From the NCBI RefSeq assembly GCF_020400655.1, contig NZ_JAINRC010000018.1, positions 62,001-126,000 of the forward strand: a DNA stretch of 64,000 nt. Reading direction: 5' to 3'. The position numbers and the translations under genes are program-made. Under the pieces are notes generated by a model. That model was given only the letters and a program-made list of their open reading frames with translations. It was not told the origin of the DNA and did no database searches. This DNA is from Streptomyces spinosus (GTDB lineage Bacteria; Actinomycetota; Actinomycetes; Streptomycetales; Streptomycetaceae). This document shows, piece by piece, positions 1 to 64,000 of the stretch (position 1 is its first letter; each line of letters opens with the position of its first letter).

Positions 1-298
1 GCGCGTCGCGTTGCGGCTCGGGAAGACCATCGAGATGGGACAGCAGCGGGGCGCAGAGCTGGTGCAGCGCGGCGTAGGAAAGCTCCATCTCGGACTGCAC
101 TCCGGCCGCCCTGACGACGCGGCATCCGGTGGCACGGTCGCACAGATGGTTCAGCAGCTCGGTCTTCCCGATGCCCGCCTCACCGCGCAGCACCAGGACC
201 CCGCTTCGCCCGGCCCTGGCCTGTGCGAGGAGGTCATCGAGAACCTTGCACTCGTCCCGCCGCCCGAAGAGTCCGGTCCGTGCTCCGTCCCTCGCCAT
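1..298 (-). CDS. MalT-like (LAL) LuxR-family regulator, N-terminal fragment
   Basis: Partial gene running off the left edge; only the first 99 codons are visible. The ATG at 298 opens a protein beginning MARDGARTGLFGRRDECK, and residues around 35-45 read LRGEAGIGKTELL, a Walker A P-loop. This layout, with a GRxxE entry motif followed by a P-loop near residue 40, is typical of the AAA/STAND ATPase module of large ATP-binding LuxR regulators (LAL family, about 900 residues). Such proteins sense a ligand through the ATPase and TPR region and bind DNA with a C-terminal LuxR helix-turn-helix, which lies outside the window here. The next gene to the right is on the same strand 90 bases away. Family assignment is firm; the regulated target cannot be inferred. 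Confidence 0.8.
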   Translation of the reverse strand, partial: MARDGARTGLFGRRDECKVLDDLLAQARAGRSGVLVLRGEAGIGKTELLNHLCDRATGCRVVRAAGVQSEMELSYAALHQLCAPLLSHLDGLPEPQRDA

Positions 299-387
299 GA
301 CAGCCTCCCGGCCGCCACGATACCTTGGCGCTCAAGGACGTCGAGCCCGTCCCGAACATGCCGCTCTCCCTTTTCACGGCGCGGGGA

Positions 388-729
388 TCAGGCCACCGAC
401 CCCACGACGACGGCCGTGCACACGAACGTCAACATGATGATCACGGCCATGGCGATCAGTGTTCCGCGCAGCCATCGCCCGAACCGGATGTCGTTCGCCG
501 TCTCGGCCGCGCCGACATTCTCGGCGATGTACTTCGTGACCATGTGGGCCACGTGCTTCTGCTCCTCGAGATACCACAACTCGATATCCCTCTTCTGTCC
601 GTGGCTCAGCCCGTCCATCCTCGCGGTGAAGGCCGTCACACGCCGGCGAGCAGCACTGAGATGAGCCTCGCGGTACAAATACGCCTCTATGTCGACCAGT
701 CCACGAGCTGCCTGTTTGTTCATGTTCAT
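388..729 (-). CDS. small single-span membrane protein of unknown function
   Basis: A 113-residue product if translation starts at MNMNKQAARGLVD (ATG at 729; another ATG lies two codons in and a longer frame opens at 765). The N-terminal 85 residues are charged and helical, with YREAHLSAARRR and EEQKHVAHMVTKY segments. Residues about 90-110 (LIAMAVIIMLTFVCTAVVVG) form one hydrophobic helix at the extreme C terminus, a tail-anchored arrangement. No enzyme motif is visible and I do not recognise the family beyond actinobacterial small membrane proteins. It sits between the LuxR fragment and the hydrolase at 843-1562, all on the minus strand. Confidence 0.6.
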   Translation of the reverse strand: MNMNKQAARGLVDIEAYLYREAHLSAARRRVTAFTARMDGLSHGQKRDIELWYLEEQKHVAHMVTKYIAENVGAAETANDIRFGRWLRGTLIAMAVIIMLTFVCTAVVVGSVA

Positions 730-842
730 GATGCCTTCCAGAGTCGGTGGCCCGGCGGTCGGCACCTGGACCGGGCTGCCGGCGGCCGACCGCTCACTCG
801 ATCGGCCGCCCGGTGTGATCCGGTGGGCTGGGAGCCGGCGGT

Positions 843-1562
843 TCAGCCGGTCGCCTGCGCCGCCTCGTCGATCAGGCGCGCGACGTCACCGGGACGCGAG
901 ACGCCGACCGCGTGGGAGGCGGTAACGCTCACCATGGTCGCCTTCGCGCGCTCGGCCATGAAGATCTGCGCCTGGGCCGGGATGTTCCGGTCCTCGGTGG
1001 CCACGAGAACCCACGACGGAATGTCCGTCCACGCCGGCGCGGAGGCACCCTCCGCCAGCGCGACGTCGGTCACGGGCCGCTGGGTCGCGGCCATGACCGC
1101 CGTGATCTCCTCCGGAACGTCGGCGGCGAACTGCTGGTGGAACTTGCTCTTCTCGATGTAGAGATCCGTGACCTGACTACCGTCCGGCAGGGTGACCGGT
1201 ACCGGACGGAGCGCCTCCCCCAGGGTGCTGCCCGGGAACTTGCCGGAGAGGGTGACCGCGCTCTCCCCCTCGTCCGGCAGGAAGGCGGCGACGTAGACGA
1301 GTGCCTTGACGTTGTCGAGGCTGCCGGCGGCGTTGCTGATCACCGAGCCGCCGTAGGAGTGGCCGGCGAGGACCACCGGGCCGTCGACGGAGGCCACGAG
1401 TTGTCCGACGTACTCGCTGTCTCCGGCCAGTCCGCGTAGCGGGTTGCTCGCGGCCACCACCGGATAGCCGTGCGACTGGAGCTTTTCGATGACACCGTTC
1501 CAACTGGAGGAGTCTGCGAATGCGCCGTGGACGAGGACGATGGTCGGCTTCTGTGCACTCAT
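843..1562 (-). CDS. alpha/beta hydrolase
   Basis: A 239-residue alpha/beta-hydrolase. TIVLVHGAFADSSSWNGV near the N terminus is the oxyanion-hole HG loop, VVLAGHSYGGSVI (about 65-77) is the nucleophile elbow with Ser in GHSYGG, and the histidine in VTASHAVGVSRP near the C terminus is the likely catalytic base. The substrate is unknown. It closely resembles the secreted hydrolase at 14091-14933, which shares the HGAFADS-SWNGV, GHSYGGSVISNAA and GKFPGSTLG-ALRPVP segments but carries an export signal; this copy is cytoplasmic. It lies 65 bases downstream of the esterase at 1628-2578 on the same strand, so both may be expressed from the ECF41-like promoter at 2629-2655. Confidence 0.85.
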   Translation of the reverse strand: MSAQKPTIVLVHGAFADSSSWNGVIEKLQSHGYPVVAASNPLRGLAGDSEYVGQLVASVDGPVVLAGHSYGGSVISNAAGSLDNVKALVYVAAFLPDEGESAVTLSGKFPGSTLGEALRPVPVTLPDGSQVTDLYIEKSKFHQQFAADVPEEITAVMAATQRPVTDVALAEGASAPAWTDIPSWVLVATEDRNIPAQAQIFMAERAKATMVSVTASHAVGVSRPGDVARLIDEAAQATG

Positions 1563-1627
1563 GAGAGTGGCCTTTCGTTCTGCCAGTGACTGTGTCCGGA
1601 ATTCGTCCGCGGAATACCGCGGGACGA

Positions 1628-2578
1628 TCAGTCGGTGCCCAGGGCCTTGCGCAGAACGTGGACGGCCTGCTCGATCGCCGCGGTCGAGGCCCGAGTTCCG
1701 CGGACCGGGTTCAGCATCATGAAGTCGTGCAGGGTGGCGTTGTAGCGGACGCTGGTCGTCGGCACGCCGGCCTGGATCAGCTTGCGGGCGTACGCTTCAC
1801 CTTCGTCGCGCAGTACGTCGTTCTCGTCGACCACGACATATGCCGGCGGCAGCCCCTGAAGGTCCTCCAGGGTCGCGCGCAGGGGCGAGGCCGTGATCTG
1901 GTCACGCTCGGCCGGGTCGGTGGTGTAGGCGTTCCAGAACCACTCCATGGCCTTCGCCGTCAGGTGCGGACCGTGGGCGAAGAGGCGGTAGCTCTCGGTG
2001 TCCTGCCCGGCGTCGGTGACGGGGTAGTACAACGACTGGTGCAGGAAGGTGACGTCGCCGCGCCGCTTGGCCAGGTGAGTCAGGGCGGCGCTCATGTTGC
2101 CGCCGACGGAGTCACCGGCGACGACCATGCGGGAGCCGTCCAGACCCTCTTCGGCGCCCTGGGCGGTGACCCACTGGGCGGTGGCGTACGCCTGCTCGAC
2201 GGCGACGGGGTACTTCGCCTCCGGCGAGCGGTCGTACTCGACGAAGACCAGGGCCGCCTCCGCGCCCACGGCCAGTTCACGCACCAGGCGGTCGTGGGTG
2301 CCGGCGTTGCCGAGGATCCAGCCGCCGCCGTGCACGTAGAGGATCACAGGCAGGACACCGGTGCTGCCGACAGGCTTGATGATGCGCACCCGCACATCGC
2401 CGACCTCGGCCGGTACAGTGATCCACTTCTCGTCCACGTCGAGCTTGTCGACCGGCCCGGACTGGACATCGTCGAGCAGCTTGCGGGCACCCTCGACACC
2501 GAGTTCGTAAAGCAGCGGCGGCTTGGCGGCCGCGTCGGCGAATTCCTGGGCGGCGGGCTCGAGAATGATGTCGCTCAC
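1628..2578 (-). CDS. HSL-family alpha/beta hydrolase (esterase)
   Basis: A 316-residue hydrolase of the hormone-sensitive-lipase type. LYVHGGGWILG carries the HGGG oxyanion motif, VVAGDSVGGNMSAAL is the nucleophile elbow (GDSVGG), DENDVLRDEG supplies the acid and the histidine in NATLHDFMML the base. I chose the GTG start at 2578 because an AGGGAG ribosome site precedes it by about 8 bases and the protein then opens VSDIILEPAAQEFAD; the open frame extends 36 codons further up to an ATG at 2686, which lies upstream of the promoter. A TGTGACG at 2649-2655 with GACC at 2629-2632 reads on the minus strand as an ECF41-type promoter about 50 bases ahead of the start. Confidence 0.85.
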   Translation of the reverse strand: MSDIILEPAAQEFADAAAKPPLLYELGVEGARKLLDDVQSGPVDKLDVDEKWITVPAEVGDVRVRIIKPVGSTGVLPVILYVHGGGWILGNAGTHDRLVRELAVGAEAALVFVEYDRSPEAKYPVAVEQAYATAQWVTAQGAEEGLDGSRMVVAGDSVGGNMSAALTHLAKRRGDVTFLHQSLYYPVTDAGQDTESYRLFAHGPHLTAKAMEWFWNAYTTDPAERDQITASPLRATLEDLQGLPPAYVVVDENDVLRDEGEAYARKLIQAGVPTTSVRYNATLHDFMMLNPVRGTRASTAAIEQAVHVLRKALGTD

Positions 2579-2628
2579 GGCATACTCCCTGTGAGGTGGT
2601 GGTTTTCGAAAGACTTTCCACCCCATGA

Positions 2629-2655
2629 GACCGGGACGGGAGTCGATGTGTGACG
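2629..2655 (-). promoter_or_regulatory. ECF41-type promoter of esterase 1628-2578
   Basis: On the minus strand this reads CGTCACA, 16 bases, GGTC. The -35-like element differs from TGTCACA at the first base only. It lies about 50 bases before the GTG at 2578. Confidence 0.6.
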
Positions 2656-2744
2656 CATCGGCGAAAGCGGCACGTAAATCGCTCACCGACCACGGCCTTT
2701 CTCAAGGGTTCCCGTGCAGGCCCGAACCGACTGGTCCGGCCTCG

Positions 2745-3533
2745 TCAGTCAGAAGCCGGCCGCGTGGGGTCGGTGGGCTTCGGCAGCAGGAAACCGTCGA
2801 CGTACAGGTCGACATGCTCGTTGTAGAACGCGGTCAGTCCGGCGATGCGGTTGGCGTGGATGGTCGGGAAGTCGTACGTCCAGGCGATGTCCTCGTGGGA
2901 GGCGGCATCGCTGTCGAACGACCAGTAACTGCTCGTCGTCCCCTTGTAAGGGCATCGGGTCACCGTGCCGGAGCGCCGCAACCTGGTCCAGTCGACGGTC
3001 GCACGGTCGAGGTAGTAGCGAGTCGGCAGACCGGTCTCGAACAACTTGACGCAGTTGGGGGCTTCCGCCAGCACCACGCCGTCCACCTCGACCCTGACGC
3101 TGCTGCCGGAGCGCAGGGCGTCGACGCGGGAGTACGGACTCCGGGGATGCACGAAGACCGGCTCGTCCTCCTCGAACCAGGAGTCCAGCGCCTCCCACTC
3201 GAAACGCACGGTGTCGTGCAAGGGCCCCGGGGCACCCTCCCCCCACACCCACGCCACACCCGGCCGCACCTCCGAGCCGACCCGCAGGGTGTGACGGTGC
3301 GCCGGGCCGGCACCGAGGTGCTCCATGTGCCTGTCGTCGTCGAGGACACCGTCCACCAGATCCTCGACCGGGATGCTGAACTGGGGGTAGGCCTGCCACT
3401 CCCAGACGTAGAGCGCGCGGCGGGTGTCGAAGACGACACGTCCGCCGATCATTCCCCGGATGCGGCGGGGTACCGGCTCGACGTGCCCGACCGGGACGAT
3501 GAGGCTCGGGTGCAGGACACTCTCCGTTGCCAT
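2745..3533 (-). CDS. DUF427-domain protein (two DUF427 repeats)
   Basis: A 262-residue protein built of two DUF427-like halves: residues about 15-110 (RRIRGMIGGRVVFDTRRALYVWE) and about 150-250 (SVRVEVDGVVLAEAP, then RYYLDRATVDWTRLRRS and CPYKGTTSSYWSF). The CPYKG(T)xxYW motif and the tail IAWTYDFPTIHANRIAGLTAFYNEHVDLYVDG are characteristic of this family, whose biochemical role is not established. The ATG at 3533 follows an AAGGTGAT ribosome site; the frame remains open to 3758 but upstream codons do not look coding. No ECF41-type site was found in front of it, unlike most of its neighbours. Confidence 0.85.
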   Translation of the reverse strand: MATESVLHPSLIVPVGHVEPVPRRIRGMIGGRVVFDTRRALYVWEWQAYPQFSIPVEDLVDGVLDDDRHMEHLGAGPAHRHTLRVGSEVRPGVAWVWGEGAPGPLHDTVRFEWEALDSWFEEDEPVFVHPRSPYSRVDALRSGSSVRVEVDGVVLAEAPNCVKLFETGLPTRYYLDRATVDWTRLRRSGTVTRCPYKGTTSSYWSFDSDAASHEDIAWTYDFPTIHANRIAGLTAFYNEHVDLYVDGFLLPKPTDPTRPASD

Positions 3534-3710
3534 GGTGATCACCTTTGGTTCGCTGAGTGGTGCGCTCGCCGTGCCCGGTGTCTGCGGTCCCAGGATGACC
3601 GCCCTCGGGCCGACGAGCCCCACCTGTTTGTCGTCACACGGTGTTGCGGATCGTGTTGCACCGATCCGGACCGGGTCCTGGTCCGACGCGAGTGACTCGA
3701 TGACCGACGA

Positions 3711-3737
3711 TGTCACAGATCGAAGGTGCTCCCGGTC
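3711..3737 (+). promoter_or_regulatory. ECF41-type promoter of the CMD/AhpD gene
   Basis: TGTCACA at 3711-3717, 16 bases, GGTC at 3734-3737, about 40 bases before the ATG at 3776. Carboxymuconolactone decarboxylases are classic ECF41-associated genes. Confidence 0.75.
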
Positions 3738-3775
3738 AGTGAGCTGTAACTGTCCCACACCTCAGGAGATCCGTC

Positions 3776-4246
3776 ATGGACGCGCGAATCAACTACTTCG
3801 GCAACGCCCTGGCCGGCAAGGTCATGAAGCACCTGAACTCGGCCGGCGCGGCGGTGCACTCGGCTCTCCCCGTCGCCACCCAGGAGCTGGTGAAGATTCG
3901 TGCCAGCCAGATCAACGGCTGCGGCTTCTGCACCGACATGCACACCAAGGACGCCGCCGCCGCGGGTGAGGAGCAGCAGCGTCTGAACCTGGTGGCCGTG
4001 TGGCGCGAGGCCACCGTCTTCACGGACGCCGAGCGCGCCGCGCTTGAGCTGGCCGAGCAGGGCACGCGCATCGCGGACGGCGCGGACGGCGTGTCGGACG
4101 AGGCATGGGCGAACGCCACGAAGCACTACGACGAGGACCAGCTCGTCGCGCTGATGTCGCTGATCGCCGTGATCAACGCCTACAACCGCATCAACGTCAT
4201 CAACCGGCAGCCCGCCGGCGACTACAAGCCCGGCATGTTCGGCTGA
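3776..4246 (+). CDS. carboxymuconolactone decarboxylase / AhpD-like peroxidase
   Basis: A 156-residue helical protein of the CMD/AhpD superfamily. Residues 44-56 read SQINGCGFCTDMH, the CxxC plus histidine redox centre of alkylhydroperoxidase-type members, and EDQLVALMSLIAVINAYNRINV is the conserved C-terminal helix. Such proteins reduce peroxides or act as general disulfide redox enzymes; a true decarboxylase activity is less likely because the CxxC is intact. CMD genes are among the usual partners of ECF41 sigma factors (carboxymuconolactone decarboxylases, oxidoreductases, epimerases). A good ribosome site (AGGAGA) precedes the start and a strong hairpin follows, so it is probably monocistronic. 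Confidence 0.9.
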   Translation: MDARINYFGNALAGKVMKHLNSAGAAVHSALPVATQELVKIRASQINGCGFCTDMHTKDAAAAGEEQQRLNLVAVWREATVFTDAERAALELAEQGTRIADGADGVSDEAWANATKHYDEDQLVALMSLIAVINAYNRINVINRQPAGDYKPGMFG

Positions 4247-4277
4247 GTCAGCCGCTCCGGCCCGCCCGGCCGCAGGA

Positions 4278-4323
4278 CCGTCCGTCGCCTGGTCGCCCCG
4301 ACTTTCGACCAGGCGCCGGACGG
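4278..4323 (+). terminator. hairpin terminator after the CMD gene
   Basis: Inverted repeat with inner perfect arms CGCCTGGTCG (4286-4295) and CGACCAGGCG (4306-4315), 10-base loop, extended outward by seven more pairs after one mismatch. No T-run follows, as is usual in actinomycetes. Confidence 0.7.
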
Positions 4324-4405
4324 CGCCCCGCGCGGCCGGTCGAAGTCCGCCCGGCGCTCGGAGCCCGGAGCGGCCGCCGCGGGCCTTGGAACCCTAAGGA
4401 CCCTC

Positions 4406-5368
4406 ATGTCTGAACGCCACACACTCGCCCCTGTCCGGCGAGTCAGGACCGACGTACTGGAAGTCGCCTACTACGAGGCGGGTTCGGGGGACGACACCGT
4501 GCTGCTCCTGCACGGCTTCCCCTACGACATCCACAGCTACGCGGACGTCGCCCCGCTGCTCGCCGAGGGCGGGTTCAGGGTCCTCGTCCCTTATCTGCGG
4601 GGCCATGGGCCCACCAGGTTCCTGTTCGAGTCGACTCCGCGCTCGGGTCAGCAGGCCGCTCTGGGAGCCGACGTCGTCGCCTTCCTGGACGCCCTGGGCG
4701 TGGAGCGCGCCTACCTCGCCGGATACGACTGGGGCGGGCGCGCCGCCAACGTCGCCGCGGCCCTGTGGCCCGAGCGCGTTCTGGGCCTGGTCTCGGTCAA
4801 CGGCTACCTCATCCAGGACATCGGCGCCGCGATGGTACCCGTCGCACCCGAACGGGAAGCCGGTTTCTGGTACTTCTACTACTTCCTCACCGAGCGGGGC
4901 CGGGCCGGTCTGGCCGCCGACCCGCAGGGGGTCGCGCGGGTCATCTGGAAGCGGAACTCCCCCAAGTGGCCGTTCCGCGAGGAGGATCTGGAGCGGACGG
5001 CGAGGGCCTTCGCCAACCCCGACCACACCGACGTCGTGATCCATTCGTACCGGCACCGGCTCGGATTCGCGCCGGGTGCCGCGGCGTACGCGAACCTCGA
5101 GGCACGTCTCGCCGAACTTCCGGCGATCACGGTTCCCACCGTCACCCTCGACGGCCTGGCCGACGGCAACTTCCCCGCGACGGACGGTTCCTCGACCGCT
5201 CGTCACTTCACCGGCCCCCGGCTCCACCGCGAGGTGGCGGATGCCGGCCACAATCTTCCGCAGGAGAGTCCCGAGGCGTTCGCGGCTGCCGTGCGCGACG
5301 TGCGCGCCCTGCGGCGGGAGTACGCCGGCCGCGACGGCTTCGCCGGACTGAGCCAGGACACGACATGA
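4406..5368 (+). CDS. epoxide-hydrolase-like alpha/beta hydrolase
   Basis: A 320-residue alpha/beta-hydrolase. VLLLHGFPYDIHSY is the HGxP oxyanion loop seen in epoxide hydrolases and haloalkane dehalogenases, LAGYDWGGRAANVAA places an aspartate rather than serine at the nucleophile (GYDWGG), and VADAGHNLPQESPEAF carries the catalytic histidine. An Asp nucleophile with HGxP supports epoxide-hydrolase or dehalogenase chemistry through an alkyl-enzyme ester. The ATG follows an AAGGA ribosome site. Its stop overlaps the start of the MFS exporter (ATGA at 5365-5368), so the two are translationally coupled, possibly a detoxify-and-export pair. No ECF41-like site was found in front. Confidence 0.85.
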   Translation: MSERHTLAPVRRVRTDVLEVAYYEAGSGDDTVLLLHGFPYDIHSYADVAPLLAEGGFRVLVPYLRGHGPTRFLFESTPRSGQQAALGADVVAFLDALGVERAYLAGYDWGGRAANVAAALWPERVLGLVSVNGYLIQDIGAAMVPVAPEREAGFWYFYYFLTERGRAGLAADPQGVARVIWKRNSPKWPFREEDLERTARAFANPDHTDVVIHSYRHRLGFAPGAAAYANLEARLAELPAITVPTVTLDGLADGNFPATDGSSTARHFTGPRLHREVADAGHNLPQESPEAFAAAVRDVRALRREYAGRDGFAGLSQDTT

Positions 5369-6900
5369 CACACTCCCCTGCTCCGGACGACTCCGCCCCG
5401 CTCCGCCTCGCCAGTGCCCAGGGACGGTGGACCCTGCTGGCCACCGTTCTGGGCTCCAGCGTGGTACTGCTCGGCTCGACCGTCACCAACGTCGCTCTGC
5501 CGCGCATCGGTGACGACTTCGACGCCGACCTCGCCGTGCTCCAGTGGACGGTGAACGCCTACATGCTGACCCTGGCGGGTCTGATCCTGCTGGGCGGCTC
5601 CCTGGGGGACCGTTTCGGGCGGCGTCGTATCTTCGTCCTGGGCCTGGTGTGGTTCGCGGTGGCCTCGCTGCTGTGCGCGCTGGCTCCGGACACCACCACG
5701 CTGATCGCCGCCCGAGCCTTGCAGGGCGTCGGTGGTGCTCTGCTCACGCCCGGTTCTCTGGCGATCATCGAAGCCTCCTTCCACCCGGACGACCGGCCGC
5801 GCGCGATCGGTCTGTGGTCGGGCTTCGGCGGTGTCGGCGCGGCCCTCGGGCCGTTCGTGGGCGGGTGGCTGGTGGACGGTCCCGGCTGGCGCTGGACCTT
5901 CCTGCTGAGCATCGTTCCGGCGCTGCTGTGCGTGCCCGTCGCACTGCGCCACGTCCCGGAGTCCGTCGGCACGCCCCGGACGGACGGGGTCCGCACGGCC
6001 GGTACGGGGGGCCGGCGGCGCATCGGTTTCGACATCCCCGGCGCCGTCCTGGGCGCTCTGGCACTCGCCCTGATCACCTACGCGCTGACCGAGGCCCGGG
6101 ACGGCGGGCCGGTGGCCGTCGGCGCGTCCGTCGCCGGCATCGCGGCGGGTGCCGCGTTCCTCCGCGTGGAGCGGCGCAGCAGCGACCCGATGATGCCGTT
6201 GTCCGTCTTCTCGTCCCGGCAGTTCACCGCCGTCAATGTGATCACCCTGTGCGTCTACGCGGGCACGGGCGGGTTCTTCTTCGTGACCGCTCTGCAACTG
6301 CAGATCGTCGTCGGGTACTCGGCGCTGGCAGCCGGTGCGGCCATGCTGCCCAACACAGCGCTGATGCTGCTGTTCTCGTCCCGGTCCGGGATGCTCGCCC
6401 GGCGGCTGGGCCCGCGGATGCCGCTCACCGTCGGCCCGCTGGTGTGCGCGGCGGGTATGTTGATGATGCTGCGGGTCGGTCCGGGCGCGTCCTATCTCCA
6501 CGACGTCCTGCCCGCCTTGCTGGTGATGGGAGCCGGCATGGTCGTCATGGTCGCTCCGCTGACCGTCACCCTGCTGTCCTCGGTGAACGCCGCGAACGCC
6601 GGGCTGGCCAGCGGCATCAACAACGCCGCGGCCCGGGCGGCCGGGCTGGTGTCCGTGGCGGCGTTGCCCCTGCTGGCCGGGATGGGACCGGACGCCTACC
6701 GGTCGGACGCGGCCTTCGACACGTCGTTCAGCAGGGTGATGCCACTGTGCGCGGGCCTGCTGGCCGTCGGCGCGTCGGTGGCCTTCGGCACACTGCGGCA
6801 GACCGCCACGGTCTCTCGTGCGCTGCACGGGCGGACGCACGGCTGGCTGATGGAGCCGCCGCTGGTGTCCCGCTTCATCCATCACCGGGTCGCCGAATGA
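5365..6900 (+). CDS. DHA2-family MFS drug:H+ antiporter (EmrB/QacA type)
   Basis: A 511-residue polytopic membrane protein with about 14 hydrophobic spans. TVTNVALPRIGDDFDADLAVLQWTVN is motif D1 of DHA2 exporters, GSLGDRFGRRRIFVLG is motif A between helices 2 and 3, and ALQGVGGALLTPGSLAIIEASF is the following conserved stretch. Members export lipophilic cations or antibiotics by proton antiport. The ATG at 5365 overlaps the stop of the hydrolase; the frame is open upstream to 4765, but that stretch lies inside the hydrolase gene and is a shadow. The exported compound is unknown. Confidence 0.9.
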   Translation: MTHSPAPDDSAPLRLASAQGRWTLLATVLGSSVVLLGSTVTNVALPRIGDDFDADLAVLQWTVNAYMLTLAGLILLGGSLGDRFGRRRIFVLGLVWFAVASLLCALAPDTTTLIAARALQGVGGALLTPGSLAIIEASFHPDDRPRAIGLWSGFGGVGAALGPFVGGWLVDGPGWRWTFLLSIVPALLCVPVALRHVPESVGTPRTDGVRTAGTGGRRRIGFDIPGAVLGALALALITYALTEARDGGPVAVGASVAGIAAGAAFLRVERRSSDPMMPLSVFSSRQFTAVNVITLCVYAGTGGFFFVTALQLQIVVGYSALAAGAAMLPNTALMLLFSSRSGMLARRLGPRMPLTVGPLVCAAGMLMMLRVGPGASYLHDVLPALLVMGAGMVVMVAPLTVTLLSSVNAANAGLASGINNAAARAAGLVSVAALPLLAGMGPDAYRSDAAFDTSFSRVMPLCAGLLAVGASVAFGTLRQTATVSRALHGRTHGWLMEPPLVSRFIHHRVAE

Positions 6901-6920
6901 CACCCGGCGCGGCCCGCTGC

Positions 6921-6947
6921 TGTCACACCGGCGGACGCCCGCCGGTC
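6921..6947 (+). promoter_or_regulatory. ECF41-type promoter of cupin 7025-7519
   Basis: TGTCACA at 6921-6927, 16 bases, GGTC at 6944-6947. The leader of about 70 bases contains a small hairpin (ACCGCTG/CAGCGGT, 6962-6977). Confidence 0.7.
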
Positions 6948-7024
6948 TCGTTGTAGAGAGGACCGCTGCTCAGCGGTTCACGTCGGCGCGTCGTCACGCG
7001 CTCACCACAGGAGAGGATTCAGTC

Positions 7025-7519
7025 ATGTCGTACCCGTACCCGGAGCAGAAGTACTGGGGAGAGGACGGTGAGGTCAGTGCCGTCTTCCGGCCGGCCGCCA
7101 CACCGCCCGCCATCGGTGAGAGCGGTACCGGGAAGGACGCCACCCACTATCTGGCGACCACTGGTACCACGCGGGGTGAGTTCGGGCTGTACCGGGTGGA
7201 GATGCGGCCCAGGGCGGGCGGGCCGAAGACGCATTTCCACAAGCGGATCTCGGAGTCCTTCTACATCCTGGACGGCACGGTGCGTGTGTTCGACGGTGTG
7301 CAGTGGGTCGATGCGCGCAAGGGAGACTTCCTGCACGTGCCCCAGGGCGGGCTGCACGCCTTCCGGAACGACTCCGACGCTCCGGCCGACATGTTGCTCC
7401 TGTTCACCCCGGGCGCCCCGCGCGAGGAGTACTTCGAGCAGGTGTCGCAGCTGGCGCACGCCTCGGAGGAGGAGCGTGCCGCGTTCTTCGACAAGCACGA
7501 CTCGTACTTCGTGGAGTAG
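7025..7519 (+). CDS. cupin-domain protein
   Basis: A 164-residue single-domain cupin. Motif 1 is visible as RAGGPKTHFHKRISESFYILDGTVRVFDG (about 59-87), with the metal-ligand pattern HxH...E, and motif 2 as GDFLHVPQGGLHAFRNDSD (about 99-117) with its histidine. The conserved ligands suggest a metal-binding cupin, either an oxygenase-like enzyme or a small-molecule sensor; the substrate is unknown. It is transcribed alone: an ECF41-type promoter lies about 80 bases upstream and a very long hairpin directly follows the stop. A strong ribosome site (AGGAGAGGA) precedes the ATG. Confidence 0.85.
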   Translation: MSYPYPEQKYWGEDGEVSAVFRPAATPPAIGESGTGKDATHYLATTGTTRGEFGLYRVEMRPRAGGPKTHFHKRISESFYILDGTVRVFDGVQWVDARKGDFLHVPQGGLHAFRNDSDAPADMLLLFTPGAPREEYFEQVSQLAHASEEERAAFFDKHDSYFVE

Positions 7520-7530
7520 GAGACACCCGG

Positions 7531-7596
7531 CAGGCGGTGCCCCGCACCCGTGGCTTCCCGGCGGTAACCGGTGTCACGGGTGCGGGGCACCGCCTG
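7531..7596 (+). terminator. 22-bp perfect hairpin terminator after cupin
   Basis: Arms 7531-7552 and 7575-7596 are perfectly complementary over 22 bp (starting CAGGCGGTGCCCCGC), with a 22-base loop. It starts 11 bases after the stop codon. Confidence 0.75.
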
Positions 7597-7665
7597 TCAC
7601 AGGACGGCCGGCACGTCGTGTCACGGAGCGCGGTGATCCGGCATCTGGCCACTGCGCCGACATGC

Positions 7666-7697
7666 CGCCGTCCGCCGCCGTGGGGCAGCGGACGGCG
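7666..7697 (-). terminator. hairpin terminator of cupin 7714-8172
   Basis: Arms CGCCGTCCGC (7666-7675) and GCGGACGGCG (7688-7697), 12-base loop, just past the stop of the minus-strand cupin. Confidence 0.6.
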
Positions 7698-7713
7698 TCC
7701 GGAACGGCAGGGC

Positions 7714-8172
7714 TCAGGCGGTCGGCCGCGGTGCGCGCAGGTGGGCGCGCTCCTTGAGTTCCTCCTCGTCGACCAGTTCCAGCATGGGCTTGCCGGGAGC
7801 GCACATCATGGTGACGACGAACTCGGTCCGCTCGTCGGCGAGGGCGTTGCCGTCCTGGTAGTGGATGGCGTCGCCACCCGGCTCCCAGAAGGTGCCGCCG
7901 GCCTCGATGACGCGCTCGGGCTCGCCCTCGAGTTCGAACCGGACCGCGCCCTTGATGACGTAGCCGAACGCCGGGCCGGAGTGGCGGTGCGGCGGGGTGC
8001 CGGGGTCACCGGGCTCCCACTGGACGTGGATGGTCATCGCCGAGGCGCCCTCGGGGACGGTGACGGGCGAGGCGTCCTGGAGCATCCTCGCCGCTCGGGT
8101 CCAGCTCGGGCCGTCCTCGCCGCCGGTTCCGTGACCGTGGCCGTGGTGGGCGTGCTGTGAGTTCTCCGACAC
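7714..8172 (-). CDS. cupin-domain protein
   Basis: A 152-residue cupin starting at the GTG at 8172 (VSENSQHAHHGHGHG), supported by a GGAAGGTG ribosome site; the frame is open to 8403 but that would read through the promoter. The N-terminal 25 residues are histidine-rich (HAHHGHGHG), suggesting metal binding. PGTPPHRHSGPAFGYVIKGAVRFELEG is cupin motif 1 with HxH, and GGTFWEPGGDAIHYQDGN is motif 2. The pattern fits RmlC-like cupins that bind a metal and act on or sense small molecules. An ECF41-type promoter about 95 bases upstream stands back-to-back with that of the epimerase at 8458. Confidence 0.8.
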   Translation of the reverse strand: MSENSQHAHHGHGHGTGGEDGPSWTRAARMLQDASPVTVPEGASAMTIHVQWEPGDPGTPPHRHSGPAFGYVIKGAVRFELEGEPERVIEAGGTFWEPGGDAIHYQDGNALADERTEFVVTMMCAPGKPMLELVDEEELKERAHLRAPRPTA

Positions 8173-8266
8173 TGAGTCGCACCTTCCGTGGTTCCACCGT
8201 GTCCGGGCGGCGCATCCTCCGCCGTGCACGTGGTCATGTCCGGTCGTGAAGACCGCTCGTCCTCCT

Positions 8267-8293
8267 GACCGGGTGCCCGGCGGATCTGTGACA
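8267..8293 (-). promoter_or_regulatory. ECF41-type promoter of cupin 7714-8172
   Basis: On the minus strand TGTCACA (8293-8287), 16 bases, GGTC (8270-8267). It is divergent from the promoter at 8338-8364. Confidence 0.75.
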
Positions 8294-8337
8294 CGGATCG
8301 GTGGCCGGGAGGGCGGGTTCCCCGCACCGGCGCGCGG

Positions 8338-8364
8338 TGTCACAACAGCCGGACCCGTCCTGTC
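8338..8364 (+). promoter_or_regulatory. ECF41-type promoter of epimerase 8458 and probably aceE-E2
   Basis: TGTCACA at 8338-8344, 16 bases, TGTC at 8361-8364, about 95 bases before the ATG at 8458. Confidence 0.65.
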
Positions 8365-8457
8365 TAGGTGTGGTGAGCACGGTGGCACACCGACGTCCGC
8401 CACCGCCTTCGACGCATACCCAGCGGGGTCATCGGCCCCTCGACGGAAGAGACCCAG

Positions 8458-9198
8458 ATGAGAGTCGTCGTTGCAGGTGCCACCGGTCTGATCGGTTCAA
8501 GGACCGTCGCCAGGCTTCGGGACCACGGGGTGGAGGCCGTGGCGGTGTCCCGCGCAGCGGGCGTGGACGTCAGCACCGGACAGGGCCTCGACCAGGCGCT
8601 GCGCGCCGCCGAGGTGGTGGTCGACGTCACCGACGCACCCTCGCGGAGGCAGGAGACCAGCACGGCGTTCTTCACCACCGCGACGGGCAACCTCCTCAAG
8701 GCCGCCGCCACTGCGGGCGTCGAGCACTACGTGGCGCTGTCGGTGGTCGGCGCCGACCGGGTGGACTCGGGCTACTTCCGGGCCAAGGCGGCGCAGGAGG
8801 ACCTGGTGCGGCACACCACCGTTCCGTACTCCGTGGTGCGCGCCACCCCGTTCCACGAGTCCGTGGCGGCCGCGGTGATCGCCGGTACCCGGCCCGACGG
8901 AGTGCACGTGCCGCCGTTGCTGCTGCGTCCGGTCTCCACGGACGATGTCGCCGCGGCGGTCGCCCATGTCGCGGTGGGTCTGCCGCGGTTCGGGGTGCTC
9001 GAGGTCGCCGGCCCGGAAGAGCTCCGGTTCGAGGACGCCACCGCCGATCTGCTCACCTCCCTGGGCCGGCCCGACCCGGTGATCGCCGACGCGCGGGCCC
9101 CGTTCTTCGGCGCGGTGCTCGGGGAGCGGGCACTCCTTCCCGGGCCCGACGCCCATGCGGGCCACCAGGCCTTCACCCAGTGGCTCAAGAACCGCTGA
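8458..9198 (+). CDS. NmrA-like NAD(P)-dependent epimerase/reductase
   Basis: A 246-residue atypical short-chain dehydrogenase. [20 protein letters not shown] is the N-terminal GxxGxxG Rossmann loop and [14 protein letters not shown].. [14 protein letters not shown] replaces the usual YxxxK with the NmrA-like arrangement. It therefore probably binds NAD(P) and acts as a reductase or redox sensor rather than a sugar epimerase. It resembles the protein at 27865-28611 along its full length, including [10 protein letters not shown] and the tail LLPGPDAH. Epimerases of this type belong to the standard ECF41 gene neighbourhood. It is followed after 112 bases by aceE with no promoter-like element between, so it may lead that operon. 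Confidence 0.85.
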
Positions 9199-9310
9199 GT
9201 GCGCCGGGCGGCGACGTCTCGTCGCCCGTGATACCCACCGACCGCCCTGCGGCGCCCACCGTGTCCGCGGCCGGCGTCGCCGGCGCCCACGCAGTGACAG
9301 GAAGGCTGCC

Positions 9311-11998
9311 ATGAGTGATCCGTCCCGGCCCCCCGCGACCTCTGTGACCAGTGAGCTCGACCAGCTACCCGACCGTGACCGGGAGGAGACCGCCCAATGG
9401 CAGGCCTCCCTCGACGCCGTCGTGCGGAACGCCGGACCGGAGCGGGCGGCTTACCTGATGCGGCGGGTGCACGAGTTCGCCGCGGCGTCGGGGACGCCCC
9501 TGCCCGGACTGCTGTCCACGGACTACATCAACACCATCCCGGCCGCCGCGCAGCCGGAGTTCGACGGCGACCTGGACATGGAGTCCAGGATCACCGCGCT
9601 CAACCGGTGGAACGCCGCGGCCGTGGTCACCCGGGGTTCCCGGTTCGGACTGGGCGGCCACATCTCCACCTACGCATCGGCGGCCTGGCTCTACGAGATC
9701 GGGTTCAACCACTTCTTCCGGGGCAAGGACGGTGACGGCTCCGGCGACCAACTGTTCCTCCAGGGGCACGCCTCCCCTGGCATCTACGCCCGGCTGTTCC
9801 TCGAAGGACGGCTGAGCGGGGAGCAACTGGACGCCTTCCGGCGGGAGGCGGGCGGTCACGGCCTGCCGTCGTACCCGCACCCGCGGCGGCTGCCGTGGTT
9901 GTGGGAGTTTCCGACGGTGTCCATGGGCCTGGGCCCCCTCGGCGCCATCTACCAGGCCCGCTTCAACCGCTATCTGCAGGCTCGCGGCATCAAGGACACC
10001 TCCGCCTCGCGGGTGTGGGCGTTCCTGGGCGACGGGGAGATGGACGAGCCGGAGTCGATGGCCGCCCTGGCCCTGGCCTCCCGCGAGGGCCTGGACAACC
10101 TGACGTTCGTCATCAACTGCAACCTCCAGCGCCTGGACGGGCCGGTGCGGTCCAACTCGAAGATCGTCCAGGAGCTGGAGGCACGGTTTCGCGGGGCGGG
10201 CTGGAACGTGGTCAAGACCCTGTGGGGCGCGGCCTGGGACGCGCTGCTGGCACAGGACACCACCGGCGACCTCGTGCGGCGCCTGGGCGACGTGCCCGAC
10301 GCGCAGCTGCAGACGCTGGCCGCACGGGACGCCGCCTACATACGCAGGAAATTCTTCACCGGTGACGCCCTGTCCGCCATGTCCGCCGCCCTGAGCGACG
10401 CGCAGGTGGTCGACCTGTTCGAGAACTCCCGCGGCGGACACGAGCCGTTGAAGGTGTACGCCGCCTACCGGGCCGCGGTGGAGCACCGGGGCACGCCGAC
10501 GGTGGTCCTCGCCCAGACGGTGAAGGGTCACACACTGGGTTCCGCGTTCGAGTCCCGCAACGCCAACCACCAGATGAAGAAGCTCACGCTGGAGCAGTTC
10601 CGCGAGATGCGGGACCTGTTGGGGCTTCCCATTCCCGACAGCGCGCTCGCCGGTGACCAGGTCCCGTACTGGCACCCGGGGGAGAACTCGCCGGAGGTGC
10701 GGTACCTGCGCGAGCGCCGCGCCGCGCTGGGCGGTCCCGCCCCTCTGCGGCGGGTGATCGCCAAGCCGCTGCCGGAGCCGCCCGCCAAGCCCTTCGAGGC
10801 GTTGGAGAAAGGTTTCGGCCACCAGGAGGTCGCCACCACGATGGCGTTGGTGCGGCTGGTCAGGGATCTGATGCGCGACGAGCGCGGCGGAGCGCGCTGG
10901 GTGCCGATCATCCCCGACGAGGCCCGTACGTTCGGCATGGAATCGATGTTCCCCACGGCCGGCATCTACTCGCCGCTGGGCCAGAACTACGACCCGGTCG
11001 ACGCGGACCAGTTGCTCCACTACAAGGAGAGCACGACCGGACAGCTGCTGCTCGAGGGCATCACGGAGGCCGGTTCGGTGGCCGAGTTCGCCGCAGCGGC
11101 GACCTCCTACGCCACGCATGGCGAGCCGATGATCCCGTTCTACATCTTCTACGCCATGTTCGGCTTCCAGCGCACCGGCGACCAGTTCTGGGCGCTCGGC
11201 GACCAGATGGGCCGCGGCTTCGTCGTCGGCGGCACCGCGGGGCGCACGACCATGACCGGCGAGGGACTGCAGCACGGGGACGGGCACTCACACCTGCTGG
11301 CCGCCACCAATCCGGCGGCGATCAGCTACGACCCGGCCTTCGCGTACGAGATCGCGGTGATCGTCCGGGACGGTCTGCGCCGGATGTACGGCGAGCAGCC
11401 GGAGGACGTCTTCTACTACCTGACCGTGTACAACGAGCCGAAGCACCAGCCGGCCATGCCCGCGCTGCCGGGTGTCGAGGAGGGCATCGTCCGGGGCATC
11501 TACCGGTACCGGCCCGCGGAAGCCGCCGCGGCGGGACCCCGGCTCCAGTTGCTGTCGTCCGGTACGGCCATCCACTGGGCTCTGCGAGCGCAGGAACTCC
11601 TCGCCTCCGACTGGAACGTACACGCCGACGTGTGGTCGGTGACGTCGTGGACGGAGCTGCGCCGCGACGCGATGCGCGCCGACGACGCCCGGATGCGCGG
11701 TGAGGATCGCATTCCGTTCGTCACCCGGGCACTGGCCGGTGCGCCGGGGCCGGTGCTGGCCGTCAGCGACTGGATGCGGCAGGTGCCCGATCAGATCAGC
11801 CAGTGGATCGAGCAGGACTACTACTCGCTGGGCACCGACGGTTTCGGTCTGTCCGACACCCGCGAGGACGTGCGCCGCTACTTCGGTGTGGACGCCGAGT
11901 CGATCGTGGTGACCGCGCTGGACCGGCTGGCCCGGGCCGGGCGGCTCCCGCCGGCGACGGTCGCGCAGGCCCGCGCCCGCTACGGCCTGGGCCGGTGA
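9311..11998 (+). CDS. aceE: pyruvate dehydrogenase E1 component, homodimeric type
   Basis: An 895-residue homodimeric pyruvate dehydrogenase E1. It decarboxylates pyruvate with thiamine diphosphate and acetylates the lipoyl group of E2. [34 protein letters not shown] is the ThDP-binding GDG...N motif; NALNRWNAA-like and [27 protein letters not shown] near residue 95-140 and the tail segments [53 protein letters not shown] are strongly conserved. The ATG at 9311 follows an AGGAAGG ribosome site; upstream in-frame codons overlap the epimerase. The E2 gene follows 100 bases downstream. Actinomycetes usually carry another aceE for growth; this one probably serves a condition-specific complex. Confidence 0.93.
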
Positions 11999-12098
11999 CC
12001 GGCGGGGAAGCGCGACCGACCCCCCATGACGCAGGTCGTGGACGACAGGACCGGAGGGCCGTTGCGCCCGGCCGGTCCGTGAGGAGCTGAACGACATC

Positions 12099-13298
12099 AT
12101 GACGGTTACCGTGACCCTGCCGGCCCTCGGCGAGTCCGTCACCGAGGGCACCGTGACCCGCTGGCTGAAACAGATCGGCGAACACGTCGAGGCCGACGAA
12201 CCCTTGCTGGAGGTCTCCACCGACAAGGTCGACACCGAGATCCCCTCCCCCGCGGCCGGCGTTCTGCTGAGCATTGCCGTCGCCGAGGACGAGACCGCCG
12301 AGGTCGGCGCCGAGCTCGCCTTCATCGGTACGGCGGACGCCGTCCCGGAGGCCCCACCCGCGCCCCCGGCCGCGGCTCCACAAGCCGCCCCGGCGCCGTC
12401 TGCCAGCCCCGCGCCGGCACCGGTCACGCCGCCTCCTGCCGTACCGGTCGCCCCGACCCCGCCCCCCGCACCCGCACCCACGGCGGCACCACCGGTGCCG
12501 GCGCCGGTCGCGCGGGTGTCACCCGCACCCGCTGTGCCGGCCGCCCCGGCGGCGCAGGAGTCCGTGCTGCGCGGGCGCACGGTCCCGATGACCCGTATCC
12601 GCCGGGCCATCGGGGACAACCTGAAGAAGGCCCTGCTGGAGCAGGCGCAGCTGACCAGCACGGTCGAGGCCGACGTCACCCGGCTCATGCGGCTGCGAAA
12701 CCGGGCGAAGGACGGTTTCCTCGCCCGCGAGGGCCTCAAGCTGTCCCCGATGCCGTTCTTCGTCAAGGCGGCGGCCCAGGCGTTGAAGGCGCATCCGGTC
12801 GTCAACGCCAGGATCGACGAGGGCGAGGGGACGATCACCTACTTCGACACCGAGAACGTCGGCATCGCGGTCGACACCGAGAACGGTCTGATGACCCCGG
12901 TGATCAAGGCCGCCGGCGACCTGACCGTCGCAGGGATCGCCCGGGCCGTCCACGACCTGGCCGACCGGGCCCGTAGTGGCCACCTCACCCCCGACGACGT
13001 GTCGGGCGCGACCTTCACGATCTCCAACACCGGTTCGCGCGGTGCCCTGTTCGACACCGTCATCGTGCCGCCGCGCCAGGCCGCCATCCTGGGCGTGGGC
13101 GCCACGGTCAGGAGGCCTGGGGTCGTGCGCAGCGCCGGCGAGGAGGTCATCGGCATCCGGGACCTGGTACACCTGTCGTTGTCGTACGACCACAGGCTGG
13201 TGGACGGAGCGGATGCGGCGCGCTACCTGACCACGGTCAAGGAGATTCTGGAGTCCGCGGCCTTCGAGGGCGACCTGTACCCCGACGCCGGGACCTGA
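12099..13298 (+). CDS. lipoyl E2 acyltransferase lacking a peripheral-subunit-binding domain
   Basis: A 399-residue dihydrolipoamide acyltransferase. Residues 1-77 form one lipoyl domain with the modified lysine at K43 (LEVSTDKVDTEIPSP). Residues about 80-155 are an Ala/Pro linker, and residues about 158-399 are the catalytic core, ending with the active-site motif SYDHRLVDG (His 365). Standard E2 proteins carry a 35-40-residue peripheral-subunit-binding domain in the linker; none is recognisable here, so how E1 and E3 dock is unclear. It follows aceE and is presumably its acyl acceptor; no E3 gene is in the window. The core alone cannot distinguish acetyl from succinyl specificity, but the neighbour suggests acetyl. 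Confidence 0.88.
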   Translation: MTVTVTLPALGESVTEGTVTRWLKQIGEHVEADEPLLEVSTDKVDTEIPSPAAGVLLSIAVAEDETAEVGAELAFIGTADAVPEAPPAPPAAAPQAAPAPSASPAPAPVTPPPAVPVAPTPPPAPAPTAAPPVPAPVARVSPAPAVPAAPAAQESVLRGRTVPMTRIRRAIGDNLKKALLEQAQLTSTVEADVTRLMRLRNRAKDGFLAREGLKLSPMPFFVKAAAQALKAHPVVNARIDEGEGTITYFDTENVGIAVDTENGLMTPVIKAAGDLTVAGIARAVHDLADRARSGHLTPDDVSGATFTISNTGSRGALFDTVIVPPRQAAILGVGATVRRPGVVRSAGEEVIGIRDLVHLSLSYDHRLVDGADAARYLTTVKEILESAAFEGDLYPDAGT

Positions 13299-13329
13299 GG
13301 CGTGCCGGCGCCCTCTCGAAGGTGCTGAG

Positions 13330-13370
13330 GAACAGCCGATGCGGAACACTAAGTTCCGCATCGGCTGTTC
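13330..13370 (+). terminator. 18-bp perfect hairpin between E2 and the GNAT gene
   Basis: Arms GAACAGCCGATGCGGAAC (13330-13347) and 13353-13370 are perfectly complementary with loop ACTAA. It lies between convergent genes and probably serves both. Confidence 0.8.
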
Positions 13371-13416
13371 TCATCGGGTCGGCACCCGGTCCGCTGACCC
13401 GGAAGGCAGCCGGTGA

Positions 13417-13935
13417 TCACCGGTGCCCGGCGTGGAGCAAGCGACTCCGCCGGTGGCCGGGCAAGCCGGCCGCCAGGTCACGTACCCGGACCCAAGCGGT
13501 GACGGTGCCGCCCTCCTCGCTGCGGTGCACGGCGACGGGCACGTGGCGCAGGAGGGCGTTCATCCGCTCGTCGCCGGACAGGACGAGGCCGTAGAGCCTC
13601 ACCCAACCGCCTCCGAGCGCGTGCCGGCCCAGGTGACGCAGCAGACGGGTACCCAGCCCCTGTCCCTGCCAGGAGTCCTCGACCAGAAGCGCGGCCTCGA
13701 CGGCCGAGTGGTCCGGCATCAGATGACCCACGGCGACGATGCGGCCGGTGGCGTCCCGTGCGGCCAGGTGGGCCGAGCCGGGGCGGGCCAGCAGAGCGGG
13801 CAGGTAGGCCTCAGGCTCGGCCATGGCCCGGTGGTAGCGGCTCCACAGGGTGTGCGAGGAGCAGCGGTGATGCATCGCCACGATGGAAGCGAGGTCGTCG
13901 GGGCCTGTAGGAGTGATCCGCGGTTCGCGGCGCAT
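13417..13935 (-). CDS. GNAT-family N-acetyltransferase
   Basis: A 172-residue GNAT protein from the ATG at 13935 (MRREPRITPTGPDDLASIVAMHHRCS), chosen for its AAGGA ribosome site; the frame is open to 14034 through an unlikely Arg/Pro-rich leader. Residues about 75-110 hold motif A, VEAALLVEDSWQGQGLGTRLLRHLGRHA, with the Q/RxxGxG/A acetyl-CoA loop as QGQGLG. GRIVAVGHLMPD is the preceding beta strand. The domain resembles GNAT modules that acetylate acyl-CoA synthetases in actinomycetes, so acetylation of a metabolic enzyme is possible; this is inference. The flanking E2 gene is convergent and no ECF41-type site precedes it. Confidence 0.75.
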   Translation of the reverse strand: MRREPRITPTGPDDLASIVAMHHRCSSHTLWSRYHRAMAEPEAYLPALLARPGSAHLAARDATGRIVAVGHLMPDHSAVEAALLVEDSWQGQGLGTRLLRHLGRHALGGGWVRLYGLVLSGDERMNALLRHVPVAVHRSEEGGTVTAWVRVRDLAAGLPGHRRSRLLHAGHR

Positions 13936-14025
13936 GGGCTTGTCCTTGCGCGGCCGTCCCGGTGCGGAATGCGCACGGGCGGACCGGCGGTCGGGGGAAC
14001 AGGGTTCGCGCACGTGGAAGCGTGG

Positions 14026-14079
14026 AACGCCCACGGGACCGACGTGGACCGATCGGTCCGGGCCGGTCCCGTGGGCGTT
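14026..14079 (-). terminator. hairpin terminator of hydrolase 14091-14933
   Basis: Perfect 16-bp arms AACGCCCACGGGACCG (14026-14041) and CGGTCCCGTGGGCGTT (14064-14079); a second palindrome GGACCGATCGGTCC (14047-14060) sits in the loop. Confidence 0.75.
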
Positions 14080-14090
14080 ACGCGGAAGGG

Positions 14091-14933
14091 TCAGCGCACC
14101 GAGCGCGCGGCGTCCTCGATGACGTCGGTGACCTTGCCCGGCTGCGACACGCTCACGGCGTGGGACGCTCGGACCTCCGTGGTGTGGGCACCGGCCCGCT
14201 CGGCCATGAACTCCTGAGCCTTCGGAGGGATGTTGAGGTCCTGCGTGGCGACCAGGACCCAGGACGGGATGGTCTTCCAGGCGGGCTCCGCCGCGCCCTC
14301 GGCCAGGGCGGCGTTGGTGATCGGCCGCTGGGTGACGGCCATCAGGTCGGTCTCGTTACGGGGCACGTCCGCCGCGAACTGGTGCCGGAACTTGGCGTTC
14401 TGAATGTAGAGGTCGGTGCCTTGGGAACCGTCGGCGTTCGTGAACGGCACCGGGCGCAGCGCGTCGCCGAGGGTGCTGCCGGGGAACTTCCCCGACAGGT
14501 CGACCGCGCTCTCGCCCTTCTCCGGGAGGAAGGCGGCGAGGTAGACCAGCGCCTTGACGTTCTTGTTGCCGGTGGCGGCATTGCTGATGACCGAGCCGCC
14601 GTAGGAGTGACCGGCCAGGACGATGGGACCGTCGATGCCGGCCAGGACGTCCTTGAGGTAGGCGGAGTCCCCGCTGAGGGAACGCAGCGGGTTGGCGACC
14701 GCGACCACGGGATAACCGTCGTGCCGCAGTCTCTTGATGACGCCGTTCCAGCTCGTGGAGTCGGCGAAGGCCCCGTGGACCAGGACGACGGTGGGCTTGG
14801 GCTTGCGCCAGGGGGCGCCCTTGTCGGCGGAGGCCGGGGCGATCGTGGTGGCGAGCAGGCCCGCGGCGATGGTGGCGCCGGCCAGAACGGTGAGGGAGGT
14901 ACGGGCCCGGCGTGTGCGGGAGGTACGGGTCAT
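14091..14933 (-). CDS. secreted alpha/beta hydrolase
   Basis: A 280-residue exported hydrolase. MTRTSRTRRARTSLTVLAGATIAAGLLATTIAPASA is a clear signal peptide with twin-arginine-like charge. The mature domain opens KPTVVLVHGAFADSTSWNGV, has the nucleophile elbow VLAGHSYGGSVI and a terminal histidine in VRASHAVSVSQPG. It is the exported paralogue of the cytoplasmic hydrolase at 843-1562. The ATG at 14933 follows a GGAAGG ribosome site. The best promoter candidate (15185-15211) lies about 250 bases upstream, implying a long leader, or a second promoter I cannot see. Substrate unknown. Confidence 0.85.
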   Translation of the reverse strand: MTRTSRTRRARTSLTVLAGATIAAGLLATTIAPASADKGAPWRKPKPTVVLVHGAFADSTSWNGVIKRLRHDGYPVVAVANPLRSLSGDSAYLKDVLAGIDGPIVLAGHSYGGSVISNAATGNKNVKALVYLAAFLPEKGESAVDLSGKFPGSTLGDALRPVPFTNADGSQGTDLYIQNAKFRHQFAADVPRNETDLMAVTQRPITNAALAEGAAEPAWKTIPSWVLVATQDLNIPPKAQEFMAERAGAHTTEVRASHAVSVSQPGKVTDVIEDAARSVR

Positions 14934-15184
14934 GTCGAATGCCTTCCGGTCGGGATGGGGGCGCCGGCTCCCGGAGGAGGAGCGGGCTGGTACTGGGGTG
15001 GATGCCCCTGCGCGGCCCGCTGCCGCGGTACGGGTGTGGGTCCGCTGTGGCTGCGAGGGCAGCTCCGGGGCTGCCGCTCGGGCTTCGGCGGGTCGGGCCG
15101 GCGAGGCGGAGGCGCCGCGGCGAACGGACGCGTGCGGCGGGGCCGTTTGGCCCGGCACTTCCTCGTGCCGCCCTCCACTCATAT

Positions 15185-15211
15185 GACCGGAAACAGGCCG
15201 AAGGCGTGACA
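15185..15211 (-). promoter_or_regulatory. ECF41-type promoter upstream of secreted hydrolase
   Basis: On the minus strand TGTCACG (15211-15205), 16 bases, GGTC (15188-15185). The distance to the ATG at 14933 is about 250 bases; the 314-base gap holds nothing else I can identify. Confidence 0.55.
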
Positions 15212-15247
15212 CGTCGTGACGGCAGGTCGTGGAGTGTCCGCCGGTGA

Positions 15248-16882
15248 TCAGGAGTGGCGGTGGCCGCTGATCTCCTTGTACTCGGCCGCCGTGGCCTTGG
15301 GAACCTGCGTACCCGAGCCGTAGAGGACACGGCTGAGCCTGACGCGCAGACGCTGGGCAGGGTGGGGCACGGTGCCGTCCGCGTCCCGCACGGGTGCGGC
15401 TTCAAGGGGCCGGTACTGCGTGTGGGCGGTCAGGACGTGCAGTTGCGCCTGGGTGAGCGGCTCGTGCACCTCGACGTACTCGCCGTGCGGAAGCCGTTTG
15501 ATGATGCCGCTCTCCCGCCCGTGCAGCACCTTGTCGCGGTCCTGCCGTTGGAGACCCAGTGCCACACGTTTGGTGACGAAGAAGGCCAGGACCGGGACGA
15601 CGAACAGACCGATGCGCACGGTCCAGGTGACCGATTCCACGGAGACACGCCAATGAGTCGCTATCAGGTCGTTGGCGGCGCCGACGAGAGCCACCAGGTA
15701 GACGCTGAGCCAGGCCACGCCGAGAGCGGTCCGCACCGGGCGGTTGCGGGGGCGGTCCAGCAGGTGCTGTTCGCGGTCGTCGTCCGTGACCCAGGACTCG
15801 ATGAAGGGATACGCACCCATGGCGAGGAAGAGCAGCAGGCCGATCAGCAGGGGAAGGAAGTTGTCCAGGGCCAGGGTGTGGCCCCAGAACGAGACCTCCC
15901 AGCCGGGCATGACGCGCAGGAAGCCGTCGGCGACGCCCATGTACCAGTCGGGCTGGGAACCGGCGGAGACCTGGTCGGGGCGGAAGGGCCCGTAGTTCCA
16001 CACCGGATTGATCTGCGCGACGGCGGCCATGAAGAAGAGAACGCCGGACACGAGGAAGAAGTAACCGCCGGCCTTCACGGCGTACACCCGGAACGGGATG
16101 CCGACGACATTGGTGTTGGTACGGCCGGGCCCGGGGTACTGAGCGTGCCGGTGGCGCACGGCCAGGGCCAGGTGGCCGACGAGCAGGGCGACCATCAGTC
16201 CGGGGATGACCAGGATGTGGAGGGTGTTGAAACGGGCGATCAGGTCCTCGCCGGGGAACTCGCCGCCGAAGAGGAAGAACGACAGGTACGTCCCGACGAC
16301 CGGAATCGAGAGGATCGTGCCGTTCACGACCTGCAGGCCCGTTCCGGACAGCAGGTCGTCGGGCAGGTCGTAGCCCGTCAGGCCCCCGAACATGGCCAGG
16401 ATGAGCAGCAGGAACCCGAGGACCCAGTTCAGCTCGCGTGGCTTGCGGAACGCGCCGGTGAAGAAGATGCGCAGCATGTGCACGAACACGGCGGCGACGA
16501 AGACCAGTGCCGCCCAGTGGTGGGCCTGGCGGACGAGGAGGCCGCCGCGGACGTCGAAGGATATGTGCAGGGTCGAGTCGAAGGCCTCCGACACCAGCTG
16601 GCCCCGTAGGGGGGCGTAGCTGCCCTGGTAGACCACGGGATCGGAGGACGGGTGGAAGTAGAAGCTCAGGTAGGCGCCGGTGAGCAGCAGGATGACGAAA
16701 CTGTAGAGTGCGATCTCGCCGAGCATGAACGACCAGTGGTCGGGGAAGACCAGGCGCCGGGCGGAGCGGACCGGACGGCGGTGGCCGAGCCGGCCGTCCG
16801 CCCACTGGGCGAGCCTCTCCCCCGTGCGCTCCTGCCCCGGCGCGGCCGGCCGGCTGTCGTTGCCCATCTCTTCACCATTCAT
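15248..16882 (-). CDS. stand-alone cytochrome b subunit (QcrB type) of a quinol oxidoreductase
   Basis: A 544-residue polytopic protein related to actinobacterial QcrB. Haem-ligand histidines are H121/H122 and H135 in one helix pair (LVRQAHHWAALVFVAAVFVHML) and H222 and H237 in LHILVIPGLMVALLVGHLAL. PDWY (311-314) is the actinobacterial form of the quinol-site PEWY motif. It would oxidise menaquinol and pass electrons to a Rieske protein and cytochrome c, yet no qcrA or qcrC lies near, so it must borrow partners or act differently. The start is MNGEEMGND (ATG 16882); the ATG at 16867 with GGTGAAGAG before it is a fair alternative. Its ECF41-type promoter lies about 240 bases upstream. Confidence 0.88.
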   Translation of the reverse strand: MNGEEMGNDSRPAAPGQERTGERLAQWADGRLGHRRPVRSARRLVFPDHWSFMLGEIALYSFVILLLTGAYLSFYFHPSSDPVVYQGSYAPLRGQLVSEAFDSTLHISFDVRGGLLVRQAHHWAALVFVAAVFVHMLRIFFTGAFRKPRELNWVLGFLLLILAMFGGLTGYDLPDDLLSGTGLQVVNGTILSIPVVGTYLSFFLFGGEFPGEDLIARFNTLHILVIPGLMVALLVGHLALAVRHRHAQYPGPGRTNTNVVGIPFRVYAVKAGGYFFLVSGVLFFMAAVAQINPVWNYGPFRPDQVSAGSQPDWYMGVADGFLRVMPGWEVSFWGHTLALDNFLPLLIGLLLFLAMGAYPFIESWVTDDDREQHLLDRPRNRPVRTALGVAWLSVYLVALVGAANDLIATHWRVSVESVTWTVRIGLFVVPVLAFFVTKRVALGLQRQDRDKVLHGRESGIIKRLPHGEYVEVHEPLTQAQLHVLTAHTQYRPLEAAPVRDADGTVPHPAQRLRVRLSRVLYGSGTQVPKATAAEYKEISGHRHS

Positions 16883-17118
16883 TTCTGCATCACCCGAAGC
16901 TCGCTGCGTCTGAGGGCGCCGCGGTCCCGGGCTCTGCCGTAGGTCCGCGGCACTGGCGTGTTGCGAGTGCTCCCCGTCGCCGTGCGGCCGTGGCTGACCC
17001 TGCCGTGGGCGTTCCCTCGGCCCCGTCACGGGCGGGGAACGCACACGCGGCGCCGCGGAGCCGACTCGTCCACGGCTGTGCTGTTCGGGCACGGTTCGTG
17101 AACTGCTGTCCCCGTCAT

Positions 17119-17145
17119 GACCGGCGAGACGGCCCAGGTGTGACA
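17119..17145 (-). promoter_or_regulatory. ECF41-type promoter of the cytochrome b gene
   Basis: On the minus strand TGTCACA (17145-17139), 16 bases, GGTC (17122-17119). It lies within the 378-base gap 16883-17260, which also holds the divergent promoter 17225-17251; no gene is apparent in the gap. Confidence 0.65.
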
Positions 17146-17224
17146 CGAGGAGCCGGGCGCCGCCGTGCTCCTCGACGTCCGTGGCAGAGCCCGCACGGGC
17201 CGGCCCACCACTCCCCGCCCTCGT

Positions 17225-17251
17225 TGTCACACCCACGGCCCAGGTGCTGTC
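17225..17251 (+). promoter_or_regulatory. ECF41-type promoter of methyltransferase 17261
   Basis: TGTCACA at 17225-17231, 16 bases, TGTC at 17248-17251. The ATG begins only 9 bases after the -10-like element, so the transcript would be leaderless or nearly so. Confidence 0.65.
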
Positions 17252-17260
17252 TTGCTGGAT

Positions 17261-18025
17261 ATGCACCCTGTCATAGCGAGAGCACCGACTTTCCGGCCGC
17301 AAACGGATTCCTATGCCGTCACCGCGGAGTTCTACGACATCCTCCAGGCCGAAGCGGACGAGAGACGGGTCCGTCATCTCTACGGTCGCGAAGTCGCGAA
17401 GGCCCGTGTCGGCGTCCTGGACATCGGCGCCGGTACCGGACGGGTCACGTTGATGAGCCTGGCCGAGTCCCGAGCCGACGTGTATGCGGTCGAGCCCGCG
17501 CGGGCCATGCGGACGTCCCTGATGACCCGCCTCGCCGCTCTGCCCGCACGGGAGAGGGCGCGGGTGACGGTGCACCCGCACGCCTTGGACGAGGCGGCTC
17601 TGTACGCGGTGGCGGACGTGGCCGTCTGCCACAACACGGTCGCGTGCCTCTCGCCGAGCGCGCGGCACGCGCTCTGGCATGCCATCGGTGCCGCCCTCGT
17701 CCCCGGTGGTTCGCTGTTCCTGCAGCTCCCGCCTGCCCGGCTGCCGGCCCGGAGCATTCGGCGCGTCCTGCCCGAACAGCGGGTCGGTGAGCACACGTAC
17801 GGCGGACGCATGGTGATGTCGACCGCCGGGAACCGCATCCACACACGCGCCGACTACTGGGTGCGGAGTACGGAAGGTGTGCTCCGGGAGCACACCGAGA
17901 CGTTCTGGATGTGGCCCGCCTCGCGCGCCCAGGTGATCGACGACCTGAAACAGCACGGATTCGTCCCGTTGCCGGGACACGACGACCCGGCCGTGCTGGC
18001 GGTGACGCTCCGATCTCACTGGTGA
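17261..18025 (+). CDS. class I SAM-dependent methyltransferase
   Basis: A 254-residue methyltransferase. VGVLDIGAGTGRVTLMSL (about 48-65) is motif I, the glycine-rich SAM loop; VYAVEPARAMRTSL contains the motif II acidic residue and LVPGGSLFLQLPPARL the post-III strand. The acceptor is unknown. The ATG at 17261 (MHPVIARAPTF) was chosen because the ECF41-type -10 lies immediately before it; the longer frame from 17165 would start upstream of the promoter. With so short a leader it has no ribosome site and should be translated leaderless. The 3' end overlaps a tandem palindromic repeat. Confidence 0.82.
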   Translation: MHPVIARAPTFRPQTDSYAVTAEFYDILQAEADERRVRHLYGREVAKARVGVLDIGAGTGRVTLMSLAESRADVYAVEPARAMRTSLMTRLAALPARERARVTVHPHALDEAALYAVADVAVCHNTVACLSPSARHALWHAIGAALVPGGSLFLQLPPARLPARSIRRVLPEQRVGEHTYGGRMVMSTAGNRIHTRADYWVRSTEGVLREHTETFWMWPASRAQVIDDLKQHGFVPLPGHDDPAVLAVTLRSHW

Positions 18026-18052
18026 GACGTCCGATCTCACTGGTGAGACGAC
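18011..18052. repeat. tandem 21-bp repeat with palindromic core
   Basis: Two adjacent copies of a 21-base unit (18011-18031 and 18032-18052) differ at one base. Each contains TCTCAC-TG-GTGAGA, an inverted repeat with 6-bp arms. The first copy contains the stop codon of the methyltransferase. Two-helical-turn spacing would suit a cooperative DNA-binding dimer; a terminator role is also possible. Confidence 0.6.
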
Positions 18053-18127
18053 GGATCACACATCCTGGTGCGCGCGGGGACGGCCGGGGCCGCCGACGGC
18101 GGCCGCCGAGGCACGCTGACGCGGCGA

Positions 18128-18154
18128 TGTCACAACGCGTGTCGTCGCCCGGTC
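18128..18154 (+). promoter_or_regulatory. ECF41-type promoter of the ferredoxin-reductase operon
   Basis: TGTCACA at 18128-18134, 16 bases, GGTC at 18151-18154, about 60 bases before the ATG at 18217. Confidence 0.75.
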
Positions 18155-18216
18155 TCATGGATGACCGCACCACACGACTCACCGTGTGCGCCGCACAACC
18201 TGAGACGGAAGTCATC

Positions 18217-19455
18217 ATGTCGCCTGGTAACACGTTCGTGATCGTCGGTGGCGGCCTGGCCGCCGGCAAGGCCGCGGAAGAGCTGCGCGCGCACGGTCAC
18301 GACGGCCCGCTCCTCCTCATCGGCGACGAGCGGGAGCGGCCGTACATACGACCGCCACTGTCCAAGGGGTATCTGCTGGGCAAGGAGGATCGCGAGTCGA
18401 TTCACGTCCACCCCGAGAACTGGTACCGGGAACACGGGGTCGACCTGCTTCTGGGTACGAGCGTGACGTCGGTCGACGGGCAGGCCAAGGAGGTGACGCT
18501 GGACGACGGTCGTCGCGTGCCCTACACCAGGCTGCTCCTGGCGACCGGTTCCTCGCCGCGCCGCCTGTCGGTGCCGGGTGCGGACCTGGAGAACGTGCTG
18601 TATCTGCGGCGCGTGGGCGACAGCGAGCGTCTCAAGTCCGCCTTCACCGCGGGTGCGCGGATCGTGGTGGTCGGCGGCGGTTGGATCGGTCTGGAGACAG
18701 CGGCCGCGGCCCGGACGGCCGGGGCGGAGGTGACCGTGCTCGAGCACGCCGAGCTGCCCCTGCTCAAGGTTCTGGGGCGGGAGGCGGCCGAGGTCTTCGC
18801 CGGCCTGCACCGAGACCACGGCGTCGACCTGCGTCCCCGCGCCGAGATCGAACGCGTCACCGGAACCGGCGGCCGCGTGGACGGGGTCGTGCTCGCCGAC
18901 GGCAGTCATCTGCCCGCGGACGCCGTGGTGGTGGGGGTGGGTATCACGCCCAACGTCCGCCTCGCCGAGGAGGCGGGCCTGGATGTGCGCAACGGCATCG
19001 TCACGGACGAACACCTGCGGACCTCGGTGGCCGACATCTACGCCGCCGGCGACGTCGCCAACGCCTACCACCCGCGGCTCGGCCGGCACGTGCGCGTGGA
19101 GCACTGGGCCAACGCGCTGCATCAGCCGCGCACCGTCGCGCTGAGCATGCTGGGCAAGGACGCGGTCTACGACCGGCTGCCGTACTTCTACACCGACCAG
19201 TACGACCTCGGGATGGAGTACACCGGCTACGCCGAGCCGGGCGGCTACGACCGTGTCGTCTTCCGCGGAGCCCCGCACGAGCGGCGGTTCATCGCCTTCT
19301 GGATGTCCGGGAACCGGATCGTGGCGGGAATGAGCGTCAACGTGTGGGACGTCATCGACACGATCCGTTCCCTGATCGAATCCGGCGTGGAGACGGACGA
19401 CGCCGTCCTCGCCGATCCCGCCGTCCCCCTGGAAAGCCTCCTTCCGCGCGTCTGA
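18217..19455 (+). CDS. FAD-dependent ferredoxin/rubredoxin-type reductase
   Basis: A 412-residue pyridine-nucleotide-disulfide-oxidoreductase-fold flavoprotein of the ThcD/RhoC ferredoxin reductase type. FVIVGGGLAAGKAAEELR binds FAD, ARIVVVGGGWIGLETAAAAR binds NAD(P)H, and TSVADIYAAGDVAN is the second FAD motif, followed by the characteristic RVEHWANALHQPRTVALSMLG and a C-terminal reductase domain. There is no CxxC redox pair, as expected for this group. It would pass electrons from NADH to a ferredoxin, possibly the 7Fe protein at 25429-25815. It heads a four-gene run (deacetylase, LuxE/PaaK-like, LuxC-like) with 105- and 76-base gaps and one overlap. Confidence 0.9.
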   Translation: MSPGNTFVIVGGGLAAGKAAEELRAHGHDGPLLLIGDERERPYIRPPLSKGYLLGKEDRESIHVHPENWYREHGVDLLLGTSVTSVDGQAKEVTLDDGRRVPYTRLLLATGSSPRRLSVPGADLENVLYLRRVGDSERLKSAFTAGARIVVVGGGWIGLETAAAARTAGAEVTVLEHAELPLLKVLGREAAEVFAGLHRDHGVDLRPRAEIERVTGTGGRVDGVVLADGSHLPADAVVVGVGITPNVRLAEEAGLDVRNGIVTDEHLRTSVADIYAAGDVANAYHPRLGRHVRVEHWANALHQPRTVALSMLGKDAVYDRLPYFYTDQYDLGMEYTGYAEPGGYDRVVFRGAPHERRFIAFWMSGNRIVAGMSVNVWDVIDTIRSLIESGVETDDAVLADPAVPLESLLPRV

Positions 19456-19560
19456 ACCACTTCGGCGACACGGTCGGCTCCGAGGCGCCCGGCCACATCG
19501 GCCCGAGGGCCCCGCGCCGGCCTGCCCGCCCCACCACGCGACATCGACGAGAGCAGACAC

Positions 19561-20304
19561 ATGACCGACAGCCCCCCTGCGCCACTCCGCCCGATGCCGG
19601 ACGACTGGCGACGGGCACTCGCCGTGGTGGCCCATCCCGACGATCTCGAGTACGGATGCTCGGCCGCCGTGGCCTCCTGGGTGGCCGGCGGCCGGGAGGT
19701 CACCTATGTCCTCGCCACCCGTGGTGAGGCCGGTATCGACAGCCGGGCCCCCGACCGCGCCCGGTCGCTGCGCGAGGCGGAGCAGCGGGCCGCCGCCGCG
19801 GCCGTGGGTGTTTCCACGGTGGAGTTCCTCGACCACCAGGACGGTGTGATCGAGTACGGCGTGCCCCTGCGGCGCGATATCGCTGCGGCCGTCCGCCGCC
19901 ACCGGCCCGAGCTGGTGATCACGCTGAACCACCGGGACACCTGGGCCCATGGTGCCTGGAACACACCGGACCACGTGGCCGTGGGGCGCGCGGTGCTGGA
20001 CGCGTCGGCGGACGCGGGCAACCGCTGGATCTTCCCGGAGCTCACCGAACAAGGCCTGCGGCCCTGGAACGGCGTCCGGTGGGTGGCCGTCGCCAACTCG
20101 CCCGCGCCGACTCACGCGGTGTCCGCCGAGCCGGGCTTCGAACAGGCGGTGCTGTCGTTGCTGCGGCACCGCACCTACATCGAGGGATTGACCGAGGAGG
20201 ACCCCGAGACGTACGCGCGCCGCTTCCTGGCCGAGAGCACCAGCGCCCACGGCTCGCGGTTCGACGTCCGGCGCGCCGTCGCCTTCGAGTTGTTCGGCCG
20301 GTGA
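19561..20304 (+). CDS. PIG-L family zinc deacetylase
   Basis: A 247-residue PIG-L/LmbE deacetylase. VVAHPDDLEYGCSAAVASWV carries the zinc-binding and catalytic AHPDD..E motif (H25, D27, D28), and HGAWNTPDHVAVGRAVLDA provides the distal histidine ligand. Relatives deacetylate N-acetylglucosamine conjugates such as mycothiol precursors or GlcNAc-PI, and some act in antibiotic and lipid pathways. Lying between a ferredoxin reductase and an acid-activating enzyme, its substrate is more likely a specialised N-acyl compound than mycothiol; that is inference. Confidence 0.88.
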   Translation: MTDSPPAPLRPMPDDWRRALAVVAHPDDLEYGCSAAVASWVAGGREVTYVLATRGEAGIDSRAPDRARSLREAEQRAAAAAVGVSTVEFLDHQDGVIEYGVPLRRDIAAAVRRHRPELVITLNHRDTWAHGAWNTPDHVAVGRAVLDASADAGNRWIFPELTEQGLRPWNGVRWVAVANSPAPTHAVSAEPGFEQAVLSLLRHRTYIEGLTEEDPETYARRFLAESTSAHGSRFDVRRAVAFELFGR

Positions 20305-20380
20305 CCGAACGCGCCCGGATCCCACACGCCCCGCGGAAATTCGCTCATACGCACGAGACCGTGCCGAGGAAGGACCATCC

Positions 20381-21481
20381 ATGACGTACGAGTCCCCCAC
20401 CGTTCTGGACGCCGGACCGTCCGACGACGTCGACCCGGACGAGTTCGTCCGAGCGGCCATGCGCTGGCACTTCGACCCGGCGACAGGCTCCCGCTACTGG
20501 CTCGACCGGGCCGACCGGCTCGCCTTCGATCCGCGGCACGACGTCGAGGGCGTGGACGACCTGATGCTCTTCCCCGACCTGACCGACGAACTGCGGGACG
20601 TCCCGGTGGCCGACCTGATCCCCCGGGGCTACGCAAACGACGCCCGGCTGCTCAACGTCTTCGACAGCGGCGGAACGACCGGGGCGCCCAAGCGGGTCGT
20701 CCAGCTCGACGACTGGGTGCGGCACAGCACGGAGCAGGTCGACAAGCGCCTCCGGGACCACGGCCTGCCCGTCGGAGGCCACTGGCTGACGGTGGCGCCG
20801 ACGGGTCCCCACCTGGTGGGTGACGTGTTGCAGCGGGCCGCCGGGTCCCTCGGCGGCACGGGGCTGAGCATCGACATGGACCCCCGCTGGGTGAGGAAGC
20901 TGGCCGCCGCCGGCCGGAGCGACGAGGTCGAGTCCTACACCGACCATCTCGTCGACCAGTGCCGGCGGATCCTGCTGACCCAGGACATCCGGGTGCTCGC
21001 CGCCACCACCCCACTGCTGGAGCGCTTCGCACACGAGGACGACCTTCTGGAGCGCATCAACGGCTCCGTCCAGGCGATCATCTGGGGCGGCACGCACATG
21101 GACCCCGACACCCGCCACCTGCTGGGCACGGAGGTCTTTCCCGACGTACCCCTCATCGGCATGTACGGCAACACCATGATGCTCACCGCGCTGCTCGAAC
21201 GGACAGGTCTCACCGCTTCGGACCCCTGTGTGTTCGACCCCGTGTCGCCGTACGTGTTCCTGTCGGTCGTGGATCCCGACACCGGGGACACGGTGGACGT
21301 CGGTGAACGGGGCCAGGTGATCGTCAGCCACGTCAGCAAGTCCATGCTCATCCCCAACAACGCGGAACGGGACACGGCCGTGCGCGTACGGCCGGCCAAC
21401 GGCCAGGCAGGTGACGCCGTCGCGGACGTCGCGCCGGTGCCCACGGTGAAGGGCGAGACCGTGATCGAGGGCGTGTACTGA
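20381..21481 (+). CDS. LuxE/PaaK-like acyl-activating (adenylate-forming) enzyme
   Basis: A 366-residue adenylate-forming protein. LLNVFDSGGTTGAPKRVV (about 90-107) is the phosphate-binding P-loop of PaaK/LuxE-type enzymes, and VQAIIWGGTHMDPDTRHLL..IGMYGNTMM is the adenine-site region. It is shorter than CoA ligases (about 430 or more) and closer in length to LuxE acyl-protein synthetase, which activates fatty acids as acyl-AMP for handover to the LuxC reductase. The stop overlaps the start of the next gene by one base (TGATG at 21479-21483), so it is translationally coupled to the reductase. AAGGA precedes the ATG. Confidence 0.78.
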   Translation: MTYESPTVLDAGPSDDVDPDEFVRAAMRWHFDPATGSRYWLDRADRLAFDPRHDVEGVDDLMLFPDLTDELRDVPVADLIPRGYANDARLLNVFDSGGTTGAPKRVVQLDDWVRHSTEQVDKRLRDHGLPVGGHWLTVAPTGPHLVGDVLQRAAGSLGGTGLSIDMDPRWVRKLAAAGRSDEVESYTDHLVDQCRRILLTQDIRVLAATTPLLERFAHEDDLLERINGSVQAIIWGGTHMDPDTRHLLGTEVFPDVPLIGMYGNTMMLTALLERTGLTASDPCVFDPVSPYVFLSVVDPDTGDTVDVGERGQVIVSHVSKSMLIPNNAERDTAVRVRPANGQAGDAVADVAPVPTVKGETVIEGVY

Positions 21482-22872
21482 TGACGGACGCCGTGGTCAC
21501 CGGGCCGGTGTACCTGGACGCGCTGGGTCCCCGGGGTCCGTACCGGACGCGGGTGCCGAGCGCGGTGACGGATGTGTCCGGTACCGAGGTGGCGCGGCTG
21601 AGCCTGGTGCCGCCGGTGTTCGTCGGCCGGGCACTGGCCACGCTGCGCAAGGCCGACCCGGTGCCGGCGGCCGGCCTCGACGCACTGCTGGCGGCGGCCG
21701 GCGAGGAGTTCGCCACCGGCACCGTCGGCGGACTGGATGTACGCGAGTACGAACACCTCGTCAGCCGCACCTCCGGTACTCCGCTGACGGTGGTGCGCGC
21801 CGCCACACGGGGCACGGCTCGATACGTCGGCCGGGCCCGTTCCTCCGCCGAGCGGGGAAGACCACGCGGGGCGGTGTCCGACCGCCGCGACCCGTCCCTG
21901 CCGGCCGGCCACGCCGTCTGGGCCCGCCGGGGACACGTGTTCGCCGTCAACGCCTCCGGCAACCATCCCGGTGTCCACCGGCTGTGGCTCGAGGCACTCG
22001 CCCTGGGCTACCGGGTCGCGGTGCGTCCGTCACGGCGGGAACCTTTCACCCCGTACCGGCTGGTCGGGGCGCTGCACCGGGCGGGTGTCCGGCAGGACCA
22101 GCTGGTGTTGCTGCCCACGGACCACCGGATCGCCGACACGCTGATCCGCGGTGCCGACCGGGCGGTCGTGTACGGCGGCGACGAGGTGGTCGCCCGGTAC
22201 GCCCACGATCCGCGCGTGCTGCCGCAGGGCCCGGGCAGGACGAAGATCCTCATCACCGCGGACACCGACTGGCGCGAGCACCTCGACACGATCGTCGGCT
22301 CTGTCGCCGACGAGGGGGGCACCGCGTGCGTCAACGCCACCGCCGTCTTCGTCGAGGGTGATCCCGCGCCGCTCGCCGAAGCCATCGCGGCCCGCCTGTC
22401 CCGGCTGCCCGTTCTGCCGCCGCAGGACGTGCGAGCGGTGCTCCCGGTGTGTCCGCTGGACCGGGCACGGGCACTCGACTCCTACCTGCGGTCGGTGGCG
22501 GCGGGAACCCGTGCGTGGCTCGGTGGTGAGGGCATCGTCGGCGACCTCGACGACGGAAGCGCCGTCCTGCGTCCCGCCGTCCATCAGGTCGCCGGCTGCA
22601 GCGCCGCGCAACTGCGGACCGAACTCCCCTTCCCCTGCGTATGGGTGGCCCCCTGGAACCGCGCGGACGGAATCGCCCCGCTGCGGGACACACTCGTGCT
22701 CTCGGCGCTCACCCGCGACGGCGCGTTGCTCGACACTCTGCTGGCGGAACCCACCATCGCCAATGTGTACGTCGGTGACCGCCCGACCTACTGGATGGCC
22801 CCTGGCGTGCCGCACGACAGCTACCTGTCGGACTTCCTGATGCGCAGCAAAGCCCTGGTCGGCGCCCTGTGA
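21481..22872 (+). CDS. LuxC-like acyl reductase (aldehyde-dehydrogenase superfamily)
   Basis: A 463-residue ALDH-superfamily protein resembling the fatty-acyl reductase LuxC. NASGNHPGVHRLWLEALALGYRVAVRPSRREPFTP is the nucleotide-binding entry region, ILITADTDWREHLDTIVGS follows, and GGTACVNATAVFVEG contains the putative catalytic cysteine, Cys283. With the coupled LuxE-like partner it would convert an activated carboxylic acid to an aldehyde using NADPH. No luciferase genes accompany it, so the aldehyde is presumably an intermediate or product. It ends 8 bases before the stop of the convergent DUF5134 gene. Confidence 0.78.
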   Translation: MTDAVVTGPVYLDALGPRGPYRTRVPSAVTDVSGTEVARLSLVPPVFVGRALATLRKADPVPAAGLDALLAAAGEEFATGTVGGLDVREYEHLVSRTSGTPLTVVRAATRGTARYVGRARSSAERGRPRGAVSDRRDPSLPAGHAVWARRGHVFAVNASGNHPGVHRLWLEALALGYRVAVRPSRREPFTPYRLVGALHRAGVRQDQLVLLPTDHRIADTLIRGADRAVVYGGDEVVARYAHDPRVLPQGPGRTKILITADTDWREHLDTIVGSVADEGGTACVNATAVFVEGDPAPLAEAIAARLSRLPVLPPQDVRAVLPVCPLDRARALDSYLRSVAAGTRAWLGGEGIVGDLDDGSAVLRPAVHQVAGCSAAQLRTELPFPCVWVAPWNRADGIAPLRDTLVLSALTRDGALLDTLLAEPTIANVYVGDRPTYWMAPGVPHDSYLSDFLMRSKALVGAL

Positions 22873-22879
22873 CAGGCGG

Positions 22880-23509
22880 TCAGTGGGGCATGAGCAGCAT
22901 CAGGGCCGTCCCCAGCGCCATCGTTCCGTCGCGGACGTGACCGTACGGTTCCGTCGCGGCGGCACGGTGCGCGGCGTCCGGGGCGGACCGCAGGGAGGGC
23001 ATGGGACGGGTCAACGACCACATGGCGCAGGCCAGGAGATACACCGTCAGCGACCCGGTGATCCAGGCATCCGGCACTGGTGCGCCGGTGACATGGCCGT
23101 GAGCCGCGGTGTCCTGCGCGGCCGGGACGCCTCCGGCCAGGATCTCGTGGGACGGCACCGCCCCGCCGTGGTGTGCGCGCAGCATCCAGGCCATCGCGGC
23201 CATGCCGGCCGCGGACGGCAGCCGGCCGGCGATCTCCGTCACCTTGTTCGCCGTGTGGCGGCGCAGAGCGGCCAGCGGGAACCACAGTGCGGCGAGCGTG
23301 CAGAGAACCGTCGTGGCCCGGCCGGACAGCGTTCGTCCGAGACTCCACGGCATGGCCGCCATGACCACGGACATGGCGGCGTGCAGGAGGTGGTCCACCC
23401 GGTAACGGCATCCTGTCCCCGGCGACCGGACGTGCCACAGTGCGTGCATTGCCGCGAGGGCGAAGAACACCGTCAGCATGATGTGCACGGCGTCGGCGGG
23501 AGTGTCCAT
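22880..23509 (-). CDS. DUF5134-like membrane protein
   Basis: A 209-residue polytopic membrane protein with about five hydrophobic helices: residues 5-25 (AVHIMLTVFFALAAMHALWHV), 40-58, 65-82, 95-112 and 148-168. It is rich in histidine and methionine (RAHHGGAVPSHE, AAHGHVTGAPV, HLLHAAMSVVMAAMPW), hinting at metal binding or transport. The layout matches actinobacterial DUF5134 proteins, of unknown function. The ATG at 23509 is preceded by a GGAAAGGTG ribosome site, and an ECF41-type promoter lies about 45 bases upstream, divergent from the sigma-factor promoter. Confidence 0.7.
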   Translation of the reverse strand: MDTPADAVHIMLTVFFALAAMHALWHVRSPGTGCRYRVDHLLHAAMSVVMAAMPWSLGRTLSGRATTVLCTLAALWFPLAALRRHTANKVTEIAGRLPSAAGMAAMAWMLRAHHGGAVPSHEILAGGVPAAQDTAAHGHVTGAPVPDAWITGSLTVYLLACAMWSLTRPMPSLRSAPDAAHRAAATEPYGHVRDGTMALGTALMLLMPH

Positions 23510-23552
23510 GGGACGCGTGCACCTTTCCTGGTCAGTGACCTTTCACAGTCTT

Positions 23553-23579
23553 GACCGGACGTGCAGTTGTTTCGTGACA
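23553..23579 (-). promoter_or_regulatory. ECF41-type promoter of DUF5134 gene
   Basis: On the minus strand TGTCACG (23579-23573), 16 bases, GGTC (23556-23553). Confidence 0.65.
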
Positions 23580-23598
23580 GAGATCGCCCGCTGTCGAG

Positions 23599-23626
23599 TG
23601 TCACGGTGTGCGAGCTGGACGGCGTC
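23599..23626 (+). promoter_or_regulatory. ECF41-type promoter of the ECF41 sigma gene 23710
   Basis: TGTCACG at 23599-23605, 17 bases, CGTC at 23623-23626. Its -35 is 20 bases from that of the divergent DUF5134 promoter, and the arrangement implies autoregulation. Confidence 0.6.
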
Positions 23627-23709
23627 CGGGGCGATGGTGCCAACGCCCCCGACGCGCCCCCTCATAGCCGCTTGTAGCATGGAACGCACGAAGCCAGAAG
23701 GGAAGATCC

Positions 23710-24606
23710 ATGCACGCTGGCGCCCACCCCGACACCCTCGATCAAGCGACGAAGGAGTTCCTTTCGGCGCGCCCGCGACTCTTCGGCATCGCCTACCGCG
23801 TCCTGGGCAGTACGGCGGAGGCCGAAGACGTCGTGCAGGAAACCTGGCTGCGGTGGCAGAACACGGACCGCGAGAAGGTCCTCGAACCGGCCGCCTTCCT
23901 CACCACGGTGGCCACCCGGCTGGCGATCAACCTGGCCCAGTCCGCCCGGGTGCGCCGGGAGTCCTATGTCGGCCCCTGGCTTCCCGAGCCCGTCGACACC
24001 ACGAAGGATCCGCAGCTGGGCGCGGAGCGGGCCGAGGCCCTGGAGATGGCGGTTCTGCTGCTCCTGGAGAAACTGAATCCCGTGGAGCGCACCGCCTATG
24101 TGCTGCGGGAGGCGTTCGACTATCCCTACGGGCGGGTCTCCGAGATTCTCGAGACGAGCGAGGCCAACGCCCGTCAGCTGGTGAGCAGGGCACGCAGGCA
24201 CCTGGCCGCCGAGCGCAGGGAGCGCGTCACGCCGGCAGCCCATCGGCGGCTGCTTGAGGTGTTCCTCTCCGCGGCGCGGACGGGTGATCTGTCGGTGCTG
24301 GAGGACGTTCTCACCGCCGACGTCGTCAGCTACTCGGATGGTGGCGGAATCCGCGGCGCGTCCAGGATCCCGGTCGTCGGACGGCCGCATGTCTCCCGGT
24401 ACCTCGTGGCGTTCGCACCGCGTTTCTGGCCACAGGCGGACATCCGGTGGGTCGAGGCGAACGGCCTGCCGGCCGTGCTGGTCTCGTCCGGCGGACAGGC
24501 CGTCGCCCTGCTGTCCGTCGACGTCTCGACGGAGGGCATCGACCGGCTCATGTGGGTGATGAACCCGGCCAAGCTGGCGCCCTACGTGGCCTCCCTCCGC
24601 GACTGA
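23710..24606 (+). CDS. ECF41-type RNA polymerase sigma factor (SigJ-like)
   Basis: A 298-residue ECF sigma factor with a fused C-terminal SnoaL-like domain. Region 2 is residues about 15-80 (LFGIAYRVLGSTAEAEDVVQETWLRWQ), the linker has VRRESYVGPWLPEPVD, region 4 is about 115-170 (YVLREAFDYPYGRVSEILETSEANARQLVSRARRHL). The C-terminal domain keeps the ECF41 signature motifs as DGGGIRG and NPAKL. In ECF41 proteins this domain replaces an anti-sigma factor and tunes activity. Ribosome site AGAAGGGAAG. It is the best-preserved candidate to drive the TGTCACA-type promoters, its own included. Confidence 0.92.
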   Translation: MHAGAHPDTLDQATKEFLSARPRLFGIAYRVLGSTAEAEDVVQETWLRWQNTDREKVLEPAAFLTTVATRLAINLAQSARVRRESYVGPWLPEPVDTTKDPQLGAERAEALEMAVLLLLEKLNPVERTAYVLREAFDYPYGRVSEILETSEANARQLVSRARRHLAAERRERVTPAAHRRLLEVFLSAARTGDLSVLEDVLTADVVSYSDGGGIRGASRIPVVGRPHVSRYLVAFAPRFWPQADIRWVEANGLPAVLVSSGGQAVALLSVDVSTEGIDRLMWVMNPAKLAPYVASLRD

Positions 24607-24622
24607 CCCGTCGGCGGGCAGG

Positions 24623-24649
24623 CGTCACAGGAACGGTTACTCGTCGGTC
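24623..24649 (+). promoter_or_regulatory. ECF41-type promoter upstream of OsmC
   Basis: CGTCACA at 24623-24629, 16 bases, GGTC at 24646-24649. The leader to the GTG at 24866 is about 210 bases and contains the hairpin at 24737-24763. Confidence 0.55.
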
Positions 24650-24736
24650 AACTGGTAGTCCGGACCCCGGACGCCCCGACCCGAGGACGGACGACGTGAC
24701 GTGTGGTGTGTGCGGTGCGGTGTCGCCCGCGAGAGA

Positions 24737-24763
24737 GGACGCGCCGGCCTGCCCGGCGCGTCC
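24737..24763 (+). terminator. hairpin in the OsmC leader (terminator or attenuator)
   Basis: Perfect 11-bp arms GGACGCGCCGG (24737-24747) and CCGGCGCGTCC (24753-24763), loop CCTGC. It lies downstream of the ECF41-type promoter and upstream of OsmC, so it could end the sigma-factor transcript or attenuate OsmC. Confidence 0.45.
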
Positions 24764-24865
24764 CTCGCATCCGACTGTCACCGCCTTCCCTGCCTCCGGG
24801 CCCCTGAGTACGCGCTCCCGGACATCGGCCGGAGCGCCGTACCACGACCACATCGGAGTCATGCC

Positions 24866-25363
24866 GTGACCGAGCGCACCCAGGTGCCCAGCCTGTCGAC
24901 CGAGAAGGACTACGACGGGAACGAGTTCTCGCCCATCTACACGACCACGGTGACCGTGCACGGTGGCGTGGCCTCGCACGGGCGGGCCTCCGGCCGGGCA
25001 CGCTCGTCAGACGGCGCCTTGGACCTCGACCTGCGCATGCCCGCCGAGCTGGGCGGCGACGGCCAGGGAACCAACCCCGAGCAGCTCTTCGCGGCCGGTT
25101 TCGCCGCCTGCTTCCACGGCGCGCTGAGCCTCCTGGCACGGCAGGAGGCGCTCGACCCCGCGGCCATCTCGGTCGTGGCGACCGTCGCCTTCGGACGCGA
25201 TCCGGAGGACGGTGGCTATCTGCTGCGCGTCGATCTGGTGGTGCGGTGGCCCGGTGTCGCTCACGAGACGGCGACGGGTCTGATGGAGAAGGCCGACGCG
25301 CTGTGTCCTTACGCGCGCATGGCCTGGAGGGGCACGCCGACCACCATCACGCTCGCCTCCTGA
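24866..25363 (+). CDS. OsmC/Ohr-family peroxiredoxin
   Basis: A 165-residue OsmC/Ohr protein, with thiol-dependent organic hydroperoxide reductase activity expected. The two conserved cysteines are present in NPEQLFAAGFAACFHGALSLLA and DALCPYARMAWRGTP, and the N terminus has the family pattern YTTTVTVHGGVASHGRASGRARSSDG. The GTG at 24866 (VTERTQVPSLSTEKDYDG) follows CGGAG; the frame remains open to 24701 but upstream codons span the leader hairpin. It probably removes organic peroxides, consistent with the stress character of the island, and converges on the ferredoxin gene. Confidence 0.88.
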   Translation: MTERTQVPSLSTEKDYDGNEFSPIYTTTVTVHGGVASHGRASGRARSSDGALDLDLRMPAELGGDGQGTNPEQLFAAGFAACFHGALSLLARQEALDPAAISVVATVAFGRDPEDGGYLLRVDLVVRWPGVAHETATGLMEKADALCPYARMAWRGTPTTITLAS

Positions 25364-25384
25364 CCGGCACGTCCGGCCTGCGTG

Positions 25385-25407
25385 GACCGTCGCCCCGGGC
25401 GGCGGTC
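25385..25407. terminator. GC-rich hairpin between OsmC and ferredoxin
   Basis: GACCGTCGC (25385-25393) pairs with GCGGCGGTC (25399-25407, one wobble pair) around CCCGGG, between convergent genes. Confidence 0.4.
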
Positions 25408-25428
25408 GCTCGCCGCCGGCACACGCGG

Positions 25429-25815
25429 TCAGGACGGGAACCACAGGTCCGCGTCGGCGGCTTCCTCCTTGCGGACGGCGAAGACGGAGATCTCCTTCTT
25501 GTGGAGACCCTGCCGGGGAAGGGCCGAGACCAGCGGGTGGTCCGCGTCCACGCCGCCACGGTGGTCCCGCTCCGGCGTCGCGGCTACGAAGAACTCCGCG
25601 TTGACGGACCGGTAGTGCGCCCAGTGCCGCGGCAGGTCGTCCTCGTAGAAGATGGCCTCCACGGGACAGACAGGTTCACAGGCGTGGCAGTCGACGCACT
25701 CCGCGGGGTTGATGTAGAGGGTGCGTGAACCCTCGTAGATGCAGTCGACGGGGCATTCCGTGACACACGCCCGGTCCTTGATGTCGACGCAGGGCTGCGC
25801 GATGACGTACGTCAT
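25429..25815 (-). CDS. 7Fe (3Fe-4S/4Fe-4S) ferredoxin with C-terminal extension
   Basis: A 128-residue FdxA-type ferredoxin. MTYVIAQPCVDIKDRACVTECPVDCIYEG and CVDCHACEPVCPVEAIFYEDD hold the cysteines of a 3Fe-4S plus 4Fe-4S pair. The core ends near residue 75; the remaining roughly 50 residues (VAATPERDHRGGV...KEEAADADLWFPS) are an unusual extension compared with the 105-108-residue norm. A GAGGAGG-rich ribosome site precedes the ATG at 25815. It is the likely electron partner of the reductase at 18217 and of oxidoreductases in the island. The ferredoxin at 58857-59183 is a close paralogue in a different operon. Confidence 0.9.
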   Translation of the reverse strand: MTYVIAQPCVDIKDRACVTECPVDCIYEGSRTLYINPAECVDCHACEPVCPVEAIFYEDDLPRHWAHYRSVNAEFFVAATPERDHRGGVDADHPLVSALPRQGLHKKEISVFAVRKEEAADADLWFPS

Positions 25816-25885
25816 CCCTCTCCTCCTCCTCGCCGCCGGACACGCCACAGGGGCCGACTCGGGCCGCCGTCGGACTCGTCGATAC

Positions 25886-25912
25886 GACCGGGGACTCCGT
25901 CTCGTTGTGACA
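25886..25912 (-). promoter_or_regulatory. ECF41-type promoter of ferredoxin 25429-25815
   Basis: On the minus strand TGTCACA (25912-25906), 16 bases, GGTC (25889-25886). It is divergent from 25959-25985. Confidence 0.75.
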
Positions 25913-25958
25913 CGTGCGCTCTCCCCGGTGTCACTCGCCCCGGCGCCACAGGCGCCCG

Positions 25959-25985
25959 TGTCACAAAGCCCCGCCTGGCCTGGTC
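25959..25985 (+). promoter_or_regulatory. ECF41-type promoter of flavoprotein 26020
   Basis: TGTCACA at 25959-25965, 16 bases, GGTC at 25982-25985, about 35 bases before the GTG at 26020. Confidence 0.75.
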
Positions 25986-26019
25986 GTAGTCGGTGACACC
26001 CTCAGCGACGGGAGCAATC

Positions 26020-27750
26020 GTGGCCATCACCGAACAACGACTGTCGACCATGGTCCTCGTGATCGGTAACGGCGGAGCCGGCCTGCGGGCGGCGATCGAA
26101 CTGGCCGAGGCCGGCGTCGATGTCGTTGCCGTCGGCAAACGCCCCAAGGAGGACACCCACACCTCCCTGGCCGCCGGCGGGATCAACGCGGCCCTGGCCA
26201 CGATGGACCCCGAGGACAGCTGGCAGCAGCACGCCGCGGACACCCTCAAGGAGAGTTACCTGCTCGGCGACCCCCGCACCGCGGAGATCGTCACCCAGGG
26301 CGCGGCCCTTGGCATCGACGACCTGGAGCGCTACGGCATGGCTTTCGCCCGCGAGGGAGACGGCCGCATCTCGCAGCGCTTCTTCGGAGCGCACAAGTAT
26401 CGCCGCACCGCCTTCGCCGGCGACTACACCGGCCTGGAGATCCAGCGCACGCTCATCCGGCGCGCGAGCCAGCTGGACATACCCGTGCTCGACACCGTCT
26501 ACATCACCCGTCTCCTGGTCCACGACGGTGCCGTCTTCGGGGCCTATGGCTTCGACCTCACCAACGGCACCCGTTACCTCATCCACGCGGACGCCGTCAT
26601 CCTCGCGGCCGGCGGGCACACTCGCATCTGGCGGCGCACCTCGTCGCGACGGGACGAGAACACCGGCGACTCCTTCCGTCTGGCGGTCGAGGCCGGGGCC
26701 CGCCTGCGCGACCCCGAACTGGTCCAGTTCCACCCCTCCGGCATCATCGAACCGGAGAACGCCGCCGGCACCCTCGTCAGTGAGGCGGCCCGCGGTGAGG
26801 GCGGCATTCTGCGCAACGCCCTCGGCGAGCGGTACATGAGCAGGTACGACCCTCAGCGGATGGAACTGTCCACCCGTGACCGCGTGGCCCTCGCCTCCTA
26901 CACCGAGATCAAGGAAGGCCGCGGCACCCCCAACGGCGGGGTCTGGCTCGACGTCTCCCACCTCCCCCGACAGACGATCATGAACCGGCTGCCCAGGGTC
27001 TACCAGACGCTCCTCGATCTGCAGATGCTCGACATCACCCGCGAACCCATCGAGGTCGCCCCCACCGCGCACTACTCGATGGGCGGCGTGTGGGTCCGCC
27101 CGGAGGATCACAGCACCGACGTGCGCGGCCTGTACGCCATCGGCGAGGCCTCCAGCGGCCTCCACGGCGCCAACCGCCTCGGCGGCAACAGTCTCATCGA
27201 ACTGCTCGTCTACGGCCGCATCACCGGACAGGCCGCGGCCGCCTACTCGGAGTCACTCGCCGCGCAGCCCCGCTCCGCGGCCGCGGTGGCCCGGGCGCGC
27301 GCCGAAGTCGACGAGCTCCTCGCCGCCGACGGACCTGAGAACGTCCGCGCCCTCCAGCGCGCCATCCGCAACACCATGACCGAGCACGCCGGTGTCGTCC
27401 GCGACGAACAGGGTCTGCGCACGGGCCTGGCGGAGCTGGACACGATCGAGAAGCGCATGGAGAACATCGGGGTCCACCCCGACATCGCCGGCTTCCAGGA
27501 CCTCGCCCACGCCTTCGACCTCAAGTCGGCCGCCCTGGCGGCCCGGGCCACCCTCGAAGCGGCGCTGGAACGCAGGGAGACCCGCGGTTGTCACAATCGC
27601 AGCGACTTCCCTGCCATGGATCCCGCCTTCCGGGTCAATCTCGTCTGGTCCCCGACGACCGGAATCACCCATGAGAGCATTCCGCCCATTCCGGGCGAGA
27701 TCGCATCCCTCATGGAGGACGTCTCCACCGATGGAAAGCTCGTCGAATAG
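26020..27750 (+). CDS. succinate dehydrogenase/fumarate reductase-type flavoprotein
   Basis: A 576-residue flavoprotein of the SdhA/FrdA/L-aspartate-oxidase family. MVLVIGNGGAGLRAAIELAEAG binds FAD, THTSLAAGGINAAL carries the covalent-flavin-type histidine region, and LVQFHPSG, PTAHYSMGGV, GLHGANRLGGNSLIELLVYGR and the tail RRETRGCHNRSDFP are family hallmarks. It interconverts succinate and fumarate or oxidises aspartate; without adjacent iron-sulfur or membrane subunits it may be a soluble fumarate reductase fed by ferredoxin or quinol. The GTG at 26020 has GGGAGC before it; an ATG at 25993 lies only 8 bases after the -10 and has no ribosome site. Confidence 0.88.
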   Translation: MAITEQRLSTMVLVIGNGGAGLRAAIELAEAGVDVVAVGKRPKEDTHTSLAAGGINAALATMDPEDSWQQHAADTLKESYLLGDPRTAEIVTQGAALGIDDLERYGMAFAREGDGRISQRFFGAHKYRRTAFAGDYTGLEIQRTLIRRASQLDIPVLDTVYITRLLVHDGAVFGAYGFDLTNGTRYLIHADAVILAAGGHTRIWRRTSSRRDENTGDSFRLAVEAGARLRDPELVQFHPSGIIEPENAAGTLVSEAARGEGGILRNALGERYMSRYDPQRMELSTRDRVALASYTEIKEGRGTPNGGVWLDVSHLPRQTIMNRLPRVYQTLLDLQMLDITREPIEVAPTAHYSMGGVWVRPEDHSTDVRGLYAIGEASSGLHGANRLGGNSLIELLVYGRITGQAAAAYSESLAAQPRSAAAVARARAEVDELLAADGPENVRALQRAIRNTMTEHAGVVRDEQGLRTGLAELDTIEKRMENIGVHPDIAGFQDLAHAFDLKSAALAARATLEAALERRETRGCHNRSDFPAMDPAFRVNLVWSPTTGITHESIPPIPGEIASLMEDVSTDGKLVE

Positions 27751-27791
27751 TTGTCCGTCACCCCCGCATTCCTGCTCCACGTTCTTCGCCT

Positions 27792-27818
27792 CGTCACAGA
27801 AATCGTGCGCAGCCGGTC
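27792..27818 (+). promoter_or_regulatory. ECF41-type promoter of epimerase 27865
   Basis: CGTCACA at 27792-27798, 16 bases, GGTC at 27815-27818, about 47 bases before the ATG. Confidence 0.7.
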
Positions 27819-27864
27819 TTTTCTGATGCAGACCGACGTCACACATCACTGAAAGGATTTCACT

Positions 27865-28611
27865 ATGAAGGTCGTAGTGATCGGCGGTACCGGACTGATC
27901 GGCTCGAAGCTGGTCGCCAGGCTCGAGGAGCACGGTCACGAGGCCGTACCGGCGGCACCCAACACCGGCGTCAACACGCTCACGGGCGAGGGCCTGGCCG
28001 AGGTCCTCGACGGTGCCTCGGTCGTGGTGGACGTCTCCAACTCGCCTTCCTTCGCGGACGACGCCGTCATGGAGTTCTTCCGTACCTCGACCACCAACCT
28101 CCTCAAGGCGGAGGCGGACGCCGGGGTGACCCACCACGTGGCCCTCTCCGTGGTGGGTACGGAACGGCTCGAGGAAAGCGGCTACTTCCGTGCCAAGCAG
28201 GCTCAGGAGGGGCTGATCAAGGACTCGGGAATCCCGTACTCCATCGTGCACGCCACGCAGTTCTTCGAGTTCATGAAGGGCATCGCCGATTCGGCGACCG
28301 ACGGTGACACCGTCCGCCTGGCCCCGGTCAAGATCCGGCCCATCCACTCCGACGACGTGGCCGCCGCCGTCGGCCGCACCGCTGTCGATACTCCGGTCAA
28401 CGGAGTGGTGGAGGTCGCCGGGCCCGAGGTGTTCCAGCTGGACGAGCTGATCCGAAAGGGCCTGGCCGCCAAGGGCGACCCGCGCACGGTGGTGTCCGAT
28501 GTGCACGCCCCCTACTTCGGTGCGGAGCTGCAGGAGACCACCCTGCTTCCCGGTCCGGACGCGCACATCGCGGACACCCGTTTCGCCGACTGGCTCGCGC
28601 AGCGACGGTGA
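27865..28611 (+). CDS. NmrA-like NAD(P)-dependent epimerase/reductase
   Basis: A 248-residue NAD(P)-binding protein opening MKVVVIGGTGLIGSKLVARL (GGxGxxG Rossmann loop). It carries VTHHVALSVVGTERLEESGYFRAKQAQEGLIKDSGIPYSIVHATQFFEF, the NmrA-like core, and ends [20 protein letters not shown]. It is a paralogue of the gene at 8458-9198, with similar length and near-identical motifs, suggesting duplication inside the regulon. Substrate unknown. A good ribosome site (AAAGGATTT) precedes the ATG, and two hairpins follow the stop. Confidence 0.87.
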   Translation: MKVVVIGGTGLIGSKLVARLEEHGHEAVPAAPNTGVNTLTGEGLAEVLDGASVVVDVSNSPSFADDAVMEFFRTSTTNLLKAEADAGVTHHVALSVVGTERLEESGYFRAKQAQEGLIKDSGIPYSIVHATQFFEFMKGIADSATDGDTVRLAPVKIRPIHSDDVAAAVGRTAVDTPVNGVVEVAGPEVFQLDELIRKGLAAKGDPRTVVSDVHAPYFGAELQETTLLPGPDAHIADTRFADWLAQRR

Positions 28612-28616
28612 GCCGC

Positions 28617-28649
28617 GGGTGGCGGTCACTGGGGCAGGGCCCGCCACCC
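28617..28649 (+). terminator. hairpin after epimerase 27865-28611
   Basis: Arms GGGTGGCGG (28617-28625) and CCGCCACCC (28641-28649). A second hairpin follows with GGGGGCCTG (28654-28662) pairing with CAGGCCCCC (28683-28691). Confidence 0.6.
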
Positions 28650-28773
28650 CGAGGGGGGCCTGTCGTCCGCACCGCGGCACGGCAGGCCCCCTCTTCCTGT
28701 CCGGCGCGGCGGCGGCCAGGACTCCGACACGCCTTGCAACCGACAGACAACACCGCAGAGAAAGCCAGCCACC

Positions 28774-29373
28774 ATGCTGATGCGACGCGATCAAGCCGTT
28801 CCTCCCAGCTCGACCTCGTACCTGGGGGTGACCGGTACATACACCATCGACCCGGTCCACAGTTCGATCGGCTTCTCCGTCCGGCACGCCATGATCTCCA
28901 ACGTCCGCGGCAGGTTCGACCGTTTCGAAGGCCTTCTCAAACTCGACGGCGCCGACCCGTCGCGTTCCGAGGCGTACGTGAGTGTCCAGACCGACAGCCT
29001 GAACACGGGCATCCAGGAGCGCGACGCTCACCTCGGAGGGCCCGACTTCTTCGACTCCGCGACGTTTCCCCTGATGGCGTTCCGCTCCACCGGCATCGTC
29101 CCGCTCGGCGACGACGAGTTCCGTCTCACAGGCGGTCTGCGCATCAAGGACATCGAGCTGCCCTTGGACATCGACGTCGTCTTCGGCGGAGCCGGCGAGG
29201 ACGCCTACGGGCTGCACCGGGTCGGCTTCGAGGGCGCGGCCACGCTGCGGCGTTCGGACTGGGGGCTGGCCTGGAACACACCGTTGGCGACGGGGGGAGT
29301 CCTCGTCAGCGACAAGGTGACCCTGACACTGGACGTCTCAGCGGTACGACTCGACCGGGACACGGCGTCCTGA
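28774..29373 (+). CDS. YceI-family polyisoprenoid-binding protein
   Basis: A 199-residue YceI-domain protein. GTYTIDPVHSSIGFSVRHAMISNVRGRFDRFEGLLKLDGADPSRSEAYVSVQTDSLNTG is the N-terminal half of the lipocalin-like barrel, and RDAHLGGPDFFDSATFPLMAFRSTG plus ITDIEL-like and VTLTLDVSAV strands complete it. There is no signal peptide, so it is cytoplasmic. YceI proteins bind amphiphilic isoprenoid molecules such as quinones; in an island rich in quinone-linked enzymes, a quinone-related role is plausible but unproven. No ECF41-type site was found before it. Confidence 0.9.
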   Translation: MLMRRDQAVPPSSTSYLGVTGTYTIDPVHSSIGFSVRHAMISNVRGRFDRFEGLLKLDGADPSRSEAYVSVQTDSLNTGIQERDAHLGGPDFFDSATFPLMAFRSTGIVPLGDDEFRLTGGLRIKDIELPLDIDVVFGGAGEDAYGLHRVGFEGAATLRRSDWGLAWNTPLATGGVLVSDKVTLTLDVSAVRLDRDTAS

Positions 29374-29500
29374 CCGGAAGCCGGTGCGGGCGGGGTGGCG
29401 CCCGTTCGGGAACCACCCCGCCCACAGCCTCCCCTGCCTGTGTCTGCGTTTCGGCTCCTTCTGCTGCGGCCACAGGCCGGGTCCATCACTCGGCCCCTGC

Positions 29501-29767
29501 TCACGCGGCGGTTTCCGTCACCCCGGGCGTACGCGCCGTGCGCCGTCGCATGGCGCGGCGCTCCCCTTCCGTCGTACCGCCCCAGATACCCTCCACCGGA
29601 TCCGCGGCGACGGCCCACGCCAAACACCGCTCCCGCACGGGGCAGCGCCGGCAGACGGCCTTCGCCTCATCCGTCTGTATCGCCACCAGGCCGCTGTTGA
29701 CGTTGCCTATCGGGAAGAAGAGATCAGGGTCCTGGCCTCGGCAAAGCGCCCGTTCGCGCCAGTCCAT
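29501..29767 (-). CDS. WhiB-like [4Fe-4S] transcription factor
   Basis: An 88-residue Wbl protein. Four cysteine ligands of the iron-sulfur cluster are at C9, C39, C42 and C48 (VCRRCPVRERC), followed by the G(V/I)WGG turn as VEGIWGGTTEGERRAMRRR and a basic DNA-binding tail. Wbl proteins bind the principal sigma factor and respond to oxygen, NO or redox state. An excellent ribosome site (AGGAGGTG) precedes the ATG. It has an ECF41-type promoter about 105 bases upstream, so ECF41 control may feed a second, redox-responsive regulator. The specific Wbl subclass cannot be fixed by eye. Confidence 0.92.
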   Translation of the reverse strand: MDWRERALCRGQDPDLFFPIGNVNSGLVAIQTDEAKAVCRRCPVRERCLAWAVAADPVEGIWGGTTEGERRAMRRRTARTPGVTETAA

Positions 29768-29871
29768 GGAACACCTCCTGGGTGAGGGACGGATACGGTC
29801 TCGGGGGGCGGCTCGTCGTCAGGGCGTTCGACGACGCGGATGGCGGTCCACCACCGCTCGTCACCTGATAG

Positions 29872-29898
29872 GACCGAGCGGTCGATGTGTGTGTGACA
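29872..29898 (-). promoter_or_regulatory. ECF41-type promoter of the WhiB-like gene
   Basis: On the minus strand TGTCACA (29898-29892), 16 bases, GGTC (29875-29872). The rest of the gap to 30226 holds no gene or matching element that I can identify. Confidence 0.7.
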
Positions 29899-30226
29899 CC
29901 GCGACGGCGCGGAGCTGGCGTTCCCGAAGACCTGAGAGAGATCCACCGATTATCGAAGACGCCCCCGCGCGTGGGCGACTCGTCAGGAACGAGGGCGGTT
30001 CCAGGGGCGCGGTTCGTCAGGGTATCGCGTCGGCTCTCCAGACGGCGGGAACTGTACTGCTCCGTCTCGCGTCTGCCTCTTCGTGTCGCCGGAACACACT
30101 GTTGTGGCACCCCGGCCATCGGTGTCATTTCCCACGGCAATACAGTGAGTCCTGTCGAACAGGCCGCTCATGAGGTGCACTGACCCGAGCGGCCCCTCAC
30201 ATACCCGCCTCCCGAAGGGGATCAGC

Positions 30227-30661
30227 ATGCGCAACGTGTTGCGTACCGCGGCCATCGGTGCCATGTCCGCAGGGCTCACGCTCGCCCCGGGGGTCGCCCA
30301 GGCGACACCCGGCGGTCCCGGTGTCACAGCCAAGACGCTGGCACAGTGGACCACCCATCGTTGGGACTACACAATCCGTGAGATCACCATTCCTCCCGGT
30401 CAGGGGACGGGATGGCATTACCACGACGGCTACCTGTACGCCTATGTCAAGCAGGGAACACTGAGCCACTTCGATGCCAGGTGCGCGTCGGACGGCGTGT
30501 ACAAGGAGGGCGACTACATAAAGGAGCCGCCTGGCGCGGAGCACGTGCACATCGGGCAGAACCGCGGCGCGGTGAACGTCGTCCTGAAGGTCCTCTATGT
30601 CCTGCCGCACGGCAGCCCCTTCGCTGAGGACGCCCCTGATCCCGGCTGCGAGCCGAACTGA
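30227..30661 (+). CDS. secreted cupin-domain protein
   Basis: A 144-residue exported cupin. MRNVLRTAAIGAMSAGLTLAPGVAQATP is a signal peptide, then TIREITIPPGQGTGWHYHDGYLYAYVKQGTLSHFD is cupin motif 1 with HxH ligands and GDYIKEPPGAEHVHIGQNRG is motif 2 with the final histidines. Two cysteines (about 83 and 142) could form a disulfide in the mature protein. Function unknown; extracellular metal-binding cupins include oxidases and binding proteins. The ATG at 30227 follows AAGGGGATC. No ECF41-type element was found upstream (TGTCATT at 30123 has no matching -10). Confidence 0.82.
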   Translation: MRNVLRTAAIGAMSAGLTLAPGVAQATPGGPGVTAKTLAQWTTHRWDYTIREITIPPGQGTGWHYHDGYLYAYVKQGTLSHFDARCASDGVYKEGDYIKEPPGAEHVHIGQNRGAVNVVLKVLYVLPHGSPFAEDAPDPGCEPN

Positions 30662-30682
30662 CCGGGCTCGCCGCTCCACGGC

Positions 30683-30709
30683 TGTCACAGCTCCCGCCAC
30701 TACCTGGTC
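30683..30709 (+). promoter_or_regulatory. ECF41-type promoter upstream of coiled-coil gene 30868
   Basis: TGTCACA at 30683-30689, 16 bases, GGTC at 30706-30709, about 160 bases before the ATG at 30868. Confidence 0.65.
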
Positions 30710-30867
30710 AATGCGGTGTCCACGGCTACGACGGCAACCGCTCAAGGCCGTGCGGCGAAGAAGAAGGAGCATGGCAGGGACACACGTCAGCCGATGCGTT
30801 CGAATGATCGCTGTTCGAGAGACGTCCGTGCCCAGGCTTCCGGCACAAGCCGAGGAAGGACGAGAGG

Positions 30868-31122
30868 ATGCCCCGAAGCACTGACCGGCAGGCCGATCCC
30901 GCCGCCGCCACCGCGTCGCTGGCGGCGGAGGCGGCGCTGCTCGAGGGCAGGCTGCGCCTGCTCCGAGAGGCGATCGACACGGTGGACGCCCGCATCGACG
31001 CGGTCTCCGAGGCCCTCCGGCAACTGCAGCATTCGGTGGCCCAGCCCGCCGACGGCCGGAAGCACCCGGGCGGCGAGACAGACGGCACCAGGCTCGATCA
31101 CTCGAGGTCCGGCCGCCCCTGA
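30868..31122 (+). CDS. small coiled-coil protein
   Basis: An 84-residue protein dominated by one coiled coil, residues about 12-57 (AAATASLAAEAALLEGRLRLLREAIDTVDARIDAVSEALRQLQ), with regular hydrophobic heptads, and a short disordered polar tail. It resembles the N-terminal coiled coil of the winged-helix protein encoded next (31317) in length and position but has no DNA-binding domain, so it could be a dimerisation partner or antagonist; this is inference. A GAGAGG ribosome site precedes the ATG. Confidence 0.6.
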   Translation: MPRSTDRQADPAAATASLAAEAALLEGRLRLLREAIDTVDARIDAVSEALRQLQHSVAQPADGRKHPGGETDGTRLDHSRSGRP

Positions 31123-31316
31123 CAGATCGAGCGGGCGGACCCGGTGATGTCCCTCGCCAGTCGATGCGTGCGCTCCGGTGTCAGCCCGCTTCGTTCCCGG
31201 CCGGCGGGGGCCGCTGCATATGATGTGCGGGTAGCATCCAACGGTGTTGGGCCGGGTTGACGTCGCCGACACATCGGCGGCCCCGCCGGAACAAGGGTTG
31301 AGGACGAGAGGAACAC

Positions 31317-31844
31317 ATGGGCTCCGTGACCCCCAAGGCTCGCAACATCGAGATCACCGCCGAGAGCCTCCGGGAGGATCTTGCCCGGCTGGAGGTTCAG
31401 AAGCAGGCGCTGGAGCGTGAACTGTCCGCTGTCACCGCGCACCTCGACTCCGTGCAACGAGCCCTCAGCGCCCTTCAGGCCCTGCTGCCCATGGCCGCCG
31501 CGTCGTCCGCGGCACCCGGGTCCGTGGACGTCGGGCCGACGACGCAGCCGGCGCCCGCGGACACCACCGAGGACGCGGACGCGAGCCGGGCGAGGACCGA
31601 CCACGCCGATGTCGAGGCCGACACCGACAGCGCACCGAAGTACGGCAAGCTGACCGAACAGATCCTGACGTACTTCGCCGAAGTCCCGGACGCCGACGTC
31701 CGAGCCCGCGATGTCGCCGCCGCTCTGGGCCGGGACACCGACAGTGGCAGCATCAACGCCGTGCGGAGCACGCTCGACCGTCTGGTCGGCACCTCCCGCA
31801 TCCGCCGTGTCGGGCGCGGCCTGTACCGCGCCGCCAAGCCCTGA
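31317..31844 (+). CDS. coiled-coil plus winged-helix DNA-binding-like protein
   Basis: A 175-residue protein in three parts. Residues 15-58 are a coiled coil (ESLREDLARLEVQKQALERELSAVTAHLDSVQRALSALQAL), 60-108 are a low-complexity Ala/Asp-rich linker, and 109-172 are a compact winged-helix-like domain (KLTEQILTYFAE..VRARDVAAALGRDTDSGSINAVRSTLDRLVGTSRIRRVGRGLYRA). The last domain looks like a replication-initiator/MarR-type winged helix, with GRGLYRA as the wing. I do not know a named family; the paralogue at 36971-37522 has the same architecture. A DNA-binding regulator is the best guess. Ribosome site GAGAGGAA; no ECF41 site found. Confidence 0.72.
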   Translation: MGSVTPKARNIEITAESLREDLARLEVQKQALERELSAVTAHLDSVQRALSALQALLPMAAASSAAPGSVDVGPTTQPAPADTTEDADASRARTDHADVEADTDSAPKYGKLTEQILTYFAEVPDADVRARDVAAALGRDTDSGSINAVRSTLDRLVGTSRIRRVGRGLYRAAKP

Positions 31845-31947
31845 CCGGGGACAGTGCTTCGCCGCGCCAGGTGATGGGTGCCGCTGTCACCGCCGGGCAA
31901 CGGGTGCTCCCAGCGAGACACCCGTCACCCGGCATGTCACCGCCGGC

Positions 31948-33297
31948 TCATCCGGCGACGACATCCTTGGGCTCCTCGCTGCGCCGTGGGGTGCCGCTGG
32001 AGACGAAGGCGTCTCGCGGGTGCTGGACCGAGACGAGGGAGACGATGTCCCGGCCGTAGAAGGCGGCGGTGGCCCACACCGCGAAAACACGGATCTTGCG
32101 TTCCCAGCTGGGTACGGCCAGGACGTGGTATCCCCGGTGCATCAGCCAGGCCGGGAAACCCTTGATGACCAGACGCCGGTACTGGAAGATGCCGCGGCCC
32201 AGCCCGAGTGTGGCCACCACGCCCAGACTGTGGTGCACGTAGTCCTTGGCCGGCCGGCCCCGAAGTGACGCCAGGATGTTCTTGGCCAGGAGCTTGCCCT
32301 GGCGGACGGCGTGCTGCGCGTTGGGCACCGTCCGGGCCCCCGGCCGCCCTGCGGCGAGGTCGGGCACGGAGGCGTCGTCACCGGCCGCCCAGACGTCCGC
32401 CACCACCTCGGTGTCCGTACCGACCCGGAGATCCGCCCGCACCGTCAGCAGGCCCCGTTCGTCGACGGGAAGGTCCGTGTGGTTGTGCACGATCGGGTTG
32501 GACGCGTTGCCCGCCGCCCACACGATCAGGCCGGAGTCGTACTCCTCCCCGTCGGACAGCACGACGTGCCCGTCTTCCGCGGAGACGAGCTGGGTGTTCA
32601 GATGCACCCGGCCGCCCCGCTTCTCCAGCGAGCGCACCACCCACTCACCCGGCCGGTCGGTCACCTCGGGAAGGATCCGGCCCCGAGCCTCGACCAGGTG
32701 GAAGCCCAGTTCTGCCGCATCGATCTCCGGGTAGTGCTTCAGCAGGGCGGTCGCCAGGGCCAGCAGTTCGCCGAAGCCCTCCACTCCGGAGAACCCGCCT
32801 CCGACCACGGTGACGGTGAGCAGCTTGCGTCGCTCGGGACCGCGCGGAAGGGTCGCCGCGCGATCGAACGAGGTGAGCAGCCGGTCGCGGATCGCCACGG
32901 CCTCCTCGACGTGCTTCAGTCCGTACGCCTGGTCGCTCAGCCCCGGGATCGGGAACGTGCGCGTAACGGCCCCTGCCGTCACCACCAGCACGTCGTAGTG
33001 GAGGTCGAAGTCCGGCCCGGTCTCCGGCCGGACCGTGACCGTGCGCGCGCTGTTGCGGATCTCCGTCACCGCGCCCGCGATCACACGGGTCCGGCGCAGG
33101 TGCCGCCGCAGCGAGACCGCGGCATGCCGGGCCTCGACCGACCCGGCGACCACCTCGGGGAGGAACGGCTGGTATGTCATGTACGGGCGAGGGTCGACCA
33201 CGGTGACGCGTGCCTCACCTCGACGCAACTTCTTCTCCAGGCCCCACGCGGTGTAGAAACCCGCGTAACCACCACCCACGATCAAGATCTCACGCAC
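31948..33297 (-). CDS. type II NADH dehydrogenase
   Basis: A 449-residue non-proton-pumping NADH:quinone oxidoreductase-type flavoprotein. ILIVGGGYAGFYTAWGLE binds FAD, VTVVGGGFSGVEGFGELLAL binds NADH, and DVWAAGDDASVPDL..TVPNAQHAVRQGKLLAKNI is the conserved C-terminal FAD/quinone motif. The tail (FPAWLMHRGYHVLAVPSWERKIRVFAVWATAAFYGRDIVSL) includes the amphipathic membrane-binding helices. It would feed NADH electrons to menaquinone. The GTG at 33297 has AGAGGA upstream; an alternative in-frame start at 33324 lies only 8 bases after the promoter -10. ECF41-type promoter about 35 bases upstream. Confidence 0.9.
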   Translation of the reverse strand: MREILIVGGGYAGFYTAWGLEKKLRRGEARVTVVDPRPYMTYQPFLPEVVAGSVEARHAAVSLRRHLRRTRVIAGAVTEIRNSARTVTVRPETGPDFDLHYDVLVVTAGAVTRTFPIPGLSDQAYGLKHVEEAVAIRDRLLTSFDRAATLPRGPERRKLLTVTVVGGGFSGVEGFGELLALATALLKHYPEIDAAELGFHLVEARGRILPEVTDRPGEWVVRSLEKRGGRVHLNTQLVSAEDGHVVLSDGEEYDSGLIVWAAGNASNPIVHNHTDLPVDERGLLTVRADLRVGTDTEVVADVWAAGDDASVPDLAAGRPGARTVPNAQHAVRQGKLLAKNILASLRGRPAKDYVHHSLGVVATLGLGRGIFQYRRLVIKGFPAWLMHRGYHVLAVPSWERKIRVFAVWATAAFYGRDIVSLVSVQHPRDAFVSSGTPRRSEEPKDVVAG

Positions 33298-33331
33298 GGT
33301 GTCCTCTGTTCCTCTCGGTTCCACCTATCAA

Positions 33332-33358
33332 GACCGGCCAGCACCACTTGGTGTGACG
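33332..33358 (-). promoter_or_regulatory. ECF41-type promoter of type II NADH dehydrogenase
   Basis: On the minus strand CGTCACA (33358-33352), 16 bases, GGTC (33335-33332). The remaining gap to 33810 contains no convincing gene. Confidence 0.7.
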
Positions 33359-33810
33359 TGACCGGGAGCGGAACCGGGAAGCCCGTGTGCGACCGGCGGC
33401 ACCGTTTCTGGTCCACCCCTCGGACTGGATACCGTCCCTCGCTGCAGAGACACGGGGCGTTCGCGGTGCCGACCGCCGGATGGCCACACCCGCGCTGCGC
33501 CGCGGCTCGGCCCGGTCGGCTGGGGAACGTGTCAGCCACGACGTCGGTCCGTGCCCTCAAGTGCGTACCGCCGACCGCACCGTGGCGCCCTGGAACCGCC
33601 GTGGGCGAGTCCTTGGCCGCCCCATGGCGCGACTCGTGGCCAACGCCAAGGGGCGGCGTCCGGCAGCCGGTACGGAGTTGCGTCCGCGCGGGGAGCGCGG
33701 AGCCACCCTGCTGCCGGCGAAGCAGATCGCGGCCCGGTCGCCCTTGCTCCCCGGGCCGCTGCCCGGCGTGGGCCATGCCGCCCCGGTCGTCGGTGCGGCC
33801 GGCGCGTTCG

Positions 33811-34545
33811 TCACGCGCTCGCGTGCCGCCTCCAGTGCGCCTCCAGGATTTCGGCCACCTCTGCGGGCCGCTGGAGCAGGGGCCAGTGATTGCAGTCCAT
33901 CTCGATCACCGCGGAGGCGTGCAGGGAGGCGCCGAGCTTGCGCCCGAACTCGATCTGGCAGGCGGGGTCGAGCGCTCCCCAGAAGACCAGGCACGGCGCC
34001 GACACCGCGGACAGCCCCGGCTCCCACTCCGCCCCCATCGTCACAGCCGACCGGTACAGCCTGAGAATGGCGTCCTTCATCGGACCGTCCACATGGCTCA
34101 CCGTCTCCCGTGCCAGGTCGACGGGCACGTCGAAGCCGGTCGCCAAGTCGTCGGCGAACTGTTCCGGTTGCAGCTCCTCCATGAAGCGGTCACCTTCGAC
34201 CTGGTCCTGCCAGATCTTGGCCAACGGGTGCCAGACATATTCGGAGTTGATCGGTCCGTTGCCCCCGGCCCAGGTACGGACCAGATCGGGGCGCAGATAG
34301 GCGACGCGGGCGGTGAATATGCACCCCCAGTCATGGCCGACCAGGTCGACCGGCTCACCGACCCGCTCCAGCCGTTCGATGAGCCAGTCCACGTACTCCT
34401 CCTTCGTGGATCCGAAGCCGGCCGGACGCGCCGCGCCGAAGCCGGGCAGATCCCAGGCTTCCACGTCCGTGCGGGTCAGGTGCCGCCGCACGCCGTCCCA
34501 TACCCGGTGGGTATCGGGGACGCCGTGAATCAGGATGGCAGGCAT
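33811..34545 (-). CDS. epoxide-hydrolase-like alpha/beta hydrolase
   Basis: A 244-residue alpha/beta-hydrolase. MPAILIHGVPDTHRVW begins directly with the HGxP oxyanion loop, VDLVGHDWGCIFTARVA is the nucleophile elbow with aspartate (GHDWG), and IEMDCNHWPLLQRPAEVAEIL supplies the base histidine. The Asp nucleophile points to epoxide hydrolase or dehalogenase chemistry. Starting almost on the first beta strand, it lacks the usual 20-30-residue N-terminal segment, but no better upstream start is visible. No ECF41-type promoter was found; several TGTCACA/CGTCACA strings nearby point the other way. Confidence 0.82.
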   Translation of the reverse strand: MPAILIHGVPDTHRVWDGVRRHLTRTDVEAWDLPGFGAARPAGFGSTKEEYVDWLIERLERVGEPVDLVGHDWGCIFTARVAYLRPDLVRTWAGGNGPINSEYVWHPLAKIWQDQVEGDRFMEELQPEQFADDLATGFDVPVDLARETVSHVDGPMKDAILRLYRSAVTMGAEWEPGLSAVSAPCLVFWGALDPACQIEFGRKLGASLHASAVIEMDCNHWPLLQRPAEVAEILEAHWRRHASA

Positions 34546-34703
34546 GGACAGGTCCCTTCGTCAGCGGGCGACGCCTCGCGATCGGTGGCGGGAGAACATC
34601 CTGTCACACTGTTATGTCCGTGCATTGCGGGGCTTCGCTCATCGTCACACGTCGGCGCGACGGGGTGGTATTCCTTCGGACCGCGTGACGGAGGCCGACC
34701 TGG

Positions 34704-34730
34704 TGTCACATGATCCGTGCCTGCCCGGTC
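34704..34730 (+). promoter_or_regulatory. ECF41-type promoter of sigma factor 34872
   Basis: TGTCACA at 34704-34710, 16 bases, GGTC at 34727-34730, about 140 bases before the ATG. A second sigma gene in the window with the motif it probably recognises. Confidence 0.7.
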
Positions 34731-34871
34731 TGCACTGCTGAGGGCACCGAAGACCAGGCCGTCGACCGAGGGCATCCGGGACCGGGTGCTCCGTCCGCCG
34801 ACCGTCACGGACGTCGATCCAGCCGATCTCGGCGGTGGTGACACGGTGCCGTGTGAGAAGGAGGATGCCGT

Positions 34872-35774
34872 ATGGACCAGGCCGGTGACGCGGTGCCGAT
34901 CGCGGATCTGCTCGACGAACGACGGCATCTGCTCAACGTCGCCTACTGGATGCTGGGCACAGGTCCCGAGGCCGAGGACGCCGTCACCGAGGCCTACCGG
35001 CAGTGGTACGACCTGTCGGACCTCCAGAAGGCGCGCATCACCGACCCGGGTGCCTGGCTGACCGAAACCACGGGCTCCATCTGCCTGGCACGCCTCGTCC
35101 TGCCCGAGCGAGGACCCACAGGGCCGGGCGGGGAGGACGGCGACGCGGTGGCGGGACTCCACCAGGCCTGGGAGGAGGAGATCAGCGGCGCCCTGCTCGA
35201 CGCCCTGGAGGCTCTGTCCCCCACCGAGCGGGCGGCGTTCGTCCTCAACGACGTCTTCGCCATGCCACCACGAGCGGTCGCCGGCATCGTGGGGCGGACG
35301 CCACACGAATGCGCCGAACTCGCCGACCGCGCCCGCCGCAGTGTGCGTCGCACCCGCTCACACCCCACCACACCACAGCAGCACGACAGGATCGTCCGCG
35401 CGGTCCGGCGCGCCTGTGCCACGGCCGACGCCACTCATCTGGCATCCCTGCTGGCACCCGACGCCACTGCGTTCTTCGACGGTGGCGGCAAGGTGCGTGC
35501 CCTCACCCGGCCGGTGCACGGCAACCAGCACGTCGCCCGCACTCTCCTCACCCTCCTGACCCCCCGACCGCGCACGACTCTGCACCTCAGCCCGGCCAAC
35601 GGCCGTACCGCCATCGTCGTACGCCACAACGCCCAGGTAGCCGCCGTCATCAGTTTCGACATCGCCGACCACCACGTCTTCCAGGTCTGGGCCGTCCTCA
35701 ACCCCGACAAGCTGCGCACCTGGAACCGCCCCCACACCCCTGGCGCCCCCACTTCCACAGCCCTCGGAGACTGA
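34872..35774 (+). CDS. ECF41-type RNA polymerase sigma factor, divergent
   Basis: A 300-residue ECF41-like sigma factor. Region 2 reads LLNVAYWMLGTGPEAEDAVTEAYRQWYD, region 4 reads ALSPTERAAFVLNDVFAMPPRAVAGIVGRTPHECAELADRARRSVRR, and the C-terminal SnoaL-like domain keeps both ECF41 signatures, DGGGKV and NPDKL, in textbook form. The central linker is divergent and lacks the VGPWLPEPVD stretch of its two neighbours. Ribosome site GAAGGAGG. Its promoter carries the same TGTCACA-N16-GGTC motif, implying auto- or cross-regulation with 23710-24606. Confidence 0.88.
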   Translation: MDQAGDAVPIADLLDERRHLLNVAYWMLGTGPEAEDAVTEAYRQWYDLSDLQKARITDPGAWLTETTGSICLARLVLPERGPTGPGGEDGDAVAGLHQAWEEEISGALLDALEALSPTERAAFVLNDVFAMPPRAVAGIVGRTPHECAELADRARRSVRRTRSHPTTPQQHDRIVRAVRRACATADATHLASLLAPDATAFFDGGGKVRALTRPVHGNQHVARTLLTLLTPRPRTTLHLSPANGRTAIVVRHNAQVAAVISFDIADHHVFQVWAVLNPDKLRTWNRPHTPGAPTSTALGD

Positions 35775-36022
35775 GGCGCTCCCACACCGTGTGCCCGGTC
35801 AGGCCGAGAACACAGCACTTTTTCCGCTGCTCACAACAACCGGTCACGAACGACCTGTAACGGATCCGGGATGGCCCTGGTCTAAGGGGCAGACACAGTT
35901 GGAATCAATGTGACTTGTTGTGGCGTGTCCTGGAGTCGGCCGATGGGCGGACCGTCACGCCGCAGCCGTACGAGCGCGCCCGCCGGCAGCACCGGTTCGC
36001 GGGGAACGGAGCCAGAAGGATC

Positions 36023-36754
36023 ATGCATCGTGAGACGCCCTCCATGGGAGGCGACCTGGACGAGGCCGTGTCTGTCTTCGTGGAGCTCCGCCCACGTCTG
36101 TTCGCCATCGCGTACCGCGTTCTGGGCAGTGCGACGGAGGCCGAGGACGTGGTCCAGGACGTATGGATGCGCTGGCAGAGAACGGACCGCTCGGTGGTGG
36201 TGAACCCTGCGGCGTTCCTGTCGAGTGCGACGACACGGCTGGCCATCAACGTGGCCCAGTCGGCCCGGGTTCGCCGCGAAACCTACATCGGCCCCTGGTT
36301 GCCCGAGCCCGTCGACACGAGCAGCGACCCGGAGACCGGCGCGCAGCGCGCCGAGGCGCTCGAGCTGGCCCTGCTGCTCCTCCTGGAGAAGCTGAACCCG
36401 AGCGAGCGGGCCGCCTACGTACTGCGGGAGGCGTTCGACTACGGCTACGCCGAGATCGCCGAGATACTGGGCCTGACCTCTGTCAATGCCCGCAAGATCG
36501 TGAGCCGGGCCCGCAAGCACCTGTCGGCCGGGCATCGGCAGTCTGTGGACACGGCCGAGCACCGACGGCTCCTCGATGCCTTCGTCTCGGCGGCGCGGAC
36601 CGGAGACGTCGCGTCGCTGGAGGCTGTTCTGGCCCGAAGAGACGTCCGTCAGCCCGGTGGCAGGTTCTCCGGTCCCGCTCACGGTCGACAGGACAAGACG
36701 CCGGGCGCCACGCTGTCCGTCCCGGTGTTCGGTGCGTTGCTCGAAGCCGGTTGA
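36023..36754 (+). CDS. ECF41-type sigma factor lacking its C-terminal regulatory domain
   Basis: A 243-residue sigma factor very similar to the one at 23710 through regions 2 and 4 (LFAIAYRVLGSATEAEDVVQDVWMRWQ; YVLREAFDYGYAEIAEILGLTSVNARKIVSRARKHL), including VRRETYIGPWLPEPVD. After HRRLLDAFVSAARTGDVASLEAVLA the sequence changes to an unrelated Arg/Gly/Pro-rich tail of about 40 residues, so the SnoaL-like domain with DGGG and NPxKL is absent. I see no remnant of that domain in another frame before the terminator. In ECF41 proteins deletion of this domain changes activity, so this may be a deregulated or inactive form. The ATG at 36023 has AGAAGGA before it. Confidence 0.82.
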   Translation: MHRETPSMGGDLDEAVSVFVELRPRLFAIAYRVLGSATEAEDVVQDVWMRWQRTDRSVVVNPAAFLSSATTRLAINVAQSARVRRETYIGPWLPEPVDTSSDPETGAQRAEALELALLLLLEKLNPSERAAYVLREAFDYGYAEIAEILGLTSVNARKIVSRARKHLSAGHRQSVDTAEHRRLLDAFVSAARTGDVASLEAVLARRDVRQPGGRFSGPAHGRQDKTPGATLSVPVFGALLEAG

Positions 36755-36797
36755 CCTGAGGTGACGCCTGCCCTCGGGCGTCCGGCCGCGTAAGCGG

Positions 36798-36840
36798 CAG
36801 TGCTGGTCGCAGCCACTCGTTGTGGCTGCGACCAGCACTG
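36798..36840 (+). terminator. 19-bp perfect hairpin terminator overlapping the next promoter
   Basis: Arms CAGTGCTGGTCGCAGCCAC (36798-36816) and 36822-36840 are perfectly complementary with loop TCGTT. The right arm ends in the first two bases of the TGTCACA at 36839. Confidence 0.8.
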
Positions 36841-36866
36841 TCACAACACGCTTCAGACCTGTCGTC
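36839..36866 (+). promoter_or_regulatory. ECF41-type promoter of winged-helix gene 36971
   Basis: TGTCACA at 36839-36845, 17 bases, CGTC at 36863-36866, directly abutting the terminator of the truncated sigma gene. Confidence 0.65.
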
Positions 36867-36970
36867 GCCGCGCCGGCTGCTCGGCCACGGCGGGTGGCGG
36901 ACCCGGTGACACGGGCCGCCGAAGTCGCCGCACTCCATTCCTGCCTGCTGATTGGCACGAGTCCGCCGCT

Positions 36971-37522
36971 GTGCAGGTGTGCGTCACCGCTGAGGGGCTG
37001 CGCGAGGATCTGGCCCGTCTGCGGCTCCAGAAGCAGGCGCTGGAGAGGGAACTGGCCGCCGTCATGGCCCATCTGGACACCCTCCGGCAGGCCCTGGGCG
37101 CACTCCGGGTCCTGATGGCGGACCCAGCGGGTGGCGCGCCGGATCCCTTGGACACCGTTGGCGCGGCCCGAAGCCGTGCGCCGGCGCCCAGACGGGCGCA
37201 CACTCCACCGGCCGTTCGTCCCGCAGTCGCGGAAGTCACCCGGGTCTCGGGGCCGCCCGAGACCCGGCAGCGACCGGGCGTGCGGGCTCCCCGTCCCGAG
37301 GCGGCGGGGAAACGGACGTACGGCAATCTCACCGAGCAGATCCTGGAATATCTCTCACAGGCTGGCAACGGCGACGTACGCGCCCGGGACGTAGCGGCGG
37401 CACTCGGCCGTGACACCGACAACGGAAGCATCAACGCGGTGCGCAGCGCACTCGACCGTCTCGTCGGTGCGTCCCGAGTCCGGCGGACCGGCCGGGGTCT
37501 CTACCGGGCCCGGCATTCCTGA
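36971..37522 (+). CDS. coiled-coil plus winged-helix DNA-binding-like protein (paralogue)
   Basis: A 183-residue protein with the same architecture as 31317-31844: coiled coil (GLREDLARLRLQKQALERELAAVMAHLDTLRQALGALRVL), Pro/Arg-rich linker, and C-terminal winged helix (LTEQILEYLSQAGNGDVRARDVAAALGRDTDNGSINAVRSALDRLVGASRVRRTGRGLYRA). The two winged helices are nearly identical. Starts are uncertain: GTG at 36971 (or 36977) is the only reasonable choice before the conserved coiled coil, though the ribosome site is weak; the frame is open to 36800. It directly follows the truncated sigma gene and has its own ECF41-type promoter. Confidence 0.68.
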   Translation: MQVCVTAEGLREDLARLRLQKQALERELAAVMAHLDTLRQALGALRVLMADPAGGAPDPLDTVGAARSRAPAPRRAHTPPAVRPAVAEVTRVSGPPETRQRPGVRAPRPEAAGKRTYGNLTEQILEYLSQAGNGDVRARDVAAALGRDTDNGSINAVRSALDRLVGASRVRRTGRGLYRARHS

Positions 37523-37550
37523 CCGCATCCGCGGGGACGACGGTGAAACG

Positions 37551-37591
37551 GCCCCGGACGCCGTCTGCGGGGGATCGACGACGTCCGGGGC
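37551..37591 (+). terminator. hairpin after winged-helix gene 36971
   Basis: Perfect 10-bp arms GCCCCGGACG (37551-37560) and CGTCCGGGGC (37582-37591), 21-base loop. The 304-base gap 37523-37826 also holds an imperfect palindrome CACTGTGATCAGTG near 37667-37680, a possible operator. Confidence 0.55.
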
Positions 37592-37826
37592 ACTGCACCC
37601 GCTCGGCTCCTGCAGCGGGTGTGAAAGCGCTCCTGACGCTTGTCCGGGTCACCGTCCAACGTCAGGAACACTGTGATCAGTGTATCGCACTCACACAGTG
37701 CTGCGGGCCAATAGTGCAACTCGTCGGCCCCTCCGGCGATGTGTGACCGAGCGGCCCGGTAACAGTGTGATGACATGTTGCTTTTCTTGTTGGAGGGTGC
37801 CGCCCCGCAATGGATCATCGGAAGGC

Positions 37827-38744
37827 GTGAAGCACTCTTCAGCGCCGCTGTCCCCCGGCACCCACACGGTCACCGTCCCTCACGACGCCGCTTACGTCGA
37901 ACAGCGATACCACGTCGCCGGTTCGGGCCCGGTGTGCATCGCCCACTCGGGCGGACCCGGCATCAGTTGGGAATACCTGCGCATGCCCGCGCTCGAACAC
38001 AGCCTCACCATGGTGTACGTCGAGCCGGTCGGCACGGGCGCTTCCGGACGACTCCCCGATCCGCAGGACTATTCCGTGACCACATACGCGCGTCTGCTGC
38101 ACCATGTGGTCGACCACCTGGAACTGCCCGAGGTCACTCTGCTCGGTCACTCCCACGGTGGTTTCGTCGCCCAGCAGTACGCCCTCGACCACCCGGCGCG
38201 GCTCGCCGCCCTTGTCCTGTACGACACGTCGCCCGTGGCAGACGACCAGTTCTGGTCGGCGGCGGTCGCCGCCATGCAGCGCTTCGTGGACCGTCACATC
38301 GACGGCCATCCGGAGGTGGCCGGTTACGTCGCTGCCCTCACGGCCCGCCTGGACCTGCTCGACGACGACGGCACCACCGCCGTCCTGCGCAAGATCATGC
38401 CCGCCTATCTCTTCGACTACTGGGGCAGGGAGGGGGAGTTCGCACCCGCCCGCCAGTCGCTCCGGATGTACGCGGCTCCCACCCGCGGCCAGGGCACTCC
38501 GTTCGATGTCCGGGATGCCCTGCCCCGTATCACCACACCGGCGCTCGTCCTGGCCGGCAGGCAGGACTTCATCTGCGGACCCCGATGGGCCCGGCTCCTG
38601 CACGAGGCCATGCCTCAAGCGGAGTTGTCGATCCTCGAGGACACGGGACACCTCGCGCACATCGAACGGCCCGCACAGTTCAGCGATGCGGTCCTCGCCT
38701 TCCTCCGCGGTCAGGGTGTGCTGGGGGGCCGGCAGACCCCGTAG
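37827..38744 (+). CDS. proline-iminopeptidase-like alpha/beta hydrolase
   Basis: A 305-residue alpha/beta-hydrolase. VCIAHSGGPGISWEYL has the HSGGPG motif typical of proline iminopeptidases and related hydrolases, VTLLGHSHGGFVAQQYALDHP is the nucleophile elbow (GHSHGG, Ser), and LEDTGHLAHIERPAQFSDAV provides the histidine. It could be an aminopeptidase or a broader hydrolase acting on amides or esters. The start is uncertain: GTG at 37827 (VKHSSAPLSPGTHTV) places GGAAGG very close to the start, and an ATG at 37770 has no ribosome site. No ECF41-type promoter was found. Confidence 0.78.
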   Translation: MKHSSAPLSPGTHTVTVPHDAAYVEQRYHVAGSGPVCIAHSGGPGISWEYLRMPALEHSLTMVYVEPVGTGASGRLPDPQDYSVTTYARLLHHVVDHLELPEVTLLGHSHGGFVAQQYALDHPARLAALVLYDTSPVADDQFWSAAVAAMQRFVDRHIDGHPEVAGYVAALTARLDLLDDDGTTAVLRKIMPAYLFDYWGREGEFAPARQSLRMYAAPTRGQGTPFDVRDALPRITTPALVLAGRQDFICGPRWARLLHEAMPQAELSILEDTGHLAHIERPAQFSDAVLAFLRGQGVLGGRQTP

Positions 38745-38796
38745 CCGTGGCGCCTGACAACGGTGTGCGGACGGCCACAGGGTGGCTGCTCCGCGG

Positions 38797-38832
38797 GCGT
38801 CGCGCGGCGCCGCCGATGGCGCGGCGCGACGC
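38797..38832 (+). terminator. hairpin after hydrolase 37827-38744
   Basis: Arms GCGTCGCGC (38797-38805) and GCGCGACGC (38824-38832) with a GC-rich 18-base loop. It lies between convergent genes. Confidence 0.5.
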
Positions 38833-38993
38833 GCCGAAGGGGTGACGAAGGCGTCAGGCAGCACGGCGCGGCGATCCGATGCGCCGGTACCGAGAACTGG
38901 GCGGACCCATGACGCGAGCGACGACGGTGCCGGGTCCGCCGGCCGCGCGACCGAGCCGACCAGTTCCGGCGCAGCCCCTTCGGAAGGCGGACA

Positions 38994-41375
38994 TCACTCG
39001 TGGCGAATGGCCTCCACTCGGGTCACCTGCCGCAAGGTCGGCAGCGTCGACAGGGTCACCAGCAGGACCGATCCCGCGCCGATACCGGTCATGGCCAGCA
39101 TGCTGCCCCAGTCGAACACCACCGTACGGCCGACGAGGTGGAGGAGGGTGCCGCCGAGCGCCGTTCCGACCACGCTCGCCACCAGCATTCCGATCGCCAC
39201 GGGCAGCGCTGTCTGCCACAACACCGAGCCGCTGAGGGTGCGCCGTCGAGCGCCCACGGCGACGAGCATGGCCATGACGCGTTTCTGGTCCCGCAGTTGT
39301 TCGACGGCACCGATCAGCATGCTGGTGGCGATCAGGAGCAGGACGACGGCCACTCCGGCGAGCAAGGCGCGCCTGATGCTGCTCAGGGCCGTGTCCTCCT
39401 TGTGGTCGTCCGGGAAGTCGACCTGGAAGCGGGGGTTCAACCGGACCGCGGCGGTGCGGATGCGGTCTTGGACGTCTTCTCGGGAAGTCCGGTACGCGAC
39501 GCTCACGGCAGGCGTCGCGTGTGCGGTCGCGGTCGTGCCGGCGGCGCCGGGAGTGGCGAGCAGCATCGTTTCGGGAAAGGCGCCTTGCGGGTTTCCCGGC
39601 CTTGCCCGGACCGTGGCGGTGATCCGGGGCACCCGCCAGACCGGGCCGCTCTCGCCCATGCGCATCCTCGTGCCGGTCTCCCACTCGGTCATGTCGTGCG
39701 TGCCCCCGTTGCGGGGCGTGACCAGGAAGGCGTCGCCACCCGAGCACGTGGACACGGAGGCCAGGAGACGAAGTTCCGCGCAGCCGGCGATGCGTACGGT
39801 CTGCGGGATGCCTTGGGGTCTTTCACTCACCTGCATCTCACTGAAGGCGACGGCCCGTGTTACTCCGGGAGTCCGGGCGAGGAGAGGAGCGTACGGCTTC
39901 TCACCCTGGGCTCCGACCAGACGGACCACGCTGACCCGCGTGTCCGGCGCCGACCGTGCCTGTGGGGTGGACGGGTGGTTACCCGTAGGGCTGTGGGCGA
40001 TACCGGTGAAAAGGGTCTGCAACGCTATGGCCCCGGCGACGGCAACGACGATGCCGTTGACCGATCGGGTGGACGCTTCGCCGTGCGACCGCAGCCTGCG
40101 CATCGCGAGCTGCCAGGAAAGGGGGCCCGACCCGCCGACCCGTTCGGTGAACCGCTCGAGGAGCCACGGAATGACAGCGGTCACGCCCACGAGCAGCGCG
40201 AGCATTCCGGCGACCACGGTGACGACGCCTGCCGTGCTCCGAACCTGCGTCGCGTCCCGGACGGACGTCCGCAGGAGCAACAGGCCGAACAGGGGCAGGG
40301 CGACGCGCCACCACAGTCGCCGCTTGGCGGTGACGGACCTGCGCACCACTCCCAGCGGTTCGGCGACCACCTTGTTCATCGCCAGATGAGCGCTGATCAG
40401 GGACAGACAGGGCACGGCGACGACCACCACGGCGGCCAGGGACGGCTCGGGGGTGAGGTCCCGCGGGAAGACACTGAGTCCCTGGACATCGACCAGTTCG
40501 ACGAACCGGCGTCCCACCGCGAACAGCGCCGCGCCCACGACGATGCCGATGAGGGAGCTGACCAGCGCCTCACCGGCGGCGATGCGGGCCGTCATGCCGC
40601 GGTCCGCGCCGATCAGCCGCAGAGCCGCCAGCCGCCTGTCGCGGTGTTCACCGCCGAACCTCATGGCCGCGGCGATGAACACGGCGACCGGGGTGAGCAG
40701 TACCACGATGCCGACGACGGTGAGCAGGACGAGATCGGGGGCCAGGGGTTTGTCCGCATAGACCTTGCCGAAGTGGTCGAGCCGCCGTGCGCCCGCCACG
40801 CCGCTCTCCATGTGCTCGCCGCCCAGGAAGAAGACGTACTCGCCGGGGCCGAGCAGACCCGAGTCGTTCACCTCTCCTGCGACCGGGTGGTCGAGGCGGG
40901 CACGCAACAGTCCGTTCGCGGGCTGCGCGAGCAGTCGGCCGAGGGCCGGTGACACGACCATTTCGCCTGGCTGTGGATACCTGTCGAGTCCGGGTGGCAA
41001 GGGGGCGTCGGGCCCCTCGGGTTCCACGAGCCGGCCGCGGATCACAACACCGCGGAAGACGGTGTCGATGTCGCTCACCAGTACGGTGCGCTGGGAAGCC
41101 GCTACGACCCGGTCGTCCAGGTTGACGTCGATGCGTCCGTGGATGCGCGCGTCGCGATGATGCCGGGCCGTGGGCACCGATGCCGCGAGCAGCACCACGG
41201 CGACACCGATTCCGATCCCCGCGGCCATCAGGACTGTGCGTACCGCGCTGCCCCGGCCGCCGGTCAGGGCGAGCCTTGCTCCCAGGGCGAGTGCGCGAAG
41301 CCCGCCGAGGCGCTTTCGGCGTCGCCGCGCCGGAGCCGGGACCGGACCGAGTCGGTCTTGCCGACGTGGGCTCAC
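38994..41375 (-). CDS. FtsX-type ABC transporter permease without adjacent ATPase
   Basis: A 793-residue permease with two FtsX/MacB-like domains. An N-terminal helix (AVRTVLMAAGIGIGVAVVLLAAS) anchors an extracytoplasmic region; helices near the middle (VLLTVVGIVVLLTPVAVFIAAAMRFGGEHRDRRLAALRLIGA) and at the C terminus (SIRRALLAGVAVVLLLIATSMLIGAVEQLRDQKRVMAMLVAVGARRRTL) carry the family's REIGxLRAxGA-like cytoplasmic coupling loops. The GTG at 41375 follows GAGAGGAAG; the frame remains open into the pheA remnant upstream, which is why longer starts should be discounted. No ATP-binding subunit lies in the window, so it either uses a distant ATPase or is an orphan left by rearrangement. Confidence 0.82.
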   Translation of the reverse strand: MSPRRQDRLGPVPAPARRRRKRLGGLRALALGARLALTGGRGSAVRTVLMAAGIGIGVAVVLLAASVPTARHHRDARIHGRIDVNLDDRVVAASQRTVLVSDIDTVFRGVVIRGRLVEPEGPDAPLPPGLDRYPQPGEMVVSPALGRLLAQPANGLLRARLDHPVAGEVNDSGLLGPGEYVFFLGGEHMESGVAGARRLDHFGKVYADKPLAPDLVLLTVVGIVVLLTPVAVFIAAAMRFGGEHRDRRLAALRLIGADRGMTARIAAGEALVSSLIGIVVGAALFAVGRRFVELVDVQGLSVFPRDLTPEPSLAAVVVVAVPCLSLISAHLAMNKVVAEPLGVVRRSVTAKRRLWWRVALPLFGLLLLRTSVRDATQVRSTAGVVTVVAGMLALLVGVTAVIPWLLERFTERVGGSGPLSWQLAMRRLRSHGEASTRSVNGIVVAVAGAIALQTLFTGIAHSPTGNHPSTPQARSAPDTRVSVVRLVGAQGEKPYAPLLARTPGVTRAVAFSEMQVSERPQGIPQTVRIAGCAELRLLASVSTCSGGDAFLVTPRNGGTHDMTEWETGTRMRMGESGPVWRVPRITATVRARPGNPQGAFPETMLLATPGAAGTTATAHATPAVSVAYRTSREDVQDRIRTAAVRLNPRFQVDFPDDHKEDTALSSIRRALLAGVAVVLLLIATSMLIGAVEQLRDQKRVMAMLVAVGARRRTLSGSVLWQTALPVAIGMLVASVVGTALGGTLLHLVGRTVVFDWGSMLAMTGIGAGSVLLVTLSTLPTLRQVTRVEAIRHE

Positions 41376-41399
41376 TGACTTCCTCTCATGCTGCCGCGG

Positions 41400-41653
41400 A
41401 GCCGTGTAGCTCTTGATCTTGGTGAGGTTCACGCCGCTGCTGGCGAACCCGCCGAATGCCTTGTACAGCGCACTGGGGATGTTGGGCACGCGGAAGAACA
41501 GACTCGTCGTCGTCGGTTTCCCGGTCTGCGGGGCCGGAGTGGCCTGGCTCGACTGAAGCCGGTGCAGGGCAGTTCGCCACCTGGCGGGTACAGGGCGTTC
41601 GCGGCGGGCGCCGAGTTGGAGCCCGGTCCGCCCCGGTGTGCGACAGTGGTCAC
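41400..41653 (-). pseudogene. prephenate dehydratase (pheA) remnant with internal deletion
   Basis: Two separated pieces of one pheA gene survive in different frames. From the GTG at 41653 (AGGAAGGG upstream) about 33 residues read VTTVAHRGGPGSNSAPAANA, then LYPPGGELPCTGF, matching the N terminus of prephenate dehydratases (xAxxGxPGxNSxxA..YPxxExLPCxxF). From about 41530 to 41400 a different frame reads GKPTTTSLFFRVPNIPSALY, then KAFGGFASSGVNLTKIKSY, the ACT regulatory domain that ends PheA. The intervening catalytic region, roughly 160 residues, is missing. It follows the acyl-CoA-dehydrogenase-like gene by 5 bases, so it was once an operon member. Confidence 0.75.
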
Positions 41654-41658
41654 GTTCT

Positions 41659-42606
41659 TCAGCCCTTCCTGAGGGGCGCTCTGCCGACAGGCGGCAGGAT
41701 CTCCGCGGCGAATCGCGCCTGCTGGAGTATCGGTGAGCTGGTCTCGATGATGCTCACAAGGTCGTGCCGGTCGCCCCTCGTGTCCACGGACAGCACCTGC
41801 TGGTAGACCTCGGTGAGGACGTGCTGGACGACGACGGCCGCCTGCCCAACCTGCCGCGCGAGCCGCGCCTTCAGCACCTGCGGCAATACGTGTCGGGCGG
41901 CGGGGAGACCGTACACGGTGGCGGCCAGACTCAGCCGCTCGTCGTGCAGCACGGCCGCCAGTTCGGCGGCCTGCCCGGCGGGTGCCGCCTGAGGGTGTGG
42001 CGGTGTCGTGCCCGACACGCTGCCCGCCAGCGCGTCTGTCATCCGACGGGCCGCTCCCAGCGCCAGGGCGGCGACCGCGGTCCAGTGGAAGGCGGCATCG
42101 CTCGCGCACAGCGGCTCGCCCGAAGTGTACGTGGCGAAGCCGGCCGGCACATACACCTCGACCGCCGCGTACACGTCCGCCGGCCCGGACGCCGGGCTGC
42201 TGTCCCCGCTGCCGCTGGGGAGTCGGCCGGTCGCGAGGAGGTGCTTGGCGGGCACCACGAACAGATCGGGTCCGTTCTGCCCGCCGTCCGCACCGCCGCA
42301 GGGCCGATGGCCGTCGTCGGCGAGCGGTAGTGCCACCCAGGGCATGGCGTCCGCGGCGGAGGGCAGCCGCCAGTGCCCCGAGAGGGTGTAGCCCCCGGAG
42401 GCCGGCCGAGCGGCTGGTGTACCGGTCCCGTCGGTGCCGGGGACCCCGGTGGGCAGCGGTGCGGCCCAGTTCCACGTACTGGTCAAGGCCCGCCAGGCTC
42501 CGGCGGGGTCGTCATGGCCGTACTCCTCGAGGGCGGAAAGCACCCTCAGAAGTGCGGAATCGGGTCCCAGGGCCTTCACCCGGTCGTCGTGCGTCGGCAT
42601 CGGCAT
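41659..42606 (-). CDS. acyl-CoA-dehydrogenase-like flavoprotein, short form
   Basis: A 315-residue protein with the middle and C-terminal domains of the acyl-CoA dehydrogenase/flavin-monooxygenase fold. SGGYTLSGHWRLPSAADAMPWVALPL is the beta-barrel segment that contacts FAD, WTAVAALALGAARRMTDAL and the helices to the C terminus form the four-helix bundle. Full-length relatives have about 380 residues; the N-terminal helical domain is largely absent, with only a short leader (DSALLRVLSALEEYG). It may be degenerate or a non-classical member. It starts 4 bases after the stop of the hydroxyacid dehydrogenase and is followed by the pheA remnant. Confidence 0.7.
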   Translation of the reverse strand: MPMPTHDDRVKALGPDSALLRVLSALEEYGHDDPAGAWRALTSTWNWAAPLPTGVPGTDGTGTPAARPASGGYTLSGHWRLPSAADAMPWVALPLADDGHRPCGGADGGQNGPDLFVVPAKHLLATGRLPSGSGDSSPASGPADVYAAVEVYVPAGFATYTSGEPLCASDAAFHWTAVAALALGAARRMTDALAGSVSGTTPPHPQAAPAGQAAELAAVLHDERLSLAATVYGLPAARHVLPQVLKARLARQVGQAAVVVQHVLTEVYQQVLSVDTRGDRHDLVSIIETSSPILQQARFAAEILPPVGRAPLRKG

Positions 42607-42610
42607 ACGT

Positions 42611-43588
42611 TCAGGCCGCCTGTTCGTCGACTTGGGCTCCGGTTGTCGTCAGGACGATGTTGTGCAACGCCTGGCCCCGCTGGTAACGGCCCAACTGGCG
42701 CCGCAGGAAGTCCTTGCTCATGGCCTCGAAAGCGTCCGTGAACGCGGCCACGTGGGGGGTGATCAGCACGCCGGGTAGGTGCCACAAGGGGTGGTCGGCC
42801 GGCAGGGGTTCGGGATCCGTGACGTCGAGCGCGGCCCGCAGCCGTCCGGCCCGCACCCCGCGGACCAGGGCGTCGGTGTCGACCAGTTCGCCACGAGCGA
42901 TGTTCACGAGCATCGCATTGTCCGGCAACAATGCCAGTGCGTCCGCGCCGAACATGCCGCGCGTCCGCTCGGTCAGGGGGGCGCACAGCACCACCGCCTC
43001 CACCGTGGGCAGCAGCGCGGGCAGCTCCGCCGCCCCGTGCACGTGCCCCGCCCGGGTCGTACGCGCCGTGCGCGCCACGAGGACCACCTCGCACCGGAAC
43101 GTGCTCAGCCGGGCTGCGACCGCCGCGCCGACAGCCCCGTGGCCGACGACCAGGACACGTTTGCCGACCAGCGTGGTCCGGAACTCGGGCCGCCATCTTC
43201 CCTCGGCCTGTCGCGTCCGGAAGTCGTCGAGTCCCCGGCACAGCGAGAGCAACAGGGTCACGCCCAGCTCGGCTGTGGCCTCGCGGTGCACACCGCGACC
43301 GGTCGCAAGCCGCATGCCGGAAGACGCGCCGTCCAGCAACGGCATGACGTACTCGTAGCCGGAGCTGAGGAGTTGAAGCACCTCAAGGTTGTGCATGCGC
43401 GGTAACACCTCGCGCAGTACGTGCTCGGCGCCCGGCGACGGTGGAGCGACCAGGAAACGCACGTCGTCCGGATGACCGGGGAGTGCGGTGGAACCGTCCC
43501 AGAAGACGTATCGCAACCCGGCCGTGAGGTCGGGGAACCGGTGCGGGGGGTACGGGATCCAGACGGTCCTGGCGTCGCCGTCCTTCAT
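42611..43588 (-). CDS. D-2-hydroxyacid dehydrogenase (NAD-dependent)
   Basis: A 325-residue D-isomer-specific 2-hydroxyacid dehydrogenase. VGKRVLVVGHGAVGAAVAARLS is the NAD-binding GxGxxG loop, VNIARGELVDTDALVRGVRAG holds the catalytic arginine, LDVTDPEPLPADHPLWHLPGVLITPHVAAF the acid and histidine. It reduces a 2-oxo acid to the D-hydroxy acid. Its operon once included prephenate dehydratase, the phenylpyruvate-forming enzyme, so an aryl pyruvate is a natural guess for the substrate; this is inference. The leader contains a long hairpin (43617-43656). Confidence 0.88.
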   Translation of the reverse strand: MKDGDARTVWIPYPPHRFPDLTAGLRYVFWDGSTALPGHPDDVRFLVAPPSPGAEHVLREVLPRMHNLEVLQLLSSGYEYVMPLLDGASSGMRLATGRGVHREATAELGVTLLLSLCRGLDDFRTRQAEGRWRPEFRTTLVGKRVLVVGHGAVGAAVAARLSTFRCEVVLVARTARTTRAGHVHGAAELPALLPTVEAVVLCAPLTERTRGMFGADALALLPDNAMLVNIARGELVDTDALVRGVRAGRLRAALDVTDPEPLPADHPLWHLPGVLITPHVAAFTDAFEAMSKDFLRRQLGRYQRGQALHNIVLTTTGAQVDEQAA

Positions 43589-43616
43589 GGTAGATCAACT
43601 TCTTCCGGCTTCGGTG

Positions 43617-43656
43617 CCGCGTGGACCGGCACGGATCCACCTAGTGGTCCACGCGG
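43617..43656 (-). promoter_or_regulatory. hairpin in the leader of the hydroxyacid dehydrogenase operon
   Basis: Perfect 11-bp arms CCGCGTGGACC (43617-43627) and GGTCCACGCGG (43646-43656). The inner sequence can form a competing hairpin GGATCCAC-CTA-GTGGTCC. Possible attenuator or operator, 30 bases upstream of the ATG at 43588. Confidence 0.4.
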
Positions 43657-43890
43657 ATTTCGGTTGGCTTCATGAAGCTTCGTGCGTTCGTGGGAATGGA
43701 CGTGTCAGTCGATGTGAAGGTTTGATGTGGAGCTCGCCACTCGAACGGCTGCGCCGTCGACGAGTGGGGACGACCAGGGCAACGCACCGGAGCCTACTCG
43801 GCACGTAGCACGCCGCGTTCGACGCAGGTGGCGACTGGGATTCGCGTATTTGGACGCGGTTCACACGGCGTCGACCTAGCCGATCAGCCC

Positions 43891-43912
43891 GCATCACAAC
43901 ATTGTGATGCGC
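43891..43912. promoter_or_regulatory. 22-bp perfect palindrome (operator candidate)
   Basis: CGCATCACAA-CA-TTGTGATGCG, 10-bp arms, in the 432-base divergent gap between the hydroxyacid dehydrogenase operon and the secreted amidase at 44021. The symmetry and length suit a TetR- or GntR-type repressor; no such gene adjoins it. Nothing else identifiable lies in the gap apart from the hairpin at 43617-43656. Confidence 0.55.
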
Positions 43913-44020
43913 TCATCATAACGTCTGCTACGTTCGGAGTGCATCGAACTCGGCCAACGTGGATTTCCAGTCGGCTGACAGTCGATGCGACCTTCACCTC
44001 TGCCCCGATTTGGGAAGTAG

Positions 44021-45946
44021 ATGACAAAAGACACGAACCCCCGCCGGAAGCATGCCCTCCGGCGGCGTCCCGTTGCGCTTGGTGCCGCGGCCGTGGCCGT
44101 GGCCGGAGCCATTGCCGTTCCGGTGGTGGCGCAGGCGACTCAGGGCGACCCCGCGAGCGACCCCACCCTGCAGAAGGCGTTCGCGACTGCTGCGGCCGAG
44201 TTCCACGTCCCCCCGCAGGTGTTGCTCGCGGTGGCCTACGAGCAGTCGGCCTGGGACACCCACAAGGGGCAGCACAGTGCCTCGGGTGGTTACGGCCCGA
44301 TGCACCTGACCGACGTCACCCCCGAGATGATCGCCGGCGGCTCCGCCGGCATGGCCGGCCGTGCCGAGGCCGCCAAGCTCGCGAAGGGCGAGGACAAGCA
44401 CACCGCGCGGACCGCCGCGAAGCTCTCCGGGCTGTCCGTCGACGAAGTGCGTACCGACCCCTCGGCGAACATCCGCGCCGGCGCCGCGCTGCTCGCGTCG
44501 TACCAGAAGGAGTTGAACGGCAAGACCTCTGACAACCCCGACGACTGGTACGGGGCGGTCGCCCGGTACAGCCAGGCCACGGAACGCCAGGGCGCGTCGG
44601 CGTTCGCGAACCGGGTCTTCGACACGATGAAGAAGGGTGTCGCCCGCACGACGGACGGCGGCGAGACCGTGCGGCTCACCGCCGACGCAGAGGTCAACCC
44701 AGCCACCTGGCAGGTAAAAGCGCTCAAGTTGCCGAGCGCCAAGGCGACGACGGACCCCGAGTGCCCGCCGACCCTGGACTGCACCTTCGTCCCGGCTGCC
44801 CCGGGCAACGGGCAGGTTTCGGACCGGCCCGCGAACGGGATCAGGATCGACCAGATCGTCATCCACGACACCGAGTCGCCCTACGAGTCGGCCATCGCCA
44901 CGTTCCAGGACCCGTCGAGCTTCACCTCGGCGCACTACGTGGTGCGCTCCTCCGACGGCGCGGTGACCCAGATGGTGCCCACCAAGAACCTGGGCTTCCA
45001 CGCGGGCAACTACTCCACCAACCTGCACTCGATCGGCATCGAGCACGAGGGCTACGCGGCGCACGGTGCCACCTGGTACACCCAGTCGGAGTACCGCGCG
45101 ACGGCGGAGCTGGTGAAGTACCTGGCCGAGCGCTTCGACATCCCGCTGGACCGTCAGCACATCATCGGTCACGACAATGTCCTGGCGCCGGCCGATCGGT
45201 TCACCAAGGACCAGCACTGGGATCCTGGGCCCTCCTGGGACTGGGAGCGCTTCATGGGCCTGGTCGGTGCTCCGCTGAGCGGACGGCGCGGCATCGGCCC
45301 CGTGGGCTCCGCCGTGACGATGGCACCGGACTTCACCCGGAACGAGCAGGCCATGGAGCTGTGTCCGCAGGATGACGGCAGTGGCGCCACCAAGGAGTGC
45401 ACGACCGTGCGCCAGGCGTCGAACTTCATCGCCCTGCGCACGGAACCGCGTGCCGACGCACCACTCTTCGCCGAGCAGTCCATCCACCCGAACGAGCCCG
45501 GCACCAACCGGATCAGCGACTGGGGCTCCGCCGCCCAGGCCGGGCAGCAGTTCGTCGTCGCCGGAGTGAAGGGCGACTGGACGGCCATTTGGTACAGCGG
45601 CAGCAAGGTGTGGTTCCACAACCCACATGGTCGTTTCACGATCCCCACCCGTGACGCGACCATCGTCCGGCCCGCTGGCACCGAGTCCCTGAAGGTCTTC
45701 GGCACCAGCTACCCGGACGCCGACGAGTACCCAGAGGGTCTTTCGCCGTCGACGCAGGCCCCCCTGAGCATGTACAGCGTTCCCGCCGGGCAGGCGTACG
45801 TGGCCACGGCCGAGCCGACACCGACGGACGACTTCTTCCCGTCCAGCGGCAAGGTCGTCATCGGTACCGGGAAGATGTACACGATCCAGTACAGCCACAA
45901 GACCGCTCTGATCCATGCGGACGAGGTCGACGCCACGCGCCGTTGA
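44021..45946 (+). CDS. secreted N-acetylmuramoyl-L-alanine amidase with lysozyme-like N-domain
   Basis: A 641-residue exported cell-wall hydrolase. [20 protein letters not shown] followed by [19 protein letters not shown] is a signal peptide. Residues about 50-200 resemble a lytic-transglycosylase fold ([33 protein letters not shown]). Residues about 280-420 are an Amidase_2 domain with zinc ligands in [18 protein letters not shown] and HIIGHDNV. The C-terminal part ([30 protein letters not shown]) looks like an SH3-type wall-binding module. It would cleave the amide between muramic acid and the peptide. GGGAAG precedes the ATG. It does not fit the flanking pathway genes and may be a cell-wall housekeeping gene. 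Confidence 0.9.
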
Positions 45947-46094
45947 GCGGTTCGGCAGGGATCGGGGACCTGACTGGTTGGCCGTCCGGCGCATGGGCGA
46001 GCACCGGCCGGCCACCATGTCGGCCCGCCCCTGCTGATCTGGCTCACGCGCGTCCACGCCGACAGCCGACTCCACCGTTTCGACGCTTGAGCTG

Positions 46095-47528
46095 TCACTG
46101 AGGCCGGAACCCGGACGAGGAGCCGCTCAGCAGGGGTGCTCGGCGCCGGGTCTCCTCGTCACCGCAGGCGGCCTCGTAGACCTGGCCGATGTGCAGCAGG
46201 TCGGGTTCGGCCAGGTGGTTGCCGATGAGTTGCATGCCGATGGGCAGGCCGTGGTGGTCCTCGCCGACCGGCAGGGACAGGGCGGGGAGGCCGGTGATGT
46301 TGGCCGGTGAGGTGAGCCGGAGGAGGCCGTCGGTGATGTCTTCCGTGTAGCCGTCGTCCCATCGCATCTCGGTCTGCGAACGCAGAGGGGCCGTGGCGGC
46401 GACGGTGGGTGTGGCGAGGACGTCGATGGTGGTGAAGAGCTCGCGCCATGCCTCCCTGATCAGGCTGCGGCCTCGCTGCGCTCTCAGGTAGGTGTCGGCG
46501 GTGATCATCCGTCCGGCCTCCAGGAGGGTCCGCAGGCCGTCGCCGAAGAGCTCCGGGTGGTGGCGAAGGTGCTCGTCGTGCGCCGCTGCCGCCTCGGGGG
46601 CCACGTGGCCCCACAGTGTGGGGATCACATACGTGGTGAGTGGCACGGTCACGTCGACCGGGGTCGCTCCGAGTTCGACGAGCCGGGCTGTCGCCCGGTG
46701 CACCGCGTCCGCCACGGGTGTTTCCACGTGCTCGAAGAAGTAGTTCGCGGGGACACCGACTCTCACGCCCCTCAGGTCCCCGGAGCCCGTGCCGAGCCGG
46801 GGCGGATGCGGTGAGACGACGCTCGCCGGATCCCGCGGGTCCTGACCGGAGATGGCGTGGAGGACCAGGGCCGCGTCCTGGACGCTCCGGGTGAGGGGGC
46901 CGACGTGGTCCATGGACCAGGACAGGGGGGCCACGCCGAAGCGGGAGACCACGCCGTAGGTGGGCTTGAGGCCCACGAGCCCGTTGAACGACGCGGGGAC
47001 GCGGACGGAGCCGGCGGTGTCGGTGCCCAGGGCGAAGGTGGCGGAGCCGACCGCCACGGCGGCGGCCGACCCGCCGCTGGAGCCGCCGGCGATCCTGTCG
47101 CGGGCCCAGGGATTGGCGGTCTGGGGGGTGATGAGGCCGTAGGCGAACTCGTGCATCTCGGTCTTCCCGACCAGGATCGCGCCGGCCGCGGTCAGACGGT
47201 CCATGACCGCGCTGTCCTCGGCGGGGACCCGCTCGGCCCACAGTGCGGAACTGGCCGTGGTGAGGACGCCGGAGGCGTCGATGTTGTCTTTCAGCGCGAA
47301 GGGGACGCCGTGCAGCGGGCCCAGGGGGCGCCCCGCCATCACATCCCGCTCCGCCTGGGCCGCCCTTGCCCGGGCGGCCTCGGCTGTGCGGGTCACGAAG
47401 GCGTTGAGGGTGTCTTCGGTGTCCGCGGCCCGCTGGAGGACGGACTCGGTCAGTTCGACCGGGGAGAGCTCCTTGGCGGCGATGGCCTCGGCCGCGGCGG
47501 CGGCGGTGAGTTCGCAGGGCTGCGTCAC
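46095..47528 (-). CDS. amidase-signature enzyme (GatA-like)
   Basis: A 477-residue amidase-signature hydrolase. PFALKDNIDASGVLTTASS contains the catalytic lysine, AGGSSGGSAAAVAVG the cis-Ser region and LGTDTAGSVRVPASFNGLVGLKPTYGVVSR the nucleophilic serine, so the Ser-cisSer-Lys triad is intact. The GTG at 47528 overlaps the stop of the GatC-like gene (GTGA), so the two are translationally coupled. Like GatCA it could belong to an amidotransferase, but no GatB is present and an asparagine synthetase is next upstream, so a dedicated hydrolase or amide-forming role in a pathway is more likely. The frame happens to be open back to 50996; that is codon bias, not a fusion. Confidence 0.88.
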   Translation of the reverse strand: MTQPCELTAAAAAEAIAAKELSPVELTESVLQRAADTEDTLNAFVTRTAEAARARAAQAERDVMAGRPLGPLHGVPFALKDNIDASGVLTTASSALWAERVPAEDSAVMDRLTAAGAILVGKTEMHEFAYGLITPQTANPWARDRIAGGSSGGSAAAVAVGSATFALGTDTAGSVRVPASFNGLVGLKPTYGVVSRFGVAPLSWSMDHVGPLTRSVQDAALVLHAISGQDPRDPASVVSPHPPRLGTGSGDLRGVRVGVPANYFFEHVETPVADAVHRATARLVELGATPVDVTVPLTTYVIPTLWGHVAPEAAAAHDEHLRHHPELFGDGLRTLLEAGRMITADTYLRAQRGRSLIREAWRELFTTIDVLATPTVAATAPLRSQTEMRWDDGYTEDITDGLLRLTSPANITGLPALSLPVGEDHHGLPIGMQLIGNHLAEPDLLHIGQVYEAACGDEETRRRAPLLSGSSSGFRPQ

Positions 47529-47725
47529 CGGAGTCTCCCGGTGGCACCGCGGCCGGTGACGGTGAAGACGGGTGCCGGTGCGGTTCCGGTGAGGTCCAGT
47601 GCGTCCAGGGTCCTGATGATCGACGTGATGCGGGCTGCCAGCTCCGCGGCCCGGTACTGCAGGAGGTCTGCCTCGGGCCGGTCGCCAAAGGACGTTCCTG
47701 GGGCGCTGCGCGAGGGCGACGGCAT
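47525..47725 (-). CDS. GatC-like small partner of the amidase
   Basis: A 66-residue protein from the ATG at 47725 (MPSPSRSAPGTSFGDRPEAD), with GAGAGGAC ribosome site. LLQYRAAELAARITSIIRTLDALDLTGTAPAPVFTVTGRG has the helix-then-extended layout of GatC and AtzG proteins, where the tail wraps around the amidase. Similarity is structural rather than by strong motif, so the call rests mainly on the position and the 4-base overlap with the amidase. Too small for a domain search to be decisive by eye. Confidence 0.6.
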   Translation of the reverse strand: MPSPSRSAPGTSFGDRPEADLLQYRAAELAARITSIIRTLDALDLTGTAPAPVFTVTGRGATGRLR

Positions 47726-47840
47726 GGGTGTGTCCTCTCGGAACTTCGCGCGACGGGCGTCGCTGCCGGGCGGCTGGGAATGCCCGGCGCCCCTGCTGAC
47801 GGGGGATGGACTCACAGGGACGCCGGGCGGTCTCGGAGGC

Positions 47841-47869
47841 GCCGGCCGGCGGGGGTGCCGCCGGCCGGC
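47841..47869 (-). terminator. hairpin after asparagine synthetase
   Basis: Perfect 12-bp arms GCCGGCCGGCGG (47841-47852) and CCGCCGGCCGGC (47858-47869), loop GGGTG, just past the stop of asnB and before the GatC-like gene. Confidence 0.65.
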
Positions 47870-47878
47870 CGGTTGGTG

Positions 47879-49729
47879 CTACACGTCGAGGGTGACGTCG
47901 TACGACTCGAGCCAGGCGTTGAGCGACAGGGGCACCTCGAGGTCGATCCGGGTGATCTGCGTGCTCTCGGCACTGACAGGCCGGGTCAGCCGGTCCTTGA
48001 CCCGGCCCAGGTCCAGCAGCGGCAGGATGGGCGCGTCGCCGCTGGAGAGGACTTCGGCGAACCGGTCGCGCAGCTTCTTCTCGTAACCGGAGTCCTGAGT
48101 GCTGGGGTAGGGCGCCTTGACACGTTCGGCGATGGACTGCGGGAGCACGTCGCGCGTGGCGGCGCGCAGCAGGCTCTTCTCTCGCCCGTCGAATTTCTTC
48201 ATCGACCAGGGGGCGTTGAAGACGTATTCCACCAGCCGGTGGTCGCAGAAGGGGACCCGGACCTCGAGGCCCACCGCCATGCTCATGCGGTCCTTGCGGT
48301 CCAGGAGCGTGTTCACGAAGCGTGTGAGGTTGAGGTAGGACAGCTCCCTCATCCGCTTCTCCAGTCCGCTCTCCCCGGGCAGTACGGGGGTTTCGGCGAT
48401 GGCGGTGTGGTAGCTGTCGCTGCGGCGGCCCGGTATGTCCAGGCGGGTGAGGAGGGAGGTGTCGAAGAGGGGGGTGCCGTCGTAGAACGGTCCGGGTGTG
48501 CTGGTGAGCCAGGGGAAGGTCTCGGCGGTGAGGACCTCGGGGTCGTGGAACCAGCTGTAGCCGCCGAAGAGTTCGTCCGCCGATTCCCCGGACAGGGCGA
48601 CCGTGGAGCGCTGGCGCACGGCCTGGAAGAGCAGGTAGAGGGAGGGCCACAGGTCGCCGTACCAGACGGGCGGCAGGTCGGTGGCGGCCAGGACGGCGGC
48701 CCGCACGGCGGGGTCGCTGAGGTCGTCGCTGTCGAGGAGGATCTCCTTGTGGTCGGCCTTGACCAGTTCGGCCAGGTCGCGCACGAAGGGGGCGTCCGGG
48801 GTGCTGCGCAGCGGGTCGGGTACGAAGTTCTCGGCGGCGCCGACGAAGTCGACGGAGAAGGACCGTACGGGTCCGGCGCCCTGGTCCTTGAGTGCCTTGG
48901 CGGCCAGGGCGGTGACCGCCGAGGAGTCCAGGCCTCCGGAGAGCAGGCTGCACAGCGGAACGTCGGAGATGAGCTGCCGGGAGACGATGTCCTCGAGCAG
49001 TTCGCGCACCGTGCGGATGGTCTGGTCCAGGGAGTCCGTGTGCTCCCTGGCCTCCAGCGCCCAGTAGCGGTGCTTGCTCAGTCCCTGTCGGCCCACGCGG
49101 ACGAGGTGACCGGGACGGACCTCGAACATGCCGGTGAAGATGGCGTGTTCGGGGGTCTTGACCATGTCGAGTATCTCGCTGAGGCCGTCGGCGTTGACGC
49201 GGCGGGGTACGTCGGGGTTGGCCAGGATCGCCTTGGGCTCGGAGCCGAAGAGGACGCCGTGGGGGGTGGGGAAGTAGTAGAGCGGCTTGACGCCCATGCG
49301 GTCGCGGACCAGGAGCAGTTCCTCGCGGCGGGTGTCCCAGATGGCGAAGGCGAACATGCCGTTGAGCTTGGTCACGAAGTCCACGCCCCACTGCAGGTAG
49401 GCGCGCAGGACCACTTCGGTGTCGCTCTGGGTCAGGAAGCGGTGACCGCGGGAGACGAGGTCGGAGCGCAGTTCCCGGTAGTTGTAGATCTCGCCGCTGA
49501 AGGTCAGCACGGCCAGGACACGGCCGTCGTCCTCGGCGAGCATGGGCTGCTTGCCGCCTTCGAGGTCGATCACGGACAGCCGGCGGTGGCCGATGGCGGC
49601 GTGACGGTCCGTCCACAGGCCGCTGGCGTCCGGGCCGCGGCAGGCCATGGTCTGGGTCATCGCGTCCGCCGTCGCGCGCTCGCGGGTCAGATCGCGTTCG
49701 AAGTCCACCCATCCGGCGATTCCGCACAT
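47879..49729 (-). CDS. asnB: glutamine-hydrolysing asparagine synthetase
   Basis: A 616-residue AsnB. MCGIAGWVDFERDL starts with the N-terminal nucleophile Cys2 of the glutaminase domain; FSGEIYNYRELRSDL and GMFAFAIWD are further glutaminase motifs. The synthetase domain has the PP-loop LCSLLSGGLDSSAVTALAA (about 254-272) and LSGESADELFGGY, YLNLTRFVNTLLDRKDRMSMAVGLEVRVPFCDHRLVEYVF. It transfers glutamine nitrogen to an adenylated carboxylate, aspartate or a pathway acid. Cys2 is intact, unlike beta-lactam synthetases. GAGAGGAC precedes the ATG. Lying in a specialised-metabolism context with an amidase, it may amidate a natural product rather than supply asparagine. Confidence 0.92.
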   Translation of the reverse strand: MCGIAGWVDFERDLTRERATADAMTQTMACRGPDASGLWTDRHAAIGHRRLSVIDLEGGKQPMLAEDDGRVLAVLTFSGEIYNYRELRSDLVSRGHRFLTQSDTEVVLRAYLQWGVDFVTKLNGMFAFAIWDTRREELLLVRDRMGVKPLYYFPTPHGVLFGSEPKAILANPDVPRRVNADGLSEILDMVKTPEHAIFTGMFEVRPGHLVRVGRQGLSKHRYWALEAREHTDSLDQTIRTVRELLEDIVSRQLISDVPLCSLLSGGLDSSAVTALAAKALKDQGAGPVRSFSVDFVGAAENFVPDPLRSTPDAPFVRDLAELVKADHKEILLDSDDLSDPAVRAAVLAATDLPPVWYGDLWPSLYLLFQAVRQRSTVALSGESADELFGGYSWFHDPEVLTAETFPWLTSTPGPFYDGTPLFDTSLLTRLDIPGRRSDSYHTAIAETPVLPGESGLEKRMRELSYLNLTRFVNTLLDRKDRMSMAVGLEVRVPFCDHRLVEYVFNAPWSMKKFDGREKSLLRAATRDVLPQSIAERVKAPYPSTQDSGYEKKLRDRFAEVLSSGDAPILPLLDLGRVKDRLTRPVSAESTQITRIDLEVPLSLNAWLESYDVTLDV

Positions 49730-49843
49730 GTGTGGTGTCCTCTCGTTGGTGTGTTGGGACCGGAGGTCTGCGACCGGCCGCCCGGACCGTTCGCGCTGCG
49801 GCAGGGTCCGGGCGTGCCGGGTCCTCGGAAGGGCCGGGGCGGG

Positions 49844-51070
49844 TCAGGCGTTGTCCGGCCAGGTCAGGCGTCGGGCGTAGTGGGCCCATACGGCGATGAC
49901 CATGAGGACGGCTGTCATGCCGCCCAGGGTCATGACCGTCGAGGGCGAGCTGGCGTCGACGACGATTCCGCCGGTCAGGGCGCCGAGGGAGATCGTGGCC
50001 TGGAACGACGCGGTGAACATGACGGAAGCGGCTTCGGGGGTGTCGGGACTCGCCTTGGTGAACCACGTCTGGGAGGAGACGGGCACCGCCCCGTATGCCA
50101 CGCCCCAGACGATCAGGAGGGCGACCGCTCCGGCTTTCCACTGGCCCAGAACGGGCAGGAGCAGGGTGGCGGCGGCGATCATGCCGGCGGCGATGCCGAA
50201 GGTGGCCCGCGGGTGGCGTGCGACCAGGGAGCCGCCCAGGAAGTTGCCGAGGATGCCCGCCGCGCCGTAGATCAGCAGGAAGACGGTGATGAGCCCGGAG
50301 CCCGCGTCGGTGACCTGCTCGAGGAACGGTGTGACGTAGGTGTACGTGCCGAAGTGCGCCAGCACCACCAGAACGGTCAGGAGCAGGGCGAAGCGGGTGG
50401 CGACGCTGTTGAGCATGCCTCGCAGGACGCCCAGGCGGGTGGTCTGGTGCGGTGGCAGTGGCGGCGTGACGATGAGCAGCATGATCAGTACGCCGACGGT
50501 GAGGCCGCCCATGGCGATGAACGCGGTACGCCATCCGGCCAGGTCGCCGATGAAGGTGCCGGCCGGTACGCCGAGCACGGAACCGAGGGGCACCGCGGAG
50601 AAGATCACCGCTGTGGCTCGGCCGACGGATTCGGCGGGGACCAGGCGTTCGGCCAGTGAGGCGCCGATGGACCAGAAGCCGCCGATGACGATGCCGACGA
50701 TGACGCGGGAGACCAGGACCAGCCAGTAGTCGGGGGCCGCCGCCGCCAGGAAGTTCGCCGCGGCGAGCAGGACCATGAAGGCGCACAGCATCAGGCGGCG
50801 GTCGATCCGCGCGGTGGCGACGGTGACGACGGGTGCGGCGATCGCCGCGAGGAAGCCGGGCATGGTCATCATCAGTCCGGCCATGCCGTCGGAGATGGTG
50901 AAGCTCGCACCGATCTTGGTCAGAAGTCCGATGGGGAGGATTTCCGTGGTGACGATGGAGAAGATGCCCAGCATCACCGCGACGACGGCCAGCCATCCGA
51001 TCACCGGGGAGCGGTGCGGTGAATCGGCCCCGCCAGGATCGCGCGTGGTGGCGGTGGTGGATGCAGCCAT
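49844..51070 (-). CDS. DHA1-family MFS exporter
   Basis: A 408-residue 12-helix MFS protein. VAVMLGIFSIVTTEILPIGLLTKIGASFTISDGMAGLMMTMPGFLAAIAAPVVT is helices 1-2, and LVSRVIVGIVIGGFWSIGASLAERLVP is the motif region in helices 4-5, as in sugar-efflux and chloramphenicol-type DHA1 exporters (AraJ/CmlR-like). The ATG at 51070 (MAASTTATTRDPGG) has CAGGACGG upstream; the frame is open to 51181. It lies between asnB and a divergent GlxA-type regulator, fitting a self-resistance or product exporter. Confidence 0.88.
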   Translation of the reverse strand: MAASTTATTRDPGGADSPHRSPVIGWLAVVAVMLGIFSIVTTEILPIGLLTKIGASFTISDGMAGLMMTMPGFLAAIAAPVVTVATARIDRRLMLCAFMVLLAAANFLAAAAPDYWLVLVSRVIVGIVIGGFWSIGASLAERLVPAESVGRATAVIFSAVPLGSVLGVPAGTFIGDLAGWRTAFIAMGGLTVGVLIMLLIVTPPLPPHQTTRLGVLRGMLNSVATRFALLLTVLVVLAHFGTYTYVTPFLEQVTDAGSGLITVFLLIYGAAGILGNFLGGSLVARHPRATFGIAAGMIAAATLLLPVLGQWKAGAVALLIVWGVAYGAVPVSSQTWFTKASPDTPEAASVMFTASFQATISLGALTGGIVVDASSPSTVMTLGGMTAVLMVIAVWAHYARRLTWPDNA

Positions 51071-51271
51071 GAATTCCGTCCTGTGATGTGTGTGCTGTTG
51101 CCAGATCAGTTCAGCAGGCGGAGCGGGGCGAGGGCTGGCAGATCTGCGACATGAGCGCCGTCCCGGAGGGTGGCGTCGCAAATCCGCTGATGGGTGTTTC
51201 CACGGTCGCCGCAGGTCACCCGTTTGACGCGGGGGCTGTGCGACGGAGATCCGACGCCGTGCGGTTCATGC

Positions 51272-51357
51272 GCGACTTGGGCAAGTCCCTTCCGCGACGC
51301 GCCCGCATTGCCGTACGTATGTGCGCCGTGGGCGTACTCGTGTGCGACTTCGGCAAG
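51272..51357. repeat. direct repeat of a GCGACTT(G/C)GGCAAG motif
   Basis: GCGACTTGGGCAAG at 51272-51285 and GCGACTTCGGCAAG at 51344-51357, 72 bases apart, 13 of 14 matching. The first contains the palindrome ACTTG-GG-CAAGT. Candidate operator pair in the 315-base gap between MFS and GlxA genes; nothing else was identified there. Confidence 0.4.
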
Positions 51358-51385
51358 ATTGCGTTGACCCGGTGCGGAGAGCCGG

Positions 51386-52363
51386 ATGAGGGTGGGCCGC
51401 ATGCCGATATCCGTGGCTCTACTTTTCCCTTCAATTGTTGCTGGATTGGACATCTCAGCAGCCCGTGAGGTTTTCGGCGTCGACCGTTCCGACCTTGTCG
51501 ACCCGTGGTACGAATTCGCCGGCTGGGCCCCGGACGACGCCCGGAATTGCGATGCCTGCCGTGTGGAGCGGCTGTGGAGCACAGATCAGCTGCCGGCGGC
51601 GCACACGATCGTGGTGCCGGCCTGGCCGGACGTGCACGAGGAACCGCCGGCCGCCCTCGTCCGGGCGCTGCGGACCGCACACGGCGCGGGGTCGCGTGTC
51701 GTCGCCGCGTCGACGGGGGTGTTCGTGCTCGCGGCCGCCGGACTGCTGGACGGCCGGCGGGCGAGTGTGCACTGGGCGCACGCCGACGCCCTGACCGCCC
51801 GCTATCCGCAGGTCAGGCCCGACCCGGCCGCGCGGTACCTGGACGACGGCGACCTGCTCACGTCCGTGGGCGGCGCCGCCAGTCTCGAGCTCTTCCTGCA
51901 CGTGGTCAGCCTTGATCACGGCAGTGCCGTCGCGAAGGCGCTGGCCCGCCGCCTGTTCGCCCCCTTCGCCGACCCGGGCACCGACGCCCCCGCGGTCGTC
52001 GAGCACGACACGGACGAGGTGCTCGCGCAGATCCTGCCGTGGGTCTCGGAGCGTCTGGAGCACGAGCTGACCGTGGACGACATGGCCGAGCAGGCCCGTG
52101 TCAGCCGTCGCACGCTGACTCGCCACTTCCGCTCGCACACCGGTATGGCGCCTCTGCAGTGGGTCCTGTCGCAGCGCGTGCACCGGGCCCAGCGCCTGCT
52201 GGAGACGACGGCCATGAGCGTCGAGCAGATCGCGACGCAGTGCGGGATGGGAACCGGAGCGACCCTGCGCCGGCACTTCAACCGGACCACGGGCCTGTCG
52301 CCGGACGCCTATCGTCGTTGGTTCCGTGCCAAGGGGGCGGGAAGCCCGCCCAGCCGGGCCTGA
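51386..52363 (+). CDS. GlxA-family AraC-type transcriptional regulator
   Basis: A 325-residue regulator with an N-terminal DJ-1/PfpI-like domain (residues about 5-165: ISVALLFPSIVAGLDISAAREVFGV; VVAASTGVFVLAAAGLLDGRRASVHW) and a C-terminal AraC double helix-turn-helix (about 220-315: LTVDDMAEQARVSRRTLTRHFRSHTGMAPLQWVLSQRVHRAQRLLETTAMSVEQIATQCGMGTGATLRRHF). The usual catalytic cysteine of DJ-1 enzymes is replaced (ASTG), so it is a sensor only. The ATG at 51386 has GGAGAG before it; an ATG five codons in is possible. It faces the MFS gene across a gap holding a repeated ACTTGGGCAAGT-like motif. Confidence 0.88.
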   Translation: MRVGRMPISVALLFPSIVAGLDISAAREVFGVDRSDLVDPWYEFAGWAPDDARNCDACRVERLWSTDQLPAAHTIVVPAWPDVHEEPPAALVRALRTAHGAGSRVVAASTGVFVLAAAGLLDGRRASVHWAHADALTARYPQVRPDPAARYLDDGDLLTSVGGAASLELFLHVVSLDHGSAVAKALARRLFAPFADPGTDAPAVVEHDTDEVLAQILPWVSERLEHELTVDDMAEQARVSRRTLTRHFRSHTGMAPLQWVLSQRVHRAQRLLETTAMSVEQIATQCGMGTGATLRRHFNRTTGLSPDAYRRWFRAKGAGSPPSRA

Positions 52364-52460
52364 GCGCGGGGGGCGGCCCCGAGGTGCCGCGTGATGCGTG
52401 CCGTGCGCCGTCTGCGGGTGGCGCCGTCCCGCCCGCCGTTCACCGAGGAAAGGGAAGCGT

Positions 52461-53267
52461 GTGACGAACCATCCGGCTCCGGCGCTACCGGACGCCTTCT
52501 ACCACGACCTGGGACGCGGCCGTTTCGAGAGCAGTACGGCCACGGCCGGGCCGTGGAGCCCCAAGTGGCAGCACGGCGGTCCGCCGTCGGCGCTGCTGGG
52601 CCGCGCCATGGAGGAGCATGAACCGCGTGAGGGCTTCCACATCGCCCGCGTGACCGTGGAACTGCCGCGCCCCGTCCCCGTGGCCGACCTGCGGGTCTCG
52701 GTGCGGACCGTCCACGCGGGCCGGCGCGTCGAGCTGCTCGAAGGACAGATCAGCTCGGACGCCGGTCCGGTGATGCTGGCCAGGGCCTGGCGGGTGGCTG
52801 CCAGTCCGGCCGACACGCCCGCACTGCGACCCCATCCGCCCGCGCCGGCGCTGCCCGGCGCCCAGGCCCCGCACACCATGGCGGGGGCGCATCTCGACGG
52901 CTACATCGCGGCCATGGAGTGGCGCTTCGAGGCGGGCGGGGGTTTCGACGTGCCAGGACCGGGGGTGGCGTGGGCGCGTCAGCGGATCCCCCTGGTGGCG
53001 GGGGCAGCGGACACCGCGCTCACCCGCGCGCTGACACTGGCGGACAGCAGCTGGGCCGTCGCGTTCGAACTGGACCACCACCGCCGGCTCGTCATCAACA
53101 CGGACGTGACGCTGGCGTTGCACCGGCCGCCGGCCGGGGCGTGGCTGTGCGTGCGCTCGGCCACGGCCGCCAGCCCTCGCGGGTCGGGGCTGGCGGTCGG
53201 GCAGTTGTACGACCAGAGCGGCGAGTGCGGCCAGGTCACGCAGACACTGCTGGTCAATGAACGGTGA
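52461..53267 (+). CDS. acyl-CoA thioesterase-like (double hotdog) protein
   Basis: A 268-residue protein with a TesB-like thioesterase layout. FESSTATAGPWSPKWQHGGPPSALLGRAME is the N-terminal hotdog entry, with WQHGGPPSALL resembling the conserved loop of the family, and SSWAVAFELDHHRRLVINTDVTLALHRPPAGAWLCVRS and GSGLAVGQLYDQSGECGQVTQTLLV form the second hotdog. It would hydrolyse an acyl-CoA, although some homologues are non-catalytic. The GTG at 52461 follows AAAGGGAAG. It is the gene downstream of the GlxA regulator and converges on the P450. Confidence 0.8.
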   Translation: MTNHPAPALPDAFYHDLGRGRFESSTATAGPWSPKWQHGGPPSALLGRAMEEHEPREGFHIARVTVELPRPVPVADLRVSVRTVHAGRRVELLEGQISSDAGPVMLARAWRVAASPADTPALRPHPPAPALPGAQAPHTMAGAHLDGYIAAMEWRFEAGGGFDVPGPGVAWARQRIPLVAGAADTALTRALTLADSSWAVAFELDHHRRLVINTDVTLALHRPPAGAWLCVRSATAASPRGSGLAVGQLYDQSGECGQVTQTLLVNER

Positions 53268-53271
53268 ACGG

Positions 53272-53304
53272 GGGGCGGCCCGTGCCGTGCGCACGGGCCG
53301 CCCC
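53272..53304. terminator. 14-bp perfect hairpin between thioesterase and P450
   Basis: Arms GGGGCGGCCCGTGC (53272-53285) and GCACGGGCCGCCCC (53291-53304), loop CGTGC, between convergent genes and probably bidirectional. Confidence 0.75.
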
Positions 53305-53334
53305 ACCCACCGCGGGCGGCTCTCGCCCCGCGTC

Positions 53335-54573
53335 CTAGCCGGGCCAGGAGACCAGCAGCTTGCGCGGGCCGCGGAAGGAGACGTTCGCGGGGAAGTCGAA
53401 GTCCTGGTCCTCGACGACCCGCATGCCGGGGGCGCGCCGCGCCAGGAGGTCGAGTGCGATGCGGGCCTCCATGCGGGCCAGGGCGGCGCCGATGCAGTAG
53501 TGGATGCCCTGGCCGAAGGCGAGGTGCTTGCGGGAGTCCTCGCGGTGGATGTCGAAGGCCTCGGGCTCGGCGAAGTGGGCGGGGTCGCGGTTGGCCGCGC
53601 CCAGCAGCAGCAGGATCTTCGCCTGCGCGGGGATCTCGACACCGCCGACCGTCACGGCCTCGGTGGTGATGCGCCGCCAGGCCGGGATGCTGCTGTCGTA
53701 GCGGAGCACTTCCTCGACCGCCTTGGGGATGAGGGAGCGGTCGGCGCACAGCTCGTCCCACTGCGTGCGGTTGGCCAGCAGCCGGCGCACGGCGTTCCCG
53801 GTGAAGCTGGTGGTCGTCTCGTGCCCGGCGAAGCTGAGGCCGTAGGCGACGTTGGTGATGTCCGCGATCGAGAGGCTCTCCGGATCCTCCCGGTGGATCC
53901 GGACGAGGTCGCTCGTGAAGTCGTCGACGGGGTCGGCCGCGCGCTTGGCGACGAACTCCTCGCAGTAACGCCAGTAGTTGACCATGTTGTTGGCGATGTC
54001 GCGCTGTTCGGCGGGGGTCGGCTTGCCCCAGCTGAAGGCGATCCGGTTACCGCACCAGGACTTGAGCATGTCCATGTCCTCATCGGGGAATCCGATGAAG
54101 GTGAAGATCATGTAGGCGGGCAGGGGGTAGGTCAGCGCGGGGACGAGGTCCACGATCCCGGGCCGGATCTCGTCGACCAGTTCGGTCGCCTTGGCCCACA
54201 CCTTGGGCTCGAGGACCGAGATCCGCCGGGCGGAGAACGCCTTCTGGTTGTGCCGGCGAATGCGGGTGTGGCGAGGAGGGTCGCAGTCCGACATGACCGG
54301 ATAGGCATGGAATCCGGCCTTGACGATGCTCTGGGCCTCCTGCGTCAGGGGAAACACCGGGCGCTGCCCGACGGCGGCGGAGAAGACGCGCGGGTTCATC
54401 AACGCGCTTTGGATGTCCTCGTACCCGGTTATCACCCACATGTCTATCGCCGGCGCATAGAAGGCGGGTCCTTCTTCGCGCACGGCGGACAATATCGGGT
54501 AGGGGTCCTCGACGTAGGCGTCACCCAGCGGGTTGAAGCTGTGGTTTACCGGGCATGCCGTCATGTCCGTCAT
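53335..54573 (-). CDS. cytochrome P450
   Basis: A 412-residue bacterial class P450 monooxygenase. The I-helix oxygen-activation motif is FAGHETTTS (about 250), the K-helix ExxR is EEVLR, and the haem loop is HLAFGQGIHYCIGAALARME with the cysteine thiolate. The N terminus (FNPLGDAYVEDPYPILSAVREEGPAF) is the usual soluble form. It needs a ferredoxin and reductase; candidates are the ferredoxin at 58857 and, more remotely, the reductase at 18217. Adjacent and divergent is a LysR regulator, its likely controller. Substrate unknown. Confidence 0.93.
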   Translation of the reverse strand: MTDMTACPVNHSFNPLGDAYVEDPYPILSAVREEGPAFYAPAIDMWVITGYEDIQSALMNPRVFSAAVGQRPVFPLTQEAQSIVKAGFHAYPVMSDCDPPRHTRIRRHNQKAFSARRISVLEPKVWAKATELVDEIRPGIVDLVPALTYPLPAYMIFTFIGFPDEDMDMLKSWCGNRIAFSWGKPTPAEQRDIANNMVNYWRYCEEFVAKRAADPVDDFTSDLVRIHREDPESLSIADITNVAYGLSFAGHETTTSFTGNAVRRLLANRTQWDELCADRSLIPKAVEEVLRYDSSIPAWRRITTEAVTVGGVEIPAQAKILLLLGAANRDPAHFAEPEAFDIHREDSRKHLAFGQGIHYCIGAALARMEARIALDLLARRAPGMRVVEDQDFDFPANVSFRGPRKLLVSWPG

Positions 54574-54665
54574 AACGAAACTCCCAGGGCTCGGCGGCCT
54601 TCAGTCTCACCCGCCGCCGACCCTTTTGAAAACCGGAAAATTCTGGGCATCAAGCGGGGTTTTTT

Positions 54666-55613
54666 ATGTCTGAGCGAATAAGCCTGCGCCAGCTCGACTA
54701 TTTCGTCGCGGCAGCCGAAGCCGGAACGCTGACGGGCGCGGCGGAGCTGCTGTACGTGTCGCCCTCGGCGGTGTCGGCCGGCATCGGCGAGCTCGAGCAC
54801 CGAGTAGGGGCGCAGCTGCTGCTGCGGGCCCGGGCCAAGGGGCTCACCCTGACCGCCGCCGGACGCCTCTTCCTGCCCCAGGCCAAGGCGCTGCTGGCGA
54901 GCAGCGAGCAACTGCGCGCCAGCGTGCAGGAGATGGGGCGTCGTCCGACCGGGCCTCTGGTGATCGGTTGCTTCACGACGCTGGCCCCGTTCCTGGTGCC
55001 GTGGCTGCTGGCGGAGTTCCCCTTCGCCCACCCTGGCGTGACCCTGGACTTCGTCGAGGGCTCCGCGACCACGTTGCAGCGCCTGCTCCGGGACGGGCGC
55101 TGCGAGGTGGCACTGCTGTACGGAGTGGACGTGGACGACGGCATCGCGTTCGACAGGCTCCACTCCGTCGAGCCGCACGTTCTCCTGCCGCAGCACCATC
55201 CGCTGGCGGACCGGGACAGCGTGCGTCTGTCCGATCTCGCCGGGCTCGACATGGTGATGCTCGACGTGCCGCCCAGCCGCCGCTACTTCAGCGACCTGCT
55301 CACGCGGGCGGGGATCGCTCCGGTGGTACGCCACAGCACGTCCAGCTTCGAGGTCGTCCGCGGCCTCGTGGCGCGGGGCGCGGGGTACTCCCTGCTCATC
55401 CAGCGCCCCGCCCTGAACGTCAGCTACGAGGGCCGGGCGGTGCAGGTGCGCCGGATCGCCGACGAGGTAGCGCCCCTCGATGTCGGACTGGCCCGTCTGG
55501 AGGGCGCGCACGTGACCCGACGGGCGGCGGCGTTCGCGTCGTTCTGCCGTGCCGGCGTCCCGCGGGGGCCCTGGGCAGGGGCCTCGGCGGCGCACGAGGT
55601 GCCTCGAGGTTGA
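54666..55613 (+). CDS. LysR-family transcriptional regulator
   Basis: A 315-residue LysR regulator. ISLRQLDYFVAAAEAGTLTGAAELLYVSPSAVSAGIGELEHRVGAQLLLRARAKGLTLTAAGRLFLPQAKALL is the N-terminal winged helix-turn-helix, and residues about 95-300 are the periplasmic-binding-protein-like effector domain (GPLVIGCFTTLAPFLVPWLLAEF). It is transcribed divergently from the P450 across 92 bases, the classic LysR arrangement. An AT-rich pocket with TTTTGAAAA and GGAAAATTC lies at about 54624-54646 and may be its binding site. Confidence 0.9.
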   Translation: MSERISLRQLDYFVAAAEAGTLTGAAELLYVSPSAVSAGIGELEHRVGAQLLLRARAKGLTLTAAGRLFLPQAKALLASSEQLRASVQEMGRRPTGPLVIGCFTTLAPFLVPWLLAEFPFAHPGVTLDFVEGSATTLQRLLRDGRCEVALLYGVDVDDGIAFDRLHSVEPHVLLPQHHPLADRDSVRLSDLAGLDMVMLDVPPSRRYFSDLLTRAGIAPVVRHSTSSFEVVRGLVARGAGYSLLIQRPALNVSYEGRAVQVRRIADEVAPLDVGLARLEGAHVTRRAAAFASFCRAGVPRGPWAGASAAHEVPRG

Positions 55614-55662
55614 CGTCGTGAACGTGCCAGCCCTAGCGGGGGCGGAGACTCAGGATGGGCCC

Positions 55663-57174
55663 ATGCACGAAAACGCGGAACACTGCGTCCGGGCAGTGCA
55701 GTCCAAGGACGCGCGGTTCGACGGCTGGTTCTTCACGGCGGTGCTGACGACGAAGATCTACTGCCGGCCCAGCTGTCCGGTGGTCCCGCCCAAGCCCGAG
55801 AACATGTCCTTCTATCCCAGCGCGGCGGCCGCCCAGCAGGCGGGGTTCCGGGCCTGCAAGCGCTGCCGTCCCGACGCTACGCCGGGCTCGCCCGAATGGA
55901 ACGTGCGGGCCGGTCTCGCCGCGCGCGCGATGCGGCTGATCAAGGACGGCGTCGTGGACCGGGAGGGCGTGCGCGGGCTGGCGGCACGCCTTGGGTATTC
56001 GACGCGCCAGGTCGAGCGGCAGTTGCAGGCGGAGGTCGGAGCCGGGCCCGCGGCCCTGGCGCGGGCCCAGCGCGCCCAGGCCGCTCGTCTGCTGATCGAG
56101 ACCAGCACGCTGCCGATGGCGGAGGTGGCGTTCGCGTCGGGATTCGCCTCCATCCGCACGTTCAACGACACGGTGCACAGCGTGTTCGGCATGACGCCCT
56201 CCGAACTGCGCCGTCGCGGCCGTCCCTCGGCCACCGCGGGGGCGGTGGCCCTGCGTCTGCCGTTCCGTTCCCCGCTGTGCCCCGACAGCCTGTTCGGACA
56301 TCTGGCCGTCACGGGTGTGCCGGGGGTGGAGGAATGGCGGGCCGGCGCGTACCGTCGCACGCTGCGGCTGCCTCATGGGCACGGCATCGCCGAACTCAGG
56401 CCGACGGGGGCGTCGTACATCCAGTGCACGCTCCACCTGTCCGACCTGCGCGACCTGACCATCGCCATCAACAGGTGCCGGCGCCTGCTGGACCTCGACG
56501 CCGATCCGGTGGCCTACGGCGAAGCGCTGCACGACGACGACGTGCTCGCCCCGCTGGTCCGCAAAAGCCCGGGCCGGCGCATCCCGCAGACGGTCGACGG
56601 CGCGGAGTTCGCGGTCCGCGCCATGCTGGGGCAGCAGGTGTCCACGGCCGCCGCCCGCACGCACGCGGCGCGTCTGGTGCGGGCCCACGGCGATCCCGTG
56701 GTGGACGCGACGGGAGGCCTGACGCACCTGTTCCCCTCCCCCGCGGCCCTGTCGGCCCTCGACCCGGCCGTCCTGGCCCTGCCGCGCAGACGCAGCGAGG
56801 CCGTGCTCGCCCTGGTCGACGCGCTGGCGTCAGGGCGTCTCGACCTCGGCGCGGGCAGCGACTGGCAGGAGGCACGCGCCAGGCTCGGCGCGCTGCCCGG
56901 TGCGGGGCCGTGGACGGTGGAGACGATCGCCCTGCGCGCCCTGGGGGATCCCGACGCCTTCCCCGCCACGGACCTCGGCGTCAAGGCGGCCGCCGCCGGC
57001 CTGGGGCTGCCGGGCACACCGGCCGCGCTGCTGCGCCGCGCCCGGGTGTGGCAGCCGTGGCGCGGTTACGCCGTGCAGTACCTGTGGGCCACGGGAGATC
57101 ACCCCGTCAACGAGATGCCCACCGGCGACATCACCTCGCCGCCCCCGTCGACGCTCCGCGCGCACGACGCGTGA
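55663..57174 (+). CDS. Ada-type activator fused to AlkA DNA-3-methyladenine glycosylase
   Basis: A 503-residue fusion. Residues about 5-80 are the Ada methyl-acceptor zinc domain (FFTAVLTTKIYCRPSCPVVPP..FRACKRCRPDA, Cys4), about 85-190 an AraC-type helix-turn-helix (LAARLGYSTRQVERQLQAEVGAGPAALARAQRAQAARLLIETSTLPMAEVAFASGFASIRTFND), and about 200-490 an AlkA glycosylase with the HhH segment LGALPGAGPWTVETIALRALGDPDAFPATDLG including the catalytic aspartate. The Ada O6-methylguanine transferase domain is absent. Role: sensing alkylation and base-excision repair. The ATG at 55663 has AGGA upstream. It looks unrelated to the surrounding pathway. Confidence 0.92.
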   Translation: MHENAEHCVRAVQSKDARFDGWFFTAVLTTKIYCRPSCPVVPPKPENMSFYPSAAAAQQAGFRACKRCRPDATPGSPEWNVRAGLAARAMRLIKDGVVDREGVRGLAARLGYSTRQVERQLQAEVGAGPAALARAQRAQAARLLIETSTLPMAEVAFASGFASIRTFNDTVHSVFGMTPSELRRRGRPSATAGAVALRLPFRSPLCPDSLFGHLAVTGVPGVEEWRAGAYRRTLRLPHGHGIAELRPTGASYIQCTLHLSDLRDLTIAINRCRRLLDLDADPVAYGEALHDDDVLAPLVRKSPGRRIPQTVDGAEFAVRAMLGQQVSTAAARTHAARLVRAHGDPVVDATGGLTHLFPSPAALSALDPAVLALPRRRSEAVLALVDALASGRLDLGAGSDWQEARARLGALPGAGPWTVETIALRALGDPDAFPATDLGVKAAAAGLGLPGTPAALLRRARVWQPWRGYAVQYLWATGDHPVNEMPTGDITSPPPSTLRAHDA

Positions 57175-57201
57175 CGGCCGGCGCGGGGCCGCGCCGGCCG
57201 T
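57174..57201. terminator. hairpin between AlkA and SerA genes
   Basis: ACGGCCGGCGCGG (57174-57186) pairs with CCGCGCCGGCCGT (57189-57201), starting at the last base of the AlkA stop; convergent genes. Confidence 0.65.
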
Positions 57202-57232
57202 CACCTCCGTCGTGCCCGCGACGCGGCAGCAC

Positions 57233-58819
57233 TCAGGTGGTCAGGTCCACGAAGTGTGCCCAGGAAGGACGGACCACCTCGCTGATCCTGTGCAGCACAC
57301 CGGGGGAGACGACGCTGTCGACCGTCAGCGCGACAGCGGCCTCGCCTCCTTCGGTGTCCCGCGCCACCTGCATCACGGCGATGTTGACCCCTGCCTCGCC
57401 CAGGATCCGTCCGATGGTGCCGATCATGCCGGGCACGTCCTTGTACTGGAGGAACAGCATCCGGTCGGTGATCTCCAGCTCGATGTCGTAGCCGGCGATC
57501 CCGGTGAGTCTGCGGATGTTCCTGGGCCCGGACAGGGCTCCGCAGACCGTGAGCGCACGGCCGTCGGGCAGGGTGCCGCGCAGGGTGATCTGGTCGGTGT
57601 GGGACGCGCTTTCGGAGCTGGTGAGGAAGCGGACCGCGGCGATGCGCTCCCGTGCGACAAGGGGGGCGTTCACCAGGGTGACCCGCCGGCCGTCGGCGAA
57701 CATGCCCGCGAGCACGCCGCGTTCCAGCACGGAGACGTCGTGCTGGGTGATCGGGCCGTGCACCTCGACGTCGAGATCCACGGGAGGCTGCCCGTCGGCC
57801 AGGGCCGTGAAGATGCGGCCGAGATCGCCGGCGAGCGGGAGGAAGCGCGTCACCTCGGTGAGGGGAGCGGTGACGTGGAGGTTGACGGCGTCGGGAACCA
57901 GCTCCCCGGCGAGGGTCCGCCGGACGGCGTGGGCGACCGTGGTGCCGGCCCTGTCCTGGGCCTCGACGGTGGAGGCGCCCAGGTGCGGCGTGCACACGAC
58001 GTTGTCGAGGGCCGGCAGGGGTGAGTCGGTGCAGGGCTCGGTGGCGAAGACGTCCACGCCGGCCCCGGCGACGCGGCCCTCCGTCAGCGCGGCGGCCAGG
58101 GCCTGTTCGTCCACGATGCCGCCCCGGGCCGCGTTGACGATGCGCACGCCCGGCTTGACCCGTCGTAGCTCCTGATGGCCGATGAGGCCGGTCGTCTCGG
58201 CCGTTCGGGGCAGGTGCACCGTGATGAAGTCGGACACGGCGAGGAGTTCGTCCAGCGTCACCGGCTTCGCGCCCGCCTCGGCCGCCTGGGACGGGGACAG
58301 GTAGGGGTCGTAGGCGATGACCCGCATGCCGAAGGCGCGCATGCGGTAGGCCACCAGTCGCCCGATGCGTCCGAGTCCCACGACGCCCAGGGTCTTGTCC
58401 GCCAGTTCCACACCGGTGTAGCGGCCGCGCTGCCACTGTCCCCGTTTCAGCGACGCGTCGGCCTGGGGGATGTGGCGGGCCACCGAGATGATGAGCCCGC
58501 AGGCGAGCTCGGCCGCGGTGACGCTGTTGGACGCGGGGGCGTTGACGACGGTGACGCCGGCTCGTGTCGCGGCGTCGAGGTCCACGTTGTCGAGGCCGGT
58601 CCCTGCCCTTCCGACGACCCTGAGGCGAGGGGCGGCGGCGAGCACTTCGGCGTCCACCCGGGTCGCCGAGCGCACGAGGAGGGCGTCCGCGTCACGCACG
58701 GCCGCCAGCAGCCGTGCGCGGTCGCCGCCGTCGCAGTGGCGGATCTCCACCTGGGGGCCGAGCGCGTCGATGGTGGCCGGTGCGAGGGCTTCGGCCAGGA
58801 GCACGATGGGGGGTGTCAT
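57233..58819 (-). CDS. serA: D-3-phosphoglycerate dehydrogenase
   Basis: A 528-residue long-form SerA that oxidises 3-phosphoglycerate to 3-phosphohydroxypyruvate. DKTLGVVGLGRIGRLVAYRMRAFGMRVIAYDPYL is the NAD-binding loop, VNAARGGIVDEQALAAALTEG and FATEPCTDSPLPALDNVVCTPHLGAST hold the catalytic Arg, Glu and His. The intervening (ASB) domain and a C-terminal ACT domain (RRLTGIAGYDIELEITDRMLFLQYKDVPGMIGTIGRILGEAGVNIAVMQVAR) are present, so serine feedback is possible. As it lies 37 bases after the ferredoxin of the oxidoreductase operon, it may be a pathway copy rather than the housekeeping gene. Confidence 0.92.
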   Translation of the reverse strand: MTPPIVLLAEALAPATIDALGPQVEIRHCDGGDRARLLAAVRDADALLVRSATRVDAEVLAAAPRLRVVGRAGTGLDNVDLDAATRAGVTVVNAPASNSVTAAELACGLIISVARHIPQADASLKRGQWQRGRYTGVELADKTLGVVGLGRIGRLVAYRMRAFGMRVIAYDPYLSPSQAAEAGAKPVTLDELLAVSDFITVHLPRTAETTGLIGHQELRRVKPGVRIVNAARGGIVDEQALAAALTEGRVAGAGVDVFATEPCTDSPLPALDNVVCTPHLGASTVEAQDRAGTTVAHAVRRTLAGELVPDAVNLHVTAPLTEVTRFLPLAGDLGRIFTALADGQPPVDLDVEVHGPITQHDVSVLERGVLAGMFADGRRVTLVNAPLVARERIAAVRFLTSSESASHTDQITLRGTLPDGRALTVCGALSGPRNIRRLTGIAGYDIELEITDRMLFLQYKDVPGMIGTIGRILGEAGVNIAVMQVARDTEGGEAAVALTVDSVVSPGVLHRISEVVRPSWAHFVDLTT

Positions 58820-58856
58820 GGGGCTCGATTCCGGTAGGGGGAACGGCGGTGGGGCC

Positions 58857-59183
58857 TCAGGAGGAGGCGGTGCGCTGGGGCTCGCCGGCCACGGCAGGGT
58901 GGTCCGTTTCGAGCGGGGGCTGGGAGCTGGCTCCGCCGGGGGCGCCGACGGTCGCGAAGAAGTCCCGCTCGACGCCCAGGTAGTCCGCCCAGTCGGCGGG
59001 CAGGTCGTCCTGGTAGAACACGGCTTCCACGGGGCAGACCGGTTCGCACGCCCCGCAGTCCACGCATTCGTCGGGCTGGATGTACATCTTCCGGGGGCCT
59101 TCGTAGATGCAGTCGACGGGGCACTCCTCGATGCACGCCTTGTCTTTGACGTCGATGCAGGGCTGGGCGATGACGTAGGTCAT
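58857..59183 (-). CDS. 7Fe ferredoxin
   Basis: A 108-residue FdxA-type ferredoxin of standard length. MTYVIAQPCIDVKDKACIEECPVDCIYEGPRKMYIQPDECVDCGACEPVCPVEAVFYQDDLPADWADYLGVERDFF carries both cluster motifs. The AAGGAG ribosome site overlaps the stop of the upstream oxidoreductase beta gene, so it is coupled to it and is almost certainly its electron acceptor. It is a paralogue of 25429-25815 but lacks that protein's long extension. Confidence 0.93.
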   Translation of the reverse strand: MTYVIAQPCIDVKDKACIEECPVDCIYEGPRKMYIQPDECVDCGACEPVCPVEAVFYQDDLPADWADYLGVERDFFATVGAPGGASSQPPLETDHPAVAGEPQRTASS

Positions 59184-59187
59184 GGAG

Positions 59188-60240
59188 CTACTCCTTGACG
59201 GTCCAGGTGTCGGTGCCGGCGAGCAGCGCCGCGAGGTCGCCCTTGCCGTCACGTTCGACGGCGGCGTCGAGCTGGCCGGCCATCTGCGTGTCGTAGTCGG
59301 GCCGTTCGACCTGGCGCAGCACGCCGATCGGTGTGTGGTGCAGGGTGTGCGGGTCGGCGAGGCGGGACAGCGCGAAGGCGGTGCCGGGGTCGGTCTCGTG
59401 CGCGTCGTGCACGAGGACGTCGGCCTCGTTGCCGGCGGTGACGGGGACCACGCGCAGCCGGCCGGTGGCCGTGTCACGGATGACGCCCTTGCCGCCCGCG
59501 TGGCCGAACCGGATCGGTTTGCCGTGCTCCAGCCGGATCACCGCTTCCTGTGCGCTCCGCTTGTCCTTGAGGACGGCGAAGGCGCCGTCGTTGAAGATGT
59601 TGCAGTTCTGGTAGATCTCCACGAGCGCGGTGCCCTGGTGGACGGCCGCCTGGCGCAGCACGTCGACCAGGTGGTGGCGGTCGGAGTCGAGGGTGCGGGC
59701 GATGAAGGTGGCCTCCGCGCCGATGGCCAGGGAAGCCGGGTTGAACGGGGTTTCGAGGGATCCCATCGGCGTGGACCTGGTGATCTTCCCGGTTTCCGAG
59801 GTCGGCGAGTACTGCCCCTTGGTCAGGCCGTAGATCCGGTTGTTGAACAGCAGGATCTTGAGGTTGACGTTGCGGCGCAGGGCGTGGATGAGGTGGTTGC
59901 CGCCGATGGACAGGGCGTCGCCGTCGCCGGTGACGACCCATACGCTCAGGTCGGTGCGGGAGGTGGCGAGGCCGGTGGCGATGGCGGGGGCACGACCGTG
60001 GATGGAGTGCATGCCGTAGGTGTTCATGTAGTAGGGGAAGCGGCTGGAGCAGCCGATCCCCGACACGAAGACGATGTTCTCCCGCGCCAGGCCGAGTTCG
60101 GGCAGGAAGCCCTGCACGGCGGCGAGGACGGCGTAGTCACCGCAGCCGGGGCACCAGCGCACCTCCTGGTCGGACTTGAACTCCGTCGCGGACTGCCTGG
60201 TCCCGGCCCAGGGCACCAGGGGCAGCGGGTCACCGGGCAT
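59188..60240 (-). CDS. korB: 2-oxoacid:ferredoxin oxidoreductase, beta subunit
   Basis: A 350-residue ThDP-binding beta subunit. WCPGCGDYAVLAAVQGFL holds the CxxC cluster ligands, GIGCSSRFPYYMNTYGMHSIHGRAPAIATGLA the third conserved cysteine, and VWVVTGDGDALSIGGNHLIHALRRNVNLKILLFNNRIYGLTKGQYSPTSE the ThDP motif GDGD..NN. It oxidatively decarboxylates a 2-oxo acid to acyl-CoA and reduces ferredoxin. Sequence similarity fits 2-oxoglutarate-type enzymes of actinobacteria, but substrate specificity cannot be read by eye. It overlaps korA by 11 bases. Confidence 0.9.
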   Translation of the reverse strand: MPGDPLPLVPWAGTRQSATEFKSDQEVRWCPGCGDYAVLAAVQGFLPELGLARENIVFVSGIGCSSRFPYYMNTYGMHSIHGRAPAIATGLATSRTDLSVWVVTGDGDALSIGGNHLIHALRRNVNLKILLFNNRIYGLTKGQYSPTSETGKITRSTPMGSLETPFNPASLAIGAEATFIARTLDSDRHHLVDVLRQAAVHQGTALVEIYQNCNIFNDGAFAVLKDKRSAQEAVIRLEHGKPIRFGHAGGKGVIRDTATGRLRVVPVTAGNEADVLVHDAHETDPGTAFALSRLADPHTLHHTPIGVLRQVERPDYDTQMAGQLDAAVERDGKGDLAALLAGTDTWTVKE

Positions 60241-62119
60241 GGAGGGCCTCCCGCAGGGTCGTGGCGAGTCGTTCCGCGCTGAAGGGCATTCCGGTCACCT
60301 GGGTGTGCGCGGTGACGTCCTTCAGATACGTGGCGCGCAGCAGTGCCGACAGCTGTCCGAGGTTCATCTCGGGGACCAGGACACGGCGGTAGCGGGCGAG
60401 GACGGTGCCGAGGTTGCGGGGCCGGGGATTGAGGTGACGCAGATGTGCCTGCGCGACGCGCTCGCCCTCGCCGCGCAGCCGGCGTACGGCGGCGGTGATG
60501 GGTCCGTAGCTGGAGCCCCAGCCCAGGACGAGGAGGTCGGCGTCGTCGGTGGGGTCGTCGACGAGGAGGTCGGGTACGCCGATGCCGTCGATCTTCGCCT
60601 GGCGGACGCGGACCATGTGGTCGTGGTTGCCGGGGTCGTAGGAGATGTGGCCTGTGCCGTCCTGTTTCTCGATGCCGCCGATGCGGTGTTCCAGGCCGGG
60701 TGTGCCGGGGACGGCCCAGGGGCGGGCGAGCGTGTCGGGGTGGCGTTTGTAGGGCCAGAAGACCTCGGTTCCGTCGTCGGTGGTGTGGTTCGGCCTGACC
60801 GCGAACTGCTGGCGCAGGTCGGGCAGTTCGTCCGGGTCGGGGATCTTCCAGGGTTCGCTGCCGTGGGCGAGGTAGCCGTCGGACAGCAGGAAGACCGGTG
60901 TGCGGTAGGTGAGGGCGATGCGGGCGGCTTCGATCACCGTGTCGAAGCAGTCGGCCGGGGTGCGGGGGGCGACGACGGGCACGGGTGCCTCTCCGTTGCG
61001 GCCGTACATCGCTTGCAGGAGGTCGGCCTGTTCCGTTTTGGTGGGCAGCCCGGTGGAGGGTCCGCCGCGCTGGATGTCGATGATCAGCAGGGGCAGTTCG
61101 AGGGAGACGGCGAGACCGACCGTCTCCGATTTCAGCGCCATTCCCGGACCCGAGGTGGTGGTGACGGCGAGGGATCCGCCGAAGGCGGCGCCCAGCGCGG
61201 CGCCGATGGCCGCGATCTCGTCCTCCGCCTGGAAGGCGCGCACGCCGAAGTTCTTGTGGCGGCTCAGCTCGTGCAGGATGTCGGAGGCCGGGGTGATGGG
61301 GTAGGAGCCCAGGTAGACAGGGAGGTCTGCGCGTCTGCCTGCGGCGATCAGGCCGTAGGACAGGGCGAGGTTTCCGGAGATGTTGCGGTAGGTGCCCGGC
61401 GGGAAGGCGCTGGTCGCGGGCGGGACGTCGTAGGAGGCCGCGAAGGTCTCGGTCGTCTCGCCGAAGTTCCATCCCGCGCGCAGCGCGGCGATGTTCGCGT
61501 CGGCGAGGTGGGGGCGCGCCGCGAACTTGCGCTTCAGGAACGTCTCGGTGCCGGTCGTGGGGCGGTGGTACATCCACGACAGCAGGCCGAGGGCGAACAT
61601 GTTCTTGCACCGGTCCGCTTCCTTGCGCGACAGCGCGAAGTCCTTCAGCGCTTCGGTGGTCAGCGCGGTCAGCGGTACGGCGTGCGCGTTGAAGCGGTCC
61701 AGGGCGCCGCTGTCGAGCGGTGAGGTGGCGTAGCCGACCTTCTGCAGCGCGCGGGGGGTGAACTCGTCGCTGTCGACGATGATGTCCGCGCCGGCCGGCA
61801 CGTCGGGCAGGTTGGCCTTGAGCGCCGCGGGGTTCATGGCGACCAGCACGTCGGGGGCGTCGCCGGGGGTGAGGATGTCGTGGTCGGCGAAGTGCAGTTG
61901 GAAACTCGAGACGCCGGGAAGGGTCCCGGCGGGAGCCCGGATCTCCGCGGGGAAGTTCGGCAGGGTCGACAGGTCGTTGCCGAAGGCCGCCGTCTGCGAG
62001 GTGAACCGGTCGCCGGTGAGCTGCATGCCGTCGCCGGAGTCACCGGCGAAACGGATGACCACCTGGTGCAGCCGGCGCGTGGGCTTGGTGTGACGCGCCG
62101 CGCCCGCGGGCTCAGGCAT
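60230..62119 (-). CDS. korA: 2-oxoacid:ferredoxin oxidoreductase, alpha subunit
   Basis: A 629-residue alpha subunit with fused gamma domain. Residues 18-190 are the gamma part (QVVIRFAGDSGDGMQLTGDRFTSQTAAFGNDLSTLPNFPAEIRAPAGTLPGVSSFQLHF). Residues about 215-500 are the pyrimidine-binding domain (GNLALSYGLIAAGRRADLPVYLGSYPITPASDILHELSRHKNFGVRAFQAEDEIAAIGAALGAAFGGSLAVTTTSGPGMALKSE), and LNPRPRNLGTVLARYRRVLVPEMNLGQLSALLRATYL closes the protein. It is the partner of korB. Its start overlaps the stop of the VOC gene by 8 bases. Confidence 0.9.
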   Translation of the reverse strand: MPEPAGAARHTKPTRRLHQVVIRFAGDSGDGMQLTGDRFTSQTAAFGNDLSTLPNFPAEIRAPAGTLPGVSSFQLHFADHDILTPGDAPDVLVAMNPAALKANLPDVPAGADIIVDSDEFTPRALQKVGYATSPLDSGALDRFNAHAVPLTALTTEALKDFALSRKEADRCKNMFALGLLSWMYHRPTTGTETFLKRKFAARPHLADANIAALRAGWNFGETTETFAASYDVPPATSAFPPGTYRNISGNLALSYGLIAAGRRADLPVYLGSYPITPASDILHELSRHKNFGVRAFQAEDEIAAIGAALGAAFGGSLAVTTTSGPGMALKSETVGLAVSLELPLLIIDIQRGGPSTGLPTKTEQADLLQAMYGRNGEAPVPVVAPRTPADCFDTVIEAARIALTYRTPVFLLSDGYLAHGSEPWKIPDPDELPDLRQQFAVRPNHTTDDGTEVFWPYKRHPDTLARPWAVPGTPGLEHRIGGIEKQDGTGHISYDPGNHDHMVRVRQAKIDGIGVPDLLVDDPTDDADLLVLGWGSSYGPITAAVRRLRGEGERVAQAHLRHLNPRPRNLGTVLARYRRVLVPEMNLGQLSALLRATYLKDVTAHTQVTGMPFSAERLATTLREALHAR

Positions 62120-62954
62120 GACGCGCTCCGGGCCGCACCCGCGGGGCGGGCCGGGAGGCGGCCGGGGCGTTCTCGGTCCAGACGTCCGCTCCCAGCTGAC
62201 CGGCGAGGAGGACCGAACCGGCGGTGGGGTCGGGGGCGGACGCGGGCACGATCAGCGCTGCCCGCGGCTGTGCGGCGTCGGTGACCGCGGCGCCCGGCAG
62301 GCCGACGACGAGGAGGTCTCCCACGGTGGCGGCGTGTGCGTCCGCGGGTCCTGTCAGGTGGCCGGCGGGACGGGCGGGGGCCTGGAGGAGCCGTTCGTAC
62401 AGCCGCACGGTGGCGGGGAACTCGCTCTCGGTGACGGCGTGCCGGGGCAGCAGTCGCAGGCCGGTCTCCCGCGGTCGCGGGCGTGCGGTGCCCGGCATGG
62501 CCGTCCGTGGCTGCTCGCCGGACCAGGGCCGGTGTTCGACGAGTTCGGCCAGCGTTCCGTCGGGGTAGCGGACCCGTGCCCGCGCGCCGGGAAGGATCGG
62601 CTCGGGCGGTTCCACCACGGTGGTACGGGTGGCTTGGAGCAGGTCGAGCTGTCGCCCCAGGTGCGGCACGATGAGGGAGTAGCGCGTCTGCCGCTGGATC
62701 GGGGTGAAGGGACGGCTGCTGGCGATGAGCAGGACACTGCCGACGGCGGCCAGTTCCAGGCCCCCGAAGTCGGGGATGGGCATGCGCAGGTCGGCCGGGA
62801 CACCGAGGAGGCGCTCGTAGTAGCCGATGTGCTCGTCCAGGTCCGGCAACGGGATCAGTGAACGGGCCAGCAGGCGCGGCCGGGTCAGGACGGAGGAGTC
62901 GGGGCGGGTGCGGAACCAGCGCTCGGGGTCGGCAGGCTGCGTGGGGCCGGGCAT
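62112..62954 (-). CDS. VOC (glyoxalase/dioxygenase fold) protein
   Basis: A 280-residue protein built of two VOC half-modules: residues about 27-145 (LLARSLIPLPDLDEHIGYYERLLGVPADLRMPIPDFGGLELAAVGSVLLIASS..YPDGTLAELVEHRP) and about 160-260 (RLLPRHAVTESEFPATVRLYERLLQAPAR). Metal-ligand positions are not obvious in the second module, so it may be a binding or resistance protein rather than a lyase or dioxygenase. It lies in the oxidoreductase operon, 3 bases after the acyltransferase stop and overlapping korA. Confidence 0.75.
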   Translation of the reverse strand: MPGPTQPADPERWFRTRPDSSVLTRPRLLARSLIPLPDLDEHIGYYERLLGVPADLRMPIPDFGGLELAAVGSVLLIASSRPFTPIQRQTRYSLIVPHLGRQLDLLQATRTTVVEPPEPILPGARARVRYPDGTLAELVEHRPWSGEQPRTAMPGTARPRPRETGLRLLPRHAVTESEFPATVRLYERLLQAPARPAGHLTGPADAHAATVGDLLVVGLPGAAVTDAAQPRAALIVPASAPDPTAGSVLLAGQLGADVWTENAPAASRPAPRVRPGARHA

Positions 62955-62957
62955 CGG

Positions 62958-64000
62958 TCAGCCTTTCTGCACGGGGTTGGGGGTTGAGGTCCACCAGGGC
63001 CGCACGGGTATGTCCCAGGCCGCGAACTCCTCGCTCACGAGGTGGTGCAGGTGGGCGGCGTCCCCGAAGTGCTCGGGCATGCCGGTCACGGTCACCGTCA
63101 TCTGCCGGCCGCTGCGCACCAGGCACAGCGAGGCCCTCAGGCGGGCGCGGTCCGGCAGGAGACCGGGCACGTTCATGGTGCGCAGCGCCAGGGAGTCGGC
63201 GGTACGGCCGGCGAAGTCCAGCACGTCGTGGTCGACGTCGCCGAAGTTGGAGGCGACGACGTCGGTCTGTTGCGCGCCGGGGGCCTTGAGTGCCGCGGCG
63301 GCGCGGGACGGCAGCAGGTGCCAGAGGGCTTCGGGGACGAGGGTGGCGCTGTGCAGTCCGGAGTGCCGCAGCAGCTCTTTGGTGGCGTGCCGGGTGGGCT
63401 TGAGGTCCTGGTGGTTCGCGGCGCCGCCGGGAAGGCTCAACGGGACGACCACGAGTGCGTTGGCCTGTTCGTCGTCGGCGGAGCGGCGCAGGCTCATGGG
63501 GATGCCGACGTGCACGTCCTCGCGGTGTGCGCGTGGGACGTGGGTGCGCGTCAGGTTGGCGGCGATCTCCACGAGGAGGGTGTTGCCGGTGCCGTGGTGG
63601 CGGCGTGCGGCGGCCTCCCACGCCTCGGCCTGTGCCGTGACGATGGCCGTGGTGAAGTAGCGGGGCGTCGAGGCCGGCCGGGGGCCCTGGCGTGGCGCGG
63701 ACAGGGTGGCGAGGGCCCGTAGCACGGCCAGCCGTTGGTGCCGTGGCCGGCGCAGCAGCCAGGACGCCGTCCGTGTCAGTGCCCGGGTGGTCTGTCCCAG
63801 CGCGTCGGTGAGGTCGCTGTCGGGGGGCTGCTGTGCCGGTGTGCGTGCGGCGATCGCGCGGAGCAGGCCCAGGCCGTCGCTCCGGAAGTGCGGGACGGTC
63901 AGCGACACGAGGGAGCCGTCGCCGTAGGGGGCGGCCGCCAGACGCCACAGCCGGCTCGAGTCCGCCGGCAGGGGGGTGAGGGTCTGCGCGTCGGCCCATG
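62958..64000 (-). CDS. condensation/acyltransferase-superfamily protein, partial
   Basis: The gene enters from beyond the right edge; 346 codons are visible. Upstream of the GTG at 63908 the frame continues as a plausible protein (LWRLAAAPYGDGSLVSLTVPHFRSDGLGLL), so that GTG is internal. PHFRSDGLG matches the HxxxDG catalytic motif of the CoA-dependent acyltransferase superfamily (condensation domains, PapA, wax-ester synthases). Further segments HVPRAHREDVHVGIPMSLR and TDVVASNFGDVDHDVLDFAG resemble the solvent-channel region, with DFGD-like SNFGD. It may join an acyl group made by KorAB to an acceptor; inference. It begins the visible part of the operon down to SerA. Confidence 0.72.
   Translation of the reverse strand, partial: WADAQTLTPLPADSSRLWRLAAAPYGDGSLVSLTVPHFRSDGLGLLRAIAARTPAQQPPDSDLTDALGQTTRALTRTASWLLRRPRHQRLAVLRALATLSAPRQGPRPASTPRYFTTAIVTAQAEAWEAAARRHHGTGNTLLVEIAANLTRTHVPRAHREDVHVGIPMSLRRSADDEQANALVVVPLSLPGGAANHQDLKPTRHATKELLRHSGLHSATLVPEALWHLLPSRAAAALKAPGAQQTDVVASNFGDVDHDVLDFAGRTADSLALRTMNVPGLLPDRARLRASLCLVRSGRQMTVTVTGMPEHFGDAAHLHHLVSEEFAAWDIPVRPWWTSTPNPVQKG

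Follow-up and report, generated by a model that had tools for sequence, protein, structure and literature searches.

The window, the stretch of 64,000 nucleotides from Streptomyces spinosus analysed here, contains a series of genes preceded by a bipartite, promoter-like element. Gene calls are our own, home-made ones with approximate start codons; unless otherwise indicated, elements were assigned by motif match and proteins by Pfam. The leftmost element (2629–2655, minus strand; CGTCACA-N16-GGTC) is directed at an esterase gene encoding an alpha/beta hydrolase (Abhydrolase_3; 1628–2578, minus), and a counterpart was present at all three orthologues found in four other islands. The element at 3711–3737 (plus) precedes the gene for a carboxymuconolactone decarboxylase family (CMD) protein (3776–4246, plus; Pfam CMD). 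Two cupin genes follow, at 7025–7519 (plus; element at 6921–6947, plus) and 7714–8172 (minus; element at 8267–8293, minus), the product of the second also weakly matching the cupin-like domain of ChrR. An element with a TGTC -10 (8338–8364, plus) lies before an NmrA-like gene and a probable 2-oxoacid dehydrogenase E1/E2 operon (8545–13298, plus; NAD(P)-binding NmrA-like, pyruvate dehydrogenase E1-type and 2-oxoacid dehydrogenase E2 genes, by Pfam and NCBIfam). The TGTCACG element at 15185–15211 (minus), 251 bp upstream of a hydrolase gene (14091–14933), is variably conserved, being absent before its orthologue in two of the four other islands. Elements were also found for a QcrB-like cytochrome b subunit gene (15248–16882, minus; Pfam, and NF050120 over cut-off; element at 17119–17145, minus), for a methyltransferase gene (17261–18025, plus; element with a TGTC -10 at 17225–17251, plus) and, at 18128–18154 (plus), for a ferredoxin reductase operon (18217–22872, plus) with ferredoxin–NAD reductase-like, PIG-L deacetylase, AMP-ligase-like and acyl reductase/aldehyde dehydrogenase-like genes (Pfam; NCBIfam matches below cut-offs).

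Further along the window, elements precede a DUF5134 gene (22880–23509; element at 23553–23579, minus), an OsmC-like gene (24866–25363, plus; element at 24623–24649, plus), a 4Fe-4S ferredoxin gene (25429–25815, minus; element at 25886–25912, minus) and the gene for a FAD flavoprotein resembling fumarate reductase/succinate dehydrogenase flavoproteins (26020–27750, plus; NCBIfam matches all below cut-off; element at 25959–25985, plus). The gene for an NmrA/epimerase-like NAD(P)-binding protein (27865–28611, plus) has its element at 27792–27818 (plus). The element at 29872–29898 (minus) is likewise gene-directed, as had been claimed: a WhiB-family gene (29501–29767, minus; Pfam Whib, 1.1e-25), missed at first by the gene caller, begins 105 bp away. 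Elements at 30683–30709 (plus) and 33332–33358 (minus) precede, respectively, a gene for an 84-aa protein (30868–31122) and one for an NDH-2/SQR-like pyridine nucleotide-disulphide oxidoreductase, a FAD enzyme (31948–33297, minus; Pfam, NCBIfam below cut-offs).

The sequence-only reading of this DNA counted three sigma genes of the ECF41 type for the window, but of these only sigma A1 (23710–24606, plus) is a complete ECF41/SigJ-like protein (TIGR02957 over cut-off; WLPEP, DGGG and NPAKL present), with a weak SnoaL_2 match (E 0.02). Sigma A2 (36023–36754, plus; 243 aa) has an intact WLPEP and no SnoaL domain, and sigma B (34872–35774, plus) retains region 4, DGGGK and an NPDKL SnoaL domain and lacks WLPEP and region 2.4; neither qualifies as a complete ECF41 protein. 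Sigma B has an element (34704–34730, plus), and no convincing site serves the intact sigma A1. A further three ECF41/SigJ-like sigma genes precede the window, giving six for the island; they match SigX4/SigJ models, the best solved relative is SigJ, and five other strong SigX4-like genes are found elsewhere in the genome.

The 20 elements listed in the earlier reading, of the form [T/C]GTCAC[A/G], 16 or 17 bases and NGTC, were all found at the positions and on the strands given, 13 of them with a perfect TGTCACA. Eighteen fit the stricter form [T/C]GTCAC[A/G]-N16-[G/T]GTC (GGTC in 16, TGTC in 2). The remaining two, at 23599–23626 (plus; a weak match upstream of sigma A1) and 36839–36866 (plus), are of the N17-CGTC form and have no conserved counterpart in the relatives compared, the position of 23599 reading TGCCACG in one of them. 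They were ruled out as promoters on these grounds, and are probably chance matches; the statement that every site lies upstream of a gene also fails at 36839, whose first downstream kilobase contains no called gene. Two loose matches at 7572 and 7595, omitted from the list, were rejected as promoters, since they lie between convergent genes, within an inverted repeat that has a similar counterpart in a relative and is likely to be a terminator.

The window has 14 copies of TGTCACA-N15..18-GTC where 0.63 would be expected, and none of 100 shuffles reached that count. The heptamer YGTCACR was rejected as a signal on its own, its count in the whole window (64) showing no enrichment over expectation (72.9); the signal therefore resides in the bipartite form. 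Counted by itself, TGTCACA was found 18 times at 1–37 kb and never at 37–64 kb of the window. The 9.17-Mb genome contained 50 matches to YGTCACR-N16-GGTC (12 with a reversed-pattern control), and 21 of these fell within one 60.5-kb stretch (C9:36229–96730), where 0.19 would be expected from the rest (Poisson P 1.5e-35, given the density elsewhere in the genome). The strong local clustering proposed earlier is thus borne out, the genome scan revealing few matches and no equal motif density elsewhere. The proposed extent of the island, 2629–36866, does contain sites, but the cluster starts 25.8 kb ahead of the window and ends at window position 34730, which puts the upstream edge of the island roughly 26 kb outside the window. 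By sequence prediction, 23 genes of a 140-kb stretch have an assigned site, in addition to whiB; 19 of 54 island genes fall outside any site or its operon.

A plasmid origin was considered and searched for in PLSDB with window:15000–36900. Twenty-three records matched, with a best coverage of 12% and none of at least 80%, and no PLSDB plasmid therefore carries the whole island. Contig 2 of another genome, G019, which is equal in length (1,601,525) to the PLSDB match NZ_CP108509.1, has 3 sites in 2 kb, so small clusters can occur on large plasmid-classed replicons.

The same element recurs in relatives. In 80 loci chosen by the flavoprotein alone, and therefore a biased sample, 476 sites were found in 1.55 Mb, versus 6 with the reversed control. 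A same-strand gene start lay within 400 bp of 515 of 572 sites (a set that counts two loci twice), at a median distance of 56 bp, and only 3 of the 515 gene-proximal sites were inside genes. In loci with at least three sites, divergent operon heads had the element in 237 of 390 cases, heads behind a gap of more than 120 bp in 169 of 335 and those behind a gap of 31–120 bp in 73 of 185; where the gap did not exceed 30 bp, 1 of 72 genes had it, so that almost none occurs inside operons. The spacer was 16 in 397 of 413 TGTCACA-N13..20-NGTC matches from 65 loci, and the bases directly 3′ of GTC were AT-rich, resembling a promoter that opens.

Detailed comparison with four other Streptomyces islands showed orthologous genes whose sites are conserved: orthologues of site-bearing genes kept a site in 58 of 68 cases, whereas those of site-less genes had one in 7 of 77. 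Retention was lower in the genome G103 (7 of 12). In 21 pairs compared with S. flaveolus, of which strain NRRL B-1589 carries an island on contig JNWV01000045, identity was 0.98 in the -35, 0.97 in the -10, 0.79 in the spacer and 0.57 in the upstream flank; the -35 and -10 values are raised because the pairs were chosen as both matching the motif, yet 21 of 22 orthologues match.

The published ECF41 promoter consists of TGTCACA, a spacer of 16 ± 1 and CGTC, and ECF41 genes lie near COE genes (CMD, oxidoreductase or epimerase). The group is also described as having very few targets, often a single one, next to the sigma gene, and no evident anti-sigma gene in the neighbourhood. The -35 and the spacer of the island element agree with this description, and so does the gene context: all three target classes named in the sequence-only reading were found near sites by domain search, as CMD, FAD enzyme and NmrA/epimerase-like genes. 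The ECF41 assignment made there holds for the promoter-like element and the family of the sigma genes, but not for the -10, which is mostly GGTC rather than the published CGTC. Among the 397 TGTCACA-N16-NGTC sites of the 65 loci, the -10 was GGTC in 335, TGTC in 53, AGTC in 6 and CGTC in 3, and the first base was thus G or T in 388. Since this base is rarely C, the island appears to have a variant specificity. The A sigmas differ in region 2.4 as well, with Gln in 92 of 95 versus Arg in 11 of 12 canonical factors; this pairing of Gln with GGTC may be mere ancestry, because one clade is contrasted with 12 other sequences.

Sites and A-type sigma genes occur together. Of the 80 loci, 53 had at least two sites and a sigma gene, 15 had neither and 12 had sites alone, whereas none had the sigma gene alone. 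A survey of 246 genomes, free of the bias of the flavoprotein-chosen loci, found at least five exact sites in 30 of them: 29 belong to the 58 genomes that have an A-type sigma, and the remaining one (G121, with 8 sites) to the 188 that lack it. The other 29 genomes with an A-type sigma had fewer than five exact sites, so this sigma is not always accompanied by a large regulon.

We consider it probable (about 0.76), on the sequence evidence, that the island is a clustered regulon of its own ECF41-type sigma factors and that the supported TGTCACA-N16-[G/T]GTC sites are promoters read by a sigma of clade A. RNA polymerase with a clade A island sigma, most likely A1, would read each supported site. 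A1 would be held inactive by its own SnoaL domain, with the NPAKL end against the WLPEP linker, a hold reported by others for ECF41 proteins, and a small molecule or a redox change could release it. About 24 promoters would then fire together, yielding flavoproteins, ferredoxin and ferredoxin reductase, the NDH-2-like oxidoreductase, cytochrome b, CMD and OsmC, together with cupins, NmrA-like enzymes, hydrolases, the WhiB protein and sigma B; the function would be an accessory redox or detoxification response. The G or T at the first -10 base and the region 2.4 Gln would probably insulate this set from CGTC-type ECF41 factors of the same cell.

The sites could instead be real promoters that depend chiefly on ECF41 factors, or other ECF factors, from elsewhere in the genome, the island sigmas being local specialists or relics. 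The five other strong SigX4-like genes of the genome would be candidates, and this reading would accommodate the absence of a site before A1, the 12 of 65 site-bearing loci with no sigma gene visible in the locus DNA examined and the 6 of 58 genomes that have an A-type sigma and no exact site. We nevertheless regard it as unlikely, since canonical factors point to CGTC (ECF41 genes lie beside 6 of the 29 CGTC loci examined in the genus; in this genome, C33), which is so rare in the islands, and a high site number follows the A-type sigma across the 246 genomes. Still less probable is that TGTCACA-N16-GGTC is an operator of a DNA-binding regulator: the island does encode three large LuxR-type ATPase regulators in addition to WhiB, but the element is non-palindromic, gene-directed and fixed in spacing, its -35 half is that published for ECF41, its -10-like GTC is followed by AT-rich bases, and its median distance from the start codon is 56 bp. 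Chance or compositional bias may explain two of the 20 listed sites and those at 7572 and 7595, which behave in this way; for the cluster as a whole it has a negligible probability, given the shuffles, the reversed-pattern controls, the conservation and the placement at operon heads.

The sigma factors of the island fall into one intact class, two with the SnoaL sensor lost or degraded and a fourth that has the sensor and lacks region 2.4 and WLPEP. As read off the tree, NPxKL is absent in 1 of 47 A1, 19 of 32 A2 and all 13 A3 sequences, a contrast between clades that may in part go back to a small number of old events (the tree has 9 changes). Wecke et al. found an ECF41 form of 204 residues to be hyperactive, one of 192 weaker and one of 167 dead; we rejected natural sensor loss as a source of hyperactive sigmas by analogy, since A2 lacks DGGG and its activity is not predictable from those truncations. 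No named anti-sigma family was detected at E 0.001 among the island genes scanned with Pfam, and two cupins match the ChrR anti-sigma cupin-like domain (PF12973; E 9e-4 and 1.2e-6). Sigma B itself may act as an anti-sigma. More tentatively, and with the odds against it, the island may have split the one-protein ECF41 switch. Sigma B, then a former sigma minus the -10-reading segment and the WLPEP linker, would sense in trans through its NPDKL SnoaL domain, as an anti-sigma or co-sigma under its own GGTC promoter, for its usual neighbour A2, which keeps WLPEP and promoter reading and has lost or degraded its own SnoaL domain in many species; the GGTC/Gln code would separate the network from ordinary ECF41 factors. 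B genes adjoin an A sigma gene in 30 of 49 cases, and sensor loss was more frequent in A sigmas adjacent to B (19 of 30 versus 16 of 68; raw Fisher p 2.4e-4). A tree-respecting test, with only 5 supported pairs, gave no significance, and adjacency to B as an explanation of sensor loss is therefore a lead only.

We judge the predicted regulon, which recurs between genomes, groups many promoters together and uses a -10 code of its own, to be a variant of the ECF41 kind. Like Ecf41Bli, Ecf41Rsp, SigJ of M. tuberculosis and RpoE9 of S. meliloti, it combines WLPEP, DGGG, NPxKL and SnoaL (in A1) with TGTCACA, a spacer of about 16 and CMD, oxidoreductase or epimerase targets. Unlike them, it has about 24 predicted promoters in 60 kb, a GGTC/TGTC -10, Gln for Arg in region 2.4 and several sigma paralogues, some without SnoaL and one without region 2.4. 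An Azospirillum ECF41 factor, to go by the title of a paper, reportedly controls motility and lateral flagella, so that ECF41 regulons of broader scope are perhaps already known in that organism. MibX, which regulates a lantibiotic cluster of Microbispora corallina, is similar in that an ECF sigma encoded inside a gene cluster acts on several promoters of that cluster, driving five genes and operons (PMC4973701); it differs in its GAACC-N15-GCTAC motif, its membrane anti-sigma MibW and its five promoters for a single biosynthetic pathway. SigG1 of S. tsukubaensis, a SnoaL-bearing Streptomyces ECF sigma that ranked second among the fold matches of sigma B, belongs to another group (ECF56) and is controlled by a separate partner, RsfG (PMC7730460). 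RsfG is reported to lack any conserved Pfam domain, in contrast to sigma B, an ECF41 relative in its own right. No such clustered ECF41-type island was recognised in the literature searched, which does not in itself establish its absence from print.

ECF41 is a widespread sigma group, and its best-studied members, including those of B. licheniformis and R. sphaeroides, are reported to have one gene or operon each as target. An island of about 24 promoters would break this one-target generalisation for one clade. The divergence of the -10 between coexisting sigma paralogues would offer a natural system in which one base is set against one residue, and the island may provide a route to the ECF41 signal, since it displays the complete set of targets next to several natural losses of the sensor.

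The 20 ECF41-type promoter elements claimed for the window by the sequence-only reading were all found where it had put them, 18 having the form [T/C]GTCAC[A/G]-N16-[G/T]GTC and two (23599 and 36839) having N17-CGTC instead. The bipartite pattern was enriched in the window (TGTCACA-N15–18-GTC: 14 observed versus 0.63 expected), whereas the YGTCACR heptamer by itself was not. The scarcity noticed beyond 38 kb also held, TGTCACA occurring 18 times before window position 37 kb and not at all thereafter. Two overlapping loose matches lie at window positions 7572–7622, inside an inverted repeat that separates two convergent cupin genes and is likely a terminator hairpin mimicking the −35 element. 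YGTCACR-N16-GGTC matched 50 times in the whole 9.17-Mb genome (reversed control: 12), and this genome-wide scan bore out the local enrichment, with 21 of the 50 matches within positions 36229–96730 of contig 9 (C9) versus 0.19 expected from the density elsewhere. The cluster therefore extends from some 26 kb ahead of the window to about window position 35 kb. Satellite sites outside of this main island were found on two other contigs (C39:5020, C39:6910, C39:11505 and C28:41586); the genes behind them are NmrA-like, MarR-like, ferritin-like (PF12902) and glyoxalase genes, and every one of them has a relative in the compared islands.

Gene calls throughout were made with a home-made caller, which yielded 53 of the 54 genes in C9:36.2–98.8 kb and missed whiB. 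A site heads 24 of these 54 genes, and the covered genes rise to 35 with close same-strand followers (gap of 160 bp or less). The redox products are two fumarate reductase-type FAD flavoproteins, a ferredoxin, a ferredoxin reductase, an NDH-2-like oxidoreductase and a QcrB-like cytochrome b; the island further encodes CMD, two OsmC proteins, cupins, NmrA-like proteins, hydrolases, a methyltransferase, 2-oxoacid dehydrogenase E1/E2 and the WhiB protein. Five of the six sigma genes have no site of their own, nor do the three large LuxR-type ATPase regulators (C9:44093–46900, 54108–56774 and 59527–62298, the last extending to window position 298; AAA_16, with GerE in two), which are a possible signal input. 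Two cupins (window 7714–8172 and 30170–30661) matched the ChrR anti-sigma cupin-like domain (PF12973) and, judging from this match, could bind an island sigma. The left border (C9:37228–38999) carries a flavohaemoglobin-like gene and an Rrf2-type regulator, as in nitric oxide responses. At window 19594–22872, consecutive genes for a PIG-L deacetylase, an AMP-ligase-like and an acyl reductase-like protein are reminiscent, by weak Pfam matches, of a LuxE/LuxC-type pair that makes aldehydes.

Public genomes were scanned with the flavoprotein, and the 80 named loci taken from it (the best 80 of 567; 1.55 Mb) contained 476 sites versus 6 control matches; kinship of species affects this and every other cross-species count. 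Sixty-five of these loci had 2–14 sites each, mostly in Streptomyces, but also in Nocardiopsis sp. FR4, Actinacidiphila, two Catenulispora MAGs and one Micromonospora. The other 15 had no or one site despite a flavoprotein 83–86% identical: two from Streptomyces (L119 and L128) and 13 from genera that we take to belong to Microbacteriaceae (L116, L117, L120, L122–L127 and L129–L132; 83–85% identical), with no sigma nearby. The enzyme thus either predates its sigma control or has escaped it. One locus (L049; G019:C2:1432269–1434275) has three sites in 2 kb and so resembles a reduced form of the regulon carried by a large replicon, the contig having the same length as the plasmid-classed record NZ_CP108509.1.

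In the 65 site-bearing loci, TGTCACA-N16-NGTC occurred 397 times (G 335, T 53, A 6, C 3), and all other spacings from 13 to 20 together gave 16 matches; an AT-rich triplet directly follows GTC. In the count of site distances to gene starts, the S. flaveolus and S. pseudovenezuelae loci were entered twice, under two names. Sites sit at operon heads, only 1 of 72 operon-internal genes having one. Genes with an assigned site numbered 23 in our island, 22 in S. flaveolus NRRL B-1589, and 25, 25 and 14 in genomes G188, G157 and G103, the order being shuffled in G157. The site was kept at 58 of 68 orthologues of our site-bearing genes (21/22, 16/18, 14/16 and 7/12, respectively) and present at 7 of 77 orthologues of site-less genes. 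Gene 82381, operon-internal in our island, heads a gene run with its own site in G157.

Among the 80 loci, two or more sites occurred together with a sigma in 53 and without one in 12; 15 loci had neither, and no locus had a sigma without sites. In an even draw of 246 genomes from the genus, including our own, at least five exact sites (TGTCACA-N15-CGGTC), clustered or not, were found in 30 (reversed control: maximum 3): 29 of the 58 with an A-type sigma (E 1e-100 or better) versus 1 of 188 without (Fisher 1.8e-20, uncorrected for kinship). The other 29 of the 58 had fewer than five and six had none, so A-type sigmas also occur with small or absent GGTC sets. Genome G121 has eight exact sites, yet its top A1 match is only about 50% identical; perhaps a different sigma clade shares the same promoter code.

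The genome contains 11 strong SigX4-type genes, six of them in the island, and a FastTree phylogeny of 151 sigmas (local support only) placed the island sigmas in four classes. A1 (window 23710–24606; 47 sequences) is complete. A2 (36023–36754; 32 sequences, 27 adjoining B) keeps the WLPEP linker, but the NPxKL end of the SnoaL domain is missing in 19; between our genome and S. flaveolus, its core is constrained (dN/dS 0.22) and its tail beyond residue 195 is not (1.06). A3 (13 sequences, none with the NPxKL end) has three members in our island, all upstream of the window. In B (34872–35774; dN/dS 0.26), the WLPEP columns are gaps in all 44 sequences; NPxKL was found in 43 and the motif DGGG in 35 of 49 B genes, some of them cut or short. 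The predicted B model, of moderate confidence (pLDDT 75, pTM 0.54), has an unstructured segment after its region-2 helices; its top fold match was SigJ, but the whole chains superposed poorly (TM about 0.4). At region 2.4, 92 of the 95 A sigmas have Gln, and 11 of the 12 canonical sigmas have Arg. B may regulate A2 in trans; this, like any trigger of the island response, is inferred.

These sequence comparisons support a clustered regulon predicted to be read by the ECF41-type sigmas of the island. The claim of ECF41 promoters stands for the sigmas and the clustering, but not for the published −10, CGTC, present in only 3 of 397 sites. CGTC is also the −10 of the mapped S. meliloti RpoE9 promoter (PMC6180224). 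CGTC-type matches are scattered in the genus (0–8 per genome, 61 genomes), many presumably by chance, and an ECF41 gene lay alongside in 6 of 29 loci, read as 3-kb pieces. The closest clustered ECF case found was MibX, with five promoters (PMC4973701) versus 24 site-headed genes here, and the title of one paper attributes broader control to an ECF41 factor of Azospirillum. Wecke et al. (PMC3426412) conclude that a single target is the general rule for ECF41 factors and give CGTC as their −10; the island would therefore represent an ECF41 variant that differs in regulon size, in −10 code and in sigma architecture.
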